64,000 nucleotides of DNA, taken from positions 1 through 64,000 of the forward strand of contig NZ_LUFH02000013.1 in NCBI RefSeq assembly GCF_001586785.1. Reading direction: 5' to 3'. This document shows positions 1-64,000 of the stretch, one piece after another. How positions within the stretch are numbered: position 1 is the stretch's first letter; the number at the start of each line of letters is the position of its first letter. The notes below the pieces were generated by a model that saw nothing but the letters and a program-made list of their open reading frames with translations, was not told the origin of the DNA and made no database searches. The position numbers and the translations under genes are program-made. The DNA is from Sphaerospermopsis aphanizomenoides BCCUSP55 (GTDB lineage: Bacteria > Cyanobacteriota > Cyanobacteriia > Cyanobacteriales > Nostocaceae).

Positions 1-209
1 TACAAAAAAGTTTTAATAATAGTTTAATTAATAAATGAAACTAGTTAAAATATCTTCAGATAACGAAGTAACCAAATAAATAGTAAATTAGTTAGCATAT
101 AAAGCATAATATATCATGTGTTGAGAAGTAAGTAAAACTGGTTTAATTTCTGCAATTGGCTGACACGTATTAAGTATTAAGATACGCAAAGCGATTAATA
201 TAATATATA

Positions 210-1241
210 TTAAATACTCAAAATTCTTTTTCTATCTATATGAAAAAAATCCGCTATTAGAGCTATTATACTTTGTAATTCTACTGGTAGTTTTGAAGGT
301 GGTGAAATCACTTGTGAATAAGAAAAACATTCAAATAATTTAGCAATTTCAAACAACGAATTTATACTAGAATCTCTTGAAAAGAAGTCGGCTAGAATTT
401 CAACTGGTCTGCCTTTAATTTGTTTATTTACTTCCATTTGTAAGGTTCTGGGTATGCTAGGGTTTGCTATAACAGATGATGCCAACTTTATAGCAGCGTT
501 AGTTATGCTGTCTGTACGCTCTTTACCCCTCTCACCATAGTTAAATCCATTTGCCAAAAATTCCATCCGTGTCTTCTGATCAAGACATATATGATTTTTG
601 ATCATAAAATCAATACAAATTAGTAAAAATGCAATATTTACATAAAAAAGCCTTAGAGGTGTGAGATTTTGATCCACTCTTAGTAAAGATTGTTCAAGGA
701 AGTAATTAATTTCTCTTAAATATTCGTTGCATCCATCAAAATTTAATTTACTCAAAAGTCTACCTTTAGATGCTTTATATCTTCCCTTCCAATCATCTTT
801 GCCTTTGCCATAACTTTCTTTTTCAATATCTAATAAAAAAATTTCTTCTGTTATTCTATTTAGGCTAATTCCCTTTTGAATTAAATTGTTCAAAAAATTA
901 CCTTCTAATACAATTACTTCATTCGCCAAACCGAAATCTCTCGCTTCTTTTCTAGTAGATGTTGTAGCAACCATAGCTCTTTCTAGTTTTAAAGTAGCTT
1001 GTAAACCCTTCGCCCAAATTATTCTTTCAAATGCTTGAGGGTTACTTCTATTTTTAATGTCAACATTAGTTCTCTCTCTGGTAAAAGGTGAAGCTTTTTC
1101 ATAAAGCCATAAATCAACATCAGTAATATCAATTTGATTATATGCAAAAGGAAGTGAACGAACTACAAAATAACCATGTTCTATAAAATAGCTTCTAAGA
1201 ACTTCCTCTGCTATCTCACCTTTGCCAAGTTCTGTTTTCAT
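210..1241 (-). CDS. PD-(D/E)XK nuclease-like protein of unknown function
   Basis: I do not recognise this 343-residue protein by family. The N-terminal 100 residues look like a PD-(D/E)XK nuclease fold. An acidic helix (GEIAEEVLRSYF, residues 8-19) is followed by strands with D41 and D43 (ITDVDLW), then D61-I62-K63 (NVDIKNR), then a helix and an MVATTS strand. That order (Glu helix, Asp, D-x-K) matches restriction-endonuclease-like and RecB-like cores. The rest (about 130-343) is mostly helical with no motif I can name. The ATG at 1241 lies 7 bp after the stop of the gene at 1249-2511, so the two are probably co-transcribed. The pairing with a helical partner resembles small defence or DNA-processing modules, but that is inference. 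It could also be a catalytically inactive fold member. Confidence 0.6.
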   Translation of the reverse strand: MKTELGKGEIAEEVLRSYFIEHGYFVVRSLPFAYNQIDITDVDLWLYEKASPFTRERTNVDIKNRSNPQAFERIIWAKGLQATLKLERAMVATTSTRKEARDFGLANEVIVLEGNFLNNLIQKGISLNRITEEIFLLDIEKESYGKGKDDWKGRYKASKGRLLSKLNFDGCNEYLREINYFLEQSLLRVDQNLTPLRLFYVNIAFLLICIDFMIKNHICLDQKTRMEFLANGFNYGERGKERTDSITNAAIKLASSVIANPSIPRTLQMEVNKQIKGRPVEILADFFSRDSSINSLFEIAKLFECFSYSQVISPPSKLPVELQSIIALIADFFHIDRKRILSI

Positions 1242-1248
1242 AGCACAA

Positions 1249-2511
1249 CTATAAACCTGTTCTCAATATATCTAATAATTCACCCACATTATTTTGAATT
1301 TGTGGTGTGTTTGACTTGCGCTCATAAGCTCTATTTCTCTCTGGACCAATGTAACCAGTTATAGATGCACTTGGTAAAGATAAAAGAGCTTCGGTACTAA
1401 TATCACCACTGGTAATTACCTTGAGTGCCAACTCTCCAACATCTTTCTTCAATAGTTTCATCGAAAATCGACCTGGGTATTGCTGTGATTTTTTAACCTG
1501 AATAACACCACGAAGCTCTAATATTTGATAGTCCTGTCCTATAGCTGTCGCAGGACCAACCCATTCACCATTTATGAGCTTACGCATAAGCTGCTGAATT
1601 CTTGTAATCTTGCCTCTATTACTTTCACTTTGAATCATACCAAATGTTAAAGAAGTCACGAAAGCTTTTGCTAGATCAAAGGCATCCTCGACAGCAGCAT
1701 TACCAAACTTTGAGAAAGCTGATGGTTTTGTAACGAATTTAAAATTACCCTGTTCGTTATTAACTGCATTAACATCATAAAATCCAATAAAATTTAAACT
1801 TTTAAATAGCTTTTCTCCAAGAATTTGATGAGCTAACGACACAGGTACGCACCCTGAAGTTTTCAAATTTTCATCTAGCTCTTTTATTTTTCTGACTTGA
1901 GCTTCAGAAAGAGATGAACAAATTGCATTAATTTTTTGCACTTCATCTCGTCGAAATAGATTTCCATTAAATATCATTTTCCTTGAAGAATCTACATTTT
2001 CTACATCCACAAAACCAATTTGTTCTGAAGAGTTCAAGATGTGATCTACTTCCGAGCTAGAAATTTTATAAATGTCACTTATATATTCTTTTGCACTTTC
2101 AGAATCGATAGGTAATTCAGAAGTTTTTTCTGACAATTCTATAACTGCAATTTCATAGTTTTTCGGCTCGTTTTCATAAAAAATTGATGCTGTATATTCT
2201 AATGTTGTGTTTGTGGTTAATCCTAAAATATTAAATCCTAATGGATGACTGCTGATTAGCTTTTGTCTTTCAAGCTCAGTTAATATACTGGGTAACTCGG
2301 ACTTTCGATTAATCTTAATTGCACTAGCTAAAGTTTTTAATTTCTCTTCAGATATAAAGTGTTCTTCCGAAGCAGCTAAACTAGAAAGTAATAATCCACA
2401 CTTTCCAGCAAAATTAATGGCTTCAAAATCATTAGCTGCATGGACAAAATCATTTATTTTATCTGTATGATGAATAATCCATGCACCTTCAGTTGTTTTG
2501 TCTATAGACAT
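1249..2511 (-). CDS. hypothetical protein, possible winged-helix segments, partner of the nuclease-like gene
   Basis: This is a 420-residue protein that I cannot assign. Residues about 30-95 form helices followed by a segment (SILTELERQKLIS) that looks like a winged-helix recognition region. Residues about 190-245 (EVQKINAICSSLSEAQ) may form a second such unit, and the C-terminal 30 residues are polar and probably disordered. No signal peptide or membrane segment is visible. It is the first gene of a two-gene leftward unit with the PD-(D/E)XK-like gene 7 bp downstream, which suggests a DNA-binding or scaffolding partner for it. The upstream gap (2512-2724) separates it from the oppositely oriented cobalamin operon. 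Function is unknown. Confidence 0.55.
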   Translation of the reverse strand: MSIDKTTEGAWIIHHTDKINDFVHAANDFEAINFAGKCGLLLSSLAASEEHFISEEKLKTLASAIKINRKSELPSILTELERQKLISSHPLGFNILGLTTNTTLEYTASIFYENEPKNYEIAVIELSEKTSELPIDSESAKEYISDIYKISSSEVDHILNSSEQIGFVDVENVDSSRKMIFNGNLFRRDEVQKINAICSSLSEAQVRKIKELDENLKTSGCVPVSLAHQILGEKLFKSLNFIGFYDVNAVNNEQGNFKFVTKPSAFSKFGNAAVEDAFDLAKAFVTSLTFGMIQSESNRGKITRIQQLMRKLINGEWVGPATAIGQDYQILELRGVIQVKKSQQYPGRFSMKLLKKDVGELALKVITSGDISTEALLSLPSASITGYIGPERNRAYERKSNTPQIQNNVGELLDILRTGL

Positions 2512-2724
2512 ATTAATGCCCGATGATTAGCCTCAATATCAAATTTATTATATTACATTGTCGCAATAATTTGTGTGCTTTTTTAGCATAAAATATATAT
2601 GAGCAAGTAAATAGAATGTAAAAATTATCACACGCTTTATTTTCAAACAAGAAGCCGTAGTACCAAACCGTATCAAGTCAAAAATTATAGTTTTGTAAAC
2701 AATCCACCCCATAAATACTAGTTG

Positions 2725-2733
2725 TGATATAAT
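2725..2733 (+). promoter_or_regulatory. extended -10 promoter for the cobalamin riboswitch transcript
   Basis: TGATATAAT gives a TG-n-TATAAT extended -10 element, with TATAAT at 2728-2733. It lies about 15-20 bases before the conserved riboswitch core, where a leader transcript should start. No good -35 was seen, which is common with extended -10 promoters. Confidence 0.5.
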
Positions 2734-2737
2734 CCTA

Positions 2738-2873
2738 AATCTTGGAGTTGGGAAACTCCGGTGCAATTCCGGGACTGTGCCGCAGCTGTAATGCAATTTT
2801 AGACTCTTGAGACCGAGGAAAACTCTAAAATCACGACATCTAAAATTGAACGAGTCAGAATGCCAAAGCCAGG
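2738..2873 (+). promoter_or_regulatory. cobalamin (AdoCbl) riboswitch
   Basis: The segment carries the ordered conserved boxes of B12 riboswitches: GGGAAACTCCGGTGCAATTC at 2750-2769, a GCCGCAGCTGTAATGC core at 2779-2794, a GACCGAGGAAAACTC region at 2811-2825, and a 3' box CGAGTCAGAATGCC at 2851-2864 matching the consensus CGAGTCAGGA-ACC-GCC. It precedes four cobalamin-synthesis genes, so feedback repression by the pathway product is expected. The 3' box includes the ATG at 2860, so the switch probably acts at the level of translation initiation, by access to the AGGGAAGGAG at 2905-2914. Confidence 0.88.
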
Positions 2874-4407
2874 AAGAACCTTAAGTTCTGTCTCTGCGTT
2901 GCACAGGGAAGGAGTCACAATTTTGTTGTCTGCATTTACTGCCTGTCCAGGTTTATTTTACTCCACACCAGCCCAAGATGGGATCCTATCTCGCATCAGA
3001 ATTCCCGGTGGCATTCTTACTAGTGAGCAGTGCTGCACTATTGCCAATATAGCTGATGATTATGGTGGTGGCTATGTTGATGTGACAAACCGCGCTAATT
3101 TGCAAATACGAGAAATCAAAACCGGAATCAGTATTGATGCTCTCCAAGGTTTACAGCAATTGGGTTTAGGTTCTACTAATCCCACTGTAGACCAGATCCG
3201 CAACATTATGACTAGCCCCACTGCGGGTATTGATCCCCAGGAATTAATAGATACTCTTCCTTTAGTGAAAGCTTGGGATGACTACATTACAGCACATTCC
3301 CATTTATCAGGACTATCTGCTAAATTTAGCGTTTGTTTTGATGGTGGTGGCAAAGTTGCTGTAAAAAATTGTGTTAACGATATTACTTTAGCGGCAGAAT
3401 TGCTAAATGGAAATGAAAAAACTCCTCATATTTATTTTCGGTTGTATCTCAGTTGTGGTGAAAAGGGAAAACCACCCCAAGACACAGGAATTTTGTTAAA
3501 ACTACAAGAATGTATCCCGGTTTTAGCTGCTTTAGCTGATGTTTATTTACAACACACAGATGTAAAATTACGCCGTAAACCTCGGTTACGAGAAGTTATC
3601 AATGCTTTAGGTGTAGAAAATTATCTTCAACAAGTTCAACAGCAATTAAAAGTCAATAATTCTGAATTTACTGATGATCAATTATTGACCTCACGCTCCT
3701 TACTTTCTGTACAAAAGTATCAAAAGGAAAAGTTTTACCATCTTGGGATTTATCCTCAACGCCAGCCCGGTTTATTCTATATAGGGATAGTTTTACCTCT
3801 AGGACGTTTAAAAAGTTGGCAAATTAGGGGTTTAGCTAGTTTAGCTACAAAATATGGTAATGGTAGTTTAAGGCTAACACCTTGGCAGAATTTGCTGATT
3901 ACTCACATTCCCCAAACAAAACTTGCTGAAGTCAATACAGAGATTCACAACTTAGAGTTAAATATCTCACAAAATGATGTCAAAAGTGCTTTAGTAGCTT
4001 GTTCTGGTAAGCGGGGTTGTGCTGCATCCGCAACGGAAACTAAAGATCATGCTTTGGCGTTAGCAAATTATCTGGAAAATCATCTTACCCTAGATTATCC
4101 AGTCAATATCCATTTTAGCGGTTGTGCTAAATCTTGCGCTCAACACAACCAAGCTGATATTACCTTGCTTGGTGTTAGTCGTGAGCTAGAAAATAAATCT
4201 GTAGAAGGCTATCAAGTATATGTCACTGATGGTACTTTACAAAAATTTGGTTATCAACTATATGAATATGTGACCTTGACTGAATTACCAAACTTGATTT
4301 CGCAAATGTTGCAAGTCTATCAAAATCAACGATTAAGTTTTGATGAATCATTTAGGGAATTTGTCTACCGTTATGGTACATCTCAATTGCTACAATTATC
4401 TCCTTAA
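2860..4407 (+). CDS. cobG: precorrin-3B synthase CobG (nitrite/sulfite reductase-like ferredoxin fold)
   Basis: CobG converts precorrin-3A to precorrin-3B in the oxygen-dependent branch of cobalamin synthesis, using an Fe-S cluster. The protein starts with a CPGLFYSTPAQDGILSRIRI block and has two ferredoxin-like halves. Four cysteines in the siroheme/Fe4S4 pattern are visible: C381-x5-C387 (CSGKRGC) and C422-x3-C426 (SGCAKSC). Length is in the family range once the doubtful N-terminus is removed. The ATG at 2860 lies inside the riboswitch 3' box. A TTG at 2923 sits 8 bases after a strong AGGGAAGGAG and would remove 21 leader-encoded residues, so I favour 2923 as the true start. First gene of the operon, with cobH 35 bp downstream. 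Confidence 0.88.
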   Translation: MPKPGRTLSSVSALHREGVTILLSAFTACPGLFYSTPAQDGILSRIRIPGGILTSEQCCTIANIADDYGGGYVDVTNRANLQIREIKTGISIDALQGLQQLGLGSTNPTVDQIRNIMTSPTAGIDPQELIDTLPLVKAWDDYITAHSHLSGLSAKFSVCFDGGGKVAVKNCVNDITLAAELLNGNEKTPHIYFRLYLSCGEKGKPPQDTGILLKLQECIPVLAALADVYLQHTDVKLRRKPRLREVINALGVENYLQQVQQQLKVNNSEFTDDQLLTSRSLLSVQKYQKEKFYHLGIYPQRQPGLFYIGIVLPLGRLKSWQIRGLASLATKYGNGSLRLTPWQNLLITHIPQTKLAEVNTEIHNLELNISQNDVKSALVACSGKRGCAASATETKDHALALANYLENHLTLDYPVNIHFSGCAKSCAQHNQADITLLGVSRELENKSVEGYQVYVTDGTLQKFGYQLYEYVTLTELPNLISQMLQVYQNQRLSFDESFREFVYRYGTSQLLQLSP

Positions 4408-4442
4408 ATGACCGTTCACCAAATACCCATTACCAATGACTT

Positions 4443-5072
4443 ATGTTTAACTATATACGCGATGCTAATGAAATCTACCGGAACTCTTTTTCTATCATTC
4501 GGGAAGAAGCAAATCTAGATTCTCTCCCAAAAGATGTAGCAAAAGTTGCTGTCCGCCTGATTCATGCCTGTGGAATGACGGATATTGTTGCTGACTTGGG
4601 ATATTCAGAAACGGCTGTGCAAGCAGGTAGAAAAGCCTTAGCAGCAGGCGCACCAATTTTGTGTGATTGCCACATGGTAGCTGAAGGTGTAACTCGCAAA
4701 AGATTACCTGCCAATAACCGAGTTATCTGCACTATCAATGACCCAGAAGTTCCAACCATAGCCAAACGGTTGACAAACACCAGGTCAGCATCTGCTTTAG
4801 AATTATGGCGTTTTCATCTAGATGGGGCAGTTGTCGCTATTGGTAATGCACCTACAGCCCTATTCCGGTTATTGGAAATCCTGGATGAGGGAGTGCCACG
4901 TCCGGCATTAATATTAGGTTTTCCGGTGGGTTTTGTGGGTGCAGCAGAATCCAAAATAGCCTTAACACAACATAACTATAATGTACCATTTTTAACTTTA
5001 CACGGACGACGTGGTGGAAGTGCGATCGCAGCTGCTGCCATTAATGCCCTAGCAACAGAGGAAGAAATATGA
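4443..5072 (+). CDS. cobH: precorrin-8X methylmutase CobH/CbiC
   Basis: CobH moves a methyl group from C11 to C12 of the macrocycle to give hydrogenobyrinate (or the cobalt form in CbiC). At 209 residues it has the usual length. It carries RLIHACGM (residues 38-45), where H41 corresponds to the catalytic histidine, plus CDCHMVAEGVTRKRLP (about 74-89) and the C-terminal GFPVGFVGAAESK and GRRGGSAIAAAAINAL blocks typical of the family. Its stop overlaps the ATG of cobI by four bases (ATGA at 5069), indicating translational coupling. Confidence 0.93.
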   Translation: MFNYIRDANEIYRNSFSIIREEANLDSLPKDVAKVAVRLIHACGMTDIVADLGYSETAVQAGRKALAAGAPILCDCHMVAEGVTRKRLPANNRVICTINDPEVPTIAKRLTNTRSASALELWRFHLDGAVVAIGNAPTALFRLLEILDEGVPRPALILGFPVGFVGAAESKIALTQHNYNVPFLTLHGRRGGSAIAAAAINALATEEEI

Positions 5073-5773
5073 ACTCAAAAGGTCGTCTGTATGGTGTTGG
5101 TGTCGGTCCGGGAGATCCAGAACTGTTGACATTAAAAGCTCTGCGCTTATTACAATCTGTCCCCGTTATTGCCTATCAATCAGCAATAGACAAGGACAGC
5201 ATCGCCAGAAAAATAGTGTCTCAATATTTACCTGGAAATCAAATTGAAGTCTTGTTTCATCTTCCCCGTGCCTTAGAACCAGAAAAAGCCACATCCATCT
5301 ACGACCGAGAAGTTCAACCCATAGCTGACCATCTGGCAGCAGGTCAGGACGTGGTGGTACTGTGTGAAGGCGATCCGTTTTTTTACGGTTCTTTTATGTA
5401 TCTTTTTACTCGTTTATCTGAGCAGTACCAAACGGAAGTTGTACCAGGAGTTTCTTCACTCATGGCCTGTCCAGTGTCATTGGGTGTACCCTTTACCTAC
5501 TACAACGATATTCTCACAGTTCTACCAGGTACGCTGCCCACAGAAACGCTGATTTCCCATCTTCTAGCTACAGATGCAGCAGCAATTATGAAATTGGGTC
5601 GCCATTTTACCAAAGTCCGAGATATCCTCCATCAATTAGGACTAGCATCACGGGCAAAATATATTGAACGGGCAACAATGGCACAGCAAAGAATTGTACC
5701 TTTAGATGAAGTGAACCCAGAGGAAGTTCCTTATTTTTCTATGATTGTTATACCGACAAAGCAGAAATTGTAA
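5069..5773 (+). CDS. cobI: precorrin-2 C20-methyltransferase CobI/CbiL
   Basis: This SAM-dependent tetrapyrrole methylase adds the C20 methyl group of precorrin-2. The class III methyltransferase fold is clear: GVGVGPGDPELLTLKALRLL at the N-terminus, CEGDPFFYGSFMYLF (about 98-112) and VVPGVSSLMACPVSLGVP (about 124-141). At 234 residues it is full length. It overlaps cobH by four bases. The 120 bp after it carry CCTATTCCC/CACCTGT-type short repeats, not a gene, before the cobJ start. Confidence 0.93.
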   Translation: MNSKGRLYGVGVGPGDPELLTLKALRLLQSVPVIAYQSAIDKDSIARKIVSQYLPGNQIEVLFHLPRALEPEKATSIYDREVQPIADHLAAGQDVVVLCEGDPFFYGSFMYLFTRLSEQYQTEVVPGVSSLMACPVSLGVPFTYYNDILTVLPGTLPTETLISHLLATDAAAIMKLGRHFTKVRDILHQLGLASRAKYIERATMAQQRIVPLDEVNPEEVPYFSMIVIPTKQKL

Positions 5774-5893
5774 ATTGTCGGGGGGTGTAGGGAAGATGGG
5801 AAATTTTTTCTCAAGCCTTTTACCTATTCCCTATTCCCTGTCACCTGTCACCTCTTCATCCTCTTTTATCATTTTGAATTTTCTAGGTAATTT

Positions 5894-7303
5894 ATGAAAA
5901 CAGGGGTTGCACCTGCTGTAGTAATACTCGGTCAAAATAGTTTAACTGTAGGGCGGAAAATCACCAGCATTTTTCCAGGGGCGAAATTGTACGGTTTAGC
6001 CAGTCGCACTGTTGATGTTGATGTTAGTTTTACCAATTTTGGCGATACCCTACGGGAATTATTCGCTGCGGGAACACCTTTAATTGGTATGTGTGCAGCC
6101 GGAATTCTGATTAGAACTCTCGCACCCCTAATTACAGATAAAGGTCAAGAACCGCCAGTATTAGCTGTAGCTGAAGATGGAAGTGCGGTAGTACCTCTAT
6201 TGGGTGGACTGAGTGGAGTTAATGATTTAGCCCGTCAAATTGCACAAGTATTAAACGTCAAACCTGCAATTACAACCACCGGAGATTTACGTTTTCATAC
6301 AGCTTTATTATCTCCTCCTCCTGGTTATCGTTTAGCTAACCCAGAGGATGGGAAAAAATTTATTGCTGATTTATTGGCAGGGGCAAAAGTTAAATTAGAA
6401 GGAACAGCGCCTTGGTTGATTGAAAGTAAATTACCAATTGACCCGAATGGAGAGTTAACAATTCAGGTTACTGAAAGTTTGGGTAATCCTCAACTCAATT
6501 GTTTAGTTTATCAACTGGAAAAATCGGAAAGTATTGATAAACCACGAGGAAAATTAGCCATTATTGGGACTGGACCTGGTGCATTAAAGTGGATGTCACC
6601 TGAAGTCAAAGAAATTCTCGATGCAGCTACTGATTTAGTCGGTTATCAAACTTATATCAATTTAATTGGTTCTTTAGCCGATGGCAAAATTCTCCATGAG
6701 TCTGATAATCGAGAAGAAGAAGCAAGAGCAAAATTTGCCCTAGACTTAGCAGCCCAAGGAAAGTATGTTGTTGTGGTTTCTTCTGGAGACCCTGGTATCT
6801 ATGCAATGGCTACCGCTGTGTTTGAGGTTTTAGACCGCTACAACAAACCAGAATGGCAAAATATTGATATTCAAGTTGCCCCTGGAATCTCGGCTATGCA
6901 AGCCACAGCAGCAGCTATTGGCGCACCTTTAGGCCATGACTTTTGTGCTATTTCTTTATCTGACATTTTAAAACCTTGGGAAATTATTACTCAACGTATC
7001 GCCGCCGCAGCACAGGGCGATTTTGTGATTGCTTTTTATAATCCTGTTTCCAAAGAACGGACTTGGCAATTAGCAGAAGCTAAAAATATTTTACTTCGAT
7101 ATAGAAAACCAGATACTCCAGTAGTATTAGGGCGAAATATGGGCAGACCCGGACAAGCGGTGAAAGTGATTACTCTTGAACAATTAGAACCACAAGATGC
7201 TGATATGCGAACTTTAATTATTGTTGGTTCTTCTCAAACTCGCCAGATGCAAACCACGGATAATAATCTTTGGGTATATACGCCGCGTCGTTACCAAATG
7301 TGA
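5894..7303 (+). CDS. cobJ: CbiG-like domain fused to precorrin-3B C17-methyltransferase (CobJ/CbiH)
   Basis: This is a two-domain protein. Residues about 1-215 resemble CbiG (cobalt-precorrin-5A hydrolase): VVILGQNSLTVGRKI, GMCAAGILIRTLAPLI and VPLLGGLSGVNDLARQIA. Residues about 220-469 are a tetrapyrrole methylase of the CobJ type, with AIIGTGPGALKWMSPE, VVVSSGDPGIYAMA, VAPGISAMQATAAAIGAPLG and IAFYNPVSKERTWQ. CobJ methylates C17 with ring contraction. This fusion is common in cyanobacteria. CbiG belongs to the anaerobic route and CobG to the aerobic one, so the operon mixes parts of both. Last gene of the cob unit. Confidence 0.9.
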   Translation: MKTGVAPAVVILGQNSLTVGRKITSIFPGAKLYGLASRTVDVDVSFTNFGDTLRELFAAGTPLIGMCAAGILIRTLAPLITDKGQEPPVLAVAEDGSAVVPLLGGLSGVNDLARQIAQVLNVKPAITTTGDLRFHTALLSPPPGYRLANPEDGKKFIADLLAGAKVKLEGTAPWLIESKLPIDPNGELTIQVTESLGNPQLNCLVYQLEKSESIDKPRGKLAIIGTGPGALKWMSPEVKEILDAATDLVGYQTYINLIGSLADGKILHESDNREEEARAKFALDLAAQGKYVVVVSSGDPGIYAMATAVFEVLDRYNKPEWQNIDIQVAPGISAMQATAAAIGAPLGHDFCAISLSDILKPWEIITQRIAAAAQGDFVIAFYNPVSKERTWQLAEAKNILLRYRKPDTPVVLGRNMGRPGQAVKVITLEQLEPQDADMRTLIIVGSSQTRQMQTTDNNLWVYTPRRYQM

Positions 7304-7358
7304 GTAAGCATTTAGTCATCAGCAGTCAGCTATCACGGTTTTTAAACCTTACACCCAA

Positions 7359-7504
7359 GTAAGAATTCAGAAGTCAGGAGTCAGGAGTCAGAATATTTGT
7401 TTGTAGCAGTCAGCTAAAGAAGTACGTTTTCTCATCAATTATCAAGAATCTCTCGAAAACTCTCATTTATTCTCTATCCTGTATTCTATATCCTGAATCC
7501 TTAC
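7359..7504. repeat. MITE-like element, family 2 (GTAAGAATTCAG ends), copy 1
   Basis: The ends are GTAAGAATTCAG at the left and CTGAATCCTTAC at the right, which are near-perfect terminal inverted repeats. The interior is close to the reverse complement of 46849-47044 (shared TTTTCGAG, TTGTTTGTAGCAG and GACTCCTGACTCCTG tracts). There is no coding capacity. A non-autonomous mobile element is the best reading. Confidence 0.6.
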
Positions 7505-7960
7505 ACACCCAAATTAATTAATTTGATATTTAAACTCTGTCACCTGTCACGTCCTATATAAATAAAGCCCCAAGAATAAAAATTTATTCCTAGGGCTTTC
7601 ATACCTGACCACCTTTACCTTTGTAATTTCAAAATACCAGAATTTTTGATGCCGCAAGGACATAAAGACAGGATTTATGTCTAAAAATAAATGCCTGGAT
7701 TTTTATATTTTGTGTTATGGCAAGGCAGGAGGGAAGAAGCTTTTAGCAATTTTATATTTTGTTACATACCGTGGTTTTTTCGTGCTGACTTACTTATCAT
7801 GTTTAGTTGAATACTTATTATATTTATGGGATTAGATACCAGTTAAGAGTGGATAGGGGATAGGAAGAGAGAAAAAATTATATAAAAACTTAAAGAAAAA
7901 GATATAAATAAAGCATTTATGTCTATGTAATTGATATAAAAAGCTTGATATTTTTATTTT
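7505..7960. other. gene-free spacer between cob operon and candidate sRNA
   Basis: AT-rich DNA with short CAGTCAGC and CACCTGTCAC-type repeats and one strong stem-loop (7564-7599). No open frame with plausible codon use was found on either strand. Confidence 0.5.
7564..7599. terminator. stem-loop, possible terminator of the cob operon
   Basis: AAAGCCC (7564-7570) pairs with GGGCTTT (7593-7599), and inside it GAATAAA (7574-7580) pairs with TTTATTC (7583-7589). The T-rich tail is better on the minus strand than on the plus strand, so direction is uncertain. It is 260 bp after cobJ. Confidence 0.45.
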
Positions 7961-8058
7961 TATAATCAACAATAAAAGCATCATGTTCCAGACATGATTG
8001 TAGCCAATAAAAGTGACAGAAGCCCTGATATATGTCCGCTCTTGCGGACATTTTATTT
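7961..8058 (+). ncRNA. candidate small RNA with two hairpins and its own terminator
   Basis: A TATAAT (7961-7966) is followed after about 14 bases by a perfect 7-bp hairpin: ATCATGT 7980-7986, loop TCCAG, ACATGAT 7992-7998. An unstructured linker follows, then a strong terminator hairpin TGTCCGC-TCTT-GCGGACA (8033-8050) with the tail TTTTATTT. No protein gene ends nearby on this strand; cobJ is 730 bp upstream. That layout fits a free-standing transcript of about 85 nt. It does not match any cyanobacterial sRNA family I can name. Confidence 0.4.
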
Positions 8059-8443
8059 ATCTTTTTAACTTACGCACAAGTGACAGAAAGACAAATATTA
8101 TCTGGGAAAGCTGTTGATTGATCAAAAATATTTTTGTGTTAAAAAATAAACTTGATAAATATCCCTAATATCAAGTATGGTTTATTAGTAATAATAAATA
8201 TTTTTCTCTTACCTATTACCTATCTACTATTCTCTGACCCAAGCAATAGGCTAAGAGGATGTTTTCCCAGTAGCACAATTAACAAACAGTCATGATATAT
8301 AATTTCTATTGATGGCTAAAATAAAAAGACATAAATGATGGAATAATGTCCAAAAATTGTAATTAGTTGCCAGGGATATATCAATGTTAAATCATGAGTA
8401 AAAAGGCTATAAATACTGAAGAACCGACATTGTTAGCGTCAGC
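8059..8443. other. gene-free spacer
   Basis: AT-rich, with no supported gene, RNA or repeat. It lies downstream of the pstB-like gene, which is read leftward into it. Confidence 0.4.
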
Positions 8444-9223
8444 CTAGCGGAAATGGGCAGCAACATAATCACGGGTACGATAATTAAAAGTATGGGGTAC
8501 GAGTTTCTTGGTGGTCGCAAATTCTAGCAGTTGGCCAATGCGATTTTCGTTATAGTGGAACAAAGCTGTAAAATCTGATAAGCGAGAAACTTGCTGGATG
8601 TTGTGAGAAACAAAAACAATTGTTAATTCAGAACGTAAACATTCAATCAGTTCTTCAATTTTCATGGTAGCAATGGCATCCAGTCCCGAACAAAGTTCAT
8701 CGATGAGTAGAACTTGCGGTTTGACTGCTAAAGCACGGGCAATACACAATCTCTGTTGTTGTCCGAAAGATAGTTCTAACGCGGATTTATATAGTTGGTT
8801 TTTTACTTCTTCCCAAAGATTAGCAGCTTTAAGTGCTAGTTCAACAATCTCATCTAATTCTACTTTTGGATGCCATCCGATTAGTTTGACTCCATAGGCA
8901 ACATTATCATAAATGCTAATGGGAAAAAGATTTGGTCTGGCATAGATAATACTAATTTGACGACGTAGCCGATTTAAGTTAACACGACGACCATAAATAT
9001 TTTGACCAAAAAATTCTACTTTGCCTTCAACTCTTACCTCTCTTTCTAATTCATTCATGCGGTTGAGAGATTTCAGAAAAGTGGACTTACCACAACCACT
9101 TGGCCCCATAATAGCTATGATTTTATTTTGGGGAATATCCATTGATACATCTTCAATGATTTTTTTATTATCATAATAAAAGCTAAAATTTTTAACTCTG
9201 ATGGCAGGAATTATTTTACCCAT
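8444..9223 (-). CDS. PstB-like ABC ATPase with degenerate motifs (orphan)
   Basis: The overall match is to PstB, the ATPase of the phosphate-specific transporter. At 259 residues it has the right length, with Walker A GPSGCGKST (40-48), Walker B VLLIDE (171-176), LDAIAT, H207 in VSHNIQQ and a C-terminal RDYVAAHFR. Several catalytic positions differ from PstB. The Q-loop glutamine is replaced (IIYARPNLFP, A95 where VFQ is expected), the signature is LSFGQQQ instead of LSGGQQQ, and Walker B is followed by LCSGLD instead of PCSALD. No pstS, pstC or pstA is adjacent. It may be a regulatory or decaying paralogue and not a transporter motor. It is transcribed alone. Confidence 0.75.
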   Translation of the reverse strand: MGKIIPAIRVKNFSFYYDNKKIIEDVSMDIPQNKIIAIMGPSGCGKSTFLKSLNRMNELEREVRVEGKVEFFGQNIYGRRVNLNRLRRQISIIYARPNLFPISIYDNVAYGVKLIGWHPKVELDEIVELALKAANLWEEVKNQLYKSALELSFGQQQRLCIARALAVKPQVLLIDELCSGLDAIATMKIEELIECLRSELTIVFVSHNIQQVSRLSDFTALFHYNENRIGQLLEFATTKKLVPHTFNYRTRDYVAAHFR

Positions 9224-9246
9224 ATTGACAAAACTTAGAAAACAAC

Positions 9247-9364
9247 TCTAGGAATCTGGTTTGATTACAGAAACTACTTGTAGAAGTAGGGAACTTTTAA
9301 CAGGGAACAGGAAACAAGGAATAAAGGTGTGCCTAGCTTAGAAAAATCAAAGATGAGTCCTATA
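9247..9364. repeat. MITE-like element, family 1 (TATAGGA ends), divergent short copy
   Basis: The left end TCTAGGAATCTGGTTTGATT and right end AGTCCTATA match the ends of the elements at 11687-11836 and 54042-54194. The interior is shorter and carries AACAGGGAACAGGAAACAAG repeats. It lies directly upstream of the pstB-like gene. Confidence 0.5.
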
Positions 9365-9642
9365 GATAAACAGCAAATATCTAGTCATCAGATGTTTACA
9401 TGGGTTATAAGTGTAATTTGACCTGCAAGGAAATTATCATCACTAATTTTCATTATCTTACTGTGTCTGGTTACATGAAAAATGCACATTTAAGACTGAG
9501 GAAAATAAAGAGTTTATAAAGACAACTCCAAATTAGTAACTAAATGTCATGGACAAGGCGGAAATTGATAAATTAGCTATGGGTCAAACAAGTTGTAATG
9601 CTAAATTATCTAGGAATTTTCAAGAGGACAGGTAAGTTGTTC
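9365..9642. other. spacer upstream of the TPR gene
   Basis: No gene or conserved element was seen. It contains the probable promoter of the TPR gene, which I could not localise. Confidence 0.35.
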
Positions 9643-10857
9643 ATGCTAAAACGCTTAAATTTGATAGTCACTACTATTATTTTCTGGCATCTGTGCGGTT
9701 TTGTGACACTGGCAGAAAGTCAAAAGCCAGAACAAATGGATAAGTTTCCTCCTAGTCCGTTGGAGATAACTACACCTGATCCGCTGGTGAGAGATTCAGT
9801 CAAAAAACAACCGTTAACAGCACAAGAATTACAAAAGTTGGAAAATGCGCTAGATGAGTTAAATCAAGAAGCTACAATGACTCTACAAGCAGGTGATAAA
9901 CCAGCAGCGTTTGAGATTTGGAACCGAGAACTGCGACTGCGGCGTTTTTTAGGTTCATTGTCACAGGTGCAAGCATTATCACGGGTGGGTGGAATCGCCT
10001 GGAATGAAAATGAGCGTCAACAAGTAACTTATATTACTCAGCGGTTGCAGGTAATCGAAAAACAGATGCAGACTGAGAAAAGCAATGATTTAGAATTATG
10101 GCGATCGCTTGGTGAAGCTTACGAAAATGTTCGTGTTCCTAAATTGGCTGTGGGAGCTTATCAGCAAATTTTAATCTTAGTTAGACAACAAAATAATACC
10201 ACTGCTGAACTAGAAACTCTCAAAAAAATTGGAGAATTACATTTAAGTTGGTTTGATTATATCCAAGCAGCTACAACTTACCAAGAGTTGTTAAATTTGG
10301 CTATAAAACAGGATGATAGGCTCAATGAAATCGGGTATTTACAACAATTAGCTTATATTTATGAGCAAGGTAAACAGCGTCAACAAGCGATTACTGTATT
10401 AAGGAAGTTAGGGGAAATATATACTAGTGATAATAATCTTACACCGATTCCTGGTTTAAAAATTGCGATCGCAGAAAACTATCAATTTTTAGCGAAGGAA
10501 AATCCCAACTTAAGACAGGAAGCATTTAACAACTATCAAGAAGCTTACGTTACTGCTTGGCAATCACAACAATATGTTACTGCTAGTGAAGCTTTGCAAA
10601 AACTCATCCAGCTTTACCGTTCCCAAAATCAAATTGATGAAGCTTTGCAAGCTGGTCTAATTCTATTAGAAACGGAAACACTAGCCACAAATTTTTATGG
10701 TTTGATGCAAGCTTATGATCAAATGGGGCAATTGTATTTAGAACAGAAAGAAGATGCAAAAGCACTCACAGCGTTTCAAAAAGGATTAGAAATAGCGCAA
10801 CAACTTAAATATCAAGAAACATACTTTACTCAGAAAATTGAAACCTTATCAAAATGA
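9643..10857 (+). CDS. secreted or periplasmic TPR-repeat protein
   Basis: Helical repeat protein. From the ATG at 9643 it begins MLKRLNLIVTTIIFWHLCGF followed by VTLAES, a signal peptide with a plausible cleavage near residue 25. An in-frame ATG at 9598 would add 15 residues before the signal sequence, so I prefer 9643, preceded by an AGAGGACAGG stretch. The mature part has at least five TPR-like helix pairs, for example LAVGAYQQILILVRQQ, IQAATTYQELLNLAIKQ, RQQAITVLRKLGEIY and AKALTAFQKGLEIAQQ. No enzyme motif is visible. A scaffold role in the envelope is likely, and the partner is unknown. It stands alone between two non-coding stretches. Confidence 0.8.
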   Translation: MLKRLNLIVTTIIFWHLCGFVTLAESQKPEQMDKFPPSPLEITTPDPLVRDSVKKQPLTAQELQKLENALDELNQEATMTLQAGDKPAAFEIWNRELRLRRFLGSLSQVQALSRVGGIAWNENERQQVTYITQRLQVIEKQMQTEKSNDLELWRSLGEAYENVRVPKLAVGAYQQILILVRQQNNTTAELETLKKIGELHLSWFDYIQAATTYQELLNLAIKQDDRLNEIGYLQQLAYIYEQGKQRQQAITVLRKLGEIYTSDNNLTPIPGLKIAIAENYQFLAKENPNLRQEAFNNYQEAYVTAWQSQQYVTASEALQKLIQLYRSQNQIDEALQAGLILLETETLATNFYGLMQAYDQMGQLYLEQKEDAKALTAFQKGLEIAQQLKYQETYFTQKIETLSK

Positions 10858-11010
10858 CAACCATAGAAAAACCATAGAAAATTTATCAACTTATAGCATT
10901 TCCTAGTCTGGTGAAGTAGAAAATCATCTGCGTTTGTCTGCGGTCATTTGCGTTTAATTATGACAACTTGTACCTCATGTTAATGGTAATTGCTATATCA
11001 AGCCAAGAAT

Positions 11011-11439
11011 TTACTCTTTTTCAATGATGGGACAAATTGTTTCTGACTTGGTTTCATGTACAGTTTCCCAACCTTCAAGTAGCCCTTCTAAATCTTGCTT
11101 TAACATAAGTAATTGATGAATTTGTTCATCAATGGCTGTTAACTTATCTTGTAATTTGATTTTAATATGGTGACAAGGTAATTCTCCTTGATCATGAACA
11201 TTCAAAAATTCTTTGATTTCTGATAAAGTTAAACCTAAATGTTGAGCGCGTTTAATAAATTTCAATCTTGTAAAAACATCAGGTTCAAATATTCTATATC
11301 CCCCTTCTGTTCTGCCTGATGATTTGAGTAAACCTAGTTCTTCATAGTAGCGAATAGTTTTAATAGGTACACCACTTTCTTTAGCAACTGCACCTATGAG
11401 TTTTGAGTTGTCTTGAGCTAACATAATTTTACTTACCAC
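11011..11439 (-). CDS. MerR-family metal-responsive regulator (CueR/ZntR type)
   Basis: A 142-residue activator with the N-terminal winged HTH of MerR proteins (IGAVAKESGVPIKTIRYYEELGLL, then GYRIFEPDVFTRLKFIKRAQ), a dimerisation coiled coil (about 85-120), and a C-terminal tail with a single cysteine (ETICPIIEKE). One cysteine is also present mid-chain (ELPCHHIKIK). These are candidate metal ligands. Its own promoter (11460-11491) and that of copA (14399-14430) both carry the long-spacer dyad bound by this family, so it most likely senses copper or a related soft metal and drives copA as well as itself. Confidence 0.87.
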   Translation of the reverse strand: MVSKIMLAQDNSKLIGAVAKESGVPIKTIRYYEELGLLKSSGRTEGGYRIFEPDVFTRLKFIKRAQHLGLTLSEIKEFLNVHDQGELPCHHIKIKLQDKLTAIDEQIHQLLMLKQDLEGLLEGWETVHETKSETICPIIEKE

Positions 11440-11459
11440 TACATTTCACTTTCTACTCT

Positions 11460-11491
11460 AGGATAAACTCTCCAGCGAACTAGAGAGTCAA
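11460..11491 (-). promoter_or_regulatory. MerR-type promoter and operator of the regulator gene
   Basis: On the minus strand TTGACT (plus 11486-11491) is separated by 20 bp from TATCCT (plus 11460-11465). The spacer holds the imperfect dyad CTCTAG-TTCG-CTGGAGAG. A 19-20 bp spacer with a centred dyad is the signature of MerR-activated promoters and closely resembles that of zntA in E. coli. Confidence 0.75.
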
Positions 11492-11686
11492 GTAGCAAAA
11501 GTTAAATTTTGTGAATTTGATGAAATTTATTGATGAGTTTCTGATTGTTTGTAAGCATTCAGCCGTCAGCCGTCAGCTATGTACCTGAAAGATTGAAATA
11601 CAAAGAATGAAAATAAACAGATGTAAATGACATTCCTAAAATTAAAAAGTCTGAATCCTTGCTATTGGCTGATTACTGATTACTGA

Positions 11687-11836
11687 TATAGGAATCCGGT
11701 TTGGTTTCTGAATTTACTTGTGTAGGCAGGCAAAAGGCAAGAGGCAAAAGGCAAGAGGGTTTTATAGAATTTAGGTGTACTGAGTTTTGTATGGCTACGC
11801 CACGCAAGCTATCAAAAATCAAATAGTAGTCCTATA
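11687..11836. repeat. MITE-like element, family 1 (TATAGGA ends)
   Basis: TATAGGAATCC at 11687 and GTCCTATA ending at 11836 are inverted ends of a 150-bp element. Inside is GTAGGCAGGC with AGGCAAAAGGC repeats and a GTACTGAGTTTTGT block shared with 54042-54194. No coding capacity. Confidence 0.6.
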
Positions 11837-11845
11837 GCTGAATAC

Positions 11846-12091
11846 TTACGATTGTTTAGATTTGGGTTTACTGATTAAAAACCACCATAATTCTAAACCA
11901 ATTAATGCTAAACCTCCTGCTGTTACTGCTGTTTTGGTTGATAAAGTTTGTTCGATGGTTGGTAATTTTGCTGTTTGTTGTTTCTGGGTTGATGTTTCGT
12001 GATTTGGGTTTGCTATTGCTGTAGCAGTTGCTAAACTCAACATAATTCCGTAGGTAGTAAGACTGCTGAAAATTATCTTTTTGTTCAACAT
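11846..12091 (-). CDS. small membrane protein linked to CopA
   Basis: An 81-residue protein. A hydrophobic N-terminal segment (residues 5-27, ending ATAIAN) looks like a signal peptide. A polar linker (28-55) follows, then a C-terminal transmembrane helix (AVTAGGLALIGLELWWFLIS) and a basic tail KPKSKQS. It has no cysteine or methionine cluster for metal binding. It starts 12 bp after the copA stop, so both are on one transcript. A role as an accessory to copper export is inferred from position only. Confidence 0.7.
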   Translation of the reverse strand: MLNKKIIFSSLTTYGIMLSLATATAIANPNHETSTQKQQTAKLPTIEQTLSTKTAVTAGGLALIGLELWWFLISKPKSKQS

Positions 12092-12103
12092 TTTTGACCT
12101 CCT

Positions 12104-14365
12104 TTAAATAATTGCTTTGGCTTGAAATTTACGTAATCTTAAGGCATTGGTAACGACAGAAACGGAACTAAAAGCCATTGCTGCACCAGCGATAATTGGG
12201 TTGAGTAACCAACCAAAGAAAGGAAAGAGAATACCAGCAGCAATGGGAATACCTGCCACGTTATAAATAAAGGCGAAAAATAGGTTTTGTTGAATGTTTC
12301 TAATGGTAGCGCGACTGAGTTGGATGGCGGTAATAATACCTTGTAAATCACCGGAAATAAGTGTAATATCACTAGCAGCTATGGCTATATCTGTTCCTGT
12401 ACCAATTGCTATTCCCACATCTGCTTGCGCTAAAGCTGGTGCATCATTAATTCCATCTCCCACCATTGCCACAATTTTTCTTTCTTTTTGCAATCTTTGA
12501 ATTGTGCTGGCTTTTTGGTCAGGACGGACTTCAGCAAATACTCGATCAATTCCTACTTCCCGTGCAATTGTATTAGCTGTACGTTGATTATCACCTGTTA
12601 ACATTACTACTTCTAAACCCATTTTTTGTAATGCTTTAACAGTTTGACTAGAAGTAGGTTTAATAGCATCGGCAATTCCCATTAATCCTTGAATTGTACC
12701 ATCAACAGCTATCAAAATTGCTGTTTTACCAAAATATTCTAAACGTTGTTTTTGCTCTTGCATTTCGGAAATATCAATGTTTAATTCTTCCATCCATTTT
12801 TCTGTACCAATCTGTACAATATGATTATCTACTAAACCCTGTACTCCGCTACCTGAAATTGCTGCAAAATCTATGACATTCGTCAAATCAACTTCTTGAT
12901 TTTGGGCATATTTAACTACGGCTTCAGCTAAGGGGTGTTCTGAATTACGTTCTAATGATGCTGCCAACTTGAGTAATTTTATTTCATTACCTGCGGCTGT
13001 TCCATGAACAGTGATAAAATCTGTAACTGTGGGTTTACCTTGGGTAATAGTGCCTGTTTTATCTAATACAATGGTTTGGATTTTATAGGCTAATTCTAGA
13101 CTTTCTGCACCTTTAATTAAAATGCCGTTTTCTGCACCTTTACCCGTTCCTACCATCACAGATGTCGGTGTAGCTAAACCCAAAGCACAAGGACAAGCGA
13201 TAATTAAAACACCAACTGTAGCAATAAGTGATAAAGAAAGGTTGCCGGTAAAATCAAACCAAATTATAAAAGTTAGCAGTGAAATTGCTATTACCGCAGG
13301 TACAAACCAACCTGTTACCTGGTCTGCTAATCTTTGAATGGGGGCTTTAGAACCTTGTGCTTGTTGTACTAGTTGGACAATTTGTGCTAATACTGTATCT
13401 GTGCCTACTCTTGTGGCTTTAAATTTAAAACTGCCAGTTTGATTAATTGTTGCACCAATAACTTCATTTCCTGGTTGTTTTTTCACAGGTACACTTTCAC
13501 CTGTAATCATTGCTTCATCAATTGTTGATGTACCTTCAATGATTTCTCCATCAACGGGTATTTTTTCACCAGGACGCACTAAGATGATATCACCTATTTG
13601 CACATCTTCTAATGGTACATCAATTTCTTGACCATTGCGAATTAAGCGGGCTGTTTTTGCTTGTAAACCTATTAATTTACGAATAGCATCGGATGTTTTT
13701 CCTTTGGCGCGATTTTCAAATATTCTCCCTAATAATATTAAGGTAATGACTATGGCGGCAGTTTCATAATAGACATCTGCCATCATGCCTTGACTGATGA
13801 AAAAGCCAGGAAATAAAGTTGCAAACAGGGAATAAAAATAGGCTGCACTTGTACCTAAAGCAATGAGAGTATCCATTGTCGCCGAGTGGCGTTTAAAGGC
13901 TTTACTAGCATTGATATAAAAGGAATAACCACACCAAAACTGTACGGGAGTAGTTAAGATTAATTGTGTCCAAGGATTATGTAACCATGCGGGAATAAAT
14001 GGTAAATTTAATCCTGTCATCATCGGTAAAGAACCTATTAATAGTAAACTACTAATGATTCCTCCGACTGTGACTTTTTGTATTAACTGGCGTAATTGGC
14101 GCTGACGATATATTTTTTCGCTGTCATCTTCTCCGGCAAGAAGTTGTTGTTTTTGCAGTGGATAAGCAGAATAACCTGCGGCTTCTACGGCGTTTTGAAT
14201 TGTTGGTATATCTGTGATTTTGGGGTTATATTTAATTGTGGCTTGTTCTGCACTAAAGTTAACGATACATTCACTGACTCCAGGGACAGAATTAATAGCA
14301 TTTTCCACGCTGTTAGCACAAGCAGCACAACTCATACCGCGTAGTTTGAGGGTGGTGTTTTCCAT
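12104..14365 (-). CDS. copA: copper-exporting P1B-type ATPase CopA
   Basis: This protein pumps Cu(I) out of the cytoplasm, or into thylakoids for some paralogues. At 753 residues it is full length. It has an N-terminal heavy-metal domain with GMSCAAC (10-16), paired transmembrane helices, the TGE phosphatase loop (288-290), the CPC metal site in helix 6 (391-393), phosphorylation motif DKTGT (435-439), the SEHP histidine (475-478) and a [16 protein letters not shown] hinge. CPC plus the later pair of helices indicates Cu/Ag specificity. The promoter at 14399-14430 has a MerR-type operator, and the regulator gene is 1 kb downstream. Confidence 0.95.
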
Positions 14366-14398
14366 AACTGGATTTAGGGATGATTAACAACTGTTATC

Positions 14399-14430
14399 AT
14401 CTTCAATCCTCCAGTTCACTGGAGAGTCAA
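14399..14430 (-). promoter_or_regulatory. MerR-type promoter and operator of copA
   Basis: On the minus strand TTGACT (plus 14425-14430) is followed by a 20-bp spacer with the dyad CTCCAG-TGAA-CTGGAG, then GAAGAT (plus 14399-14404). The half-sites match those of the regulator promoter at 11460-11491, which supports one regulator acting at both. Confidence 0.75.
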
Positions 14431-14470
14431 GGGGTGGGAGGAAAAATTTTTGTATCCTAGATCGCTTTAG

Positions 14471-15727
14471 TTAAGGTAAGATATTCCAGGCAAGTGCAAC
14501 TTCTTTTAATTCTTTAAGAATATTCTTAGTTTTATTTAGAATATCTACTGCTAGCTCTGGGTCTTCACCACAACCAGCGTGCAACACATCATTACGTAGC
14601 TTAGTGAGATTATACTTGCCTTTCCAAAGTTGTCTTAACTTTTCTTTTTTACTTTGTGGCACTTTTGACCATTGTGATAAGTGACGTAAATCTCTGACTA
14701 AATTTAATTGTGCTGTTGGGTTGGTAGGTGCTTTTAGCAACTTTTCCATGTCTTCTCGATGTCCTTGTTTCCGAGGATCAAGATTGAAGTAGTAACATAA
14801 TAATGAGGGTAGCCATTCTCTGGCTAAAGATAAAGCTTGAACAACTTGACCCTTATTTACATACCATTCAACCATTCTTAACTGCTTAACCAAAGATGCT
14901 TTAGCATTAGTTTGATATTCTTCTGGGTTAGACAAACCAAAACTTCCATAATCATTTTCTACACGGTTTAGGAGAGTTGTGAATGGTGGTAAACTTTGAG
15001 AGACAATTGATGATACAGCTTTAATATTTTTAGGTAATAATGCAGCTTCTTCCATGACATCTATTGGACGTAGAAGTTGTAACCCCTTTGCTATTTCGTC
15101 AATATTATTTGCTAATTTCTTAGTTGTATGATCACCATTATCTAATAATCCCGCTAGTGCTTGAGCGTTGCCTGTTTTAAGAAATTGGTCTGTTGCTGTT
15201 GTCCATTCTAGTAAGCTGACTATTGGTAATAGGTCAAAAATAGGAGTTTTATTGGTTTCTCTGTTTTTAGCATCTAGCGCACCATAAATTAATCCATCTA
15301 TTTTTACCTGTCTTACTATCCGTAAGTAACTGACAGCAATCAAAGCTACAATTGGTAAAAATCTAAATCCATAAGTTATATCAAATAAAACGCTATCTTC
15401 TTCTTGAAGGCATTCAGTTAATAAAGAAAAAATTTTCCATAAATCTTCAGGGCTGCTACTTTCTGGTACATTCTTAATAGGTTGTAAGTCAACCTTACCA
15501 GCTAATCGTTTTTGTAAAGACGACCAATTAGATTCAGTTCTATCTTCAGGAATCCCCGTTTCAGCTTTATTTGTTAAAAGCACATATAGAACTTGCGGTT
15601 TGTAGAATTTTACCATTGCTTCTTGAAAAAATTCTGTTTCATATTCATCATTACCATCAGGACTAATATAGATAGTTCTATCGTAACCTTTTTTGGGATT
15701 AAATCCTAAAAATGAAATTGCTTTCAT
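14471..15727 (-). CDS. csx1: Csx1-family CARF-HEPN ribonuclease
   Basis: Cyclic-oligoadenylate-activated RNase of type III CRISPR immunity. The N-terminal half (1-170) is a CARF domain of the Csx1/Csx2 class: KAISFLGF at the start and DITYGFR (116-122), a variant of the family DxTHG motif with Tyr for His. The C-terminal half is helical and ends with a HEPN active site R378-N-D-V-L-H383 (RxxxxH). No signal or membrane segment. It is the last gene of the leftward III-A operon, 24 bp after cas6. On ligand made by the Cas10 palm domain it is expected to degrade RNA non-specifically. Confidence 0.88.
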   Translation of the reverse strand: MKAISFLGFNPKKGYDRTIYISPDGNDEYETEFFQEAMVKFYKPQVLYVLLTNKAETGIPEDRTESNWSSLQKRLAGKVDLQPIKNVPESSSPEDLWKIFSLLTECLQEEDSVLFDITYGFRFLPIVALIAVSYLRIVRQVKIDGLIYGALDAKNRETNKTPIFDLLPIVSLLEWTTATDQFLKTGNAQALAGLLDNGDHTTKKLANNIDEIAKGLQLLRPIDVMEEAALLPKNIKAVSSIVSQSLPPFTTLLNRVENDYGSFGLSNPEEYQTNAKASLVKQLRMVEWYVNKGQVVQALSLAREWLPSLLCYYFNLDPRKQGHREDMEKLLKAPTNPTAQLNLVRDLRHLSQWSKVPQSKKEKLRQLWKGKYNLTKLRNDVLHAGCGEDPELAVDILNKTKNILKELKEVALAWNILP

Positions 15728-15751
15728 ACTTACCTCTATTGTGAAAAGATA

Positions 15752-16522
15752 TTACTTATAACTTGAATTAAGCCTAGTCCATCCCATTCCCAACCGTGTC
15801 TTAATTCCCGTACCAGCAAACCGCGCATATTGAACTAATAAATTAGCCACATTTGCCAACAAAGGATCAGCACGTTGGAAAACTTGTAAACTCACATCAC
15901 CAACGAATCCATTAACAAATCCGTTATTTAATTGCCAACTTTTAGTTCTAATTTTGTGATGTTTAAGTAATACTGCATTGCTCAGATAAGCAATTAATTC
16001 ATCACCTCCTAAATAAACAGGTGCAAAACTATTCCACCGTTCTAACCAACTATGAAACATTAATGTAGGAACGGGTAAAGATAATTTTGCTTTACCTTGA
16101 GCAAAGGCTGTAGGTGTGATAAATTGTAAATTATAATTTCTAATTGGTTCAGGTTCATTTCCTACTAATGTTGTATATAGTTCCTCGTAGCTGGTAATTT
16201 CGTCTTCTCGGTTGATAATGTTAAATTTTGCTCCTAAAAATTCTAATGAATCTCCAAGATGAAGGTGAGAGATAGCTTTAGCAGATGTTTCATTTAATCC
16301 AGATAGAGATAATTGATAAAATTCTTCTGGATGGAATGTAATAAAATCTCTGGATGTTAAATAATTACCTGTTATTCCTGAATAGGAAACTGAGGGTATT
16401 ATTTCACTTCCCATTTCTAAGTTTAGTTTTTGATGCAGTTGTCTTATCAGTTCTAACCCATAGGGACGGGGTAAAATTGTTGCTGTGGGTACGGTTAAGG
16501 TAAATGTAGTGTGAATTAGCAT
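15752..16522 (-). CDS. cas6: Cas6 pre-crRNA endoribonuclease
   Basis: Processes the CRISPR transcript inside each repeat. At 256 residues it has the tandem ferredoxin-like (RAMP) layout, FITPTAFAQG (about 135-144) and the C-terminal glycine-rich loop GTGIKTRLGMGW. Several histidines near residues 30 and 75-90 could be catalytic, but I cannot decide which. The start overlaps the stop of csm5 by 7 bp. A second Cas6 with an extra domain lies at 39896-41050, so the two may serve different repeats. Confidence 0.88.
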   Translation of the reverse strand: MLIHTTFTLTVPTATILPRPYGLELIRQLHQKLNLEMGSEIIPSVSYSGITGNYLTSRDFITFHPEEFYQLSLSGLNETSAKAISHLHLGDSLEFLGAKFNIINREDEITSYEELYTTLVGNEPEPIRNYNLQFITPTAFAQGKAKLSLPVPTLMFHSWLERWNSFAPVYLGGDELIAYLSNAVLLKHHKIRTKSWQLNNGFVNGFVGDVSLQVFQRADPLLANVANLLVQYARFAGTGIKTRLGMGWTRLNSSYK

Positions 16523-17913
16523 ACATTTGGTAATAATTCTAAATTAACCCATCCAGGGACAAATTCAATTTCTCCATTATTATTCATTACACTGCGTCTA
16601 GATTTGGGAGCTTCAAATAATGGAGCGCGATTTTTGGGACTGGCACATTCATCTCTAATACCTCTTCTAGTTTCATCATTTAAATGTAAACCAATCGTAG
16701 TTCCTAGCATTCCACTAGCCCATCCTAATCGTAAGTTAAAAGGACACTCAGAATTTTGATAGAATTCATTAATCAGGTCAAAATTGAGGTTGATATTTCT
16801 CCCTTTAACATCCTCTAAGTTATTTTTTATTCTTTGCCAATAATTTCGCTCATGATTCCATTGTTCTTGAGCAAATATTTTGCAGATATTTAAAACTCCT
16901 TCAATATTATGAAATGCTCCTTCAATATTATGAAATGGTATTTTGATTCCATCATTGCGACTAAACCACGAGAGCATACCTGTAGTTTCTATATCTTCCT
17001 CTGAATTATTGTCTAGAGTTAGAGTAAATTCAGTTTCCACATTATGAACCATCTCTGTGTAAATAGAACCACGATATTTAGCTGGATTTTTTTCCTGAAT
17101 AGACGTGGATTCTCTATAATAGCTAGAAATTATAACTTCATCGACACAAGATAAATTCATAGATCCATTTTTCAACAAAGGTTGAGAATCTGTAACTTTC
17201 AAACATCTCATAAAGTCTCTGTTTGATTCGCTCTCAGGATTAAATTCTCTATTTTGATAGGTTAGTAAGAAGTTAGAAAATAAATCCTTCATAAATAATT
17301 CATTTCCTAAAGTTTTTTTACTGTTACCAACCCTTTGAGGTATTTTCAACCTTTCTTGGAGCTTCTGCTCAATATCACTGAGTTGTGTAGGTTTATTTTT
17401 CAGCATATAGTATGCTATTGCAGTCCTAATTGCCCCTTTAATTGATGAACCTGGAATATACAATTTCCCAAAAGCATCCCGAATCATAGGACGTATTTCA
17501 TGATTAATTCTATGTGGAAATGATTTAGGGATAATTCCATAATCAGGAAAGATAGGTTTGTCATCTTCAGATTTTGCAGTAGACCATTGCTTACCTAGTG
17601 CAAGCTCAATGATTTCTGTAACTCTTCGATCATCTTTGTTTTTAATCGCTTGAATATATTGATCTAAAGCTTTTCCCGAATTCAAATCCTTGACTCTTTC
17701 CCAAGGTTTGGGTGTCTGCAAATAACCCCGTTTGTATAAAGCTTTGGCTAATGCTTCCTGATTGGGAATATAAATATTTTCAGGAGTTTGTATATATTCA
17801 AAAGGACTTAACTTTTGTATTTCTCCTCCGATGTGTAATATGGGGCTTTTTAGTTTAATTCTTCGAGATTGGATGAATTGTGGTTTATACAAAACCATGT
17901 CATAGTTAGTCAT
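16516..17913 (-). CDS. csm5: Csm5, RAMP subunit of the type III-A complex
   Basis: Csm5 caps the 3' end of the crRNA in the Csm complex. The 465-residue chain begins with a RAMP strand (RRIKLKSPILHIGGEIQKLSPFEYI) and has the glycine-containing loop LYIPGSSIKGAIRTAIAYYM (about 151-170) typical of Csm5 and Csm3. The C-terminal region contains LRLGWASGMLGTTIGL. Order csm4-csm5-cas6 is usual for III-A loci. It is 7 bp downstream of csm4 and overlaps cas6. Confidence 0.87.
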   Translation of the reverse strand: MTNYDMVLYKPQFIQSRRIKLKSPILHIGGEIQKLSPFEYIQTPENIYIPNQEALAKALYKRGYLQTPKPWERVKDLNSGKALDQYIQAIKNKDDRRVTEIIELALGKQWSTAKSEDDKPIFPDYGIIPKSFPHRINHEIRPMIRDAFGKLYIPGSSIKGAIRTAIAYYMLKNKPTQLSDIEQKLQERLKIPQRVGNSKKTLGNELFMKDLFSNFLLTYQNREFNPESESNRDFMRCLKVTDSQPLLKNGSMNLSCVDEVIISSYYRESTSIQEKNPAKYRGSIYTEMVHNVETEFTLTLDNNSEEDIETTGMLSWFSRNDGIKIPFHNIEGAFHNIEGVLNICKIFAQEQWNHERNYWQRIKNNLEDVKGRNINLNFDLINEFYQNSECPFNLRLGWASGMLGTTIGLHLNDETRRGIRDECASPKNRAPLFEAPKSRRSVMNNNGEIEFVPGWVNLELLPNVC

Positions 17914-17920
17914 GATAACC

Positions 17921-19000
17921 TCATATATTCGAGGGTAATTTAATAGGAAGACTCAAACTAATACCACTGCGATAAATAGGATGCCAATTTCTGTATTTGT
18001 TAAAATTCTCTGGGGTGACATCAGCTAGTTGTCCCACAGGTTGAGTCTGGAAAACTGAACCTTCAGCAAACATTTGCACTGATTTACGGCGTAACTGATA
18101 ACCTGAACTTGAATAAATCCAACCTCCTCGTTTTTGAAGTTCATAGCTAGAACCTTCAATCAAACTTTCCGAAATATTTGATTCCCAAAATAAACTGATA
18201 AGGGAGTAATGAGTTAAGCTTGGAGAATTTAAAACTTTTTGCCAAGTTTCAGATAATTGAGAAAATTCAAACCACTGGAATGTAAACTGCCCAGAACCGC
18301 TAGAACGTTCACCTCCTAACCCTTGTTCTCCTAACAAAGTCAGTGCAGCTTTTACCTGAGTTTCTAGTTTATTGTTGACTTCTGGAAACTGAATAATGAA
18401 ATATAAACCAGACTGTTGTTTAAAGTGTATCAACCCAGTATGATAGAGGTTTGTAGCTTTAGTAATTCTGTCTACAGCAATTTTCGGTAGAAGAGTCTTT
18501 TCAAAGCCTTTCCCATAACTAAAGGTGCAGGCTTTGCGTAAACTACCATTGGATTTATTTGTTGTTTCTTGAATTAATTGGTGACAATCACAATCAACAC
18601 CCAAAGCTCTAAAACCATCTTCTTGATACCAACGATGCCAAACTTCTACAGGTAAGAAGTTCAACTTTTTGTAAGTTTTGAAAAATGCCAAATCATCATC
18701 TTGAGGATAATTACATGGGAATTTCAAAGGTTTGGGAAGATAATCAACAATTTTATCTGCGACTTGTTGATATAAAAAGGTAGAACTGAGACGAAATGGA
18801 GGCTTATTTGGTTGCTCTAAGAATTGCTGTAATAAATTGCTTACTGCATCAGGAAATAATTGAGCATAGGCTGTAATTAAGGCACTAAATAGAGTGTCAG
18901 AACGTACTCTTTCACTAGTTTCTTCAATCCCAATTCCCAATTCTCCAAAGTGAGCAGCATTAGAGCCAAAATTCAGCCTTACGAGTTTCCAGCTATTCAT
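17921..19000 (-). CDS. csm4: Csm4, Cas5-like subunit binding the crRNA 5' handle
   Basis: Csm4 sits at the foot of the complex with Cas10 and holds the 5' tag of the crRNA. The 359-residue protein opens with KLVRLNFGSNAAHFGELGIG and SERVRSDTLFSALITAYAQL, the classic Csm4 N-terminus, and carries the GEQGLGGERSSGSGQF glycine-rich loop (about 231-246). Its ATG shares one base with the csm3 stop (19000), so translation is coupled. Confidence 0.9.
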   Translation of the reverse strand: MNSWKLVRLNFGSNAAHFGELGIGIEETSERVRSDTLFSALITAYAQLFPDAVSNLLQQFLEQPNKPPFRLSSTFLYQQVADKIVDYLPKPLKFPCNYPQDDDLAFFKTYKKLNFLPVEVWHRWYQEDGFRALGVDCDCHQLIQETTNKSNGSLRKACTFSYGKGFEKTLLPKIAVDRITKATNLYHTGLIHFKQQSGLYFIIQFPEVNNKLETQVKAALTLLGEQGLGGERSSGSGQFTFQWFEFSQLSETWQKVLNSPSLTHYSLISLFWESNISESLIEGSSYELQKRGGWIYSSSGYQLRRKSVQMFAEGSVFQTQPVGQLADVTPENFNKYRNWHPIYRSGISLSLPIKLPSNI

Positions 19001-19995
19001 TATGAAGCTCCTGGTAAACTCTTTTGCATTTCATCGCTTAAATTACCAAATTTCTTGAGAATATTTAAAGTATCTTCAGCGGTAATGATTGGCTCTTTAA
19101 ATTCGACACCATCCTCCACTACCTTTCGATATTGTTTCACGTCCCGCCAAAAGCACTTATAATTTTTAAACTTAACTTTGCCATAACCACGTGAACCATG
19201 TCCACCTAAAGCATCATCTTCTAATAATGATAGTGCGATCGCAATATTCCGCAAATCCTCCGCAGCTTCAATGAATGCTTCTTGTTCTGTTTGGCTACCC
19301 TCTGCTTCCACTGTATAAACTAGTTCAAACTCAAATTCTGCACCTGCTGGTACTCGTTCGATTTGACGGGGATTCGCTGCTGCTGTCACCCGATCCAAAC
19401 CGTTTTCCCATTTCCATTCGGTCATGTATAAACCTGTGTCAACTCGTTCTAGTTTTTTAGCTGAGTCTTCACATAAACGACAATCTCGCACAATAATTTT
19501 AGCTGGAGAGTTACGACCCCTTAGAATCTTGCTATATTCCACTCCAGAAAAGTCTTTTGTAACATATTCGTCATTTTGCTTAACTCTGTCTAAATTTTCA
19601 GCTACTGCGTCTGTTGTTTTTACCCAAAAATTAGAACCGCCAGTTGAACCAAATAATCTACTGATAGGACAAGTCCGCGCTCCTGTATATTTAATTGTGT
19701 GTCCATCAAGTTCGGTATATCCATCAACTAAATCATCACTTTCATAACGAAAAGTATCCCGACTTCCAGCACGATTTAAAGGCCTGTTGTGAAATCGTTC
19801 TAGAAGAGAGCGAAGTTTTCCTTTGAGAGAAGAACCAGGTAAGTAAGGATATTGGGTAATTGGATCACGCGCTACAGGTTTATCTAACCCCCCAATATCC
19901 ATTTTTCCTTCACCACCTCCAATATGTAACCCAGTCTCTACAACGAGAATTCCTTCTATACGAAATTTACCAAGTAATTGTTTTTGTTTTAGCAT
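19000..19995 (-). CDS. csm3: Csm3, Cas7-like backbone subunit with target-RNA cleavage site
   Basis: Csm3 multimers form the backbone filament and cut target RNA every six bases. The N-terminus has GLHIGGGEGKMDIGGLDKPV. D38 in the LDKPV motif aligns with the catalytic D33 of Streptococcus thermophilus Csm3, so slicing should be intact. LPGSSLKGKLRSLLERF is the conserved RAMP loop. Length 331 is longer than bacterial homologues (about 220), with the extra residues in the middle (about 60-200). It directly follows csm2 without a gap. Confidence 0.92.
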   Translation of the reverse strand: MLKQKQLLGKFRIEGILVVETGLHIGGGEGKMDIGGLDKPVARDPITQYPYLPGSSLKGKLRSLLERFHNRPLNRAGSRDTFRYESDDLVDGYTELDGHTIKYTGARTCPISRLFGSTGGSNFWVKTTDAVAENLDRVKQNDEYVTKDFSGVEYSKILRGRNSPAKIIVRDCRLCEDSAKKLERVDTGLYMTEWKWENGLDRVTAAANPRQIERVPAGAEFEFELVYTVEAEGSQTEQEAFIEAAEDLRNIAIALSLLEDDALGGHGSRGYGKVKFKNYKCFWRDVKQYRKVVEDGVEFKEPIITAEDTLNILKKFGNLSDEMQKSLPGAS

Positions 19996-20535
19996 TTAAT
20001 TATTCCTATTTGAATTATTTGTTTCAGCAGCTTTGTGATAAGCAATGATAGATTCGATTAAATTTACTAGCCGATAAAAATCAGGTATATCTTTGACTCT
20101 ATCTATCGCCTCTGAAAGCACATCATTCAATGGCTTAACTGGATTTATTTTTTCCTTATCTTTGCGGGCAGTAGCATATACCAATTTAGGTTTAAGCAGA
20201 ACTACCTCTGTTTCAATAGTCGAAAATTTTTCATCTTTGTCTTGAGCAAGTTTTACTTTGAGGCGATTAACAGCATCCAAAAATTTGCGAATTTGGTTTG
20301 TTGTTAATCCTATTTCTTGCAGATATTCTCCCAATTCTTTAGCTTGTTCAACCAAACAACGAATTTCATAATTTCGCAATTCTCCATCCTTTAAAGCTTT
20401 GATAGTTTGAATCATCTTTTGGTCAGCGGTGAGTTGCATTTGTGCCTCTGACCGTTTTTGTGATGTTTCAACTGCTTTAGCTGGTAGAGACTTAGGCTCT
20501 GGTTTAGAGTTGAATTTTTTTGGTGGTTGTATCAT
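19996..20535 (-). CDS. csm2: Csm2, small (Cas11) subunit of the III-A complex
   Basis: The small helical subunit lining the inner filament. The C-terminal 120 residues carry the family pattern, including LTTNQIRKFLDAVNRLK and LLKPKLVYATARK, close to the LRPKLAYAAGR-type motif. Residues 1-35 are basic and proline-rich, so this protein (179 aa) is longer than typical Csm2. The start at 20535 overlaps the end of cas10 by 32 bp; an internal ATG at residue 33 is an alternative start that removes the disordered extension. Confidence 0.85.
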   Translation of the reverse strand: MIQPPKKFNSKPEPKSLPAKAVETSQKRSEAQMQLTADQKMIQTIKALKDGELRNYEIRCLVEQAKELGEYLQEIGLTTNQIRKFLDAVNRLKVKLAQDKDEKFSTIETEVVLLKPKLVYATARKDKEKINPVKPLNDVLSEAIDRVKDIPDFYRLVNLIESIIAYHKAAETNNSNRNN

Positions 20536-22879
20536 TTGTTTGATTACGATTTAATAGTTCAATCCACGTAGCAATAGCCAAAAAATAACGTGCGTTATAA
20601 GGACTCATTAACGATTTCCGAACCGGAGTAAAGCTATCATTATTGAGTATTTCACTAGGTAATCTTGCTAACGTATAGGCTATTTTAGGTAAGTGTAAAT
20701 AGTAACGGATATCATCAATTTCACTTTCATATTGCTCCTTTTTACGTTTACTCTCAATTTCTTGAATTTTCTGCTCTTGCATTTGAGCAGTATCTAGAAG
20801 ATTACGAACAAAGCTGCGAGCATAATTGATTTCAATATTCTGTTCTTGTATTTTCTTTACAAATGGGAGGATACCAAATAAATCAAGCCTTGTATTTAAC
20901 CCTAAATATTGTTTAATTTTATAATCGAATAATTTAATATCTGAAACATTAACATTTTCTGATCCTAACCACTCACTCCACTTGAAGGCTTTTCCAAATA
21001 GCCCTAAACTATTTCTACCATTTGCTTTAGCAGCATCTTCAGCGTCACCTGATGATTTCGCAGCTTGATAAAGCGGGAATTTAATATCATCAATACTAAT
21101 TCCGCCTGATATCGTAATATCTGGATTATTCCCTGTATAGGCTCGAAAACACTGGTAAATATCACAAGCAAATTCTACGATTTCATTCCATGCTCCACTT
21201 ATGAATAAATCATCACCTCCTGCGTAAATGAATAGTAAATGATCTCGCTTTTCTCTAGTTAAATATTTAGCATTTTTTAGAACCGTGATATTTTGTTGTT
21301 CTTGAGGCTGGATAAAATTAGCATAACGGGTTTCTGCTAAACTATTGAGGTAAACTTTAAAAAAATAACTCATTTGGCGGGAAAGTCCAGCAATTCTAGG
21401 CAAAGTCCGATTGTTTTTATTCAACCCTTCTGCAAAAATTCTTCCTAGTTTGTCTACATCCATTCGCAAATAACCAACTCTGGGAATTGCACCCACTATC
21501 TCTGCTGATTTCGCCATTTCTTCAGCACGGATAAATCTTTTTTCTTCTTCATTCTTCTTGCCATAATTTCCTAACAATAAAAGACTAGTATTTTTTGATT
21601 TATAATTTTCCAAAATCCAATCATTAATTAGGATAATTTTTTCGTCATTTTTAGCTAAACTCAGTGCTTCCTCTCGTGTTTTACAAAGATAGTAGTAGTA
21701 CCCTGGAATATAAATTCTTTCTATATGTTTATCTACACTACCTTTGACATTTGACCTTTTAGACCGTAGTAATGCTTTAACATTAAATAAGCGTTCTCCT
21801 AGTTCAAACATATTGCGGCACATCCAACAAGCGCGAGAAGAATCATTATTTCCTTGAATTAATGGTTTTAAACTGGGTAAGTCATCTCTGTGACAAACTT
21901 TACATGGTTGATAACTCGGATTTGGTTGGATAATAAGATTTATTTCTTGATTAAACTTACGAGCCTTTTGCTCTGCTAAGTCTTTAGTGAGTTTTGTCCA
22001 ATATTCAGCAAAATTTTTCTCTTTGATAGCTTGAGTAGGTACAGATAAGCTATCAATAGCTAAAAAAAGTTTACCTTTAAAGCTTTTCAACAGCCATTTA
22101 TTAAATTTTTTGCAAATTTTATTTACTGATTTCTTAACTTGCTGTAAGTCAGTAGAAGCAATTACATAAAAATTTCCTCCACCCGCATAAATTATATTAG
22201 TATTTGGTAAGTTTAACTCTTCTAGTAATTGTTGTACTACTTCTTCTGTCACCAATTCTAAATAAAAACTCCTAGCCCTTAAAGATTTAAGCGCACCATC
22301 AGCAGAAATAGTATAAATAAATTTTTGAATCCCTGATAAATCACCAGCAATTAAGCTAATTTCCTCAGCAGGATTGTCAATTAAAGCTGCTGCTACTGCA
22401 GCTGTAGTTCTTGCCATGTCTACCAAAGCTACATCAGATTCTCCAAAGCTGAGACATGAACCAAATTTTTCTAATATGAGCATTAATAAAGAAAGATTTT
22501 GCCAATTATCTTTGAGATACTTGTCAAGTTCCTGATTAATTTCAGCTTTGAAACCTTCCTGTGCTTCTTGATCAGGTTTGTAATTCAATGGATAAGGTAT
22601 TGTCGGATAGTCTTCGTCTTTATTTTTAATAGCTGCTAGTGCATGGTAATGAGTTTCTGATGGTTCTTGAATTGGGGTATCAGATAAATTTACACGGTCA
22701 AACAACAAGCGTAATACTCCAACTTCTGTATTTTCATTCCAACCTAATATTTTCTTTGCTCTTGTAACTTCTATATACTCTTTATTATCTGGAGAAGGAT
22801 AATCACATTCAGCCCATTTTGCTAAAGCTGCGATCGCTTGTTGAATAACCTGTAATGCTATTTGAGAACTTGTCACCAT
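20504..22879 (-). CDS. cas10: Cas10/Csm1, large subunit of III-A; palm GGDD present, HD motif absent
   Basis: Signature subunit that makes cyclic oligoadenylates when target RNA is bound. Visible in order: a palm-1 motif GDLSGIQKFIYT (179-190), a zinc-ribbon with C326-x2-C329 and C351-x2-C354, MDVDKLG in the second palm, and the active GGDD at 554-557 (IYAGGDDLFISG). The N-terminal 150 residues, where family members carry an HD nuclease (LHDIGK), have no HD pair. Single-strand DNase activity is therefore not expected, while signalling should work. Length 791 is normal. It is the first gene of the leftward csm operon. Confidence 0.92.
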   Translation of the reverse strand: MVTSSQIALQVIQQAIAALAKWAECDYPSPDNKEYIEVTRAKKILGWNENTEVGVLRLLFDRVNLSDTPIQEPSETHYHALAAIKNKDEDYPTIPYPLNYKPDQEAQEGFKAEINQELDKYLKDNWQNLSLLMLILEKFGSCLSFGESDVALVDMARTTAAVAAALIDNPAEEISLIAGDLSGIQKFIYTISADGALKSLRARSFYLELVTEEVVQQLLEELNLPNTNIIYAGGGNFYVIASTDLQQVKKSVNKICKKFNKWLLKSFKGKLFLAIDSLSVPTQAIKEKNFAEYWTKLTKDLAEQKARKFNQEINLIIQPNPSYQPCKVCHRDDLPSLKPLIQGNNDSSRACWMCRNMFELGERLFNVKALLRSKRSNVKGSVDKHIERIYIPGYYYYLCKTREEALSLAKNDEKIILINDWILENYKSKNTSLLLLGNYGKKNEEEKRFIRAEEMAKSAEIVGAIPRVGYLRMDVDKLGRIFAEGLNKNNRTLPRIAGLSRQMSYFFKVYLNSLAETRYANFIQPQEQQNITVLKNAKYLTREKRDHLLFIYAGGDDLFISGAWNEIVEFACDIYQCFRAYTGNNPDITISGGISIDDIKFPLYQAAKSSGDAEDAAKANGRNSLGLFGKAFKWSEWLGSENVNVSDIKLFDYKIKQYLGLNTRLDLFGILPFVKKIQEQNIEINYARSFVRNLLDTAQMQEQKIQEIESKRKKEQYESEIDDIRYYLHLPKIAYTLARLPSEILNNDSFTPVRKSLMSPYNARYFLAIATWIELLNRNQTNDTTTKKIQL

Positions 22880-23196
22880 AAATACTTTTGCTCACAACAA
22901 CTTTAAAACCCACGCCAAAGCTTGCACCATCGGACGCTAGGATACATCTCCATTTCGCTGTAAACAGTGAACTCTCCCTATAAGCTTATGCCCTTTTTGC
23001 TCAATATAATCACTGCCAATATTACAATCGCTGTAAATAATTGCTACAACTTGTAAACTTCCTGCATCTAATGATAACTATCTGATTGTTCTCCCCCTCC
23101 GTCCCCTGTCTCCCCCACTCCTACGGCTTATTCAACGATTGCTTATGGTTTTATTTGCCAGCCTCTCAGCCATTCTCCCAACGCTGTACTCGGTAG
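22880..23196. other. gene-free spacer between csx3 and the csm operon
   Basis: No open frame or tandem repeat was seen apart from a short CCCCCTCCGTCCCC tract. It should hold the promoter of the csm operon if that is not read through from csx3. I could not identify one with confidence. Confidence 0.4.
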
Positions 23197-23502
23197 TTAA
23201 TCAATCAAATCTCCTAGCTTATAAGCAGGATTGTGAGTAATACAAATTACATACTTAGCCAATTTCGGGTCAAAAAAACCAATAGCACCATAGATATGTG
23301 CAAGTTTATGCGCCAGCACAAAAGCCACAGGAATAGACACAGGGCCATTAATCTTCAACAATTGACCTCCTGCTAATTCTCCCGACTGTGCCATCTGTTC
23401 CAAGCGTGCGGCTGCATCTTTAACAATTTGGTCATTTTGGGCAGGTTCGCCAAAATTAATTCGTAAAATTCCTTCTTGCAACTCAATTTTGTAAGTAGTC
23501 AT
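23197..23502 (-). CDS. csx3: Csx3 (Crn3-type) ring nuclease candidate
   Basis: Csx3 proteins bind and cleave cyclic tetra-adenylate, turning off CARF effectors. This 101-residue stand-alone protein has the family layout: GILRINFGEPAQNDQIV near the N-terminus, GQLLKINGPVSIPVAFVLAH, then AHIYGAIGFFDPKLAKYVIC and ITHNPAYKLGDLID. The histidines in VLAHKLAHIYG and the Asp of FFDPKL are in the region used by the tetramer for catalysis in Archaeoglobus Csx3. It is leftward, upstream of the csm operon and downstream of the WYL gene. A second Csx3 is fused to an ATPase at 26827-27846. Confidence 0.9.
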   Translation of the reverse strand: MTTYKIELQEGILRINFGEPAQNDQIVKDAAARLEQMAQSGELAGGQLLKINGPVSIPVAFVLAHKLAHIYGAIGFFDPKLAKYVICITHNPAYKLGDLID

Positions 23503-23582
23503 GATTTGTATCTCTAACCAATGACTACATCATACATGACAGTGGAAGTAGCCTATTCCAAGGTATTCTCTCCGGAAGTGAT

Positions 23583-23705
23583 ATTGATAATTGATAATTG
23601 ATAATTGATAATTGATAATTGATAATTGATAATTGATAATTGATAATTGATAATTGATAATTGATAATTGATAATTGATAATTGATAATTGATAATTGAT
23701 AATTG
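23583..23705. repeat. tandem heptanucleotide repeat (ATTGATA)n
   Basis: About 17.5 uninterrupted copies of ATTGATA. This is a short tandemly repeated repetitive (STRR) tract as is common in Nostocales. Copy number is likely to vary between strains. Confidence 0.95.
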
Positions 23706-23792
23706 TTTCATTTCAGGTTTAAAACCTCTCCTTTCCAGGATAAAAATTCAAACAGTTACTATTTTCTAATCCTCTCATTTCTAGGTAGAGTT

Positions 23793-23827
23793 AATTGTCA
23801 ATTGTCAATTGTCAATTGTCAATTGTT
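23793..23827. repeat. tandem heptanucleotide repeat (AATTGTC)n
   Basis: Four copies of AATTGTC and a partial fifth. It overlaps the last codons and the stop of the WYL gene. It is the reverse complement of the ATTGACA family seen at 26097 and 26522. Confidence 0.9.
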
Positions 23828-25278
23828 GAACACTTGTTATAGTTAGACAATTCTTTGATTGCTTCTTCTTTGAGTTGTTGTCGAATTGATAAGGGTGAAA
23901 TTACTTCTCCATTTGGTCGCCAGTCTCGCAAGCGCATCAGGACGTTGATATCACCAGTACGTATCCAAGCCATGTAATAAACATCTTGATTATTTCTTTG
24001 TTTGAGAATACCTAAAATCTCTTGTTGCTGGGCTGCGGGAATATTTGTTGTAATTAAATTTGGTAGTTTTTCAAAAGCAATACGCCGAAAAGAATGATGG
24101 CGAAATGTGTTATCTACATACCAATGGGCAAATGCGGAGGGAAAACGAATAATTAATAATTCTCGTTTGAGGTAAAAGTTGAATCCCCAAGCTTTCTCTA
24201 ATTCTGATTGTACATATTCTGGGGTGGGTAAATTTCCTATATGCCACATTTCTTTTAGTTGTTTAGGTATGGCAGGATCTCCCCAGGCTAGAATTTGCAA
24301 TTTTTCTGAAGCAATGCGGTCAAGACGGTAGTTGTGCCATGTTAAATTTCCTTGAGGATCTAAGCCATAGGCGCTGAGATATTTAGCACGACGTAGGTAA
24401 TGCAAACAAACTGGATAAACTGTAATTTCTACTTTGCTTTCGGTTTTTGCTATCCAATATTCAAACTGCACTACTCCACCAGGAGGTTTACGCCAAAGCT
24501 GTTCTAGCTGTTCTTGATAGTTGTCTACTTGGTCTTGCATTTCTGGAGACAGAATATAATCTAAGTGCAGAAATATCCTTTGTTGTGGTTCTTGGGTAGT
24601 TGAGGAAGAAGAAGGAGAATGGTCTAATATTTGTTCCCACAAACTTTGGATGATGATATCTAAGTTTGGTTGGACAAAAGCTATTGACTCTAATACGTGC
24701 AGTAGTTCCCAGGTTTGGGGTAAGGACAACTGGGTAAAGGTGGTTTGTGTGGCTGATGGTGTTGTGGGTGCTGGTAGTTCGGCTTTGGGAAGAATTTGAT
24801 ATTGTCCTTTGAGAATTGTTTGTAGCCATCCTAAATTAGTTAGCTGTTTGAGATCATCTCTGATGGAACGATGAACGGTAGCAAAGGGGCGTTGTTGTTG
24901 TAGTTCTTGGAGTTGTTTAATATTTATGCCGGTGAGTTGTAATATTTCTTGTTGCCATTCGGTTTCTGATATGTGGCAATTTGATATTTGGATAATTTGC
25001 CATGCTGTTTGATGACAGATGCAAGTGATATCTTGACATTTTGTAGTTATTTCTTCGGCGTTGAGTTTTTCGCTTTTGGGATGGTGTGGAGAATATAGGC
25101 GATCGCGCAGTTGTGCGTAGGTAAAATTTTTTGGTAGGTCTGTTGTGCAGTTTTCTTCCCCGTAGAGTTTATTTAATATTACCCATAGTCTGATTGAACG
25201 CTGTAATCTGTTGGCTAGTTGTCCTGCTGCTAACCAATGTAATATTTGCGGTGTGGGTGGATAGGGGAAGGAGTTCAA
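23812..25278 (-). CDS. WYL-type CRISPR-associated regulator (TIGR03985-like)
   Basis: The 488-residue protein resembles the cyanobacterial CRISPR-associated TIGR03985 family. The N-terminal half has helices fit for a winged HTH (IRLWVILNKLYG, FTYAQLRDRLYSP). The C-terminal half has a WYL-like domain around 270-345 (VYPVCLHYLRRAKYLSAYGL, then LTWHNYRLDRIASEKLQIL) and a WCX-like tail. In Synechocystis a WYL protein (Sll7009) represses a type III-D CRISPR locus, so a regulatory role is likely. It lies between the array and csx3 and is read in the same direction. The last residues (STIDN) are encoded by the AATTGTC repeat, so the C-terminus has been remodelled by repeat insertion. Confidence 0.8.
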   Translation of the reverse strand: MNSFPYPPTPQILHWLAAGQLANRLQRSIRLWVILNKLYGEENCTTDLPKNFTYAQLRDRLYSPHHPKSEKLNAEEITTKCQDITCICHQTAWQIIQISNCHISETEWQQEILQLTGINIKQLQELQQQRPFATVHRSIRDDLKQLTNLGWLQTILKGQYQILPKAELPAPTTPSATQTTFTQLSLPQTWELLHVLESIAFVQPNLDIIIQSLWEQILDHSPSSSSTTQEPQQRIFLHLDYILSPEMQDQVDNYQEQLEQLWRKPPGGVVQFEYWIAKTESKVEITVYPVCLHYLRRAKYLSAYGLDPQGNLTWHNYRLDRIASEKLQILAWGDPAIPKQLKEMWHIGNLPTPEYVQSELEKAWGFNFYLKRELLIIRFPSAFAHWYVDNTFRHHSFRRIAFEKLPNLITTNIPAAQQQEILGILKQRNNQDVYYMAWIRTGDINVLMRLRDWRPNGEVISPLSIRQQLKEEAIKELSNYNKCSTIDN

Positions 25279-25445
25279 TGTTTATATTGGTTGGGTTGTA
25301 TCTGTATTTTTTCACATCCAGGTGTCATAGCAATTCACGAAAATCATATTTTTTTGGTGTTGATGTTTGAAAATATGATTTAGTCTCACGCAAAGGCGCA
25401 AAGGCGCAAAGAAAAAGAAAGGTATTTTTTTGAGAAAGGGAAGTT

Positions 25446-25877
25446 TTTTTAATCCCCTTGCGGGGAAGTGGTTATGAAAAACTATTAAAGTAAAGATACC
25501 TACAGATAAGAAATCTGAACTAGCAGGTTTCAATCCCCTTGCGGGGAAGTGGTTATGAAAAACAGGATTATTTAGAAACAAGGCATCAGGATTCGATACA
25601 GAGGAGTTTCAATCCCCTTGCGGGGAAGTGGTTATGAAAAACCCTCTGTCAAAAAAGACGGTAGAATTTTTACTCTGTGGGGAGGTTTCAATCCCCTTGC
25701 GGGGAAGTGGTTATGAAAAACGTGACCGATCTCAATGATGATTTAGATGAGATCCAGTAGTTTCAATCCCCTTGCGGGGAAGTGGTTATGAAAAACCTGG
25801 ATGATTAAGAATCATACTAAGAGCTTAGACGCGCTGAACGGTTTCAATCCCCTTGCGGGGAAGTGGTTATGAAAAAC
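25446..25877 (-). CRISPR. CRISPR array, 6 repeats and 5 spacers, read leftward
   Basis: Repeats of 37 bp start at 25446, 25527, 25606, 25685, 25760 and 25841; spacers are 44, 42, 42, 38 and 44 bp. On the plus strand each repeat runs GTTTCAATCCCCTTGCGG then GGAAGTGGTTATGAAAAAC, with a CCCC-TTGC-GGGG hairpin. I read it on the minus strand because there the repeat ends in GGGGATTGAAAC, the usual ATTGAAAC 5' handle, and because the leftmost copy (25446) is degenerate where the minus-strand handle would be, as expected of the leader-distal repeat. The same direction serves the csm operon. No spacer has an obvious match inside the window. Confidence 0.97.
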
Positions 25878-26070
25878 CCTACACTTATGAAACCCTTGTC
25901 ACATTTAGCTTTTAAAGTGCGACTGCACCGAGCTACTGAAACAACAATGTGACAATCAAAACAAGTATTAATTTTTTAAGGTTCAGATAGCTGTATTGAG
26001 GCAATAAAAACAGAATAAAACAAAAACCTGAAGATGTCAACTCAAAAAACCAAACTTTTCTTACAATTAC
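25878..26070 (-). promoter_or_regulatory. probable CRISPR leader
   Basis: AT-rich, gene-free DNA right of the array, upstream in the inferred direction of transcription. It holds a perfect 10-bp inverted repeat, TTGTCACATT (25896-25905) and AATGTGACAA (25946-25955), 40 bp apart, which could bind a dimeric regulator. Next to the first repeat a partial echo of the repeat start (GGGTTTCATAAGTG on the minus strand) is visible. Confidence 0.6.
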
Positions 26071-26096
26071 AAAAAATTGCTAAATATTAATCTGTG

Positions 26097-26141
26097 TTGA
26101 TAATTGACAATTGATAATTGACAATTGACAATTGATAATAT
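26097..26141. repeat. ATTGACA/ATTGATA tandem repeats
   Basis: Alternating copies of ATTGACA and ATTGATA on the left side of the four-helix-bundle gene. The same repeat occurs at its 3' end (26522-26553) and, inverted, at 26769-26795. Confidence 0.85.
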
Positions 26142-26176
26142 TGCTATCCCGAAGATAAATAAAATGATTCTCAATT

Positions 26177-26533
26177 ATGAAAGAAAATATTATTAAGGGT
26201 AAAAGCTTTGATTTTGCAGTTCGTGTTGTCAACTTATATAAATATTTAAGTAACGAAAAACAAGAATTTGTTTTATCAAAGCAATTACTCCGATCTGGTA
26301 CTGCAATTGGCGCATTAGTAAGAGAAGCTGAACAAGCAGAAAGTAAAGCAGATTTCATTCATAAATTAGCAATTTCGCTGAAAGAAGCAAATGAATCAGA
26401 TTACTGGATAGAACTAATCTATCAAACAGATTACCTCACAGAAAAACAATACAAAAGCATCAAAGATGATAATATGGAGTTAATCAAACTTTTAACTTCC
26501 ATCATAAAAAGCAGTAAAAAAATTGATAATTGA
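26177..26533 (+). CDS. four-helix-bundle protein (S23/Avd-like)
   Basis: A 118-residue helical protein of the family named after the insertion in 23S rRNA genes (TIGR02436-like). Markers are LRSGTAIGALVREAEQAESKADF, FIHKLAISLKEANESDYWIELI, and a closing helix LIKLLTSIIKSSKK. Relatives form pentamers and include Avd of diversity-generating retroelements, but no reverse transcriptase or template repeat is seen here. The function of solo members is unknown. It is bordered on both sides by ATTGACA repeats, and its last three residues and stop (IDN) come from that repeat. It separates the CRISPR array from the III-D operon and looks like a later arrival. Confidence 0.85.
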   Translation: MKENIIKGKSFDFAVRVVNLYKYLSNEKQEFVLSKQLLRSGTAIGALVREAEQAESKADFIHKLAISLKEANESDYWIELIYQTDYLTEKQYKSIKDDNMELIKLLTSIIKSSKKIDN

Positions 26534-26553
26534 CAATTGACAATTGACAATTA
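26522..26553. repeat. ATTGATA/ATTGACA tandem repeats overlapping a stop codon
   Basis: AATTGATAATTGACAATTGA and a further copy. The stop of the four-helix-bundle gene lies inside it. The last residues IDN recur at the end of the WYL protein at 23812. Confidence 0.85.
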
Positions 26554-26826
26554 TTTTCTTTTGGCGTTGGAATACCCCTCTTCTGTATGGGTGACATAAT
26601 GATACCTGTCAAACTTGAAAAGACAAATTTATGGTTATGTCTTTATCTGTAGCAATTGATAATTTACAGCATATTGCAGATCAATAAGGTACAAATTTTT
26701 AACACAAAGCCTTACACCAAAAGGGTTTTACTGCTGACTGCTGAAAGCTGCTGGAATCAAACCATTTTCAATTGTCAATTATCAATTGTCAATTTTATTT
26801 AGATTTATCTACACAGCAAAGGAGAA
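26554..26826. other. spacer before the III-D operon
   Basis: No gene. It contains an inverted AATTGTC repeat at 26769-26795 and GCTGACTGCTGAAAGCTGCT near 26730. The III-D promoter should lie here. Confidence 0.4.
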
Positions 26827-27846
26827 ATGCTGATGACTGAACCTGCTTTACGCTTGTTATTAAGTGAAACCCTGATGGTAGAAGCTTTACAATATCAGAT
26901 GTTATTGATTGAATTAACAAAAAGCGATCGCATCATTGAACCACAAGACTTGATAGACTTAGAACTACCTGCGGGAATTGATACAACTGGTGGTGTGGTA
27001 ATTTCTGGACGCGCACCGATTTGGTTATATGGCTATCTTATCCATGAATTACATCCTACAGCTTGGGTGGCTTGTTATGATCCTCGCATGGGTGCGGTAG
27101 TGGTAGCTACTCACACTCGGTTAGTGCATATCGGACAAGTAATCAAAATTATTCCTCCCAACGGTAGAACACAGGAAGGGAATTCTACACCAGAAGAATG
27201 GTCTAATTATTTTCAGAATCTTCAGGAATTGAGAGCAAAAAATACGTCTATTTCTCCTCTTCCACAACAGGAAAAATTGTGTCCAGCTTTGATGGTTGTC
27301 GGTCCTCCTGACAGTGGTAAAAGTGTATTTTCCCATGCGTTGTTTCAAGCTTTGCTATCAGAAAATCCTGATATTTATTTACAACGCGCACATTGGGATG
27401 GTGAGGGAAATTATGTGTTAGAAATGGGTACAGAGGCTACAGATGAAGAAATTGAAGCTTTTAAAGCACGTAATCGCGGTTCTCTGACAGAGAGGTTTTT
27501 TCCCTACCAAGCGCAAGCTATTCTTCAGTTACGACGACAGAAGTCTCTGGTAATTGTGGATGTGGGTGGGATGGTACAACCAGAAAAATTACCGCTGTTG
27601 GAAGTTTGTACACATTATTTAATCATTAGTTCCCGACTGGAAGCGGTGGATGGTTGGCATGATTTTTGTGGTAGTTATGCTAATTTAATACCAGTAGCTG
27701 TTATTTTCAGCACTCTCACAGAAGTTGAAATAGTTCACACCTGTGAACCTTATGTAGAAATTACTTGTGGTGCTTGGGTACGAGGTAAAGCGCGTGCTGT
27801 TCCAGAGATTTTACTAGAACGAGTAAGAAAGATTGTGAATGGCTAG
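26827..27846 (+). CDS. csx3: Csx3 domain fused to a P-loop ATPase (Csx3-AAA)
   Basis: Residues about 10-110 form a Csx3-like unit (GGVVISGRAPIWLYGYLIHE, then WVACYDPRMGAVVVATH and LVHIGQVI), parallel to the stand-alone Csx3 at 23197. Residues about 150-339 are a P-loop NTPase with Walker A GPPDSGKS (about 160-167) and a Walker B-like strand KSLVIVDVGG. The fusion is known from cyanobacterial type III loci, but the job of the ATPase half is not established. Ring-nuclease activity towards cyclic tetra-adenylate is expected from the Csx3 half. It is 42 bp upstream of the III-D cas10 and begins the operon. Start may be ATG 26827 or 26833. Confidence 0.85.
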   Translation: MLMTEPALRLLLSETLMVEALQYQMLLIELTKSDRIIEPQDLIDLELPAGIDTTGGVVISGRAPIWLYGYLIHELHPTAWVACYDPRMGAVVVATHTRLVHIGQVIKIIPPNGRTQEGNSTPEEWSNYFQNLQELRAKNTSISPLPQQEKLCPALMVVGPPDSGKSVFSHALFQALLSENPDIYLQRAHWDGEGNYVLEMGTEATDEEIEAFKARNRGSLTERFFPYQAQAILQLRRQKSLVIVDVGGMVQPEKLPLLEVCTHYLIISSRLEAVDGWHDFCGSYANLIPVAVIFSTLTEVEIVHTCEPYVEITCGAWVRGKARAVPEILLERVRKIVNG

Positions 27847-27888
27847 GAATTAAGAAAATTCAGTAGTAGAGAGACGGAAAATATTATT

Positions 27889-30198
27889 ATGACAGGTATG
27901 AGTTCGGTGGCGATCGCAATTAGTTGGTGTTTAGCTTGGGGTAATGGACGGGAACCGCAGAATAAAGAAGTTATCCAGCAAATGCGGGAAGCTTTAAAAA
28001 ATGATGAAGAATTTCCAGAGGAAGTGAATAAGTTAGTTCAGCAAGCGCAAGAATTAGACGGGTTGAAATTTCCTAATACTGTAGAAGAATTAAAGCAACT
28101 AACAGAAAAATATCCTCAATTTTGGGAATCGGAAATTGGTTTAGTTTATGGTGGTGTAACTAAGGTTAAACAGTATGTATTTGAATCAGCAAAAATTCAA
28201 GAAGTGCGTGGTGCATCTGGTTTATTAGATAGAATTAATTTAGTTGATTTACCAGCATTTTTCAATCAAATTTATCAACCAGCATCCTCTAATGAAAGAG
28301 ATAAAAACTTATATACAATTCAATGTAATAATGTAAAAAAATGGTTAAACGATAATTTTAATCAAGACTACGATTTATCAGAAGTTCTCATTCCCCAATT
28401 AATCATCTATTCAACAGGTGGAAACATTCTGGCTTTTTGTCCTGCTGCGTATGTTCATGACTTAGCTGATGCTATCGAAAAACGTTATACTCATGAAACA
28501 TTAACAGCTAATTCCTGTGCGGTTGGTGATACATTTAGACTATTAGAAATTCGGTTTGGATTACTCAAAGAAAAAATAGAAGATACACCTTGGTTAGATT
28601 GGTATCAAAAGAATTACCAAAAACCAATTGTTCAAGCTTATTTCGGATTTCCTAAAAATGAAAATGAACGTTTAGAAGTATTTCAAAACCGCAAAAGCTT
28701 TAATGAAATCACCACCAAACTAGCCATTTTATTTAATCAACGACGTAGCGGTAATGATATTCCCGGACGACATACCAACCGTCGATATCCAGTCATGTTT
28801 GAAACCCATCCTTATTTAGTTAGAGATGGAAGTGATCGACGTTCTACTATTATGAGAGTAGGTGAAGGTGAATTACCAAGAGAAACCTATTTTTCGGAAG
28901 CATCAGTTAGAAAATATCTTGTTGGTGATAGAACCAAAGATGGAGATACAGAAGAACCAACATGGTATATTGATTCTAAATTAGAATGGCGTAGAGGTAT
29001 ATTTGAAAGTTGGGTAAAAAGATTTGATAGATTTTTAGAAAAGCATGACTATTTAAAAACCAAATATTATGGAAATATCAAACCTAAAGATGTAGAAATT
29101 CCTAAAACATTAACTCATGTATCCAATGCTAGTAATGGCTTTGTAGCCTATATTTACGCAGATGGTAATAACATGGGTGGATATATCCAAAAAATTCGCA
29201 CTCCTCAGAAATATCAAAAATTTAGTGCAGACGTAAGTAAAGCTACAGAAAAGGCTGTTTTTCACGCAATAGCAGAAAACTTACATCCTCATGTTTTGAA
29301 GAATTACAATAATGATGAAGATCATAGATTTAAAAGTGGAGATTTAGTGCATCCATTTGAAATCATTACCATCGGTGGTGACGACATTTTCATCATTGTT
29401 CCTGCTAACAAAGCCTTAGAAATTTCTCAAATGATAGGAGAGAAATTTGAAGAAATAATGATTGACAGATCAGATGAAATAACAGATTATAGAATTGAAG
29501 CAAATAAACCTGTAGATAAGAGAAAAATTCACCGTTATCAACCACAAACAGCTAAAAACTCAGAATGTAAATTGAGTACATCCATAGGAGTTTTAATTAC
29601 TGCTGTTAACACACCAATTTACTACGCCAAAGATTTAACAGAACAATTACTAAAATCCGCCAAAGAAAAGGCCAAGAAATTAAAGAAAGTAGAATATCAC
29701 GGTGGAACAATAGACTTTCTAACTCTAAAATCAGTTAGCATGATTGCATCTAATGTTAAAGACTTCCGTAGTGAAGCGTTAATTATCGAAACTTCTCCTA
29801 AATTAAGACTTTATGCAGCACCCTATACATTACATGAAATAGGAGGATTATTAAAATCCATTGCAGCATTGAAAAAAGCCAAGTTCCCCAAATCACAACT
29901 TTATCAAATTCGTAGTTTATTAGAACGAGGTAAACACACAGCTATCCTTAACTATCGTTATTTCCGAGTCAGACTTAAACAAGGTAAAGCTGAATTAAAA
30001 AGAGATTTTGAAGAAGTTTGGTGTTTACCCAAAGATGAAAATAATAATGGTAACTTAGCACCTTGGATGTATGATGCAGAGGAAAAAATCTACGAAACAA
30101 TTTGGCGCGATATTGTTGATATTTATGAATTTGTAGAAGAACCAGAAAGTGAAGAATCAGATAAATCAGAAAATTTAACAGCGGGGGTTGAGTCATGA
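27889..30198 (+). CDS. cas10: Cas10, large subunit of a type III-D-like complex; GGDD present, HD absent
   Basis: A second Cas10 (769 aa), closer in layout to Cmr2/III-D forms than to Csm1. It has VTKVKQYVFESAKIQEVRGA (about 90-109), the counterpart of the Cmr2 IREMRGAS block. YADGNNMGGYI (423-433) lies in the palm, and GGDD is at 496-499 (TIGGDDIFIIV). There is no N-terminal HD pair; the chain begins directly with helices. Cyclic-oligoadenylate synthesis is expected and DNA cleavage is not. The C-terminal tail is acidic. Its stop overlaps the next start (ATGA at 30195). Confidence 0.9.
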   Translation: MTGMSSVAIAISWCLAWGNGREPQNKEVIQQMREALKNDEEFPEEVNKLVQQAQELDGLKFPNTVEELKQLTEKYPQFWESEIGLVYGGVTKVKQYVFESAKIQEVRGASGLLDRINLVDLPAFFNQIYQPASSNERDKNLYTIQCNNVKKWLNDNFNQDYDLSEVLIPQLIIYSTGGNILAFCPAAYVHDLADAIEKRYTHETLTANSCAVGDTFRLLEIRFGLLKEKIEDTPWLDWYQKNYQKPIVQAYFGFPKNENERLEVFQNRKSFNEITTKLAILFNQRRSGNDIPGRHTNRRYPVMFETHPYLVRDGSDRRSTIMRVGEGELPRETYFSEASVRKYLVGDRTKDGDTEEPTWYIDSKLEWRRGIFESWVKRFDRFLEKHDYLKTKYYGNIKPKDVEIPKTLTHVSNASNGFVAYIYADGNNMGGYIQKIRTPQKYQKFSADVSKATEKAVFHAIAENLHPHVLKNYNNDEDHRFKSGDLVHPFEIITIGGDDIFIIVPANKALEISQMIGEKFEEIMIDRSDEITDYRIEANKPVDKRKIHRYQPQTAKNSECKLSTSIGVLITAVNTPIYYAKDLTEQLLKSAKEKAKKLKKVEYHGGTIDFLTLKSVSMIASNVKDFRSEALIIETSPKLRLYAAPYTLHEIGGLLKSIAALKKAKFPKSQLYQIRSLLERGKHTAILNYRYFRVRLKQGKAELKRDFEEVWCLPKDENNNGNLAPWMYDAEEKIYETIWRDIVDIYEFVEEPESEESDKSENLTAGVES

Positions 30199-30905
30199 TT
30201 AAATTAGAACAAATAACTAACTCAACCGAAACTAAAACCATTACCGCTATCATTGACACAGCATTATGTATAGGTGCTGGTGGTTCTTCCGGTTCACTCG
30301 CAGATAAACCCATAGTTCGCAACGCAGAAGGAAATTTACTCATTCCTGGTTCACAATTAAAAGGACGTTTACGCCATGAATGTGAGAAAATAGCCAGAGG
30401 TTTAAAATGGGATATTTGCTATTCTCCCAACCCGCAAACAATGTGTCCCCAAAGAGCGGGATTAGATGGTAATTTTGAAAGAGAAGAGTATAAAATATCA
30501 GAAGATGACAAAAACCATCATTGTTTAATTTGTCAAATCTTTGGAAATCCAGTTTTACCTTCCCGCATCATAGTAGATGATTTAATTTGTGAAGAAGATC
30601 CTGATAACTTACCAGAAATTATCCGTCCTGGTGTAACTATCAACCGTCGTCGTCGCACTTCAGAAGAAAGCAAACTTTACTTTTTAGAAACATCACCAGC
30701 AAATACAAAACTGAGGTTTAAAGGTGATATTCACCTATTAAATGCACCTCCTTATACAGCACCATTAATTTTAGCCGGATTGAAACATATTAACGCTTTA
30801 GGTGGAAGTAAATCAGCCGGTTTAGGTTGGTTAACTTGGGAATTACCAGATTTATCTGTAGAACAAGCAGCATGGGAATTTTTAGCTAAAGGAAGTAGAG
30901 AATAA
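30195..30905 (+). CDS. Csm3-like Cas7 RAMP, III-D subunit 1
   Basis: A backbone RAMP of 236 residues. CIGAGGSSGSLADKPIVR places D37 in the ADKPIV motif where Csm3 has its RNA-cleaving aspartate, so it is probably active. PGSQLKGRLRHECEKIA is the RAMP loop, and cysteines at C-x(n)-CLIC (about 76-115) may bind zinc as in other Csm3. GGSKSAGLGWLTWE is the C-terminal glycine-rich loop. Overlaps both neighbours by a few bases. Confidence 0.88.
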   Translation: MIKLEQITNSTETKTITAIIDTALCIGAGGSSGSLADKPIVRNAEGNLLIPGSQLKGRLRHECEKIARGLKWDICYSPNPQTMCPQRAGLDGNFEREEYKISEDDKNHHCLICQIFGNPVLPSRIIVDDLICEEDPDNLPEIIRPGVTINRRRRTSEESKLYFLETSPANTKLRFKGDIHLLNAPPYTAPLILAGLKHINALGGSKSAGLGWLTWELPDLSVEQAAWEFLAKGSRE

Positions 30906-32128
30906 TGAAAAAAATTGAGTTAGAAATTAAGGCTTTATCACCTTTAGCAATTGGACACAAGAAACCAGGAGGTAATATTAGTGAAGTTGAAGATTGTATT
31001 CCTGGTTCTGTAATTCGTGGTGCAGTTGCTAGTCAGATATTGAAACAAACAAATCAAGAAATTGAACCAGATGATGATTTTTATAAATTGTTTTTGGGTG
31101 GAAATCCGGCAATTTTCCAAAATGCTTATCCAGAAGATGCTAAAATTAAATCCGAAGTTATAGTCATACCTACAACTGCGTTAAGTTCTAAAATAAAACC
31201 TGGATTTAAAACCAAAGGGGATGGTGTTTTTGACACTTTAATAGACCGCTTTTGTGCAGAAAATTATGGTCAAGTGTATGATTTTAATAGTCCGAGAGAG
31301 GGTAATGAAGTAGAAGGAGATAGAGTAGATAATTTTCCTGGTTTTTATAGTCGAAAAAGCAGTAAATATTCTAAGAACTCTGCTAAAACTCGTCTATTAA
31401 CTAGAGTAGGAATAAACCGAAGACGTGCTACTTCTGAAGAAAGGGTACTTTATAGTATTGAAGTATTAAATGAATCAAAAGAACAGAAAAAGGAAGCTGT
31501 CATATACACAAGCAAAATTTTAGCACCTGATGATTTAGCTAATACTCTGCAAACATTTATTCATAATCATCAAGATAGTTTCCGTTTAGGAGGTGCAAGT
31601 TCACGTGGTTTAGGAAAGATAAAGATGACAGCCAAACCACCTCAAGAGATTGAATCAAAAGTCAATTATCAAATAGATCAATTTAATCAAAAATTGCGTA
31701 AACGTTGGGATGAATGGAGTAATATTTTTGGTACAGTTTCCGACTTACCCGCAAATCGTATTTATTTCACCATTGATTTACAATCGGATGCAATTTTAAC
31801 AGAAAATTGGCAACGCACAACAGTAATTTCCGAAACAATGCTAAAACAGTTTACAGGGGTGAAGGATTCATCTTTGCAACTTCACACTGCTTATAGTAGC
31901 TATGACTATCGTTCTGGTTGGAATGCTGCTTGGGGTTTGATGAAAGATGTGGAGTTAGTGACAAATAGAGGAGGTGTGTATTTATTTAGTACAGACAATA
32001 AAGACTCGTGGTTACAAGCTTGGGAAGATTTGGAAATGTATGGAATAGGCGATCGCACTTCCGAAGGTTTTGGACAGGTGCAAATCTGCAATGAGTTTCA
32101 TTTAGTGTTAAGAGAGGAAGCAGTATGA
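30905..32128 (+). CDS. csx10: Csx10, Cas5-like RAMP of type III-D
   Basis: Csx10 is the III-D marker subunit thought to hold the crRNA 5' handle. The 407-residue chain starts KKIELEIKALSPLAIGHKKP, has IPGSVIRGAVASQIL (about 33-47), the VGINRRRATSEERVLYSI block (about 170-187), and a glycine loop LGGASSRGLGKIKM (about 228-241). A second RAMP-like half ends with YGIGDRTSEGFGQVQI. Placement between a Csm3-like gene and a small helical subunit supports III-D over III-B. Confidence 0.85.
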   Translation: MKKIELEIKALSPLAIGHKKPGGNISEVEDCIPGSVIRGAVASQILKQTNQEIEPDDDFYKLFLGGNPAIFQNAYPEDAKIKSEVIVIPTTALSSKIKPGFKTKGDGVFDTLIDRFCAENYGQVYDFNSPREGNEVEGDRVDNFPGFYSRKSSKYSKNSAKTRLLTRVGINRRRATSEERVLYSIEVLNESKEQKKEAVIYTSKILAPDDLANTLQTFIHNHQDSFRLGGASSRGLGKIKMTAKPPQEIESKVNYQIDQFNQKLRKRWDEWSNIFGTVSDLPANRIYFTIDLQSDAILTENWQRTTVISETMLKQFTGVKDSSLQLHTAYSSYDYRSGWNAAWGLMKDVELVTNRGGVYLFSTDNKDSWLQAWEDLEMYGIGDRTSEGFGQVQICNEFHLVLREEAV

Positions 32129-32535
32129 TTGAATTATCAACTCAACAACAGTTACAAATTCAAAAAGGTATACGTTTAGCTGAGGATGATCTCGTTATCT
32201 GGATTAAAAGCGCCTTGGATAAAACAAGTTATGGAGACTTAGAAGAATCTCAATTTCGTAACTTACTCCGTGTCGCTGACACTACAGATAGTGCAGAAGT
32301 AATTAAGAACTTTATCTGTTATCAAGTTGGACGTGATAAAAAATGGGGACGAGGTAAAGGTTCTTTAGCTGAGAAAATCATTGAAGATATTGATAATAAT
32401 ATCAAGAAATCCGCTCAAATAATTGGTGAATGTTGCGATGCTGATTTTAAACCTATTTGGTTAGAACTAATTCGCCGTTATTTGGGATATGGCGCACGTC
32501 ATTTGAAGTTTAAGCGTGACGGAAATGCTGCTTAA
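32125..32535 (+). CDS. Cas11-like small subunit of the III-D complex
   Basis: A 136-residue, all-helical protein. Its position after csx10, length and the ending LELIRRYLGYGARHLKFKR match small-subunit (Csm2/Cas11) proteins of III-D loci. No catalytic motif. The start overlaps the csx10 stop (ATGA). Confidence 0.75.
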   Translation: MIELSTQQQLQIQKGIRLAEDDLVIWIKSALDKTSYGDLEESQFRNLLRVADTTDSAEVIKNFICYQVGRDKKWGRGKGSLAEKIIEDIDNNIKKSAQIIGECCDADFKPIWLELIRRYLGYGARHLKFKRDGNAA

Positions 32536-32572
32536 GTAAAATATTTTTCGTAAATTGAAGGTAAAAACAGAA

Positions 32573-33688
32573 ATGAGAAACACACTAATTTGCACTGTTG
32601 GAACAAGTCTATTTGGCAATATCAGAAATTCTGAGGAATCAATAAAAAAAGCATTTGAAGATAAAAATTGGAATCAATTAGCATTGTTATTAATTGAACA
32701 AGAAAATACAGCGCGGGTTTGCGGTGCAGAAATAAATTCTATTACCAGTATTTGCAGTAAAAATCTCCTGACATCCAGAATACGCTTGATTTTTTTAGTT
32801 TCAGATACCGAAGAGGGTAAGAATACAGGTCAAGTGTTAAAGCTATACTATAGCAATAAAAAAAATTCTTTAAAGTTTGATGAAGTTGATTATCGCATAC
32901 TTGAAGGTTTACGTGATAATGATGTTAAGGCTTTTAAACAACAGGGGTTAAAAAATTTAGTCAAAGAAATTAGCACAGAAGTAAGAAAATTTACTCCAGA
33001 AACAATAGCCATTAATGCAACTGGTGGTTATAAAGCACAGATATCATTTGCTGGAATGATTGGACAAGCATTAGAAATTCCTGTTTACTATTTATTTGAG
33101 AAATTTTCAGAAGTGATTGAGTTACCACCACAACCAGTAGCCTTAGATTTAGCATTTTGGTTGAATAATTATCTTTTGTTTGCACAACTTGAGGACGAAC
33201 AAATTATAGAAGAATCAAAACTAGAAGGTAATCTAGATAGTGAATACTTATATTCACTTATTGATAAAGAAACTGAAGGAGAAACCAATGTAGTTAGTCT
33301 TTCAGCAATGGGTGTTTTGTTTAATGAACGTTCTCGATTACAATTTGCTAAACAAGAAAATACTATTCTTTCTCTCATTCCTCAAGACGATACTGAACCA
33401 AGTCGTAAAATTATTAACTTAAGAGATGATCATGGTAAGGATATAATTCAGGCATTTTCTGAGAGAGTATGTCAATCTCCTTATGTGAAGAAAGTAATCA
33501 ATTCTCTGCCTTTTAATCCCAAACGTAGTAACCCAATTCGACGTACAACAGATAATGGAATAGTAGAATTCGTATTAACTTGGACAGATACAGGATTAGG
33601 TATATGTATTGAAACAACAGGAAGAAATAAAGCAGAGACAAATACTATAGCCATATACCTACAAAAAAAATTTGCGGAGAATAATTAA
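32573..33688 (+). CDS. CARF protein (APE2256-like) with a RelE-like C-terminal domain
   Basis: Start taken at ATG 32573, preceded by GAAGGT; the TTG at 32555 is poorer. The N-terminal 190 residues are a CARF domain of the APE2256/PF09651 class: NTLICTVGTSLFGN at the start and INATGGYKAQISFAGMIGQA (about 147-166). This class includes the Crn1 ring nucleases. The C-terminal third (about 290-371) reads as a small RelE-like fold: a helix FSERVCQSPYVKKVINSLPF, then FNPKR, then strands VEFVLTWTD and GICIETTGRNK. CARF-RelE fusions have been predicted for type III loci, and here RNA or ribosome-dependent cleavage on cyclic-oligoadenylate binding is inferred. Without the fold match it could be a ring nuclease. 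Confidence 0.7.
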   Translation: MRNTLICTVGTSLFGNIRNSEESIKKAFEDKNWNQLALLLIEQENTARVCGAEINSITSICSKNLLTSRIRLIFLVSDTEEGKNTGQVLKLYYSNKKNSLKFDEVDYRILEGLRDNDVKAFKQQGLKNLVKEISTEVRKFTPETIAINATGGYKAQISFAGMIGQALEIPVYYLFEKFSEVIELPPQPVALDLAFWLNNYLLFAQLEDEQIIEESKLEGNLDSEYLYSLIDKETEGETNVVSLSAMGVLFNERSRLQFAKQENTILSLIPQDDTEPSRKIINLRDDHGKDIIQAFSERVCQSPYVKKVINSLPFNPKRSNPIRRTTDNGIVEFVLTWTDTGLGICIETTGRNKAETNTIAIYLQKKFAENN

Positions 33689-33691
33689 TTT

Positions 33692-34555
33692 ATGTTCGAC
33701 ACATTCAAAAACCGCCTAGAAATTACCGGAAAACTAACAACAATCACCGCATTACGCATTAGTCAAGGACGTTCCACCGAACCCATAGGAACAGATTTAC
33801 CCGTCATCAAAGACGCATTAGGACAACCATTAATACCAGGTTCAAGCTTTAAAGGTGCATTAAGATCCCGTCTTGAAAGTTTCCTCAGAGGAATTGATTC
33901 TAAATTTGCAGAAGATCCCGCAGATTTTACAACTGCAAATAGAAACAACGAGCTTAAAGAGTTAAAAGAAAAATTCAAAGATAATGACTTACAATTAACA
34001 GAAAGTTTGTTAGAAATGACAGATTTAATCTCTCGTCTATTTGGTTCACCCTGGATAGCAAGTAAATTCCAAGTCCGCGACTTAACCGTAGTACCTGATA
34101 CATGGTTTGGACAATATCAAGAACGTGACGGAGTATCAATAGATAGAGACACAGAAACCGCAGCAGATGGTAAACTCTACGACTTTCAAGTAGTACCAGC
34201 TAGTACAGAATTTGAATTTCGCGCAGTAGTTGAAAATGCAGAAGATTGGGAACTAGGATTATTAATGATTGGGTTACACCAATTTGAAACAGAACAAATT
34301 CCCCTTGGTGGTGGACGTTCTCGCGGTTTAGGAGTTGTTAAACTAGATATTGGTGAGATGTGGTGGTTTGATTATCCAGAGAATAAACCCGAAGAATTAT
34401 TAAATTACTTACAAAGGTTAGTTCAAGGAGATAAAAATCATTATTTATGCAGTGAACAACAATTAAAAGAAAACAAGAAAAAATGGACTAATTCTTTTAT
34501 AAATCATTTACGAGATCATATACATAACCCGCCCAGAACTGATAGCGTAGCGTAG
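33692..34555 (+). CDS. Csm3-like Cas7 RAMP, III-D subunit 2
   Basis: Backbone RAMP of 287 residues. ALRISQGRSTEPIGTDLPVI has D35 in the GTDLPV motif, the likely cleavage aspartate. IPGSSFKGALRSRLESFLRG is the RAMP loop, and LGGGRSRGLGVVKL (about 207-220) is the glycine loop. The last residues RTDSVA are encoded by GATAGCGTAGCGTAGCGTAA, the edge of an inserted repeat, so the original C-terminus has probably been replaced. Confidence 0.87.
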   Translation: MFDTFKNRLEITGKLTTITALRISQGRSTEPIGTDLPVIKDALGQPLIPGSSFKGALRSRLESFLRGIDSKFAEDPADFTTANRNNELKELKEKFKDNDLQLTESLLEMTDLISRLFGSPWIASKFQVRDLTVVPDTWFGQYQERDGVSIDRDTETAADGKLYDFQVVPASTEFEFRAVVENAEDWELGLLMIGLHQFETEQIPLGGGRSRGLGVVKLDIGEMWWFDYPENKPEELLNYLQRLVQGDKNHYLCSEQQLKENKKKWTNSFINHLRDHIHNPPRTDSVA

Positions 34556-34690
34556 CGTAAGCCATAGTTCCAGGCTAATAGCAAAAGTCCGTTAAAACGG
34601 ACTAAATCTAGAGACAATAGTCGTCTTGAGACGACTTCTTTTATTAGCCTCAGAATTCATTCTGAGGTGGGCTATAACTTACACTAACAT
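34556..34690. repeat. multi-hairpin repeat element inside the III-D operon
   Basis: Between two RAMP genes. GGCTAATA (34573-34580) and TATTAGCC (34642-34649) pair around two perfect hairpins, AGTCCGTTAAAACGGACT (34586-34603) and AGTCGTCTTGAGACGACT (34619-34636). A third palindrome, CCTCAGAAT-TC-ATTCTGAGG, follows at 34648-34667. Not coding on either strand. It resembles dispersed palindromic elements of Nostocales. Confidence 0.8.
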
Positions 34691-34695
34691 TCATT

Positions 34696-35640
34696 ATGCA
34701 CAAAAAATTTGTCAATCACTGCACCATAGATTTAACCATCATACCCGATGGTCCCATTCTTATAAAATCTGGAAAAGAAGGTGCAGATCCCACAAAACCA
34801 GATATGGAATTTGTCGAAACCTATCATCCTGGTGGACGTACCATATACTTACCTGGAAGCAGTTTAAAAGGTGCAATTCGCGCCCATGCAGAACGTATTG
34901 TCAGAACTGTAGGAGAAGAAAAACCTAACAGTAAAAAGCTACCTTGGGCTAATGATCCATTAAATGATAAATATGATTATTTGAAAAATAAATCATCTAG
35001 TGAAATTTATCAACTTTCTTCTTTTACCGACCAAATATTTGGCAATACTTCTATTGCTAGTCGTCTGAGAATAGAAGATGCTTATCCAGATAATTCAAAA
35101 CCATTAAAAACAGAAGAAAGAAACGGTGTAGCTATTGACAGAGTATTTGGTTCTGTTGCTGTTGGTCCATTTAATTATCAAGTCTGCACTGCGGGAGAAT
35201 TTAAAACCAAATTACATTTAAAAAACTTCACCCTGGCACAGTTAGGTTTAATTGGTTTAGTATTGCGAGATTTAAATGATGGTTGGTTTGGTTTAGGTTT
35301 TGCGAAATCTCGCGGTTTGGGTACTGTAGAAGTCAAGTTAAATAAAGCTGTCGTGCAGTATCCTGGTTGTATTTTATCAGCAGATAAACAGGAAATTTGT
35401 GCCTTTGGTAATAATAAAAAATGGCGCAATACTTTTCTATTAGGTGTAGGTGAATTTTTAACAGAAGATGACGCGAAATTATACAGTTTTTCACCACAAG
35501 ATAGTCAAGATACACCTGTTGCTGCTCAAGAAATGGCTTTAGGTTTTGGTGTTGAATTGACTTGGACAGAAGGTAGAGTTAACGATTTATTTGAACGCGG
35601 TGTTAGGTCTTGGAGTAAATTATTAGTAGGTACAAAATGA
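34696..35640 (+). CDS. Csm3-like Cas7 RAMP, III-D subunit 3
   Basis: A 314-residue RAMP of the Csm3/Csx7 type. It has LPGSSLKGAIRAHAERIVR (about 54-72), IASRLRIEDAYPD (about 118-130), NGVAIDRVFGSVAVG, and the loop LGFAKSRGLGTVEV (about 200-213). Aspartates lie at the expected cleavage region (DPTKPDMEF), but the exact equivalent cannot be assigned. It is the first gene after the repeat insertion; no strong ribosome site precedes the ATG. Its stop overlaps the next start. Confidence 0.85.
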   Translation: MHKKFVNHCTIDLTIIPDGPILIKSGKEGADPTKPDMEFVETYHPGGRTIYLPGSSLKGAIRAHAERIVRTVGEEKPNSKKLPWANDPLNDKYDYLKNKSSSEIYQLSSFTDQIFGNTSIASRLRIEDAYPDNSKPLKTEERNGVAIDRVFGSVAVGPFNYQVCTAGEFKTKLHLKNFTLAQLGLIGLVLRDLNDGWFGLGFAKSRGLGTVEVKLNKAVVQYPGCILSADKQEICAFGNNKKWRNTFLLGVGEFLTEDDAKLYSFSPQDSQDTPVAAQEMALGFGVELTWTEGRVNDLFERGVRSWSKLLVGTK

Positions 35641-36092
35641 ATACTTTTGTAGGTTATAAAGAAAAGCCTTTATCAGTTCCTGAACTGTTGATAGTAATCA
35701 ATGAATTGAAAACAGACAATACCCATTATTTTCTACGTTGTACTCATGAAGTAAGCGGAATTCAGACGCTTAAAAAAAAGCCAATTACAGAAGATAAATT
35801 TCCCATGTTGGAAGGGCAGATATTTAATCATGAATTTGAACTAAGATGGAAACACAAACGAAATAATACTTACGAAGTTCTGCTTTTAACTACTGGTGAA
35901 AATCATGATAACTTTCAACAATTAGGTCAAGATTGGCAAATAGAAGAAAGAAAAGCTCATTTTTATCAGTCTACAGAAACTCGCTTTCCTAAAGGTTTTG
36001 ACTATCCCGACAACCTACATATCAAACAGCGATATTTTCTAGATAAAATAACCGCAACTGTACATTTTATATCGCTCACAGTTGAGAAATAA
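35637..36092 (+). CDS. Csx19-like III-D accessory protein
   Basis: A 151-residue protein without a RAMP loop. Position (among III-D RAMP genes), length and the ending RYFLDKITATVHFISLTVE fit Csx19 (TIGR03984-like), a subunit seen only in III-D loci, but the assignment rests mainly on context. The start overlaps the previous stop by four bases; 3 bp separate it from the next gene. Confidence 0.5.
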   Translation: MNTFVGYKEKPLSVPELLIVINELKTDNTHYFLRCTHEVSGIQTLKKKPITEDKFPMLEGQIFNHEFELRWKHKRNNTYEVLLLTTGENHDNFQQLGQDWQIEERKAHFYQSTETRFPKGFDYPDNLHIKQRYFLDKITATVHFISLTVEK

Positions 36093-36095
36093 ATT

Positions 36096-37130
36096 ATGAC
36101 TTACCAACCACCAAAAATACCAACTCCTAAAAGTGCAACTCAGTTGGAAAATTCCAAACCTTATGATTTTGTTTCCTTTCCCAAAGAAAGACCTAACTTA
36201 CAGCGTCCTTATGGACATCATAAATATGATGCTAATCGTTTACATGGGACAATTTACCTAACTTTGAAAGTGCAAACATCCCTTCATGTTTCCACAGGTG
36301 CAGTAGTTTTGGGTAGCGATATTGGTAGTAAAATTTCCCTAATTAAAACAATGATGCAGGGAGTTAATAGCAAATTATCAATTCAAGGTAGTTCTTTAAA
36401 AGGTTGTATTCGTTCTGTTTATGAAGCAATTACTAATAGTACATTACCAGTTGTCACTTCTCGATATAAAGATAAAATTCCTCAAGAACGTTTACCTTGT
36501 CGAAAAAAAGAACAACTTTGTCCAGCTAGTCGGGTATTTGGTGCATTAGATTGGCAAGGTTTGATAGAATTTAATGATGCTAACTGTGAAAATATAGGAT
36601 TTTCTACGGGATTTATGCCTTCCTTGCACCGTCCACGTCCAGATCAACGGGATGAATACTTTGTTAATGGTAAAGTAGCTGGACGGAAGTTTTATTTTAA
36701 TACCTCCAAAGCTATTGATAAAGGACAAAAAGAAGGAATTTCTGTACAACAAGCGGGAAGAGAATATACTTTTACAACAGAAATACAGTTTAAAAATTTA
36801 CTTCCCGAAGAATTAGGAACATTATTAATTACTTTAGGACAAGACAAAAAATATCCCATAGCTTTAAAAGTAGGTGGTGGTAAACCTATTGGAATGGGAA
36901 CAATGACAGTCAATGTAGATAAAATCAATCAACCGCAAAATTTAAAACAGCGTTATTTAGCTTATGAAATTAGCGAAGATGACGAATTAACAGGAGCAAA
37001 ATTAGACCAATTTATTCAAAAACAAATTCAAGCTGCACATTCAAAATTAATCGCTAAAGAACAATTAGATCAACTAGCGGCTATTTTACGTTATCCCAGT
37101 GACAGACAACCACCAACAGGAATGTATTAA
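36096..37130 (+). CDS. RAMP protein, III-D subunit 4 (cleavage Asp not evident)
   Basis: A 344-residue RAMP with a long proline-rich N-terminal extension (1-45). The core has TIYLTLKVQTSLHVSTGAVV, IQGSSLKGCIRSVYEAI (about 96-112), cysteines CRKKEQLC that may bind zinc, a LCPASRVFGALDWQG block and a glycine loop KVGGGKPIGMGTMTV (about 259-273). The D-x-P-V motif of active Csm3 is not visible, so it may be a structural or Csm5-like end cap. Confidence 0.8.
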   Translation: MTYQPPKIPTPKSATQLENSKPYDFVSFPKERPNLQRPYGHHKYDANRLHGTIYLTLKVQTSLHVSTGAVVLGSDIGSKISLIKTMMQGVNSKLSIQGSSLKGCIRSVYEAITNSTLPVVTSRYKDKIPQERLPCRKKEQLCPASRVFGALDWQGLIEFNDANCENIGFSTGFMPSLHRPRPDQRDEYFVNGKVAGRKFYFNTSKAIDKGQKEGISVQQAGREYTFTTEIQFKNLLPEELGTLLITLGQDKKYPIALKVGGGKPIGMGTMTVNVDKINQPQNLKQRYLAYEISEDDELTGAKLDQFIQKQIQAAHSKLIAKEQLDQLAAILRYPSDRQPPTGMY

Positions 37131-37132
37131 TT

Positions 37133-37753
37133 ATGAGTTTAACAGATAATCAATGGGAAATTGCCCATGCGATCGCACAAACTTTAGTCCAACAAGATAC
37201 AGATGTCAACGAAGTAGGTAAAACCGTTGCATATCTGCGGACAATAATTGATAAATCTGATGCTACATCTAGATTTTTAACCTACCTCAAAACCTTAGTT
37301 AGAGACGGTAAACAAATTGGACACAGTGGTAAAACTTTTGGATATTATCACAATATAGAAATTACCTGTAGTCAGTATTTTAAACCTAACAGTGATGCTC
37401 AAACTATTCTGCAAATTTTAGGTTGGGTATCTCGCTTGATGCGATATTACAAAGAAGCAGGTGTTCCCATTGGGGAAATTACCACACCCGCAGCACCAGT
37501 TGTCGAGTCAGCACGTCAAGCGGAAATTGCTAAAGTGACGGAATCTCAGGAGTTTAAAGAAGGGGATGTCATAGAAGCGAAAGTTACTAAAATTAGTGGG
37601 AATAAGGTCAGTTATGAGATATTGGAAGTCATTAAGCTGACTGAGAAAGAACCAAAAAAGGCAAGTTTACTACAGGAAGGACAGATAGTGAAGGTTAAAA
37701 TTGCTGCTTTGAAAGAGGATGGAAGTATTAAGAGTGTGAAGTGTATTGAGTGA
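37133..37753 (+). CDS. unknown protein with C-terminal S1/OB-like domain, end of III-D operon
   Basis: 206 residues. The N-terminal 110 residues are helical (WEIAHAIAQTLVQQD, DATSRFLTYLKTLVRDG). A linker rich in Ala and Pro follows, and the C-terminal 70 residues (FKEGDVIEAKVTKISGNKVS, then LLQEGQIVKVKIAALKEDG) read as a small beta-barrel of the S1/OB kind that could bind RNA. It is 2 bp from the RAMP gene, so it belongs to the operon. I know no named Cas family for it. Confidence 0.65.
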   Translation: MSLTDNQWEIAHAIAQTLVQQDTDVNEVGKTVAYLRTIIDKSDATSRFLTYLKTLVRDGKQIGHSGKTFGYYHNIEITCSQYFKPNSDAQTILQILGWVSRLMRYYKEAGVPIGEITTPAAPVVESARQAEIAKVTESQEFKEGDVIEAKVTKISGNKVSYEILEVIKLTEKEPKKASLLQEGQIVKVKIAALKEDGSIKSVKCIE

Positions 37754-37844
37754 CTTGTCATCTAGAAAAAATCCGTGATAGTATGAGAAATACAGTTCCC
37801 TATAACTTGGCAAGGAGTATTAACAACTATGAAAGGACGCAAAT

Positions 37845-38309
37845 ATGAAGCAAGTGGATAACCAGACTAATTCTAATTATTCTAACCACCCTGCATCGTC
37901 GGTATCTCGCTCTCGCAAAAGTAAAAAACGTTCTAGTGGCTCTCGCTACAAGTTTGTTTACAGTTCTCAGCAAACTGAAACTGCTGCTAAGTCTTTAGAT
38001 TTTTGTCTGGAAGGTATACCTTTCAAGTTGTCTAAGGATTTGGAACTCCTCTACAAAAGCAAGAAAGAAGCCAGGAGGTATCCAAAAGCAGTTGTAAGGG
38101 CTTTTTTTAAAGTTCTGCGGATGATCTCAGGTAATTCCAGTGATCAAAAATCACCTAGCTTTAAAAATCTAAAATTTCATAAGCTGGAACGGAATTGTAA
38201 GCAAGAGTATGCTTTGTGGCTTACAGCTAACCAGAGGTTAATAACACAATTTAAGACAATAGGAGGTGTTAAGTATCTGGTGATAATCAAGATTGAAGAT
38301 TATCACTAA
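37845..38309 (+). CDS. HigB/RelE-like toxin with basic N-terminal extension
   Basis: A 154-residue protein. Residues 1-45 are polar and basic (SRSRKSKKRSSGSR). Residues about 55-154 look like a HigB-type RelE-superfamily toxin: YPKAVVRAFFKVLRMI, then FKNLKFHKLERNCKQEYALW and a closing VKYLVIIKIEDYH, where HigB has the D-YH ending. Such toxins cut mRNA on the ribosome. An AAAGGA site precedes the ATG. A strong terminator follows at 38318. The likely antitoxin is at 38563, not directly adjacent as in usual pairs. Confidence 0.65.
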   Translation: MKQVDNQTNSNYSNHPASSVSRSRKSKKRSSGSRYKFVYSSQQTETAAKSLDFCLEGIPFKLSKDLELLYKSKKEARRYPKAVVRAFFKVLRMISGNSSDQKSPSFKNLKFHKLERNCKQEYALWLTANQRLITQFKTIGGVKYLVIIKIEDYH

Positions 38310-38317
38310 ACTTTTGA

Positions 38318-38354
38318 AGCTGTAGGGATGATTTTATAATCTCTACAGCTTTTT
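38318..38354 (+). terminator. rho-independent terminator after the toxin gene
   Basis: AGCTGTAGGGAT (38318-38329) pairs with ATCTCTACAGCT (38339-38350), with one G-T pair, followed by TTTT. It is 9 bp after the toxin stop and separates toxin from antitoxin transcription. Confidence 0.85.
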
Positions 38355-38387
38355 AACTCAAGATAGATGATAAAATAATGATGCTTG

Positions 38388-38509
38388 TCAGAGTTTAATT
38401 AATATCTTAAGCTTCCTCGCAAGGGGACGGAAACTCTGATCCGTGAGATGCTGGATGATTAGACTAATTATTCGTCTCCCATCTCTCTTCCCCGCAAGGG
38501 GATTAAAAT
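38388..38509 (+). repeat. two degenerate CRISPR-repeat-like hairpins between toxin and antitoxin
   Basis: CTTCCTCGCAAGGGGACGG (38412-38430, followed by AAAC) and CTTCCCCGCAAGGGGATTAA (38487-38506) match the 3' 23 bases of the array repeat (CTTCCCCGCAAGGGGATTG-AAAC) on the plus strand. Their period is 75 bp, as in a repeat-spacer unit. The first is bracketed by the inverted pair TCAGAGTTT (38388-38396) and AAACTCTGA (38431-38439), and the interval holds GAGATG and CATCTC (38445, 38480). The 5' parts of the repeats are not conserved. Confidence 0.55.
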
Positions 38510-38562
38510 TAAAAAATAATTGGTTAAATTAGTGTCAAAAAAAAATGGAGTATTAATTTACT

Positions 38563-38880
38563 ATGAAAACAAAACCTTTCAGCGAATTAAGCAAGAAAAT
38601 GACACCAGAGCGCAGAGCAAAAAGTAAAACTATTGCTCAAATTATGCTACTGCATATTAATCTTCTAGAACTACAACAGTCTTTAGGGTTAACGGAAGCT
38701 GAAATAGAAGCACAATTTAAGGATTTTTCGTCAATTACTTGTGAGTTAGAAAACCAATTAGAAAACCAAGAAGACATTCAAATTTCCACTCTTTCTCGTT
38801 ATATCAAAGAATTAGGAGGGAATCTCAAAATAGTAGCTCATTTTCCAAATAAGGAAATTACTCTTGCTCAATTCGAGTAA
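38563..38880 (+). CDS. HigA/XRE-like antitoxin
   Basis: 105 residues with the layout of XRE antitoxins that pair with HigB toxins: KMTPERRAKSKTIAQIMLL, LLELQQSLGLTEAEIEAQF (first helices of a degenerate HTH), then QISTLSRYIKELGGNLKIVA and HFPNKEI. It is expected to neutralise the toxin at 37845 and repress its promoter. It has a GGAG ribosome site at about 38548. The gap of about 250 bp to the toxin gene, with a terminator and CRISPR-like hairpins in it, is unusual. Confidence 0.7.
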   Translation: MKTKPFSELSKKMTPERRAKSKTIAQIMLLHINLLELQQSLGLTEAEIEAQFKDFSSITCELENQLENQEDIQISTLSRYIKELGGNLKIVAHFPNKEITLAQFE

Positions 38881-39049
38881 GCATTATTACAGTTGATCAA
38901 GTTTTTGCAGCTTAATTAATAATTTAAATTATCTAGTATGGGCATTGTTTTATGTACGAAAAAGCCTGATTTTTAAGTTATTTACAATGCCCACTCTACG
39001 GTTATTGAAAATAATGCAAGATATCAGTATAAAACCTTGCCAATTTTAA

Positions 39050-39349
39050 TCAATCATTACTATCTTGGAGTTCTTCAGCACTTCTCTTAGCTGTGTCTGG
39101 GTACACAGAACCCCATTGTTTTAAAGCTTCACCAGATTGTTTTGTAATTCTTTTAGCTCTTTCACCAGGAGCATTTTCTGTTTCACGTGCTTCTTGATGC
39201 CATTCTCCTGTAGTTTTAGGTCTATCAGCATCATCTTTATGTACAACTCTGTCCAATCTTCTGGTGACAGAGTCGCTACTACTTCCAGATTCAATACTAG
39301 AATCTAAGCTTGTTGCGAACACTGCAAAATCAACTAAGAAAATAGCCAA
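39050..39349 (-). pseudogene. small secreted-type protein, probably frameshifted in its signal peptide
   Basis: The open frame starts only at a TTG (39349) and encodes LAIFLVDFAVFATSLDSS followed by a polar, charged domain (99 aa) that I do not recognise. Just upstream, ATG 39377 and ATG 39366-39368 open another frame reading MSKMGILAC. Joining the two across the AAAA run at 39348-39351 gives a good signal peptide. A one-base change in the run has therefore probably broken the gene, or the TTG is the real start. It is read convergently to the antitoxin gene. Confidence 0.55.
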
Positions 39350-39842
39350 AACACGCTAAAATTCCCATTTTTGACATATAAACTTAATAGAATTTAGTAA
39401 TTTAGTAAATAAAATTGCCATCATTATACTCCATCAGTTCAATGTAAATAAATTACTACTTAGTAAAGCTTGATTGGTTAGATAATCATATGCATTAGAG
39501 ATGATTCAGTCAATCATATTGGTTTGATCACCAATTTAGCTGCCACTAGCACAATTCAAAATTAGAAATAAAAAGCTAGTTATTCCTCTAACAAAAGTTA
39601 TAAAATATCTATAGACTAAGGCAGATTCGTAAAATAGAGAATATTGAAAGTGAATGAGGTACAAACTTTAATTAGGGCTTGCAGCAAGAGAGTTTTAGGA
39701 CTTCCAGAAATTAAATTATCCAATTTTGAGAGCGAAAAATTTTTCCTCCCCTGCGTCCCCTGCGTCCCCTGCTTACTCAACGAGTGGATATTTTTTTATT
39801 TGGAAGTCCCTTTAGGCTGACTCCTCATAGCTGATAGCTCCT
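39350..39842. other. gene-free spacer before the second cas6
   Basis: AT-rich. It contains three copies of CCCCTGCGT near 39750-39770 and CTGATAGCTCCTG near 39825. No coding frame was seen. Confidence 0.4.
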
Positions 39843-39866
39843 GTAATCCCCACAAGGGGACGGAAA
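39843..39866 (+). repeat. solitary CRISPR-repeat-like hairpin upstream of cas6
   Basis: GTAATCCCCACAAGGGGACGG then AAA. The CCCC-ACAA-GGGG stem and GACGGAAA ending match the first repeat-like unit at 38412-38434 and not the ATTGAAAC ending of the array. It ends 29 bp before the cas6 start. Confidence 0.55.
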
Positions 39867-39895
39867 TCGAGTAAAATATTCAACATCACCGACAA

Positions 39896-41050
39896 GTGCA
39901 TCAGACAATGCCAAGAACAGCTACATCCAGCAAACGCAAAACTCAACCCCAAGGAAACACCCCTCTATCTTGGGCAGATGATACAGAATTAGTTGGTTTA
40001 GTTTTTGACCTAGAAGCAACCAGTACCGCTTCCCTTTATTCTCAATACAGCATTGGACTTCACGCTTGGTTTCTCGACCAAGTACGGCAATATAACCCCG
40101 AACTTTCTGCATATCTGCATGATGGCGAATCAGAAAAACCCTTCAATATTTCCGCCCTCGAAGGTCAATTGCTTCCCACTGGTAAACAACTGCAACTACA
40201 AGCAAACCAAACTTACCGTTGGCACGTCAACGCTATTTCCCAACCAGTAGTTCAGTTTTTTAGTCAATGGTTAACCCAATTGCCCCCTCAACTACAATTA
40301 AGAGATGCACCATTGCAGATAAAACAGGTGCGTATTGCCCATGCACCGACTACCTACAAACTGCTAAACGCACCTATAAATAAATATTCTGATGTGAGTC
40401 TGAGTTTTGTTTCACCTACCAGCTTTCGTCGCAAAGGTCATCATTTCCCCCTTCCCGTTCCTATTAATCTTTTTCACAGCTACCTCCGACGCTGGAATGA
40501 TTTTTCGGGAATGCCTGTAGAACAAGATGCTTTTCTGGAATGGATAGATGAAAATGTCATCATTCACCAGCACCGCTTGGAGTCGGTAAAAGTAGCAGCG
40601 GGAAAACGGGGTTCTGTGACTGGTTTCACTGGGGCAATTTCCTGTGGGTTGAGTAAATCTGCGTTAGCTAACACTGAATTTACCCAGTTGTTTTATGCTT
40701 TAGTCCGACTTTCTCCCTACTGTGGCACAGGTCACAAAACCACCTTTGGACTAGGACAAACCCGTTTAGACTGGGTAGAACCAGAACCAACTACACATTC
40801 TGAAGTATTAACAAATTTACTAGGAGAACGCATAGATGAATTAACAGCAATCTTTACAGCCCAACGCAAACGTACAGGGGGCGATCGCACTGACAAAATT
40901 GCTTCCACCTGGGCAACGATTTTAGCACGGCGAGAAATGGGAGAATCATTGCAGACCATAGCCCAAGATTTGGAAATGCCCTATGCCACCGTTAAAACTT
41001 ATGTAAAATTAGCTCGGAAGGCACTTAAAGATACTGTTTCCAGTTCCTAA
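39896..41050 (+). CDS. cas6: Cas6 endoribonuclease fused to a C-terminal helix-turn-helix
   Basis: 384 residues. Residues about 25-300 are a Cas6: LSWADDTELVGLVFDLEAT at the start, LSFVSPTSFRRKGHHFPLPV (about 165-184) and the glycine-rich loop CGTGHKTTFGLGQTRL (about 277-292). Residues about 330-380 form an extra domain, IASTWATILARREMGESLQT followed by IAQDLEMPYATVKTYVKLAR, which is a LuxR/sigma-4-like HTH. The fusion suggests that this Cas6 also binds DNA, perhaps at the repeat-like hairpin just upstream. Start GTG 39896 or ATG 39908. It stands apart from other cas genes and may process a second repeat type. Confidence 0.87.
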   Translation: MHQTMPRTATSSKRKTQPQGNTPLSWADDTELVGLVFDLEATSTASLYSQYSIGLHAWFLDQVRQYNPELSAYLHDGESEKPFNISALEGQLLPTGKQLQLQANQTYRWHVNAISQPVVQFFSQWLTQLPPQLQLRDAPLQIKQVRIAHAPTTYKLLNAPINKYSDVSLSFVSPTSFRRKGHHFPLPVPINLFHSYLRRWNDFSGMPVEQDAFLEWIDENVIIHQHRLESVKVAAGKRGSVTGFTGAISCGLSKSALANTEFTQLFYALVRLSPYCGTGHKTTFGLGQTRLDWVEPEPTTHSEVLTNLLGERIDELTAIFTAQRKRTGGDRTDKIASTWATILARREMGESLQTIAQDLEMPYATVKTYVKLARKALKDTVSSS

Positions 41051-41109
41051 TATATGCCGGTGTTGAGCAAAAAGCGATCGCTTGATCAAACAGCTTTATT
41101 TTCACAAAA

Positions 41110-41412
41110 TTAACGTTGTGAGATCCCCAATACTCGCCATTTTTCCCGACTGAGGAAGAAACCAATATCATTAGTATTAGTGCAAGTTAATCCAATTTTT
41201 TGGGAAACGCACTTAAACCCGCCATGATTCCAAGTTTGACCATAGGCTAGAACAGATTTATTCGGGTCAGCGATAGTATCACTAATGCACAGAATTTCCG
41301 GTTTACTCGTCGCAGGTAATAGAAAACCACGTCCCCAGTCAAATTCACAATATCCAGAGTAAGGTTGAGGGGGTTTAGGTTTGAGTGAACTAACAATTTC
41401 ACAACGTAAACA
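41110..41412 (-). pseudogene. 5'-truncated secreted protein remnant (DUF6636-like)
   Basis: One frame stays open from 41412 to the stop at 41110 (100 codons) but has no start codon; a TGA (41413-41415) precedes it. The translation contains LRCEIVSSLKPKPPQPYSGY, CEFDWGRGFLLP, CISDTIADPNKSVLAYGQTW and GFKCVSQKIGLTCTN, with six cysteines and an ending FFLSREKWRVLG. This matches the C-terminal part of small secreted proteins of the DUF6636 kind. The signal peptide and first third are missing. No ATG is available upstream in frame. Confidence 0.75.
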
Positions 41413-41550
41413 TCAGGAGATTAATTTTATTTGAGACGAGTTGTATAGATTGGCGTTGGAATTAATGAATTTTCTTAATTACTTGAAAACATCGCTAAAT
41501 CAGTTTTTAAAAACTTAATATGTTTAATAAACCCATTTTTATTTTATTAC

Positions 41551-41593
41551 ATCCTGAAAATCCTCAAATCCTTGATATCCTGATTCTGACAAA
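41551..41593. repeat. dispersed ATATCCTGATTC repeat, copy 1
   Basis: ATCCTGAAAATCCTCAAATC then CTTGATATCCTGATTCTGAC. Near-identical copies occur at 42383-42425 and 42459-42500, so the vapBC pair is bracketed by them. Confidence 0.75.
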
Positions 41594-41609
41594 TACTTAC
41601 CTTGTGACT

Positions 41610-42071
41610 TTATATACGACAATTATCTAAATTTAATTCATAACCAAGTTTTTGAATACGTTGATAATGGGCTGTATTTCCAGTGACTAAAACTAGATTA
41701 TTAGCTATAGCAATACTAGCAATTAAAGAATCTGCTAGACCAATGGGTTGACCAATTTTTTCTAAATCTGCACTAATACGTCCACTTAATTCTGAACTTT
41801 TTTGATCAAATGTTAATATTTATGCTGCTTTAATGTCTATTAAAAATTTATCAATTTTATCTTCTCTTTTCAGTTTATGCCAACCTTTAACAATCTCTGT
41901 AACAGTAATCATGGAAATAGTATAAAACCCAAATTCCCAAAGATAAAACTTAGCCCTATTGAAAACAACAGGGTTAATACCTTTACGAATTTCCGAAAAA
42001 ATATCTGTATCAAGCAGGACTTTTTTCCACTTCCTTCTTTTTGCTTCTGCCTCTATTGGTAATAATATCAT
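41610..42071 (-). pseudogene. VapC-type PIN toxin interrupted by one stop codon
   Basis: The first part reads KVLLDTDIFSEIRKGINPVV and ISMITVTEIVKGWHKL, with the first PIN aspartates. A TAA (plus 41820-41822) then interrupts, and the same frame continues ILTFDQKSSELSGRISADLE, GLADSLIASIAIANNLVLVTG and NTAHYQRIQKLGYEL to a stop at 41610. The second part holds the remaining PIN acidic residues (ADSLIA, VTGN). No other stop or frameshift is present. One base change (for example GAA to TAA) explains it. The antitoxin gene overlaps the start. Confidence 0.85.
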
Positions 42072-42261
42072 CTAGCATTTTATCTACCATTTCTGCTTCA
42101 TTTTCCCAACCTCCTAACAATGGATAATTATCTATTTCTGATTTTGCCATTTGTTGAATAGCTTTGATAAATAATTCTTGAGGAGTACAGTTATATAGCT
42201 TTGATAACCAAAATAACTGTGATTCTGTACCAGCATCTATTTCTATTTCCAGCTTTTTCAT
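42010..42261 (-). CDS. antitoxin of the broken vapC
   Basis: 83 residues: MKKLEIEIDAGTESQLFWLS, then an acidic middle (GGWENEAEMVDKMLDDIITN) and a basic tail. Length, position before vapC with an overlap, and a short beta-strand plus helices at the start fit a VapB-type antitoxin. The toxin reading frame is nonsense-mutated, so this may be a surviving relic or a protection against similar toxins elsewhere. Confidence 0.65.
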   Translation of the reverse strand: MKKLEIEIDAGTESQLFWLSKLYNCTPQELFIKAIQQMAKSEIDNYPLLGGWENEAEMVDKMLDDIITNRGRSKKKEVEKSPA

Positions 42262-42382
42262 ATTGTTAGTTTATGTTATGCTAGTGTTACAATAATTATA
42301 TCATGTAATTATAAAAATTACAATCACAAGATATTATCTATCATTACATTAAAAAAAATTGCCATTTTCAAGAATCAAAAAC

Positions 42383-42500
42383 ATCCTGTAAATCCTTAAA
42401 TCCTGGATATCCTGATTCTGACAAAATCTGCGTTTATCTGCGTTTATCTGCGTTTTCTATCCTAAAAATCCTCAAATCCTGGATATCCTGATTCCGACAA
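42383..42500. repeat. two copies of the ATATCCTGATTC repeat with TCTGCGTTTA repeats between
   Basis: Units at 42383-42425 and 42459-42500, separated by three GCGTTTATCT-type units. The second copy ends at the topA stop. Confidence 0.75.
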
Positions 42501-44684
42501 TTAAATTATCAAATTCCCAAACTTAGGACTCCACCATCCCTTAGCAGTATGAAAATAAGCCGCATCCTTATGTTTATTATCCTTCCAAGAGTCCTTACCA
42601 GAACACCTCAACATAGTTTTATTCTGCCCATCTTTAATATAACTATACTCCTCTAAAGGTTTCTTACATACCGGACAGGGATAAGATGTGATCTTAGCTT
42701 CCGTTTTAGTAGTCTTTTCACTTTCCGATGTTTTAGTTTTTGGTGCTTCCCAACTTTTATGAAAATCACTCCAAAACAAAACAACATTTTCACACCCACT
42801 CACACATTTAAGAAAGTATTTCTTCTTCACCTTACTACTAGGAATTTTAGCTAAAAAGTTTTTGCATTCAGGACATCTGGTTTTTGAACTTTCATATTTA
42901 CGATCTACTTTACCATTAGCTTTAGTTGTAGTTGCTGAATTAACAACCACAGTTTTAGCCTGAGAAAGCGCAGGGACAAAATAACTTTGATTCCAAGTAG
43001 TTAAATAAGATTGCCAAGAATTTTTACCTTCAGCAATTTTATCTAATTCTGCTTCCATCTTGGCAGTAAATTCTGCCTCTAATAAATCTGGTAATGCCTT
43101 TTGTAAAAACTCGTCAACTTCTAACCCTAAAGCTGTAGGATGAAGATGATCTTTTTTCAATTCAATATAATTACGTTTCTTTAATGTCGCAACCGTAGGC
43201 GCGTAGGTACTAGGACGACCAATACCTTTTCTTTCCATTAATTGTACAAGTTTTGGTTCACTGTACCTTGGTGGTGGTTGGGTTTGTTTCTTTTCATGTC
43301 CGGCATTTTCTAAAGTTAGTATTTGTCCCTGTTGGACAACGGGTAAAACGGCATCTTTACCCAGATTAGGCCAGTATTTCGCATAACCGTAAAATTCTAC
43401 AACCTGTCCCCTAGCTTGCCATAATAAATTTCCTGATTGAGTAATGATTAGAGTTTTTCTCACTTGTGCGGGACGACATTGGGAAGCGATCGCTCTTTTC
43501 CAAATCATCACATACAGGTTAAACTCATCTTCAGGTAATTCTGCCCGCAACTGTACCGAAGGACGAAACACATCTGTAGGACGAATCGCCTCATGTGCTT
43601 CCTGTGCTGTTTTACTACTGCGGTGTTTAGCTACTTGCTGGGGTACATTCTGGGGGTCATGTTCCTCCAACCACTTACGCGCACTGGCACAAAATTCCGG
43701 ACTTAACATCACTGAATCGGTTCGCATATATGTTATTAAACCAGCCTCATATAACTTTTGTGCCACCTGCATGGTTTTTTCCGGGGCAAATTTCAGTTTA
43801 GAACCGGCTGCTTGTTGTAGGGTTGAGGTGGTAAATGGTGGAGGGGGTTGACGGTAGGTGAGTTTCCCTTCAACTTGGATGACTTGATGGGGATGCTGCT
43901 TTGCTTCTGCAACTAATCTGTCTGCTTCTGCTTCGGAAAGAACCCGCTTAGATTCGGGTTTTTCTGGGTTATTAGTAGCTGCATCATCGTGGGTTTCTGT
44001 TTCCGGTTCTGGTGTTTCTGTGGCAGTGTTAACTGTACCTTTGTAGAAAGCCCGAAATCCTTCTTTGTAGTCTACCCACACACTCCAGTAATCTTGGGGA
44101 ACAAAGACTTGTATTTCTCTTTCGCGCTGACAGATGAGGTGTAATGTGGCGCTTTGGACTCTACCTACACTTTTTGCACCGTTATTTAATGCCCAAACTA
44201 AGGGACTACCTTTGTATCCTACTAGCTTATCAAGGCAATCTCTACATAATCCTGCACCGATTAAGTTGAAGTCAAGTTTTCGAGGATGGGAAATGGCTGT
44301 TTTTACCGCCGATGCTGTAATCTCTGTATAAACTACTCGGTTGGGTTCTCTCAATCCCAGGGTTTCTTTGAGATGCCAAGCAATGGTTTCTCCTTCTCGG
44401 TCTGGGTCTGTTGCTAAAACAACTTCATCAACTTGTTTAACAGCAGCTTTGAGTTGTTGAATGGTTTCTTTAGCGCGTTGGTCACGGGGAATATAATTAC
44501 AACGGACATTGTTACCTTCCATTGTGAATCCTAGGGAATCTTCACCCTCATTGCTGAGTTCGCGGATATGTCCACAACTAGCACGAACAATCCAATCTGT
44601 ACCGAGAATTTGACTCAGTTTTTTGACTTTTCCGGGTGATTCAACCACTAGGAGACGTTTGGGCATAGCACCTGATTTTTCCAT
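42501..44684 (-). CDS. topA: type IA DNA topoisomerase (TopA paralogue)
   Basis: Relaxes negative supercoils. At 727 residues it has the Toprim domain with E14 (LLVVESPGK) and DPDREGE (93-99), the active tyrosine Y319 in ITYMRTDS, and the RPTDVF and ERKGIGRPSTYAPTV blocks. The C-terminus has zinc-ribbon cysteines (CPECKNFLAKIP and CPVCKKPLEE) and one further Cys-containing segment. It differs from the main cyanobacterial TopA by LCRDCLDKLVGYKGSPLVWA instead of an ARRVLDRLVGYK-type sequence, and by an inserted acidic linker (222-247), so it is likely a second copy. Start may be ATG 44684 or the internal Met at residue 7. Confidence 0.88.
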   Translation of the reverse strand: MEKSGAMPKRLLVVESPGKVKKLSQILGTDWIVRASCGHIRELSNEGEDSLGFTMEGNNVRCNYIPRDQRAKETIQQLKAAVKQVDEVVLATDPDREGETIAWHLKETLGLREPNRVVYTEITASAVKTAISHPRKLDFNLIGAGLCRDCLDKLVGYKGSPLVWALNNGAKSVGRVQSATLHLICQREREIQVFVPQDYWSVWVDYKEGFRAFYKGTVNTATETPEPETETHDDAATNNPEKPESKRVLSEAEADRLVAEAKQHPHQVIQVEGKLTYRQPPPPFTTSTLQQAAGSKLKFAPEKTMQVAQKLYEAGLITYMRTDSVMLSPEFCASARKWLEEHDPQNVPQQVAKHRSSKTAQEAHEAIRPTDVFRPSVQLRAELPEDEFNLYVMIWKRAIASQCRPAQVRKTLIITQSGNLLWQARGQVVEFYGYAKYWPNLGKDAVLPVVQQGQILTLENAGHEKKQTQPPPRYSEPKLVQLMERKGIGRPSTYAPTVATLKKRNYIELKKDHLHPTALGLEVDEFLQKALPDLLEAEFTAKMEAELDKIAEGKNSWQSYLTTWNQSYFVPALSQAKTVVVNSATTTKANGKVDRKYESSKTRCPECKNFLAKIPSSKVKKKYFLKCVSGCENVVLFWSDFHKSWEAPKTKTSESEKTTKTEAKITSYPCPVCKKPLEEYSYIKDGQNKTMLRCSGKDSWKDNKHKDAAYFHTAKGWWSPKFGNLII

Positions 44685-44787
44685 CTTTCACATAGCAATG
44701 TTAAAATAAATCACCGTTGATGTGAAAGATAATATTTGACAGCTTATCAAATCGTAATTTTTGGCATAACCCAGAAATGTTGAATAC

Positions 44788-46053
44788 TTACATTCTCCCT
44801 AATTCCGGAGTTTTTCCTTTTAACCCAATCATTAATTTGAGGGCAAATATTTTGATCATTGGGACTCGCTGCATAAACCATAAACCCAAACGGCGGATAA
44901 TTACCACAGGTAAAAGGTTATTAGAAAATACTCTATCTAACAAATCGGTAAAACCTAAAATGGCGAGATTTTCTTTTTTTCGCCAGATTTCATATTTTTT
45001 GAGAACTTCAATTTTACCAATATCTTCACCTGCTTGGTGTGCGGTTTGAATCACTTCTGCTAATGCTGCTGCATCACGAATACCTAAATTTAAACCTTGT
45101 CCACCGACGGGATGACAATTGTGTGCTGCATCACCAACTAAAGCCAAACGGGGCAGAACATAGCGATCGCTCTGCATTAACTGTACCTGAAAAATAAAGC
45201 GATCGCCTAATAGTTCCAATTTACCCATCTGATTACCATAACGCTTGGTCAGTTCAGCTAAAAATTCCTCATCACTCAAAGCACACAAAGCCTTCGCTTC
45301 TTCATGGGGTGCAGTCCAAACAATTCGACAACGGTTTCCAGGTAAAGGTAAAATCGCAAAAGGTCCGCTCGTCCAGAATTTTTCGTAAGCCGTGTAATTA
45401 TGTGATTTTTCAGGTCTAACAAAAGCGACAATACAAGACTGCCAATATTTCCAACCCTTAGTTTTAATTCCCGCAGCTTGACGAATCGGTGACTTTGAAC
45501 CATCAGCAGCTACTAACAACTTAGTTCTAATTTTCCGATGTTCACCGTCAACCTGAATATTAACAGTAACTATATCTTTTTCAGTCTGGGTATTTACTAC
45601 TTCTGCCGGACACAGACAAGTTACATTTGCACAATTTTGGACAAATTCCTGTAAAGGTTCTAAAAGTGCAAAATGTTCGCCTACATAACCTAATTCTGGT
45701 GTTTGAATTTCTAAATCAGAATTTTGAAATTTAACCACATCAGGATAGTCAGCATCAGATAAAAATACCTGTCTGTATTTAGCGATATTAGGCAGAATTT
45801 GATCCCAAATACCAATTCCTTGGAAAATTCTGGCTGAAAGCATATGTATAGCATAAGCTTGGCCTTTGGCTACTGCGGCTGATGTTACCCTGGCCTCAAT
45901 CAGCAGTACACTTAAACCAGAGTCTTTTAAAGCAGCAGCTAGAGTTAAACCAACAATACCACCACCGACAATCACCAGATCATAATTATATCCCCGGTAG
46001 TCTGTGGCTGTGTGGTTAGGGGTTAGGGTTTGAGAAAGCTGGGTGAGTGACAT
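44788..46053 (-). CDS. FAD-dependent hydroxylase of the UbiH/VisC family
   Basis: Aromatic-ring monooxygenase-like flavoprotein; in cyanobacteria such proteins are linked to quinone or carotenoid-related ring modification, substrate not defined here. From the ATG at 46053 (an upstream in-frame ATG at 46113 adds 20 residues) the FAD site is YDLVIVGGGIVGLTLAAALK. The second motif is LVAADGSKSPIRQAAG, and the FAD ribityl site is LALVGDAAHNCHPVGGQGLN. It is divergent from the ceramidase-like gene, with 61 bp between. Confidence 0.85.
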   Translation of the reverse strand: MSLTQLSQTLTPNHTATDYRGYNYDLVIVGGGIVGLTLAAALKDSGLSVLLIEARVTSAAVAKGQAYAIHMLSARIFQGIGIWDQILPNIAKYRQVFLSDADYPDVVKFQNSDLEIQTPELGYVGEHFALLEPLQEFVQNCANVTCLCPAEVVNTQTEKDIVTVNIQVDGEHRKIRTKLLVAADGSKSPIRQAAGIKTKGWKYWQSCIVAFVRPEKSHNYTAYEKFWTSGPFAILPLPGNRCRIVWTAPHEEAKALCALSDEEFLAELTKRYGNQMGKLELLGDRFIFQVQLMQSDRYVLPRLALVGDAAHNCHPVGGQGLNLGIRDAAALAEVIQTAHQAGEDIGKIEVLKKYEIWRKKENLAILGFTDLLDRVFSNNLLPVVIIRRLGLWFMQRVPMIKIFALKLMIGLKGKTPELGRM

Positions 46054-46114
46054 TGTAAAGATAGATGACAGCGTTTTACCTATTATTTTTACCCAATTCC
46101 CTGAATAGAGCAAG

Positions 46115-46768
46115 ATGAATGATTATATCGACCTTTACTGCGAACGTATTCTTCCTGGTTTGTGGAATGAACCGCTTAATGCAGTTTCTAATATTTCCTT
46201 CTTTATTGCCGCATGGGCTATTTGGCAATTAGCTCAAAGACAGCAACAAAAAGTACCAACTAGCATTTATATACTGATAATCTTAACAACTACTATTGGC
46301 ATTGGTAGCACTCTACTGCACACATTTGCCCAAAAATGGGCATATTTATTAGATGTGATCCCTATTTTCGTGTTTCAACTTTGCTTTTTATGGCTTTATA
46401 GCCGTCAGGTAATTAGGATAAAATATATTTATACAGGAGCATTGCTGATAAGTTTTTTATTCCTGAGTAACTTCAGTAGACAATTTCCCAATCTTCTCAA
46501 TGGTTCTCTTTCCTATCTGCCTGGATTGGCAATTTTATTGATGTTGGGAATTTATCACTATCAAAAACAAAAGAATGAACAATTTACTTTATTTGCTGCA
46601 TCGGGAATCTTCCTGTTAGCCCTTTCATTCCGCACTCTGGATCAGGTAATTTGCCCTTACTTTTCAAGTGGTACTCATTTTCTTTGGCATCTTTTTAATG
46701 GTATGGTCGTATATTTATCAGTAAGAGCATTAATCCTCAATTGGTCTGCCAAGGCAAAAGCAGACTAA
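46115..46768 (+). CDS. alkaline-ceramidase-like membrane hydrolase (CREST family)
   Basis: 217 residues with about seven transmembrane helices. The N-terminus NDYIDLYCERILPGLWNEPL and NAVSNISFFIAAW, then GIGSTLLHTFAQKWAYLLDVIP (about 67-88) and GTHFLWHLFNGMVVYLSVRA (about 187-206), supply the serine, histidines and aspartate of the CREST zinc hydrolases. Bacterial substrate is unknown. The C-terminus is basic and lies in the cytoplasm in most models. Confidence 0.8.
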   Translation: MNDYIDLYCERILPGLWNEPLNAVSNISFFIAAWAIWQLAQRQQQKVPTSIYILIILTTTIGIGSTLLHTFAQKWAYLLDVIPIFVFQLCFLWLYSRQVIRIKYIYTGALLISFLFLSNFSRQFPNLLNGSLSYLPGLAILLMLGIYHYQKQKNEQFTLFAASGIFLLALSFRTLDQVICPYFSSGTHFLWHLFNGMVVYLSVRALILNWSAKAKAD

Positions 46769-46848
46769 AAATCAATTGGTGCATATTTTTTAATCCTCTT
46801 CCTTGATGGGAGAGGTAATTGTCAATTGTTGAAGTCTTGTGATAAAAG

Positions 46849-47044
46849 GTAAGGATTCAGGATACAGAATACAGGATAGCCTGCGGCACGGCTACGCCTA
46901 CAGGATGAATTAGAGTTTTCGAGTCATTCTTGATCATTGATGAAAAAACTTGCTGATGGAAGATTCCTGCTACAAACAAATATTCTGACTCCTGCACCAG
47001 ATGTCTGCGTAGCTTCTCCTGACTCCTGACTCCTGAATTCTTAC
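46849..47044. repeat. MITE-like element, family 2, copy 2 (with insertions)
   Basis: Ends GTAAGGATTCAG and CTGAATTCTTAC. The interior is similar to the reverse complement of 7359-7504, with two extra GC-rich tracts (near 46880 and 47000) that belong to other short repeats (GGCTACGCC and GCGTAGCTTC). Confidence 0.6.
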
Positions 47045-47071
47045 GATACAAGTTGAATCATTCAGCCCAGA

Positions 47072-47695
47072 TTAATCAATAAGTTGGGGACTAGGAATTT
47101 GCTGATCAATCTCTGCTTGAGACAAAGATGGTATCAACCAGCTACCCTCACCAACTTTGAATATTTTAGCAGGTTCAATATTCAATTCAATCGCACCAGT
47201 TGTAGGATTAGTTTGAGCGACAGGCTGTGTACCATCAACAAACTTAACAGCGATTGCATCAGTCAATTGTTCTGGTTGACCATTTGGACTGAGAACTATC
47301 TGAATTCCTGCGGGTAAATAAAGACCATCACAATCCCAATCATCATCAGTTATTTGTCCATCTGCCAAGTAATAAAGTTGAGTGGGATATTTTTTGCCTT
47401 TATTAGCATAGACAGCTAATGTTTTTCCTGTTTCATTACGGCATTGCGCCCGTTTATTGGCAGTTTCCATGATAGTCTTTTGAGACTGTAATTGTAACAG
47501 CCGCTGTTGAAATTGTTCAGGTGTATAACCAGCTTGTTCAGGTGTATTCTGTACTTGTAGAAGGTGATTGAGTTCCTGAGTTACTTCAACATAATCAGCC
47601 CCTTTCGTGAAATTCTTACTTGCCCATGAAGGTTGAGCAATCACTAAATTTACAAGTAATACCAGGGCAACAATGACGATTTTAAGAAACTGCAT
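47072..47695 (-). CDS. secreted protein of unknown function
   Basis: Start at 47695, where GGAGAAAAAAT precedes the ATG; 47734 would add 13 residues. It begins MQFLKIVIVALVLLVNLVIA followed by QPSWA, a signal peptide nearly the same as that of the neighbour at 47904-48209. The mature part (about 180 aa) has two cysteines (CRN and WDCDG) and beta-rich sequence with no known motif. The shared leader suggests the two genes arose or are exported together. Confidence 0.7.
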   Translation of the reverse strand: MQFLKIVIVALVLLVNLVIAQPSWASKNFTKGADYVEVTQELNHLLQVQNTPEQAGYTPEQFQQRLLQLQSQKTIMETANKRAQCRNETGKTLAVYANKGKKYPTQLYYLADGQITDDDWDCDGLYLPAGIQIVLSPNGQPEQLTDAIAVKFVDGTQPVAQTNPTTGAIELNIEPAKIFKVGEGSWLIPSLSQAEIDQQIPSPQLID

Positions 47696-47903
47696 ATTTT
47701 TTCTCCTGTGTTGGAAATCAGAGGTTGTTTTCACAAAAAAAAGAAAACAATTTAAATAATTAAAACCGTAATATTTTTATCGAAACAATCAAGTCTAAAA
47801 CCGGACTTCGTCCAAAGTTTTTAGAAAGGGATATATATCCTCGTTAAAAAATGGCATTCTGCCTCCTGCCTTCGTTAAACTTGATTAGCATTTACCAGGA
47901 TTA

Positions 47904-48209
47904 TTAATCTTTCAGACTGTGGAAATTCTCTAGTTTACTTCTATTCACCCACCGATGACAAAATTCATTTTTGCGGAGTGGTACTTTAATTTGTATTTGC
48001 TTAGAGCCTAACTTAACTATCTCAACGGTAATTCTTTGGATATCACTGGAATCAGCACGAGATTTGTAAAGCCAAATAACTTTTTGTCCTACTTGAAAAT
48101 AATCAGGATTACTATTTGAAGAAGAGGGTGTTTCAGCCCAAGAGGGGAGAGCAATTATCAAATTAACTACAATTACTAAAACTAGGGAAGCAAATCGAAA
48201 AAGCTGCAT
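47904..48209 (-). CDS. small secreted protein, twin leader with the next gene
   Basis: Start at ATG 48209, 14 bp after the stop of the CadD-like gene; longer starts (48290) overlap that gene. The 101-residue protein has a signal peptide ending LIIALPSWAET, then a beta-rich domain (FQVGQKVIWLYKSRADSSDI and ITVEIVKLGSKQIQIKVPLR) of the SH3-like or KOW kind. Probably in one transcript with the transporter. Confidence 0.65.
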   Translation of the reverse strand: MQLFRFASLVLVIVVNLIIALPSWAETPSSSNSNPDYFQVGQKVIWLYKSRADSSDIQRITVEIVKLGSKQIQIKVPLRKNEFCHRWVNRSKLENFHSLKD

Positions 48210-48223
48210 AATTTTTTCCAGGA

Positions 48224-48922
48224 CTACAAACTTTGAGTTTTGATTTTGGAAGTTTGAACAATTTTGATTAATCCTATTAAACACAAGCAACTAGCAACTA
48301 AAGCAATTGGTGTTAGGGAAGCACTGTCTAGAATAATAAACACACCCAAACCTATCAATACAAAAGGCACAAGATGATTACCATGACGAGAGAGTAAATC
48401 AGCTATAAAACTCTGACAAGTTAATTTGTAAGTCACATAACACCAAACCCCAACCAGTAACAAGAAGACTGCAACAATTACCAGTAAACTAGAAAGGGCA
48501 GTATGAGCAAACAACGGCATATAGATCCCCACATTATCACTCCCATTGGCGATGGTAATAGCTGCTACACTATAAGCTTGGGGAGACACAAAACTAGCAA
48601 AAGTAGAAGTATGAGTTAAATCAAATTCCGATTCTGATGATGAATCATTTTCAGAATTCAGCAACCTATTGAGTCCGATAGTAATAGGTACTAAACCGAG
48701 AAGTCCAACCCAATGAGATGGTAATATTAAACCTCCCAAAAAACCAACCATACTGGCAACTATCAGCGTACAGAAACCTAAATACTGACCTATGACAATA
48801 TGCCGACGACGGAAAGTAGCATTCACCTGAGAGAATAACAGCGTGAGAATGACTAAATCATCCAAATTTGTAGCGGTAAAAGCTGTAATTCCAGTGGGAA
48901 TAGCAGTTAAAAATTCTTCCAT
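48224..48922 (-). CDS. CadD-family cadmium resistance transporter
   Basis: 232 residues with about six transmembrane helices. The family block TAFTATNLDDLVILTLLFSQ (about 13-32) with paired aspartates and VAAITIANGSDNVGIYMPLF (about 117-136) mark the CadD/LysE superfamily of metal exporters. Cadmium is assumed from family name only. Two small secreted proteins follow it. Confidence 0.83.
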   Translation of the reverse strand: MEEFLTAIPTGITAFTATNLDDLVILTLLFSQVNATFRRRHIVIGQYLGFCTLIVASMVGFLGGLILPSHWVGLLGLVPITIGLNRLLNSENDSSSESEFDLTHTSTFASFVSPQAYSVAAITIANGSDNVGIYMPLFAHTALSSLLVIVAVFLLLVGVWCYVTYKLTCQSFIADLLSRHGNHLVPFVLIGLGVFIILDSASLTPIALVASCLCLIGLIKIVQTSKIKTQSL

Positions 48923-49086
48923 TTCTATTTCTCCTTAATCTTGTCACTGGAGTTTTTGAAGCTAGTATGAGGTAATATCTGCAAATGCTGTTATAACCAT
49001 GAGATATGAAGTGTCAATACTAGAACTTAATCCTATGAAATTGCGGGTATGATGATTTAAATTTAAAACTGAGACGAGACATACTT

Positions 49087-49731
49087 TTAGTGATGAATTA
49101 ATTTGTCAACCACTTTCTCATTGTCTCCAACTGTTTGGTCAACATTAAACATGATATTATTGACAGTTGTCTTGGGGAATTTGCTGTTATTTTGCATATA
49201 TAGTCCTGGTAATATAGTTACTTTAGCTTCTTTATTCTCTTTACCAGGAGGCACTAAAACTACCTTCAATTCATTTAGGACTTTTTGTTGATCTTGGACA
49301 ATTTGAGTTAGTTCGTTTAACTGTTGAGTGTGCAAGTCATCTAATTTTTGATGGAGCAATTCAATATTTTGTCCGGCTCTGAGATTCACTTGGTGGTCAA
49401 TTTCGGCATTTCTGCGATCTGTATCAGACTGGCGATTTTGACTCATTAAAACAATAGGAGCAGTGTAAGCTGAAGCGAAGGAAAATACTAAGTTAAGCAT
49501 CATGAATGGGGACTCATCCCAGTGGGGAACTCCAGGCATTAAATTGATTCCTACCCATCCTGCTAAAATGCTGCTTTGGCAGATGAGAAATCTCCAAGAA
49601 CCTACTTCTGCCGCAAATTTATCAGCAAGGCGTTGTCCAAGAGTCAAATCATTATTGGTCGTATTTTCAACTACTGTTTGTTGCTCTACTACATGGGGTT
49701 TTTGAGTTTTTTGGATGTTTTTGATATTCAT
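49087..49731 (-). CDS. DUF1003 membrane protein
   Basis: 214 residues. DKFAAEVGSWRFLICQSSIL, AGWVGINLMP, PFMMLNLVFSFASAYTAPIV and MSQNRQSDTDRRNAEIDHQV are the DUF1003 pattern with two transmembrane helices and a coiled-coil tail (about 110-160). Family function is unknown. Confidence 0.88.
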   Translation of the reverse strand: MNIKNIQKTQKPHVVEQQTVVENTTNNDLTLGQRLADKFAAEVGSWRFLICQSSILAGWVGINLMPGVPHWDESPFMMLNLVFSFASAYTAPIVLMSQNRQSDTDRRNAEIDHQVNLRAGQNIELLHQKLDDLHTQQLNELTQIVQDQQKVLNELKVVLVPPGKENKEAKVTILPGLYMQNNSKFPKTTVNNIMFNVDQTVGDNEKVVDKLIHH

Positions 49732-50057
49732 GTTGCACCCGGTTTGAGATAATTGCCATTTGTGTTTGACCCGATGACATTTAATTTACGCCGACTAAAC
49801 AATAGAAGCAAATACTCTTTCTTTTTAAAACGATAAATAAAAGTGATGCTATAAACCCTCAATACCACATCGGCTTTTTGGACATACTATTGCCGCATTT
49901 AACGATAACATTTTGTGAATTTACATAACATTTCTACATCCAAGTTAATCGGACTTAAAAATAAAAAATTATAAAACAGCCTAAAATAGATGTAATAAAA
50001 GATTTTAATAAAAAGCGTCCAGTAAGTTTGACGCTGACAATATGACAATATGACAAT
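49732..50057. other. gene-free spacer
   Basis: AT-rich spacer between divergently oriented genes. It contains a short ATGACAATATGACAATATG run near 50040 and no other element that I can support. Confidence 0.4.
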
Positions 50058-50384
50058 ATGCTGCAACAAACATTTGTTATTCCGGCACTTCTAATCTTTT
50101 TATTGTCTATCCCATTGATTACGGAGATCGTGCCGCCCAATTGCGGCTATGGAATTCGTACTCCTAAAACCTTGTCAGCACCACGAATCTGGTATCTTGC
50201 TAATAAATTTGCAGGTCGGGTTTTGATGTTTGCCAGTGGATTTTATCTAACAGTTGTTGTGCTGACAATTCATCTGCCTTCAATAAATCAAAATTTTGGA
50301 GTTTGGTTATTGCATTTCGGTAGTTTCATGATTCCTTTGTTAGTCAGCTTATTGCTCATCCAAAGATACATTAAGAATTTATGA
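50058..50384 (+). CDS. SdpI-family membrane protein
   Basis: 108 residues, three transmembrane helices. PNCGYGIRTPKTLSAPRIWY followed by LANKFAGR is the SdpI (immunity protein family) signature N-x3-G-x-RTP-T-s-x-W-x-AN. In Bacillus SdpI protects against SdpC; the role here is unknown. Confidence 0.82.
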   Translation: MLQQTFVIPALLIFLLSIPLITEIVPPNCGYGIRTPKTLSAPRIWYLANKFAGRVLMFASGFYLTVVVLTIHLPSINQNFGVWLLHFGSFMIPLLVSLLLIQRYIKNL

Positions 50385-50472
50385 GTGCATAGTCGGATTA
50401 ACAAATGCAAAATTTGTGGCAATATGATTAAGGTTACGCCAAAAATCACGCTAGTGATAATCTACGGTTTTA

Positions 50473-51438
50473 TTAAATATTATGACTCCTGACTCCTGCT
50501 CCTGAATTCTTACATAAAATCTGTTCAAAGGCTTTAGATATACCTGTTTGAAACCTCTGTCGATGCTTGAGTTTGTAAAAGGGTCGGACTATTTCCACAT
50601 TCACAGCAACACCTTTGCGATCATCTATAGTTTGAATAGCTCGTAAAGTTTCTAATTGCAGTTCTTTTTTGACCATCAATTCAGAAATCCCAGTCGCACC
50701 GACACCGCTTTCAACAGCAGCTTTGGCCATTTCTCCGCTGTTAAAGATTAATATCACATTTAGTTCATCCAGATTAACTCCCCAATTTAGCAAGGCTTCC
50801 TCAAATCTTTGCTGTGTTCCAGAACCAGGTTCTCGCATCACCCAAGGAGTTTGATTTAACTCTGTGAGGCTAATTTTTGGGTATTCAAACCAAGGGTGAG
50901 TTTGACCAACAACAATTTGTAGGCGATCGCTACCAATAATTTCATACTCCAAAGTATTTTGCAATGATGCTTTCACTTCTCCTTCTACCAAACCTAAATC
51001 AAATAGTCCTGTTGCTGTTCCTACACAAATTTCCTCTGTGTTAGCAAGAGTACAGTTAATTTCAATTCCTGGATACTGACTTTTAAATTCACTAATCTTA
51101 CTTGGTAGCCAATAATTCCCAATAGTCAGACTTGAACCTAATTTTAATTCACCTCTTTGTAAATTATTTAATTCTCGCAATCCCCTTTCTGTCAACGTGA
51201 CTTGTTTAAGAATTTTCTCTGCTTCTAATTGCAATAACTTACCTGCTTCAGCAATTTCAATATGACGGCCAATACGATGGAACAACTTGATTCCGTATTC
51301 TTGCTCTAAATTTTGGATCGCTGCACTCACAGCAGGTTGAGTAATATAGAGTTCTTCTGCTGCACGGGTAAAGTGTAGATGTTCTGCCACAGCTAGAAAA
51401 ATGCGTAGCTGATCCAGGGTCATTCCTGCCATTGACAA
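50473..51438 (-). CDS. LysR-type transcriptional regulator
   Basis: 321 residues. The N-terminal HTH is MTLDQLRIFLAVAEHLHFTR and AAEELYITQPAVSAAIQNLE. Residues about 90-305 form the effector-binding domain. The effector is unknown. The last residues NSGAGVRSHNI are encoded by a CTCCTGAATTCTTAC-type repeat end (family 2 MITE), so the tail probably changed by insertion. Start may be 51438 or the Met at residue 6 (MTLDQL). It is divergent from the DUF202 gene. Confidence 0.88.
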   Translation of the reverse strand: MSMAGMTLDQLRIFLAVAEHLHFTRAAEELYITQPAVSAAIQNLEQEYGIKLFHRIGRHIEIAEAGKLLQLEAEKILKQVTLTERGLRELNNLQRGELKLGSSLTIGNYWLPSKISEFKSQYPGIEINCTLANTEEICVGTATGLFDLGLVEGEVKASLQNTLEYEIIGSDRLQIVVGQTHPWFEYPKISLTELNQTPWVMREPGSGTQQRFEEALLNWGVNLDELNVILIFNSGEMAKAAVESGVGATGISELMVKKELQLETLRAIQTIDDRKGVAVNVEIVRPFYKLKHRQRFQTGISKAFEQILCKNSGAGVRSHNI

Positions 51439-51834
51439 TTGTCCCTTCCAATCTTGGTCAAAATTGAATTGTGAGAATTTAGGAGTCAGTTTAAAACTTC
51501 AATCAGACTGCTATGTAAAGTTAAAATTGAACTCTGCTTATGCAGATAAGAGGTAGTTTTTTACTATCCAATCTCCATCCCATTGCGAGTGTTTTATATT
51601 TAATATTTAACCTACTGAGCAATTAATTTTCAGGCAGCACCTGTAAAATTAAACTCAGATTTAAGAGGTTGTTTTTTGCTACAATTTATCTTAGGATATT
51701 TTATGTAAAAAATATATCAATAAAATATATACCATCTGCATAAGCTATCTTAACTAGATGTTATTTTGGTGCTGCTAATCAGTGAAAAGAAAGAAACTTT
51801 TGCAAATTAATTTGGTATTAAGGGTGTTATTTTA
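51439..51834. other. divergent intergenic region between lysR and DUF202 gene
   Basis: 396 bp with no gene. It should hold promoters for both genes and the LysR binding site. AT-rich runs such as AAAAATATATCAATAAAATA near 51706 are present, but I could not assign a specific operator. Confidence 0.4.
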
Positions 51835-52257
51835 ATGCAGTTACAGTCCAAATCAACTCAAGAAAATCACAGAAAACCCGGAAGACTGAATCCATCAAGG
51901 ATTAGAGATCATTTAGCTAATGAACGTACTTATCTAGCCTGGATGCGAACAGCGATCGCGCTTTTGGGTTTTGGTGTTGTGATTGTGCGGTTGCGTGTTT
52001 TGCAAACACCTCTCGTACCCCATTTAGGTACTGGTTGGAAATTAGGTTTAGTATTTTCCTTAGTAGGTTTAGTCACAGTTTGGCTTTCCACAACACACTA
52101 TTTCGCCGTCCGTCGTGATATTGAGGAAGATACTTACGAACCTACAGACCGCTGGGTAATTCTTTTCAGTTTGGCAATAATGATTCTGGGATCTGGAGTA
52201 GTTTATTTTATTTTTACTACTCCTTTAAATCCATCCCTGCCAGTCATATCCGATTGA
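51835..52257 (+). CDS. DUF202/YidH-family inner membrane protein
   Basis: 140 residues. The motif RIRDHLANERTYLAWMRTAI, followed by ALLGFGVVIVRLR, is the DUF202 hallmark. Three transmembrane helices follow. Function unknown. The nearby divergent LysR gene may control it. Confidence 0.88.
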   Translation: MQLQSKSTQENHRKPGRLNPSRIRDHLANERTYLAWMRTAIALLGFGVVIVRLRVLQTPLVPHLGTGWKLGLVFSLVGLVTVWLSTTHYFAVRRDIEEDTYEPTDRWVILFSLAIMILGSGVVYFIFTTPLNPSLPVISD

Positions 52258-52316
52258 TATAGCAGGTAACAAGGGGGAAAATCCTTTCCCCTACACCCCT
52301 ACATATTGTTGGGTTG

Positions 52317-53075
52317 TTAATTCATACTGGCAGCCATTAAATTCTCAGACATTTCAAAGTTAGCTGTAACATTTTGGACATCATCTAAGCCTTCTAAAGT
52401 ATCAATTAATTTCAGCAGAGATTTAGCCTGATCAGCTTCTGTAACTTCCACCTGATTTCCAGGAATCCAACGCAATTCTACTTCAGTAACTTTAAAACCC
52501 TTATTTTTGAGTGTTTGACTAAGTTGCTCTAAATTTACCACCTCAGTAAACACTTCAGCCGTTTCCTCAGCAATCATTTCATAAGCATCCGCTTCACCTT
52601 CTAAAGAAGCTTCTAACAGCTGTTCTTCATCCACAACTTTCTCAACTACACATACCCCTTTTTGGGCAAACATCCAACTCACACAACCTGTTTCTCCCAG
52701 ATTTCCACCATTTTTACTAAAAGCCACCCGCAAATCCGCAGCGGTGCGATTACGATTATCTGTTAAGGCTTCAATTAAAATCGCTACACCACCAGGGCCA
52801 TAACCTTCATAGCGAATTTCTTCTAAACTGGAGTTATCGCCGCCAAAAGTCCCTGCACCCTTAGCGATCGCTCTCTCAATATTATCATTGGGAATCCCCG
52901 CCGCCTTAGCCTTATCAATCGCCGTCCGCAACTGAAAATTTCCCGCCGGATCTGGGATACCATTTCTAGCTGCAACTATAATCGCCCGCGATAGTTGGGT
53001 AAATATATTTCCCCTTTTCGCATCGACTACCGCCTTTTGACGTTTAATATTTGCCCATTTACTATGTCCTGCCAT
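52317..53075 (-). CDS. YebC/PmpR-family protein (TACO1-like)
   Basis: 252 residues, full length. [32 protein letters not shown] and [20 protein letters not shown] are invariant family blocks. The members act as transcription factors or as translation factors for polyproline stretches. It is monocistronic. Confidence 0.95.
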
Positions 53076-53364
53076 AAGTTGAAAAATAGTAACACTCTAT
53101 TCAAAGATAGAATATAACGTCACTCGATTTTGGATTGACTCCACCCTCAAGTGTAGAGCTTGAAAATTTTGGATTTGGGATTTACGTTAGCGAAGCGTAC
53201 GCAGCACAGCGAGTATTTTTCCGTCCTCAAGAACCATGACCCATACCAAATTTTTTGCATAAATCCTGATATTTATGAACTTTTTCTCATCAATTATTTA
53301 AACAAGGTTCATGTAACGATGTGACATTAATAACTGTAACCTCTCACAAAAAGCTTTAACCATA

Positions 53365-53931
53365 ATGCTAAAATCAATTTCTGGTGTGGCGATGACATTA
53401 ATCGGACTTAGCACTAGTCTGATGTTACCTCACGTGGCGATCGCTGAAGAAATTGCTTGCCAAGGAAGCTTAGGTGCAATCACCGTTGATAATGTGAAAG
53501 TACCTCAAGGCAAAACTTGTACACTCAATGGTACAACTGTTAAAGGAAATATTGTTGTCGAACAGAGAGCAACTCTCAAGGCCATAGGTGCAAAAGTAAA
53601 TGGCAGTATTCAAGCAGAGGGAGCAAGTCTAGTCGATGTAAATTCTAGTGCTACCGTGGGTGGCAGCATCCAAGTGAAGCAGGGTAGTGCGGCTCGTGTG
53701 GTGAGTACACGCATTACTGGAGATGTGCAGTTCGACTCAAACTCAGGACAAATAGTTGCTAACCAAAACCAGATTGGTGGAAATTTACAAGCCTTTCAAA
53801 ATACTGGAGGGGTGACGATTCGGCAAAATCGCATTAACGGCAATTTGCAATGCAAGGAAAATGCTCCTAGTCCAACTGGTGGCGGTAATATCGTTCAAGG
53901 TAGTAAAGAAGACCAATGTGCAAAGTTATAA
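53365..53931 (+). CDS. secreted repetitive beta-solenoid-like protein
   Basis: 188 residues. The signal peptide ends LPHVAIAEE. Two cysteines follow (EIACQGSL and GKTCTLNGT). The rest is a regular repeat of about 20 residues (VKGNIVVEQRATLKAIGAKV, NGSIQAEGASLVDVNSSATV, GGSIQVKQG...), as in bactofilin- or pectate-lyase-type beta helices. Probably a cell-surface or periplasmic structural protein. The two-component genes lie downstream, separated by a MITE. Confidence 0.8.
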   Translation: MLKSISGVAMTLIGLSTSLMLPHVAIAEEIACQGSLGAITVDNVKVPQGKTCTLNGTTVKGNIVVEQRATLKAIGAKVNGSIQAEGASLVDVNSSATVGGSIQVKQGSAARVVSTRITGDVQFDSNSGQIVANQNQIGGNLQAFQNTGGVTIRQNRINGNLQCKENAPSPTGGGNIVQGSKEDQCAKL

Positions 53932-54041
53932 AATTACTTTGATTTCTGAGCAGGATGCTTTGATGCACTCTATTCTCATCTAATAACTCTCTGTGCCAAG
54001 GAGCGATGATTAGATTGCTCCTTGATCAAATGGATTGAAAC

Positions 54042-54194
54042 TATAGGAATCCGCTTTGATTCGTGATAGCGAAGCGTGGCGTAAGCCATAATCATTTGTG
54101 TAGGCAGGCAAGAGGCACTCATGCAAGAGGCAAAAGGGTTTTAGATGATTTAGTTGTACGGAGTTTTGTTCAAAATTCAAATAGGAGTCCTATA
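54042..54194. repeat. MITE-like element, family 1 (TATAGGA ends), with nested repeat
   Basis: TATAGGAATCCG at 54042 and GAGTCCTATA ending at 54194. The interior matches 11687-11836 (GTGTAGGCAGGC and GGAGTTTTGT). Near its left end it has an extra GATAGCGAAGCGTGGCGTAA tract, another dispersed repeat inserted into the element. Confidence 0.6.
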
Positions 54195-54323
54195 CCTTAA
54201 TTAAACTCAGGTACAATACCGTTTATTCATCCACCAGTCGCACAAAATTCATTCTGAATTCTGGATTCTGACTCCTGAATTCTGTTTGATAACTGAATTT
54301 AATTGATTACTTGAATTGACTTT

Positions 54324-55790
54324 ATGTGGAATTATAAACCAATTGTATTGACCTCGATCCGGTCAAGAATTTTTATTTCTTATTTTATTTTGTTATCTCT
54401 ATTTTTAGTTATTACAGTCCCCTTAATATTCAAATTTGTATTTTCCGCAATTGCTAATCGGGTTACTGAAGATATTAGAGAAGAAGTCGAAATATTTGAA
54501 GGTCTTCTGAATAATGACAGTCAGAGTAAATATAAATTGGGTCTCCGGGGTCAAGAAATAAAATATCCAAAGGATGCTGGGCAACTCGCTAACTTGTTTA
54601 ACATTTATCTCTCACGACGCATCCCAGAAGATGACACTTATCTGATTGGGATCTTGAATGAAGATTTTTATCGCTCCAGTCCAGAAGCACTGCCTAAGAC
54701 ATTGCAGCCTCAATCATCAGTCATGCAGTCTTTGATCAAAATAAAAACAGTTCAAGAGGGTATTAAACTACAACCTAATACGAAGACTGGCAATATTCTC
54801 TATATAGTTAAACCTATTCATTTTCAAGAACAGATTATCGGACGCTTGATTGTTGCCCATGCTGTATATGGAGAACAAGAGGAAGCTTTTGATACCCTCA
54901 AAATAGTTTTTTGGGTAATGATAGGTGTCTTTATATTATCTGTTCTTGTGACTTGGTTTATGGCAGGAAAAGTCCTTTCTCCTCTTAATTCTATCATCTC
55001 TACAGCAATTAAAATCACTGAGAAAAATCTCAACGAAAGAATCGAAGTACAAACAAGTGGAGAACTAGCTGAATTAACAAACTCTTTCAACGCCATGATG
55101 AATCGTTTAGAAGCTGCCTTTGTCAGTCAACGACACTTTATGAATGATGTCGGTCATGAATTGAGAACACCGATCACAATCATTCGAGGGCATTTGGAAC
55201 TAATGGATCTAGATCAGGCTTCTGGTATTGAACAGGAAACCATTAATTTAGTGATTGATGAGATTGACCGTATGAGTCGGTTGGTAGATGATCTGAGTTT
55301 ATTAGCAAAGTCTGAGCGTCCAGATTTTTTACTTCTTGAAACCATTGATGCCAAATCGTTTTTAGACACAATATCTACCAAAGTACAGGCTTTAGCTCAT
55401 CGGAATTGGCAATTTCAGATCAAGGTGAAAGGAATATTGGTTGGCGATCGCCAGCGTCTCACCCAAGCGGTCATGAATTTAGCCCAGAACGCTGTCCAGC
55501 ATACCCAGGAATGCGATCGCATTACACTAGGTGCTTCTCTCAATAATGGGAAGTTGAGGATATGGATTGAGGATACGGGAGAAGGAATTGACCTCTGTGA
55601 GCAAGAACGAATTTTTGAGCGGTTTGCTCGTGTCAAAAATAGTCATCGTCATTCAGATGGTTCGGGGCTGGGATTATCAATTGTCCGAGGGATCGTAGAA
55701 GCACACCGTGGCTCGATTCAACTCCAAAGTCAACCAGGAACAGGATCAACCTTTCTAATTGTCATACCCCTTAATCCTTTTCAAGAGTAG
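54324..55790 (+). CDS. sensor histidine kinase
   Basis: 488 residues. Transmembrane helices at about 15-42 and 193-214 enclose a periplasmic sensor domain (43-192). HAMP about 215-268, then H278 in VGHELRTPITII (HisKA), and a HATPase domain with NLAQNAVQHT, IEDTGEGID and SGLGLSIVRGIVEAHRGSI. It is 6 bp before its response regulator. The signal is unknown; the preceding secreted-protein gene may be a target. Confidence 0.93.
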   Translation: MWNYKPIVLTSIRSRIFISYFILLSLFLVITVPLIFKFVFSAIANRVTEDIREEVEIFEGLLNNDSQSKYKLGLRGQEIKYPKDAGQLANLFNIYLSRRIPEDDTYLIGILNEDFYRSSPEALPKTLQPQSSVMQSLIKIKTVQEGIKLQPNTKTGNILYIVKPIHFQEQIIGRLIVAHAVYGEQEEAFDTLKIVFWVMIGVFILSVLVTWFMAGKVLSPLNSIISTAIKITEKNLNERIEVQTSGELAELTNSFNAMMNRLEAAFVSQRHFMNDVGHELRTPITIIRGHLELMDLDQASGIEQETINLVIDEIDRMSRLVDDLSLLAKSERPDFLLLETIDAKSFLDTISTKVQALAHRNWQFQIKVKGILVGDRQRLTQAVMNLAQNAVQHTQECDRITLGASLNNGKLRIWIEDTGEGIDLCEQERIFERFARVKNSHRHSDGSGLGLSIVRGIVEAHRGSIQLQSQPGTGSTFLIVIPLNPFQE

Positions 55791-55796
55791 AAGATC

Positions 55797-56465
55797 ATGT
55801 CGCAAATTCTGATCGCAGAAGATGAACCCCGCATTGCCTCCTTTATCGAGAAAGGTCTCAAGAGTCACGGCTTTATCACCACGGTTGCTACTGATGCCCA
55901 AAAGGCACTTTCATTAGGGCTAAGTGGAATGTTTGAACTCCTGATACTCGATTTAGGACTACCTGGTAAAGATGGCTTTGAGGTCTTGAAAGACCTGCGT
56001 GGACAAGGTGCAACTCTACCCATCTTGATTTTGACTGCCCGTGATGATCTCCAAGATAAGGTATTTGGTTTAGAAACTGGCGCGGATGACTACATGACCA
56101 AACCCTTTCGATTTGAAGAGTTACTCGCCCGTATTCGTGTGCGTTTAAGAACGGTCAACCAAATCTCTACATCAGAACAATTTACTCTAAATGCTCATAA
56201 TATTGTATTGGATTTGAGAACTAGAAAAGTGAAGGTAAATAATCAGTTGATCGAACTACCTTTTCGTGAGTTTATCTTGGCGGAAACTTTTTTTCGTCAT
56301 CCAGGACAGGTTCTGAGCCGCCAGCAACTGCTGGATAGAGTGTGGGGATATGATTACGAGCCAGGGTCAAATATTGTGGATGTCTATGTTGGATATTTGC
56401 GAAAAAAATTAGGTAGCAACCTCATAGAAACCGTTCGTGGAGCAGGGTATCGTTTAAATATATAA
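55797..56465 (+). CDS. OmpR/PhoB-family response regulator
   Basis: 222 residues. Receiver domain with acidic pair E9-D10-E11, phosphorylation site D52 (LLILDLGLP), T and K (LTARDD, TKPFRFEELLARI), then a winged HTH of the OmpR type (VIELP-like start at about 145, RQQLLDRVWGYDYEPGSNIV and DVYVGYLRKK). Co-transcribed with the kinase. Confidence 0.94.
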   Translation: MSQILIAEDEPRIASFIEKGLKSHGFITTVATDAQKALSLGLSGMFELLILDLGLPGKDGFEVLKDLRGQGATLPILILTARDDLQDKVFGLETGADDYMTKPFRFEELLARIRVRLRTVNQISTSEQFTLNAHNIVLDLRTRKVKVNNQLIELPFREFILAETFFRHPGQVLSRQQLLDRVWGYDYEPGSNIVDVYVGYLRKKLGSNLIETVRGAGYRLNI

Positions 56466-56852
56466 GTAAGTATGAATCAGTAGGTGGGCGAGAATATTTA
56501 TCGTTAGGATAAGGCAGGAGGTAGGAGGCAGAAGGTAAGAGGATTTTAGCCTCGTTAATTTTTCTTCACATAGTTATGTTTATTTGCACCCACCTACTTA
56601 AGTATAAATAATTTATTAGCTCAGATAATGCCCATCAAAATAGCCATGTCCGTACAAAAACGAAAATAAGAATGAAGTATTTTTTTCTCCTACACTCCTA
56701 CACCCTTACACCCCTTCATTACCTGGTGCTACAGTTTGGAGCAAAAACTACTAAGCTGGTAATATAGCACGTTCAAACTTTACCGGATATCCTGGAGCGC
56801 CATATCAGCGGTTCAGACTTTCTCACTGGCTAACTTACGTTGTAACTGAATT
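56466..56852. other. spacer before ffh
   Basis: No gene. It contains GGCAGGAGGTAGGAGGCAGA and CTCCTACACTCCTACACCC repeat tracts. The ffh promoter should be in the last 150 bp but was not identified. Confidence 0.4.
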
Positions 56853-58307
56853 ATGTTTGATGCACTATCTGACCGTTTAGAGTCCGCCTGGAAAAAACTG
56901 CGGGGGCAAGATAAAATCTCTCAATCCAACATTCAAGACGCTTTGCGGGAAGTGCGTCGGGCTTTGTTGGAAGCAGATGTTAACCTCCAGGTAGTCAAAG
57001 ATTTTATTTCTGAAGTCGAAACCAAAGCTCAGGGAGCCGAGGTAATAGCTGGCGTGCGCCCTGACCAACAGTTTATCAAAATTGTTTATGATGAACTGGT
57101 ACAGGTCATGGGGGAAGAAAATGTTCCCTTAGCAGAAGTTGAAGGTAAAACCACCGTTGTGCTAATGGCGGGTTTACAGGGTACTGGTAAAACCACTGCT
57201 ACCGCTAAATTAGCCCTACATTTAAGAAAATTAGATCGTAGTTGTTTATTAGTCGCTACAGACGTATATCGTCCCGCAGCTATTGATCAGTTAATCACGC
57301 TGGGTAAGCAAATTGACGTACCAGTGTTTGAGATGGGCAGTGATGCTGACCCTGTAGAAATAGCCCGTCAAGGGGTGGAACGCGCCAGGGCAGAAGGTAT
57401 TAATACAGTAATTGTTGACACGGCTGGACGCTTACAAATCGACCAAGACATGATGGCGGAATTAGCCCGCATCAAGTCAACTATCGAACCTGACGAAACT
57501 CTGTTAGTCGTGGATTCAATGACGGGTCAAGAAGCAGCAAATCTTACCCGTACCTTCCATGACCAAATCGGCATTACTGGGGCAATTCTCACCAAAATGG
57601 ATGGTGATAGCCGTGGTGGTGCAGCTTTGTCAGTGCGGCAAATTTCCGGTGCGCCGATTAAGTTTATCGGTGTGGGTGAAAAAGTGGAGGCGCTACAGCC
57701 ATTTTATCCCGACCGCATGGCCTCCCGGATTTTGGGTATGGGTGATGTTCTCACCTTAGTAGAAAAAGCCCAGGAAGAAATTGACTTGGCAGATGCTGAG
57801 AAAATGCAGGAGAAAATCCTCTCAGCCAAGTTTGATTTTACCGACTTCCTCAAACAGTTACGCCTGATGAAAAACATGGGTTCATTAGGTGGCATCATGA
57901 AGTTAATTCCGGGGATGGGTAAACTTTCTGATGACCAGTTGAAGCAGGGGGAAACCCAGCTAAAACGCTGTGAAGCCATGATTAACTCCATGACGAAGCA
58001 GGAACGCAAAGACCCGGATTTATTGGCCAGTTCTCCCAGTCGGCGACGGCGCATTGCTTCTGGTTCTGGTTATAAAGAATCAGACGTGAGTAAATTGGTG
58101 GCAGATTTCCAAAAAATGCGATCGCTCATGCAACAAATGGGACAAGGCAATTTCCCCGGTATGCCCGGAATGTTTGGCGGCGGTATGGGCAACCCCCTAG
58201 CCGCAGGAAATCGTCCTGCACCTGGTTGGCGCGGTTATCCGGGCGGTGCAGCACCTGGGAAAAAGAAAAAGAAAGAGAAAAAGAAAAAAGGTTTTGGCAC
58301 GCTTTAG
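56853..58307 (+). CDS. ffh: signal recognition particle protein Ffh (SRP54)
   Basis: GTPase that binds signal sequences and the SRP RNA. 484 residues: N domain MFDALSDRLESAWKKLRG, G1 LQGTGKTTATAKLA (about 111-124), G3 DTAGR, G4 TKMDGD, then the methionine-rich M domain (MINSMTKQERKDPDLL, MRSLMQQMGQGNFPGMPGMF). The C-terminus is a lysine-rich tail. The 4.5S RNA gene was not seen here. It is followed by rpsP after 350 bp of repeat-filled DNA. Confidence 0.97.
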   Translation: MFDALSDRLESAWKKLRGQDKISQSNIQDALREVRRALLEADVNLQVVKDFISEVETKAQGAEVIAGVRPDQQFIKIVYDELVQVMGEENVPLAEVEGKTTVVLMAGLQGTGKTTATAKLALHLRKLDRSCLLVATDVYRPAAIDQLITLGKQIDVPVFEMGSDADPVEIARQGVERARAEGINTVIVDTAGRLQIDQDMMAELARIKSTIEPDETLLVVDSMTGQEAANLTRTFHDQIGITGAILTKMDGDSRGGAALSVRQISGAPIKFIGVGEKVEALQPFYPDRMASRILGMGDVLTLVEKAQEEIDLADAEKMQEKILSAKFDFTDFLKQLRLMKNMGSLGGIMKLIPGMGKLSDDQLKQGETQLKRCEAMINSMTKQERKDPDLLASSPSRRRRIASGSGYKESDVSKLVADFQKMRSLMQQMGQGNFPGMPGMFGGGMGNPLAAGNRPAPGWRGYPGGAAPGKKKKKEKKKKGFGTL

Positions 58308-58500
58308 GTGACAGGTGACAGGTGACAGGTGACAGGTGACAGTTAAGAAAGCAGGGGTGCAGCACTATGGCTCAACGCCACGCTGCGCTATCGGCTACGC
58401 TCAGTGAGCAGGGGGCAGGGTGCAAAGGGAGAATATTAACTTTTGCCTTTTGCCTTTTGCCTTTTGCCTTTTGCCTTTTGCCTTCTGTTCCCTGTTCCCT
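58308..58500. repeat. tandem repeats GGTGACA, TTTTGCC and GTTCCCT
   Basis: Five GGTGACA units from 58308 to 58342, six TTTTGCC units at 58441-58487, then GTTCCCT units. These STRR tracts lie in the ffh-rpsP gap and carry no gene. Confidence 0.9.
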
Positions 58501-58657
58501 GTTCCCTGTCACCTTCCCCCAATAATGCCTAGCAAGTGCTAAAATTATCATTTCAGTATTAGAAGTTTTGAACAGAGGCCGTTTAGCCTAGTCACTTCTT
58601 CATCAACCAGTTCCAAAATCACTACCTAACAAACCAACAGGAGAACGATTTCTCAAC

Positions 58658-58918
58658 ATGATCAAACTGCGCTTGAAGCGATTTGGTAAAAAGCGGGAAG
58701 CAAGTTACCGTATTATCGCTATTAACGACCTGTCTCGCCGTGATGGTCGTCCCCTAGAAGAACTAGGATTTTATAACCCCAGAACCGATGAAGTGCGATT
58801 AGATGTCCCCGGCATCGTCAAGCGACTACAACAAGGCGCTCAACCTACGGACACCGTTCGTCGCATCCTAGTAAAAGCTAACGTTTTTGAACAAGTCAGT
58901 GCAAAAGCCGCGTCATAA
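58658..58918 (+). CDS. rpsP: 30S ribosomal protein S16
   Basis: 86 residues, full length: [26 protein letters not shown]-like start of the second block and [16 protein letters not shown]. It has a GGAGAA ribosome site at 58641. Cyanobacterial order ffh-rpsP-KH-phoH is kept. Confidence 0.97.
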
Positions 58919-58925
58919 TCTGGAG

Positions 58926-59312
58926 ATGAAATCATTGGCAGCCAGTCCTAATTATGTTGGGCTGGTTAAGTTTCTTGTGCAACCGTTTTTAGAATCTCCA
59001 GAGTCTTTAAGCGTCGATTGTGAAATGTCTTATACCCTTAAACGGGCTTGGATTCGCATCGCTTTTGACCCTGTAGACAAAGGAAAAGTCTTTGGTCGGG
59101 GGGGACGTAATATTCAGGCGATTCGCACGGTAATTGCCGCAGCAGCAGAATTGGCTGGGCAATCAGTATACCTGGACATCTACGGCAGCAGTTCCCAAAG
59201 TCGGGATGGTATGTCTTTCGATGAAGAACAGGAAGAAAGAATACCCCCACCAAGATCGAGAGAAAGAAGTGTAAACATCCCTAGACCTGTTGCTAAACCC
59301 CGCTTCCGCTAG
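58926..59312 (+). CDS. khpA: KH-domain RNA-binding protein KhpA
   Basis: 128 residues from the ATG at 58926. An earlier start at 58887 would overlap rpsP by 32 bp and add 13 residues that are not typical. LKRAWIRIAFDPVDKGKVFG followed by RGGRNIQAIRTVI contains the GxxG loop (GRGG) of the KH fold. The tail is rich in Arg and Pro. KhpA binds RNA in cell-division and translation control. Confidence 0.9.
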   Translation: MKSLAASPNYVGLVKFLVQPFLESPESLSVDCEMSYTLKRAWIRIAFDPVDKGKVFGRGGRNIQAIRTVIAAAAELAGQSVYLDIYGSSSQSRDGMSFDEEQEERIPPPRSRERSVNIPRPVAKPRFR

Positions 59313-59538
59313 GTCTAAGCTGGTAAATTTAAGCGGATTCACCCAGTCATCAGTTCTGGGCAAAATGGAGACAGGTGGCAACAAGATTGTCGAATATTTG
59401 TGGCATCTCTCGTTGCTTTAACGAAGTTACCAGTAAAGTATAGACATCTGTTGCCAGCCTATTCTCAGAATCAAGAGAATTTTAGATTTTAGATTTCAGA
59501 TTTCAGATTTGGGCTCCTCACCTTATTACTAAAAAACT
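59313..59538. other. gene-free spacer between khpA and phoH
   Basis: No gene. The tract TTTTAGATTTTAGATTTCAG with a further TTTCAGATTTGG forms short repeats near 59480. Confidence 0.35.
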
Positions 59539-60492
59539 ATGGCAGGTGCTTTAACAATTCAGCTGCCTAATATTCCCAGTGCGATCGCTCTAGGTGGATA
59601 TGGGGAAGCAAATCTCAAATTTCTATCACAACAAACAGGAGCCAGCTTAGTTTTACGTGGACAGGAACTCCTGATAGCTGGTACAGACAAGCAAGTTGAT
59701 CTGGCAGCGCGATTAGTGCGATCGCTGGAAAACCTATGGAGTAAAGGCAATAATATCTCAACTGCAGATATTTTAACAGCCCGTCAAGCTATAGAGAGCG
59801 ATCGTCAAGGTGAATTACAAGACCTACAGCGAGATATCCTCGCTAAAAGTCGCCGTGGTCAAGAAATCCGCGCTAAAACCTTCCGTCAAAGGCAATATAT
59901 CGAAGCCATCCGCAAACGTGACCTGACTTTTGGTATTGGTCCTGCTGGAACTGGTAAAACCTATCTCGCTGTCGTCGTCGCAGTCCAAGAACTTCTATCT
60001 AATCAATTTGAACGGTTAATTTTAACTCGTCCTGCGGTAGAAGCAGGTGAAAAATTAGGATTTTTACCAGGAGATTTGCAACAAAAAGTTAATCCCTATC
60101 TTCGTCCTCTTTATGATGCCATCAACGAATTTATTGACCCGGAAAAAGTCCCGAATTTAATGGAACGTGGTGTCATTGAAGTTGCACCATTAGCCTATAT
60201 GCGCGGACGTACTTTAAACAACGCTTTCGTAATTGTCGATGAAGCCCAAAACACCACACCGGCACAGATGAAAATGGTTCTTACCCGGCTAGGTTTTGGT
60301 TCACGCATGGTAATCACAGGTGATATTACACAAACTGATTTACCACTAAATCAACAATCAGGATTAACAGTAGCTTTACAAATTTTGAAGCACGTGGAAG
60401 GCATTGCTTTTTGTGAATTTACCCAAAAAGATGTTGTTCGTCATCCTTTAGTCCAACGTATTGTTGCTGCTTACGAACATTATGAAAAGTAA
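59539..60492 (+). CDS. PhoH-family P-loop ATPase
   Basis: 317 residues. An N-terminal KH-like part (GGYGEANLKFLSQQTGASLV) is followed by the P-loop GPAGTGKTYLAVVVAVQELL (about 134-153), then RPAVEAGEKLGFLPGDLQQK and Walker B VIVDEAQNTTP. This is the PhoH/YbeZ group, which works in rRNA processing and RNA handling. It follows khpA, as in other cyanobacteria. Confidence 0.93.
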   Translation: MAGALTIQLPNIPSAIALGGYGEANLKFLSQQTGASLVLRGQELLIAGTDKQVDLAARLVRSLENLWSKGNNISTADILTARQAIESDRQGELQDLQRDILAKSRRGQEIRAKTFRQRQYIEAIRKRDLTFGIGPAGTGKTYLAVVVAVQELLSNQFERLILTRPAVEAGEKLGFLPGDLQQKVNPYLRPLYDAINEFIDPEKVPNLMERGVIEVAPLAYMRGRTLNNAFVIVDEAQNTTPAQMKMVLTRLGFGSRMVITGDITQTDLPLNQQSGLTVALQILKHVEGIAFCEFTQKDVVRHPLVQRIVAAYEHYEK

Positions 60493-60677
60493 TAAACTGG
60501 TGATTGGTGATTGGTTAAAAAATTAATATCTGTTGAAATAATGATTAAAATCCATGTAAAAATACAATGTAGTCAGCATTTTTGATATTCTTACCAAGTT
60601 TGTCTATCTACAAGTTAAAGCTGATTAATGATAGCTGAATGCTTACAAATCCAAAATCTAAAATCCAAAATTGTCTT

Positions 60678-61085
60678 ATGAGTACAACATTGAAAGAATT
60701 TTTAGAAGCTTGTGAAAATTTAGGAACTTTACGTTTAATTGTCACTAGCAGCGCCGCAGTTTTAGAAGCACGCGGAAAAATAGAAAAACTTTTTTACGCT
60801 GAATTACCCAAAGGTAAATATGCCAATATGCACACAGAAGGTTTTGAGTTTCACCTGAATATGGACAAAATAACCCAGGTGAAGTTTGAAACTGGTGAAG
60901 CGAAAAGAGGTAATTTTACAACCTATGCTATCCGGTTATTAGATGAACAACAAGAACCTGCTTTAAGCATATTTTTACAATGGGGTAAGCCGGGAGAATA
61001 TGAACCAGGACAAGTAGAAAATTGGCTGACTTTACGGGACAAATACAGTGAAGTTTGGCAACCTTTACCAGTTGAAACCTTGTAA
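60678..61085 (+). CDS. HutX/ChuX-like heme-handling protein
   Basis: 135 residues from the ATG at 60678 (the start at 60639 lies in repeat-like DNA). EFLEACENLGTLRLIVTSSA, AELPKGKYANMHTEGFEFHL and ALSIFLQWGKPGEYEPGQVE resemble the single-domain HutX/ChuX relatives of HemS. It probably binds heme or a similar tetrapyrrole in the cytosol; specificity is not shown by the sequence. Confidence 0.7.
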   Translation: MSTTLKEFLEACENLGTLRLIVTSSAAVLEARGKIEKLFYAELPKGKYANMHTEGFEFHLNMDKITQVKFETGEAKRGNFTTYAIRLLDEQQEPALSIFLQWGKPGEYEPGQVENWLTLRDKYSEVWQPLPVETL

Positions 61086-61281
61086 ATTTCCAAGCTACAT
61101 ATTTCTGACTTTTTATCTCGTTCCCAGTTTCTAACTGGGAATTTCATCAAGAGGTTCTACCTCTGCTGTCACTAAAGGCAAAGCCTGATAAAATTCATTT
61201 CTAGACAGAGTATGGTAACTAGAAACTTTTGAATTTATAGCTGTAGACAAGGCGCTTAGGACATTAACCAAAACTAAAACT

Positions 61282-61449
61282 TAGAGGATGTTTGAAAAGT
61301 CTCTCATGGTGTATCAAAGATTTTCAGATCCCCCTAAATCTCCCTTAAAAAGGGGGACTTTGAATCTAGTTCACCCCTTAATAAAGGGGGTTAGGGGGGA
61401 TCTAGAAGTGTTGAAAATAACCATCTCAAACTTTTAAAACAACCTCTTA
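61282..61449. repeat. MITE-like element, family 3, with GGGGGATC hairpin core
   Basis: The left end TAGAGGATGTTTGAAAAG and right end CTTTTAAAACAACCTCTTA are imperfect inverted repeats. TTA flanks both sides as a possible target duplication. The core holds AGATCCCCCTAAATCTCCCT and AGGGGGTTAGGGGGGATCT, a long interrupted palindrome. No coding capacity. Confidence 0.65.
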
Positions 61450-61490
61450 GATACTCAAAGGCTTTTACCACTGTCACCTGCTATATCTAA

Positions 61491-62288
61491 TTGAATATGT
61501 ATATAAAAATCATTTTCAGTTTTTGCTTAACCCTGCTATTGTTATTGACAACTGGAGAAGCAAAAGCTGGTGAACTAGCAGAACAATTAGCAAACTTTCC
61601 CCAGTGGGAAAAACTAACATCCGTCAAACCAGCAGAGGGAGATTTAATTTACCCTGAATGGATGGCTGGTACATGGAAAGTTACCAGTACATTAGTAGAT
61701 TTAGCAGCACCTTTAGCACCAGATATTATTACACCTGGATTTGAAGGAAATCGCCGTCAATTAAATCAACCTATAAGTTTTTTAGTTAGGTTTGTTAAAA
61801 TTCAACCCTTTATTTCTGGATTTAAAGTTACTGCAAAAATAGATAAACCATCACCAATATTAGTAGCTGATAGGGTATTTAATAGCTTGAATTTGTCTAT
61901 AGCTTATTTAGGTGATGAAGCTGTATTAGGAGTTAAAATAGATCCAGAATCTCCTAATCGTCAAGTTACATTTTTTCGTGGAGAACGTCAATTAGTTTCT
62001 GTCGTTACTGCACGCGCTACGGAAACAGCACCGCATGAGTTTATTACCACAGAAGTTTTTCAACAATATTTTAAAGGTGGTTCTCGTGCCTATTTCAATA
62101 ATGTAGAATCTACTACTGCTTATCATCAACTTTCTACATTAAACCCAGCTATCGAAGCAGATCAAGTTACTGCGGTTTATCTCTCTCCCCAAGATCCTGA
62201 TTATTTCACAGCAGGTTCTCGACCAGTCGCGCTTTATCGTTATCGTCTTGAATTTTTCCCTCCAGCAGACGCAAATGATAGCAATTAA
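61491..62288 (+). CDS. secreted DUF6816-like protein
   Basis: 265 residues. It starts MNMYIKIIFSFCLTLLLLLT with a signal peptide ending TGEAKAGE. The mature domain has LIYPEWMAGTWKVTSTLVDL and QVTAVYLSPQDPDYFTAGSR. This matches a conserved family found in cyanobacteria and chloroplasts (lumenal in plants); function is not known. The start could also be the Met at residue 3. Confidence 0.7.
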   Translation: MNMYIKIIFSFCLTLLLLLTTGEAKAGELAEQLANFPQWEKLTSVKPAEGDLIYPEWMAGTWKVTSTLVDLAAPLAPDIITPGFEGNRRQLNQPISFLVRFVKIQPFISGFKVTAKIDKPSPILVADRVFNSLNLSIAYLGDEAVLGVKIDPESPNRQVTFFRGERQLVSVVTARATETAPHEFITTEVFQQYFKGGSRAYFNNVESTTAYHQLSTLNPAIEADQVTAVYLSPQDPDYFTAGSRPVALYRYRLEFFPPADANDSN

Positions 62289-62427
62289 AAATTAATGTCA
62301 CCTGCTATCAAACAGGTATTAACTAGCTCTCTAGAAAGATTTTATTATTTCACTATTGACGCGATTGTATTATATGTGTAGTATAAATATTCCTGGCTAA
62401 CACTTATGGTTAGGGATGGTGTGCAAT

Positions 62428-64000
62428 ATGGCGAATGTTAGAGATATTCTCAATTATTTTCGTCCCTACTGGAAACTGAGTATTTTCAGCATTACTGCAT
62501 CTAGTCTTTATGAAATTCTTGATTTACTTGTACCTTATGCGATTGGACAAATTTTAAATGTTTTATCTGGCCAACCATTAGATCATCCAATACAAAAAAT
62601 AATTGTCAATGTTTCACACAGTACAAATCACCCAGTTAATCAATCTCTATCTTTAGGTCTTTTACTAAGTCTAATCTTCATTGTTACTGTTGTTAGAGCG
62701 CCAACACAACCTTGGTTAACTAGTTGGTTTCACTGGGATATAGCCTTAAGAGCGCGTCGAGATAAAAGTCAAACAGCCATAGCAAAAATTCTCACTCTCC
62801 CACTAGAATTTTACGATGAAAATAATCCTGGACGTATTGCGGGAAGATTAGCCAGAGGAATTGTTAACCACACTTGGGGTTATCCAGAAATTGCTGGTCT
62901 GTTTATTCCTAAACTAATGCGTGTATTGGGAATATTTGTATTTATCGCCTTTATTGAATGGCGCATAGCTGTGTTATTTCTAATTTCCTTTGTAGTTATT
63001 CTCGGCTTTACGCTCAAGGATTTACAGCGATTAATTAAGTGCGAAATTCTGATAGACAAACATATAGAAAATACAGAAAGTCGCACTTCTGAGATTATCA
63101 CTAATATCAAAACAGTGAAAGCGTATGCGACAGAAAATAGGGAACTAGAAAGACAAAAGCAACGTTTGGAACGAGAGCTAAATATAGTTGATTATCGGTT
63201 GCACAAAGGTTATGTCAAACTGCAAACTTGGCAAAGAACTGTCATTCAATTTTGCGTGTTTATGGTTCTGGGTTTGACTTTAGCTGCTACAGTCAAAGGA
63301 AAAATTTCTCTTGGTCATTTTGTGATGACCTTGACTCTTTCTAGCATGGCTTATGCTGAGTTAGAACCTATCAGTAATTTAGCAGAATCCTTTGCACGTC
63401 GTTATTCGGCAATGTTGCGGTTTCATGAATTTCTGCAAACACCATCAGGAGCAGATGCAACTGAATTATTAACAGATGTAAAACAGGTAGAATCAGCATA
63501 TCAATTTACTGGCAAAGTTGAATTTGCTCATGTCAGTTTTGGCTATGATAGCCAGCGTCAAGTTTTACAAGATATCAATTTGTTAATTGAGCCATATCAA
63601 ACAGTAGCATTGGTGGGAAAATCTGGTTCTGGTAAGTCTACTTTAGTGAAGTTGCTATTGCGTTACTTTGAACCCCAAACAGGTCAAATTTTGATTGATG
63701 GAGAAGATATTCGCACTTTAAATGTAAGTCAGTATAGACGGAGATTAGCGATTGTTCACCAAGAAGTAGACGTTTTCAACGGTACTGTTTTGGATAATCT
63801 CAAATATGGTAGACCTGATGCGACCTTGGAACAGGTGCAGGAAGCCTGTAGAATTGCCAAAGTTGATGATGTGGTTCAGCACCTACCCCAAGGTTATTAC
63901 ACGGTTGTTGGAGAAAGAGGTGTAAGACTGTCAGGTGGACAAAGACAGCGTTTAGGAATTGCTAGAGCGTTGCTAGTAGAACCAGATGTACTGATTTTTG
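62428..64000 (+). CDS. ABC-type exporter, fused permease and ATPase (cut by the window edge)
   Basis: The gene runs off the right end; 524 codons are present. The N-terminal membrane domain (residues about 1-330) starts ANVRDILNYFRPYWKLSIFS and is followed by helices of the MsbA/lipid-exporter type. The ATPase has Walker A VGKSGSGKST (63613-63642) and the signature RLSGGQRQRLGIARALL, ending inside Walker B (DVLIF). The substrate cannot be read from sequence; lipid, peptide or drug export are options. The preceding bases TAGGGATGGT may hold the ribosome site. Confidence 0.88.
   Translation, partial: MANVRDILNYFRPYWKLSIFSITASSLYEILDLLVPYAIGQILNVLSGQPLDHPIQKIIVNVSHSTNHPVNQSLSLGLLLSLIFIVTVVRAPTQPWLTSWFHWDIALRARRDKSQTAIAKILTLPLEFYDENNPGRIAGRLARGIVNHTWGYPEIAGLFIPKLMRVLGIFVFIAFIEWRIAVLFLISFVVILGFTLKDLQRLIKCEILIDKHIENTESRTSEIITNIKTVKAYATENRELERQKQRLERELNIVDYRLHKGYVKLQTWQRTVIQFCVFMVLGLTLAATVKGKISLGHFVMTLTLSSMAYAELEPISNLAESFARRYSAMLRFHEFLQTPSGADATELLTDVKQVESAYQFTGKVEFAHVSFGYDSQRQVLQDINLLIEPYQTVALVGKSGSGKSTLVKLLLRYFEPQTGQILIDGEDIRTLNVSQYRRRLAIVHQEVDVFNGTVLDNLKYGRPDATLEQVQEACRIAKVDDVVQHLPQGYYTVVGERGVRLSGGQRQRLGIARALLVEPDVLIF

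Follow-up and report, generated by a model that had tools for sequence, protein, structure and literature searches.

The type III-D (III-Dv) system CRISPR2 of Synechocystis sp. PCC 6803 provides a described case of a cyanobacterial Cas10 that signals without a working HD nuclease. The HD pocket of this Cas10 is reported to be truncated and disrupted, its cyclic oligoadenylate (cOA) activates SyCsx1 and a palm mutation abolishes this (PMC11026444), which means that activation of Csx1 by a cyanobacterial HD-less III-D complex is already demonstrated. SyCsx1 is described as activated by cA4, and SyCsm6, a CARF7-RelE protein, as degrading cOA (PMC9676260). According to PMC11229360, 65% of III-A loci have an HD domain, compared with 3% of III-D loci, and Csx1 occurs together with Cami1 in 54 loci. 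Ring nucleases are reported to accompany cA4 effectors, with two per locus being uncommon (10 of 242 loci; PMC12409355).

We analyse a 64,000-nucleotide stretch of Sphaerospermopsis aphanizomenoides BCCUSP55 DNA (the window), which carries two type III CRISPR modules back to back (14471-37753, or to 41050 including a second Cas6). The window resembles Synechocystis CRISPR2 in having a Cas10 that lacks a working HD site but keeps GGDD, together with Csx1, a putative CARF7-RelE protein and Csx19; Synechocystis also has a Csx3-AAA gene in its genome. The two differ in that Cas7, Cas5 and Cas11 are fused in Synechocystis and encoded by separate genes in the window, in that the accompanying type III system is III-B there and III-A here, and in that Csx3-AAA lies directly upstream of cas10d in the window.

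Each half of the locus also has relatives on plasmids. The III-A system of the Nostoc sp. UHCC 0302 plasmid (NZ_CP151101) shares csm1-csm5, cas6, Csx3 and the WYL regulator TIGR03985, and its Csm1 (55.6% identity) aligns from residue 1 on, so that its N-terminus is equally short; unlike the window, it has no III-D genes annotated in the 38 kb examined, and a I-D system follows. The III-D system of the Allocoleopsis franciscana PCC 7113 plasmid (NC_019740) has a similar order (cas10, csx10, cas6) with two crn3 genes and WYL nearby, but no III-A genes are annotated in the 32 kb examined, two additional ORFs lie past csx7, and TniQ/TnsA-type genes sit between WYL and cas10. A third relative, from the same family (G035, contig C75), has divergent III-A and III-D modules with a long array between them, but these are 14.8 kb apart, with another repeat and with CARF proteins of 24-29% identity.

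Two type III operons of different subtypes

Family matches resolve the locus into a III-A (csm) operon running leftwards and a III-D operon running rightwards; a short csx3, a gene for a WYL regulator and a small array separate them. The features are as follows.

14471..15727 (-): Csx1, CARF2-HEPN ribonuclease effector, III-A operon (PADLOC CARF2--CARF_HEPN, 331.6 bits)
15752..16522 (-): Cas6, III-A operon (PF10040, 65.7 bits, and own-genome search)
16516..17913 (-): Csm5 (TIGR01899, 68.9 bits, cut-off 38.3)
17921..19000 (-): Csm4 (TIGR01903, 304.9 bits)
19000..19995 (-): Csm3 with the GGLDKPV aspartate D38 (TIGR02582, 218.9 bits)
19996..20535 (-): Csm2 (PF03750, 103.7 bits)
20504..22879 (-): Csm1/Cas10a, 791 aa, GGDD 554-557, without HD site (TIGR02578, 551 bits)
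23197..23502 (-): Csx3, short and divergent (PF09620, 24.1 bits, cut-off 21)
23812..25278 (-): WYL-domain regulator (TIGR03985, 360 bits)
25442..25878 (-): CRISPR array, 6 repeats and 5 spacers
26827..27846 (+): Csx3-AAA, Crn3 domain plus P-loop domain (TIGR02579, 108.9 bits; PADLOC Csx3-AAA, 303.4 bits)
27889..30198 (+): Cas10d, 769 aa, GGDD 496-499, without HD site (TIGR02577, 123.8 bits)
28401..32150 (+): segment of foreign ancestry, covering most of cas10d, cas7a and csx10 (nucleotide identities to G506/G058)
30195..30905 (+): III-D Cas7 (a) (RAMPs, 80.8 bits)
30905..32128 (+): Csx10, the III-D Cas5 (TIGR02674, 423.4 bits, cut-off 177.3)
32125..32535 (+): III-D small subunit, Cas11/Csm2 (PADLOC PDLC01011, 205.8 bits)
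32555..33688 (+): CARF7 (APE2256) protein with RelE-like/DUF2103 tail (PF09651, 124.1 bits)
33692..34555 (+): III-D Cas7 (b), Csx7-type (TIGR02581, 250.5 bits)
34696..35640 (+): III-D Cas7 (c) (PADLOC Csm3, 207.4 bits)
35637..36092 (+): Csx19 (PADLOC, 154.5 bits)
36096..37130 (+): III-D Cas7 (d), TIGR03986-like (137.3 bits, under the curated cut-off of 161.35)
37133..37753 (+): Csx21 (PADLOC, 300.9 bits)
39896..41050 (+): second Cas6 (PF10040, 71.3 bits)

The left-hand operon holds csm1 to csm5 together, as type III-A does, and the right-hand one holds the type III-D genes csx10 (Cas5) and csx19. An earlier sequence-only reading of this DNA placed its ORFs where the ORF list has them and reported two Cas10 proteins in one locus; both are real, and they belong to different subtypes, III-A and III-D. 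Its right-hand limit falls short, since the III-D operon runs on to 37753 and the second Cas6 lies beyond. The whole genome has two Cas10 genes (PF22335), both in this locus. Among the Cas7-type subunits, the Csm3 motif GGLDKPV aligns with GGIDNPV of a solved Csm3 and its D38 is kept in at least 95% of 28 aligned sequences; D37 of III-D Cas7 (a) is kept in at least 95% of 22.

GGDD retained and HD missing in the two Cas10 proteins

The GGDD cyclase motif, which marks cOA-producing Cas10 proteins, was correctly recognised in both proteins, and it is present in all 61 aligned cyanobacterial sequences, window included (31/31 Csm1 and 30/30 Cas10d). The same reading saw no HD pair in either protein. 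Profile matches, profile comparison and alignments agree that the HD site is missing from both; the wording needs amending for Cas10d, which does contain an HD dipeptide at 190-191, past the start of its palm1 motif (residue 88) and seldom shared (2 of the variants listed). The match of Csm1 to TIGR02578 opens only at profile position 92. When its N-terminus is compared by profile with seven reference Csm1 N-termini, as had been proposed for HD-type Cas10, residue 30 onward aligns to columns 72-267 (probability 98.9), and this aligned part begins beyond the HDxGK block, which occupies match column 15 and is present in 4 of the 7 references. AlphaFold2 gave a pLDDT of 38 for Csm1 (two-sequence alignment) and 31 for Cas10d (single sequence), and the absence of HD rests on sequence profiles.

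Alignments of relatives give the same picture. No HD site appears in the 31 III-A and 30 III-D cyanobacterial sequences aligned, the window's among them. Upstream of palm1, an HD dipeptide occurs in none of the 30 Cas10d sequences and in 5 of the 31 Csm1 sequences, at five separate places with no common site; nor does either N-terminus have an invariant His in that region (12 sequences each). Of the genomes in a phylum sample, 18 pass the TIGR02578 cut-off; 17 of these match from profile position 64 at the earliest, and the single exception, with an earlier start, comes from outside the class. The III-A Cas10 of the window lacks a domain that is common in its subtype, if not required, and the III-D Cas10 shows the HD-less state usual for its own.

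The proposal had been that this island gave up DNA cleavage and that HD loss combined with this equipment is unusual here. Neither part is supported: because all aligned cyanobacterial relatives lack HD too, the loss is not the island's own and, judged from these alignments, is old and common to the relatives. As a rule the cyanobacterial sequences examined have an HD-less Cas10, and the locus says little on unusual HD loss. What it probably offers is a clean example from nature of two type III systems, side by side, that work through signalling alone, neither complex cutting DNA through an HD domain; we hold this explanation, taken jointly with the rest of the account, with good confidence.

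That either Cas10 N-terminus, or some detached gene, still harbours a cryptic HD-type nuclease is extremely unlikely. Such a gene is brought to mind by HD_4-family genes on two plasmids (L155, L156), where they neighbour WYL/Csx3 genes, but a gene of this kind was found in 2 of the 45 loci scanned and not in the window, and the N-termini have neither the invariant His nor the common HD described above. We considered the detached HD protein near WYL as a split-off Cas10 nuclease and rejected it, the L155 copy being HD_4 by Pfam, a family that we take to be SpoT-type.

Effectors, off-switches and the proposed signal

Csx1, the CARF7 protein and the two Csx3 proteins, all proposed earlier, have family matches. 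Csx1 combines a CARF2 domain with the HEPN motif R-X4-6-H (R378-x4-H383, R and H in 16/16 aligned). In place of DxTHG its CARF domain has DITYG (H in 12/16 aligned), and it still passes the TIGR02549 DxTHG model (26.4 bits, cut-off 21). The CARF7 sensor domain, matched by PF09651, is also matched by PDB 8phb (E 1.7e-10, residues 73-258), so the APE2256-type CARF stands; the RelE-like tail, which has no Pfam match, rests on PADLOC model names, with CARF_RelE reaching residue 365 (229.6 bits) and CARF_DUF2103 the best model (461.7 bits). The term DUF2103 was not found in the literature searched. Csx3-AAA has all five AfCsx3 residues (H57, H60, D69, R71, H80), as a Crn3 should. The short Csx3, for which an NCBIfam search gave no match, keeps four of the five with a one-residue insertion, R71 being K in 16/16 aligned. 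The pair of ring nucleases speaks for some rarity of this equipment, given their low frequency in print (PMC12409355), though ten other cyanobacterial loci compared also have two csx3-type genes.

Csx1, CARF7-RelE and Csx3 are standard parts of a cA4 pathway. Csx1, the short Csx3 and the CARF7 tail could nevertheless be altered or inactive, because of DITYG, the K at R71, the lack of a Pfam match in the tail, and the reported lack of RNase activity in vitro of SyCsm6, a characterised relative of the CARF7 protein (PMC9676260). A broader form of this doubt, namely silence or decay of one of the modules in what would be a defence-island accident, is unlikely. Decay does occur in relatives, the csm1 of G058 lacking about residues 379-623 (the palm2/GGDD part) and csm2-csm3 not being found in G495, but every ORF of both operons is open in the window and the Cas10, Csx1, Csx3-AAA and Cas7 residues examined are all kept.

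Dependence on second-messenger signalling, as originally suggested, is the best reading of a locus that keeps GGDD, lacks HD and encodes two CARF and two Csx3 proteins. In this reading crRNA would guide each complex (III-A, III-D) to invader RNA, and target binding would cause the Cas10 palm to make cOA, most likely cA4. The cA4 would activate Csx1 (a HEPN RNase) and the CARF7-RelE protein, both of which would cut RNA, and would be degraded by Csx3-AAA, perhaps by the short Csx3 and perhaps by the CARF7 domain. Cutting of the bound target RNA by the Cas7 aspartates would end the signal. If both complexes feed a pooled signal, this is a place to test one cA4 pool shared by two Cas10 complexes; inter-locus signalling is raised as an idea in PMC11229360.

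That the messenger is another ring size or SAM-AMP rather than cA4 is very unlikely. Sequence cannot reveal a messenger, Csx1 deviates from the usual motif, SyCsm6 degraded more than one cOA (PMC9676260), and the CARF7 protein matches some PADLOC models with the name Csm6, which cA6 enzymes bear as well. Against this, the effector and ring nuclease families are reported as cA4-linked (PMC11229360, PMC9676260, PMC12409355), and the matches listed for the proteins of the operons include no CorA or NucC model.

Arrays, Cas6 and the relation between the two modules

Because the crRNA-sense repeat of the window array ends in ATTGAAAC, we infer that the array is read leftwards, with its leader at about 25878-26060. 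A second array, on contig C55, has 13 repeats that differ from the window repeat by one base, and the two leaders are 97.8% identical over 183 bases. With this leader-matched array on another contig and two Cas6 genes in the window (15752-16522 and 39896-41050), the idea of one array shared by both complexes is not supported; the Cas6 proteins would be paired with the complexes. The C-terminus of the second Cas6 has a weak sigma70-r4-like match (PF08281, 23.4 bits, under the cut-off of 25.7). Spacers of both arrays gave no phage match; for the window array, 7 plasmid records matched at 67-74% identity, and these were read as repeats of other arrays.

The shared leader raises the question of whether the modules form one obligatory machine, with arrays shared via a shared Cas6, one cA4 pool and mutual dependence. 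It would also suit such a machine that the genome has no further Cas10, that both effector families are cA4-type (PMC11229360), that III-A and III-D likewise diverge around an array in G035, and that the systems lie within 25 kb in 6 of 13 same-contig family pairs. We find this doubtful. Two Cas6 genes are present, and of 114 family genomes that match either Cas10, 88 match one only (31 of 57 csm1 genomes lack a cas10d match and 57 of 83 cas10d genomes lack csm1, at E 1e-30 with fragments taken as matches). Both systems occur in 26 of 217 same-family genomes against 21.8 expected (p = 0.12, kinship ignored, fragments and the contaminated assembly G584 included); the lack of co-occurrence beyond chance speaks against mutual dependence. 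Spacing, readable for the 13 same-contig pairs among the 26, is within 25 kb in six, in several orientations, and 99 kb to 4.9 Mb in seven. An order sample gave 12 of 291 genomes with both against 4.7 expected (p = 6e-4, kinship ignored), a count that left out a weak csm1 hit (G043), fragment-only cas10d (G256, G040) and 11 weak cas10d hits and retained other broken genes. Functional coupling was considered as its cause and set aside in favour of shared ancestry. Three scans of viral contigs for further sequences found no relatives; a scan of genome contigs found one relative, L001.

Mosaic ancestry

The two systems themselves are ordinary, and the less expected result of this locus is its mosaicism. 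The segment 28401-32150 (3750 bases) is 96.1% identical to G506 (L171), aligned over its full length, and 69.8% identical to G058 (L118) over 3578 aligned bases, even though G506 is of a more distant genus and G058 is the nearest relative, otherwise closer across much of the III-D operon. On these identities the segment is of foreign ancestry. Ancestry of the III-A operon is patchy as well, and parts of both systems look swapped in from other cyanobacteria.

Tentatively, one might go further and see in the locus one two-sensor cA4 circuit whose chassis (Cas6, arrays, WYL, Csx3 genes) is fixed and whose complex heads (Cas10-Cas7a-Csx10 for III-D; Csm2-Csm3 with parts of Csm1 for III-A) have repeatedly been swapped among cyanobacterial genera through homologous recombination; this seems to us possible rather than probable. 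Such exchange would perhaps escape anti-CRISPR proteins, the effectors and off-switches staying put. A mosaic boundary that falls within cas10d suggests that type III exchange below the level of the operon gives open, apparently working operons.

Organization of the two type III operons

The genome is assembled as 6.1 Mb in 254 contigs, and the window holds the following features:

leftwards from 22879: complete III-A operon in the order csm1, csm2, csm3, csm4, csm5, cas6, csx1
between the two operons: short csx3, WYL regulator, six-repeat array and a 23S-rRNA-IVP-type ORF
26177-26533: that ORF, for a 23S rRNA-intervening-sequence-type protein, between array and Csx3-AAA
rightwards from 26827: III-D operon with csx3-AAA, cas10d, cas7, csx10, cas11, the CARF7 gene, two cas7-type genes, csx19, another cas7-type gene and csx21
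39896-41050: second cas6, whose product shows weak sigma70-region-4-like similarity at its C-terminus

The sequence-only reading had ended the island at 33688, which splits the III-D operon in two. A TGATAAT heptamer stands in about 18 copies at 23579-23705, between short csx3 and WYL, and related heptamers occur near 23.8 kb and at 26.1-26.8 kb.

The crRNA-sense repeat end is read as ATTGAAAC, and the window array is therefore read leftwards. A 13-repeat array on C55, another contig of this genome (L086:5444-6427), has a repeat one base off that of the window, and across 183 bases the two leaders agree at 97.8%; neither of its two flanking ORFs, examined by Pfam, is a cas gene. A PF10040 search of the genome finds three Cas6 genes, two of them in the window. 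The third adjoins the one Cas1 match in the genome, in a locus that also has the I-D marker Csc2. Several relatives of the 39896-41050 Cas6 lie beside arrays.

HD loss and GGDD retention

That both Cas10 proteins are without an HD site and keep GGDD, as had been read from the sequence, is borne out by sequence profiles and alignments. Window Csm1, whose closest named relatives are cyanobacterial, gives a strong match to the Csm1 model, which begins no earlier than profile position 92. Among seven aligned reference Csm1 N-termini (an eighth, from a truncated gene, being set aside), an HDxGK block stands at match column 15 in four and is absent in three; the first 29 residues of the cyanobacterial Csm1 profile find no counterpart in them, and its alignment begins at column 72. 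GGDD is present in 31/31 Csm1 (window, L001 and the top 29 relatives among 38 Csm1-matching genomes) and 30/30 Cas10d (window and the top 29 relatives among 50 Cas10d-matching genomes), both sets drawn from 291 genomes. An HD dipeptide precedes palm1 in none of the 30 Cas10d and in five of the 31 Csm1, at five different places. Of 292 genomes sampled across the phylum, 18 score above the TIGR02578 cut-off. Seventeen of these have a match that begins between positions 64 and 93, and the single match from position 3, with LLHDIGK, belongs to a genome outside the class. HD loss is therefore old in this cyanobacterial group. An excerpt of PMC11229360 gives the share of loci with HD as 65% for III-A and 3% for III-D. 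Two cyanobacterial plasmids carry an HD_4-type protein gene near WYL/Csx3 genes (L155:14657-15229 and L156:5057-5644).

Effectors and ring nucleases

The HEPN R and H of Csx1 are conserved in 16/16 aligned sequences; its CARF motif is DITYG, with a histidine there in 12/16. The CARF7 protein matches PDB 8phb, recorded as APE2256 family and which we take to be Cami1, across its CARF region. The five residues known from published work on AfCsx3 are all present in Csx3-AAA, and short Csx3 has K in place of R71, as do 16/16 aligned. Conserved Cas7 aspartates (Csm3 D38, Cas7a D37, Cas7b D35, Cas7c D31 and D36) sit, by position, where target RNA cutting would be expected, a role described in excerpts of PMC11026444. 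The same excerpts describe a Synechocystis III-Dv complex with a disrupted HD pocket that makes cOA, and this cOA activates SyCsx1. The window's signalling mechanism therefore requires nothing new.

More than one ring nuclease is found in about 4% of loci (10/242; excerpt of PMC12409355), and this rarity in print counts against calling the window locus simply ordinary. Two csx3-type genes stand together in ten other loci fetched (L090, L096, L106, L113, L115, L155, L156, L171, L177, L182), and the pairing is therefore common among cyanobacterial relatives. Three of these hold an AAA-fused paralogue of short Csx3 (L090:11298-12260, L096:11519-12508, L115:6718-7635) that has lost the H57, H60 and H80 equivalents, keeps D69 and adjoins an intact short Csx3. 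Such a couple is possibly a natural half-site pair, by analogy with the published H60A + D69A mixing experiment.

Mosaic ancestry of both operons

Relatedness was gauged by two housekeeping genes in eight genomes; G058 is nearest (topA 91%, ffh 91%), and G506, of a more distant genus, is further off (topA 86%, ffh 87%). Segment 28401-32150 of the III-D operon departs from this order, most genes around it being nearer G058.

Identity of III-D segments to G058 and G506
28401-32150 (most of cas10d, cas7a, csx10, first bases of cas11): 69.8%; 96.1%
csx3-AAA: 86.9%; no match
cas10d, first 0.5 kb: 74.4%; 69.5% (close to neither)
cas11, rest: 92.7%; 74.0%
CARF7 gene: 87.9%; no match
cas7b: 82.6%; 87.1% (681 of 864 bases)
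cas7c: 84.0%; 77.0%
csx19: 77.2%; no match
cas7d: 87.8%; 72.0%

Two stretches disagree with one clean replacement: cas7b, which is nearer G506 where aligned, and the opening 0.5 kb of cas10d. The family genome search found no csm1 match in G506.

The III-A operon is patchy in ancestry too. Identity to G546 (ffh 83%) is 87.7% for csm3, 84.1% for csm2 and about 67% for csm4 and csm5; cas6 (88.2%) and short csx3 (85.3%) resemble G058, to which the csm genes are 66-71% identical where alignable, csm2 being unalignable. The closest relative of csm1 shifts along the gene, and within 19000-22879 csm3, csm2 and parts of csm1 are each nearest different relatives (G546, G613 and G256 among them). An assembly chimera may lie behind the mosaic pattern, but the reading frames are open and segment 28401-32150 differs from G506 by about 4%. 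Read most simply, recombination with other genera would have replaced blocks of both complexes while cas6, csx3 and WYL stayed.

Damaged csm1 genes occur among the relatives: that of G058 (L124:8270-9921) is without about residues 379-623, the palm2/GGDD part, and in G495 (L179:10608-12196) csm4 comes immediately after a csm1 fragment, with csm2 and csm3 looked for in that locus and not found.

Co-occurrence in the family

Across 217 same-family genomes, csm1 is found in 57 and cas10d in 83, and both in 26 against 21.8 expected (p = 0.12). The two lie less than 25 kb apart on one contig in 6/26 (window 5.0 kb, G528 8.9, G210 9.9, G035 14.8, G495 15.1 with its csm1 fragment, G687 15.3), 99 kb to 4.9 Mb apart in 7/26 and on different contigs in 13/26, a count biased in that draft assemblies favour near pairs. 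On megabase-size contigs, some of them sized from the gene positions, there are eight pairs (G058, G274, G466, G495, G559, G639, G669, G672), near only in G495. A literature search of titles and abstract openings returned none that takes a III-A/III-D pair in a single cyanobacterial locus as its subject. Divergent, tandem and convergent arrangements occur among the pairs, and III-A and III-D look to have been brought side by side repeatedly instead of forming one conserved machine.

Follow-up and report, generated by a model that had tools for sequence, protein, structure and literature searches.

The stretch of DNA analysed here, called the window below, comprises 64,000 nucleotides of one contig of the cyanobacterium Sphaerospermopsis aphanizomenoides BCCUSP55. 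A III-A operon on the minus strand and a III-D operon on the plus strand lie on either side of a short CRISPR array, and each has a csx3 gene at its array end. The gene that heads the III-D operon is an open reading frame of 339 codons (26827-27846, plus strand) whose product joins a Csx3/Crn3 domain to an intact P-loop NTPase; the one on the III-A side encodes a stand-alone Csx3 of a subfamily that we call B1. The features, with the evidence used for them, are as follows.

14471..15727, minus strand: Csx1 (CARF-HEPN, RNDVLH motif, R-x4-H), effector of the III-A operon; profile match and motif
20504..22879, minus strand: III-A cas10/csm1 with GGDD, directly downstream of the gene remnant; profile match and motif
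about 22904..23062, minus strand: remnant of a Csx3-NTPase partner gene (B2) with one in-frame TAG; 63% over 51 aa, E=1.7e-12
23197..23502, minus strand: stand-alone Csx3 of subfamily B1, 101 aa; profile matches, residue comparison, dN/dS
23812..25278, minus strand: WYL-domain regulator, divergent from the fusion; relatives at this position in other loci carry the name TIGR03985
25442..25878, no strand assigned: CRISPR array of 6 repeats between both csx3 genes; repeat detection
26833..27846, plus strand: probable coding sequence of the Csx3-NTPase fusion; Pfam, TIGR and PADLOC matches, AfCsx3 structures by sequence, AGGAG at 26820-26824
26878..27162, plus strand: Csx3/Crn3 domain, residues 18-112; profile matches, catalytic residues, structural match to 6yud_H
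27163..27273, plus strand: variable linker, residues 113-149; length, pLDDT, dN/dS
27274..27843, plus strand: SIMIBI-like P-loop NTPase domain, residues 150-339; alignment, predicted model, structure searches
27301..27324, plus strand: Walker A GPPDSGKS, residues 159-166; G, G and K invariant in 56/56 relatives
27397..27411, plus strand: DGEGN motif, residues 191-195, probable switch I; D, G and G invariant in 56/56
27556..27570, plus strand: Walker B / switch II VDVGG, residues 244-248; D-x-G-G invariant in 56/56
27889..30198, plus strand: III-D cas10 with GGDD cyclase motif, directly downstream of the fusion
32555..33688, plus strand: CARF7 (CARF_DUF2103 / CARF-RelE type), candidate cOA effector of the III-D operon; 462 bits

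Two further genes on the plus strand, csx19 (35637-36092, 155 bits) and csx21 (37133-37753, 301 bits), are III-D associated. Between the array and the fusion lies a gene for a 23S rRNA-intervening-sequence protein (26177-26533, plus strand; PF05635, E=1.8e-26), here outside rRNA, and Sphaerospermopsis kisseleviana has an 88% identical copy at the corresponding position (L003 9572-9934; L numbers denote the sampled loci). Runs of the heptamer TTGATAA/TTGACAA are found around the csx3 genes and the array (23583-23712, 26096-26141 and 26501-26560), and this simple repeat may have helped to rearrange the locus. As GGDD is kept in both Cas10 proteins and the III-A operon includes a Csx1 of the CARF-HEPN type, cOA signalling is plausible in the window.

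The fusion gene has two candidate start codons. The Shine-Dalgarno sequence AGGAG (26820-26824) precedes the ATG at 26827 by 2 nt and the ATG at 26833 by 8 nt, and because of this spacing the latter is probably the start, giving a product of 337 aa (residue numbers for the fusion count from 26827 throughout). The PADLOC model Csx3-AAA (PDLC01045) aligns with 303 bits from residue 24 to 337 on model positions 25-284, covering both domains. Purifying selection acts on both halves: dN/dS is 0.11 for Csx3 and 0.14 for the NTPase, as against 0.35 for the linker between them (residues 113-149). In the predicted model the linker has pLDDT values mostly below 50, and in the alignment of window-type relatives, that is, fusions of the same clade, an equal length recurs only in L003. 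The earlier note had described a Csx3 unit joined to a P-loop domain with GPPDSGKS and a Walker B-like strand. The PF09620 match (E=2.8e-34) and the motifs at residues 159-166 and 244-248 bear this out, and chance is excluded as the source of the observation.

The Csx3 half has the makings of a ring nuclease. In Archaeoglobus fulgidus Crn3/Csx3 (AfCsx3), cA4 is cut to linear A2P in a Mn-dependent manner by dimers stacked around it (eLife 57627). These dimers sandwich cA4, each completing the active site of the other, and tetramerisation is required for activity; the residue numbering and roles are from the same paper, in which R71 is termed absolutely conserved (PMC7371418). The fusion scores 117.2 bits against PF09620 (cut-off 21) and 108.9 bits against TIGR02579 'ring nuclease Crn3/Csx3' (cut-off 55.4), it matches the AfCsx3 structures by sequence at E of about 1e-17 to 1e-18, and the Csx3 half of its model superposes on 6yud_H with Z 15.3 and rmsd 2.1 over 103 residues. 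Its S60, G61, R62, I65, H73, H76, D85, R87 and H96 correspond to S44, G45, R46, I49, H57, H60, D69, R71 and H80 of AfCsx3 (AfCsx3 numbers are used below for the catalytic residues). Thus, the fold and all tested catalytic residues are common to the two proteins, although the archaeal one (3WZI, 6YUD) has no NTPase domain. Since the published catalytic set, including H57, H60, D69, R71, H80, G45 and I49, is complete, the window fusion would be expected to cleave cA4 with Mn. The set is widely kept in window-type fusions (n=23), with H57 and H60 in 21/23, D69 and R71 in 22/23 and H80 in 17/23.

For the C-terminal half, Pfam, PHROGs and PDB profiles name no family; only P-loop or Walker A matches are returned. 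Predicted models (pLDDT 76.9 for the whole fusion; pLDDT 86.7 and pTM 0.81 for the NTPase alone) were compared with solved structures. The best neighbours of the NTPase model are TM0796 (Z 13.8), MinD (13.6), CTP synthases (13.4), ApbC (12.8) and ParA (12.6), followed by DUF1611 (12.5), GPN (12.3), HypB (12.2) and dethiobiotin synthetase (11.7). Over this range of Z 11.7-13.8, between 151 and 181 of the 190 residues are aligned to SIMIBI structures. The best 50 neighbours are all SIMIBI-class. An AAA+ fold with a helical lid does not occur among these 50, an absence that by itself is no exclusion. Foldseek returned SRP GTPases, GPN, MeaB, CooC, BcsQ and a few small-molecule kinases. Thus, the C-terminal half is probably SIMIBI-like rather than AAA+-like in its predicted fold, with identities to its neighbours of only about 9-17%.

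The motifs point the same way. Both a Walker A of the form GxxxxGK[ST] and Asp-containing switch motifs, as in SIMIBI proteins, are present. When 56 NTPase domains of both clades are aligned, the columns without variation are G, G and K in Walker A, D-G-x-G behind strand 2, D-x-G-G in Walker B and a single W. GPPDSGKS and VDVGG are nearly or fully invariant across 23 relatives of the fusion, and the NTPase motifs do not vary across about 80 relatives. The AAA+ form of Walker B, hhhhDE, is replaced by D-x-G-G in all 56 domains, and the AAA label thus draws support neither from this motif nor from the predicted fold. The 'P-loop ATPase' of the earlier note was right in general, and the P-loop is intact. 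It should be noted that the likeness to MinD/ParA, TM0796/DUF1611, CTP synthase, GPN and HypB is one of fold (Z 12-14), whereas identity is about 9-17% and the deviant Walker A of MinD/ParA (KGGxGK[ST]) is not shared, GPPDSGKS having no signature lysine. The fusion NTPase sequence also has no NKxD motif, and dimerisation and nucleotide choice are therefore guesses.

The other Csx3 of the window has a different history. B1 (23197-23502) scores 24.1 bits against PF09620 (cut-off 21), 19.2 bits against TIGR02579 (cut-off 55.4) and 104 bits over the Csx3 part of the PADLOC Csx3-AAA model; in the 6.1-Mb genome only the fusion and B1 exceed the PF09620 cut-off. As the Pfam cut-off is passed and the NCBI equivalog cut-off is missed, we file B1 by its profile matches as a member of the Csx3 family only and do not claim Crn3 status for it. 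It keeps H57 and H60 (with one extra residue between them), D69 and H80, but R71 is replaced by K and R46 by P, a pattern common to essentially all its relatives; the K occurs in every intact one. A search of 386 cyanobacterial genomes with the NTPase model gave a weak match, interrupted by one stop, just behind B1 (22907-23062, minus strand). In relatives B1 is normally followed directly by B2, whose product is a Csx3-NTPase fusion of another clade; the order on a Nostoc plasmid is WYL - B1 - B2 - csm1 - csm2 - csm3. The remnant in the window matches B2 at its C-terminal end (63% over 51 residues, E=1.7e-12), and the TAG lies inside the aligned piece. Judged from these relatives, window B1 opens a module of two genes, and the second, its NTPase-bearing partner, has decayed. 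That B1 might instead be the front of a broken fusion is ruled out by L026, L028-L031 (83-89% identity), L103 and L148, where a complete gene is followed by a separate Csx3-NTPase; because relatives carry B1 as a complete gene of its own, only the second gene is broken in the window. The 'separate Csx3 for the III-A side' of the earlier note is thus indeed a second Csx3 across the array, but it is not a simple second copy, having the decayed NTPase-bearing gene behind it.

Loss of the partner is not peculiar to the window. B1 lacks an intact NTPase gene at 12 further sampled loci, including L087 of Sphaerospermopsis kisseleviana, and several of these have remnants. Between partner-less lineages dN/dS of B1 is about 0.03-0.06, and B1 therefore remains under strong purifying selection without its partner. 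At eight loci B1 lies beside an NTPase-only gene, with no fusion, which suggests that the two parts act together in trans. The idea that B1 needs a second Csx3 for activity was rejected as a general rule, as B1 persists alone or with an NTPase-only gene.

Where a second Csx3 is present, the fused one has often lost catalytic histidines. Within tandem B1-B2 pairs every histidine is retained by B1; B2 lacks H60 in 16/18 and often also H57 and H80. B2-type fusions found without B1 (L124, L125) keep the histidines, but Slr7080 and its close relatives do not. In the window-type clade, each of the two fusions without H57 and H60 (L011, L017) comes from a genome in which B1 is found as well. On an Allocoleopsis plasmid the gene before a fusion (L147) is a csx3 with the full set, which the Csx3 of the fusion has lost entirely. 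Walker A is present in all fusions with these losses, those of the triple type described next included; so are DGxG and DxGG behind Csx3 domains that lack H57/H60, as seen in L011, L017, L147, most tandem B2, L123 and Slr7080. In Csx3-Csx3-NTPase triple fusions (n=20) the loss is reciprocal: the first Csx3 domain has H57 in 19/20, H60 in 19/20 and H80 in 0/20, and the second has H57 in 2/20, H60 in 19/20 and H80 in 19/20. Fisher p values of 6e-8 and 3e-10 make this pattern look stronger than it is: the triples are a single group in the tree, so that one or a few events may account for it. In the maximum-likelihood tree (quick method) the window type (25 rows) and the other type (48 rows) are set apart with support 100 each, and the triples fall into one group with support 95.

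Csx3 modules were tallied at 63 loci. A cas10-like gene directly follows the module in 47/63 and a divergent WYL gene precedes it in 44/63, whatever the subtype. Descent relates the loci to one another, and the counts cannot be treated as independent. A relative was assigned to a subtype by its similarity to cas genes of the window itself, and as the queries were the window's two cas10 types, the cas10 figures are lower bounds. Window-type fusions lie beside a cas10d-like gene in at least 12/23 loci and beside a csm1-like gene in at least 8/23; for the other type the figures are at least 17/40 and 10/40. Subtype specificity of the two Csx3 types was accordingly rejected, as both occur with III-A and III-D. 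In the window each csx3 gene does stand beside one effector operon, as the earlier note had it, directly upstream of its own cas10 (III-D at 27889, III-A csm1 at 22879). Its further idea of a separate damper for each complex survives as a statement about gene order, one Csx3 per operon, and not about specialisation, because both types are found with both subtypes and cA4 diffuses.

Two arrangements seen in the survey are of separate interest. One Nodularia contig (L017 / L116) carries two csx3 modules in a single locus: the fusion at the head of a III-D operon has a dead Csx3, and past that operon lie B1, B2 and csx1 as a group that has a WYL gene to itself. In Leptolyngbya PCC 6406 (L025 7062-9053) the window-type Csx3 and NTPase halves are about 1 kb apart, which may be due to an insertion or to a real split.

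The architecture of the fusion is already described, as Csx3' / Csx3-AAA (PADLOC PDLC01045, PDLC01515; eLife 2020 57627 Fig. 1; PMC12409355) and as Slr7080 of Synechocystis, a Csx3 fused to AAA+ (PMC9676260). The window fusion shares with Csx3' / Csx3-AAA the architecture, the cyanobacterial host and the type III association, and does not differ in kind; these sources call the NTPase AAA or kinase/transferase, whereas that of the window is SIMIBI-like by predicted fold. The literature searched contains no biochemistry on any Csx3-NTPase. Slr7080 of Synechocystis PCC 6803 (L146 8001-8933, on pSYSA) is likewise a Csx3-NTPase upstream of a type III module and beside a TIGR03985/WYL gene, but belongs to the other clade. 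In its Csx3, Q stands at H57, P at H60 and R at H80, positions at which the Csx3 of the window fusion retains histidine. Because these histidines are absent, Slr7080 is predicted to be unable to cleave cA4, although the literature calls it a putative ring nuclease.

We prefer the view, to which we give a probability of about 0.5, that the fusion combines a ring nuclease of the Csx3/Crn3 type with a SIMIBI-class nucleotide switch tied to the cA4 signal. Csx3 dimers would sandwich cA4 head to tail, with the H60 face of one dimer against the D69 face of the next. The window Csx3, having the full catalytic set, would then cut cA4 with Mn to linear A2P and so turn Csx1 and CARF effectors off. The NTPase half may perhaps be a nucleotide-dependent switch of the kind that SIMIBI proteins form by pairing. 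Stacking of Csx3 driven by cA4 could bring the NTPase domains together, and nucleotide binding or hydrolysis would in this way be tied to the cA4 state. The fused Csx3 would be the sensor or docking element of the switch, catalysis being provided by a second Csx3 where one exists; this role is proposed because fused Csx3 domains of relatives have often become non-catalytic with the NTPase retained. In the window, the III-D fusion would have both functions intact, and the III-A side would retain only the stand-alone catalytic partner. As the place of the module is fixed between the WYL gene and cas10, Cas10 or control of the operon would be the first candidate targets of the switch.

Other relations between the halves can be considered. 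The NTPase could serve the nuclease, if NTP-driven pairing of the C-terminal domains controlled tetramerisation of Csx3 and so set the rate of cA4 removal as a nucleotide-sensitive timer. The need of Crn3 for tetramerisation (PMC7371418) and the two intact halves of the window fusion, both under selection, agree with such a timer, which we regard as possible but doubtful: the NTPase motifs stay invariant behind a dead Csx3 and loci that have lost the NTPase retain the catalytic B1, so that neither half needs the other. That each half survives separately in relatives also argues against an NTPase that merely helps its own Csx3. Conversely, the fusion might be an effector or regulator more than a damper, in which Csx3 only reports cA4; its NTPase would target the Cas10 complex or cooperate with the upstream WYL regulator, in transcription or turnover of the complex. 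The persistence of fusions with dead Csx3 fits this proposal, as does the position of the module directly upstream of cas10 (47/63) with a divergent WYL gene (44/63) in any subtype. However, the catalytic set of the window fusion recurs in most fusions of its type (H57/H60 21/23, D69/R71 22/23) and a target cannot be read from gene order alone, and we think the proposal unlikely.

The P-loop domain might also be passive or vestigial, in an otherwise ordinary Crn3. In favour of this, B1 alone is a stable end state, and deletion of slr7080 in Synechocystis reportedly left plasmid interference unaffected (PMC9676260), a result that also counts against the preferred reading, although the Csx3 domain of Slr7080 lacks H57, H60 and H80. 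Against a passive domain stand the invariance of Walker A, DGxG and DxGG over 56 divergent sequences and the NTPase dN/dS of 0.14, and we consider it quite improbable. Returning to the preferred reading of a ring nuclease with a cA4-tied switch, a wider and more tentative proposal, which we put at somewhat below even odds, is that cyanobacterial Csx3 has repeatedly been split into a catalytic Csx3 and a non-catalytic, NTPase-fused Csx3 that acts as cA4 reader or docking part. The triple fusions would then have a composite site, a natural counterpart of the rescue in vitro of H60A by D69A, and Csx3-NTPase would be a cA4-gated nucleotide switch.

In closing, records of the NTPase half of Csx3' go back to about 2020; its probable NTPase class can now be named, and its motifs are seen to be kept behind dead Csx3. 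Some proteins filed as ring nucleases, such as Slr7080, are predicted to be unable to cleave cA4. The natural variants in which labour is divided offer a way to dissect the sharing of active sites between Crn3 dimers. If the proposed reading is true, Csx3-NTPase would be a cA4-gated nucleotide switch, and more than a damper.
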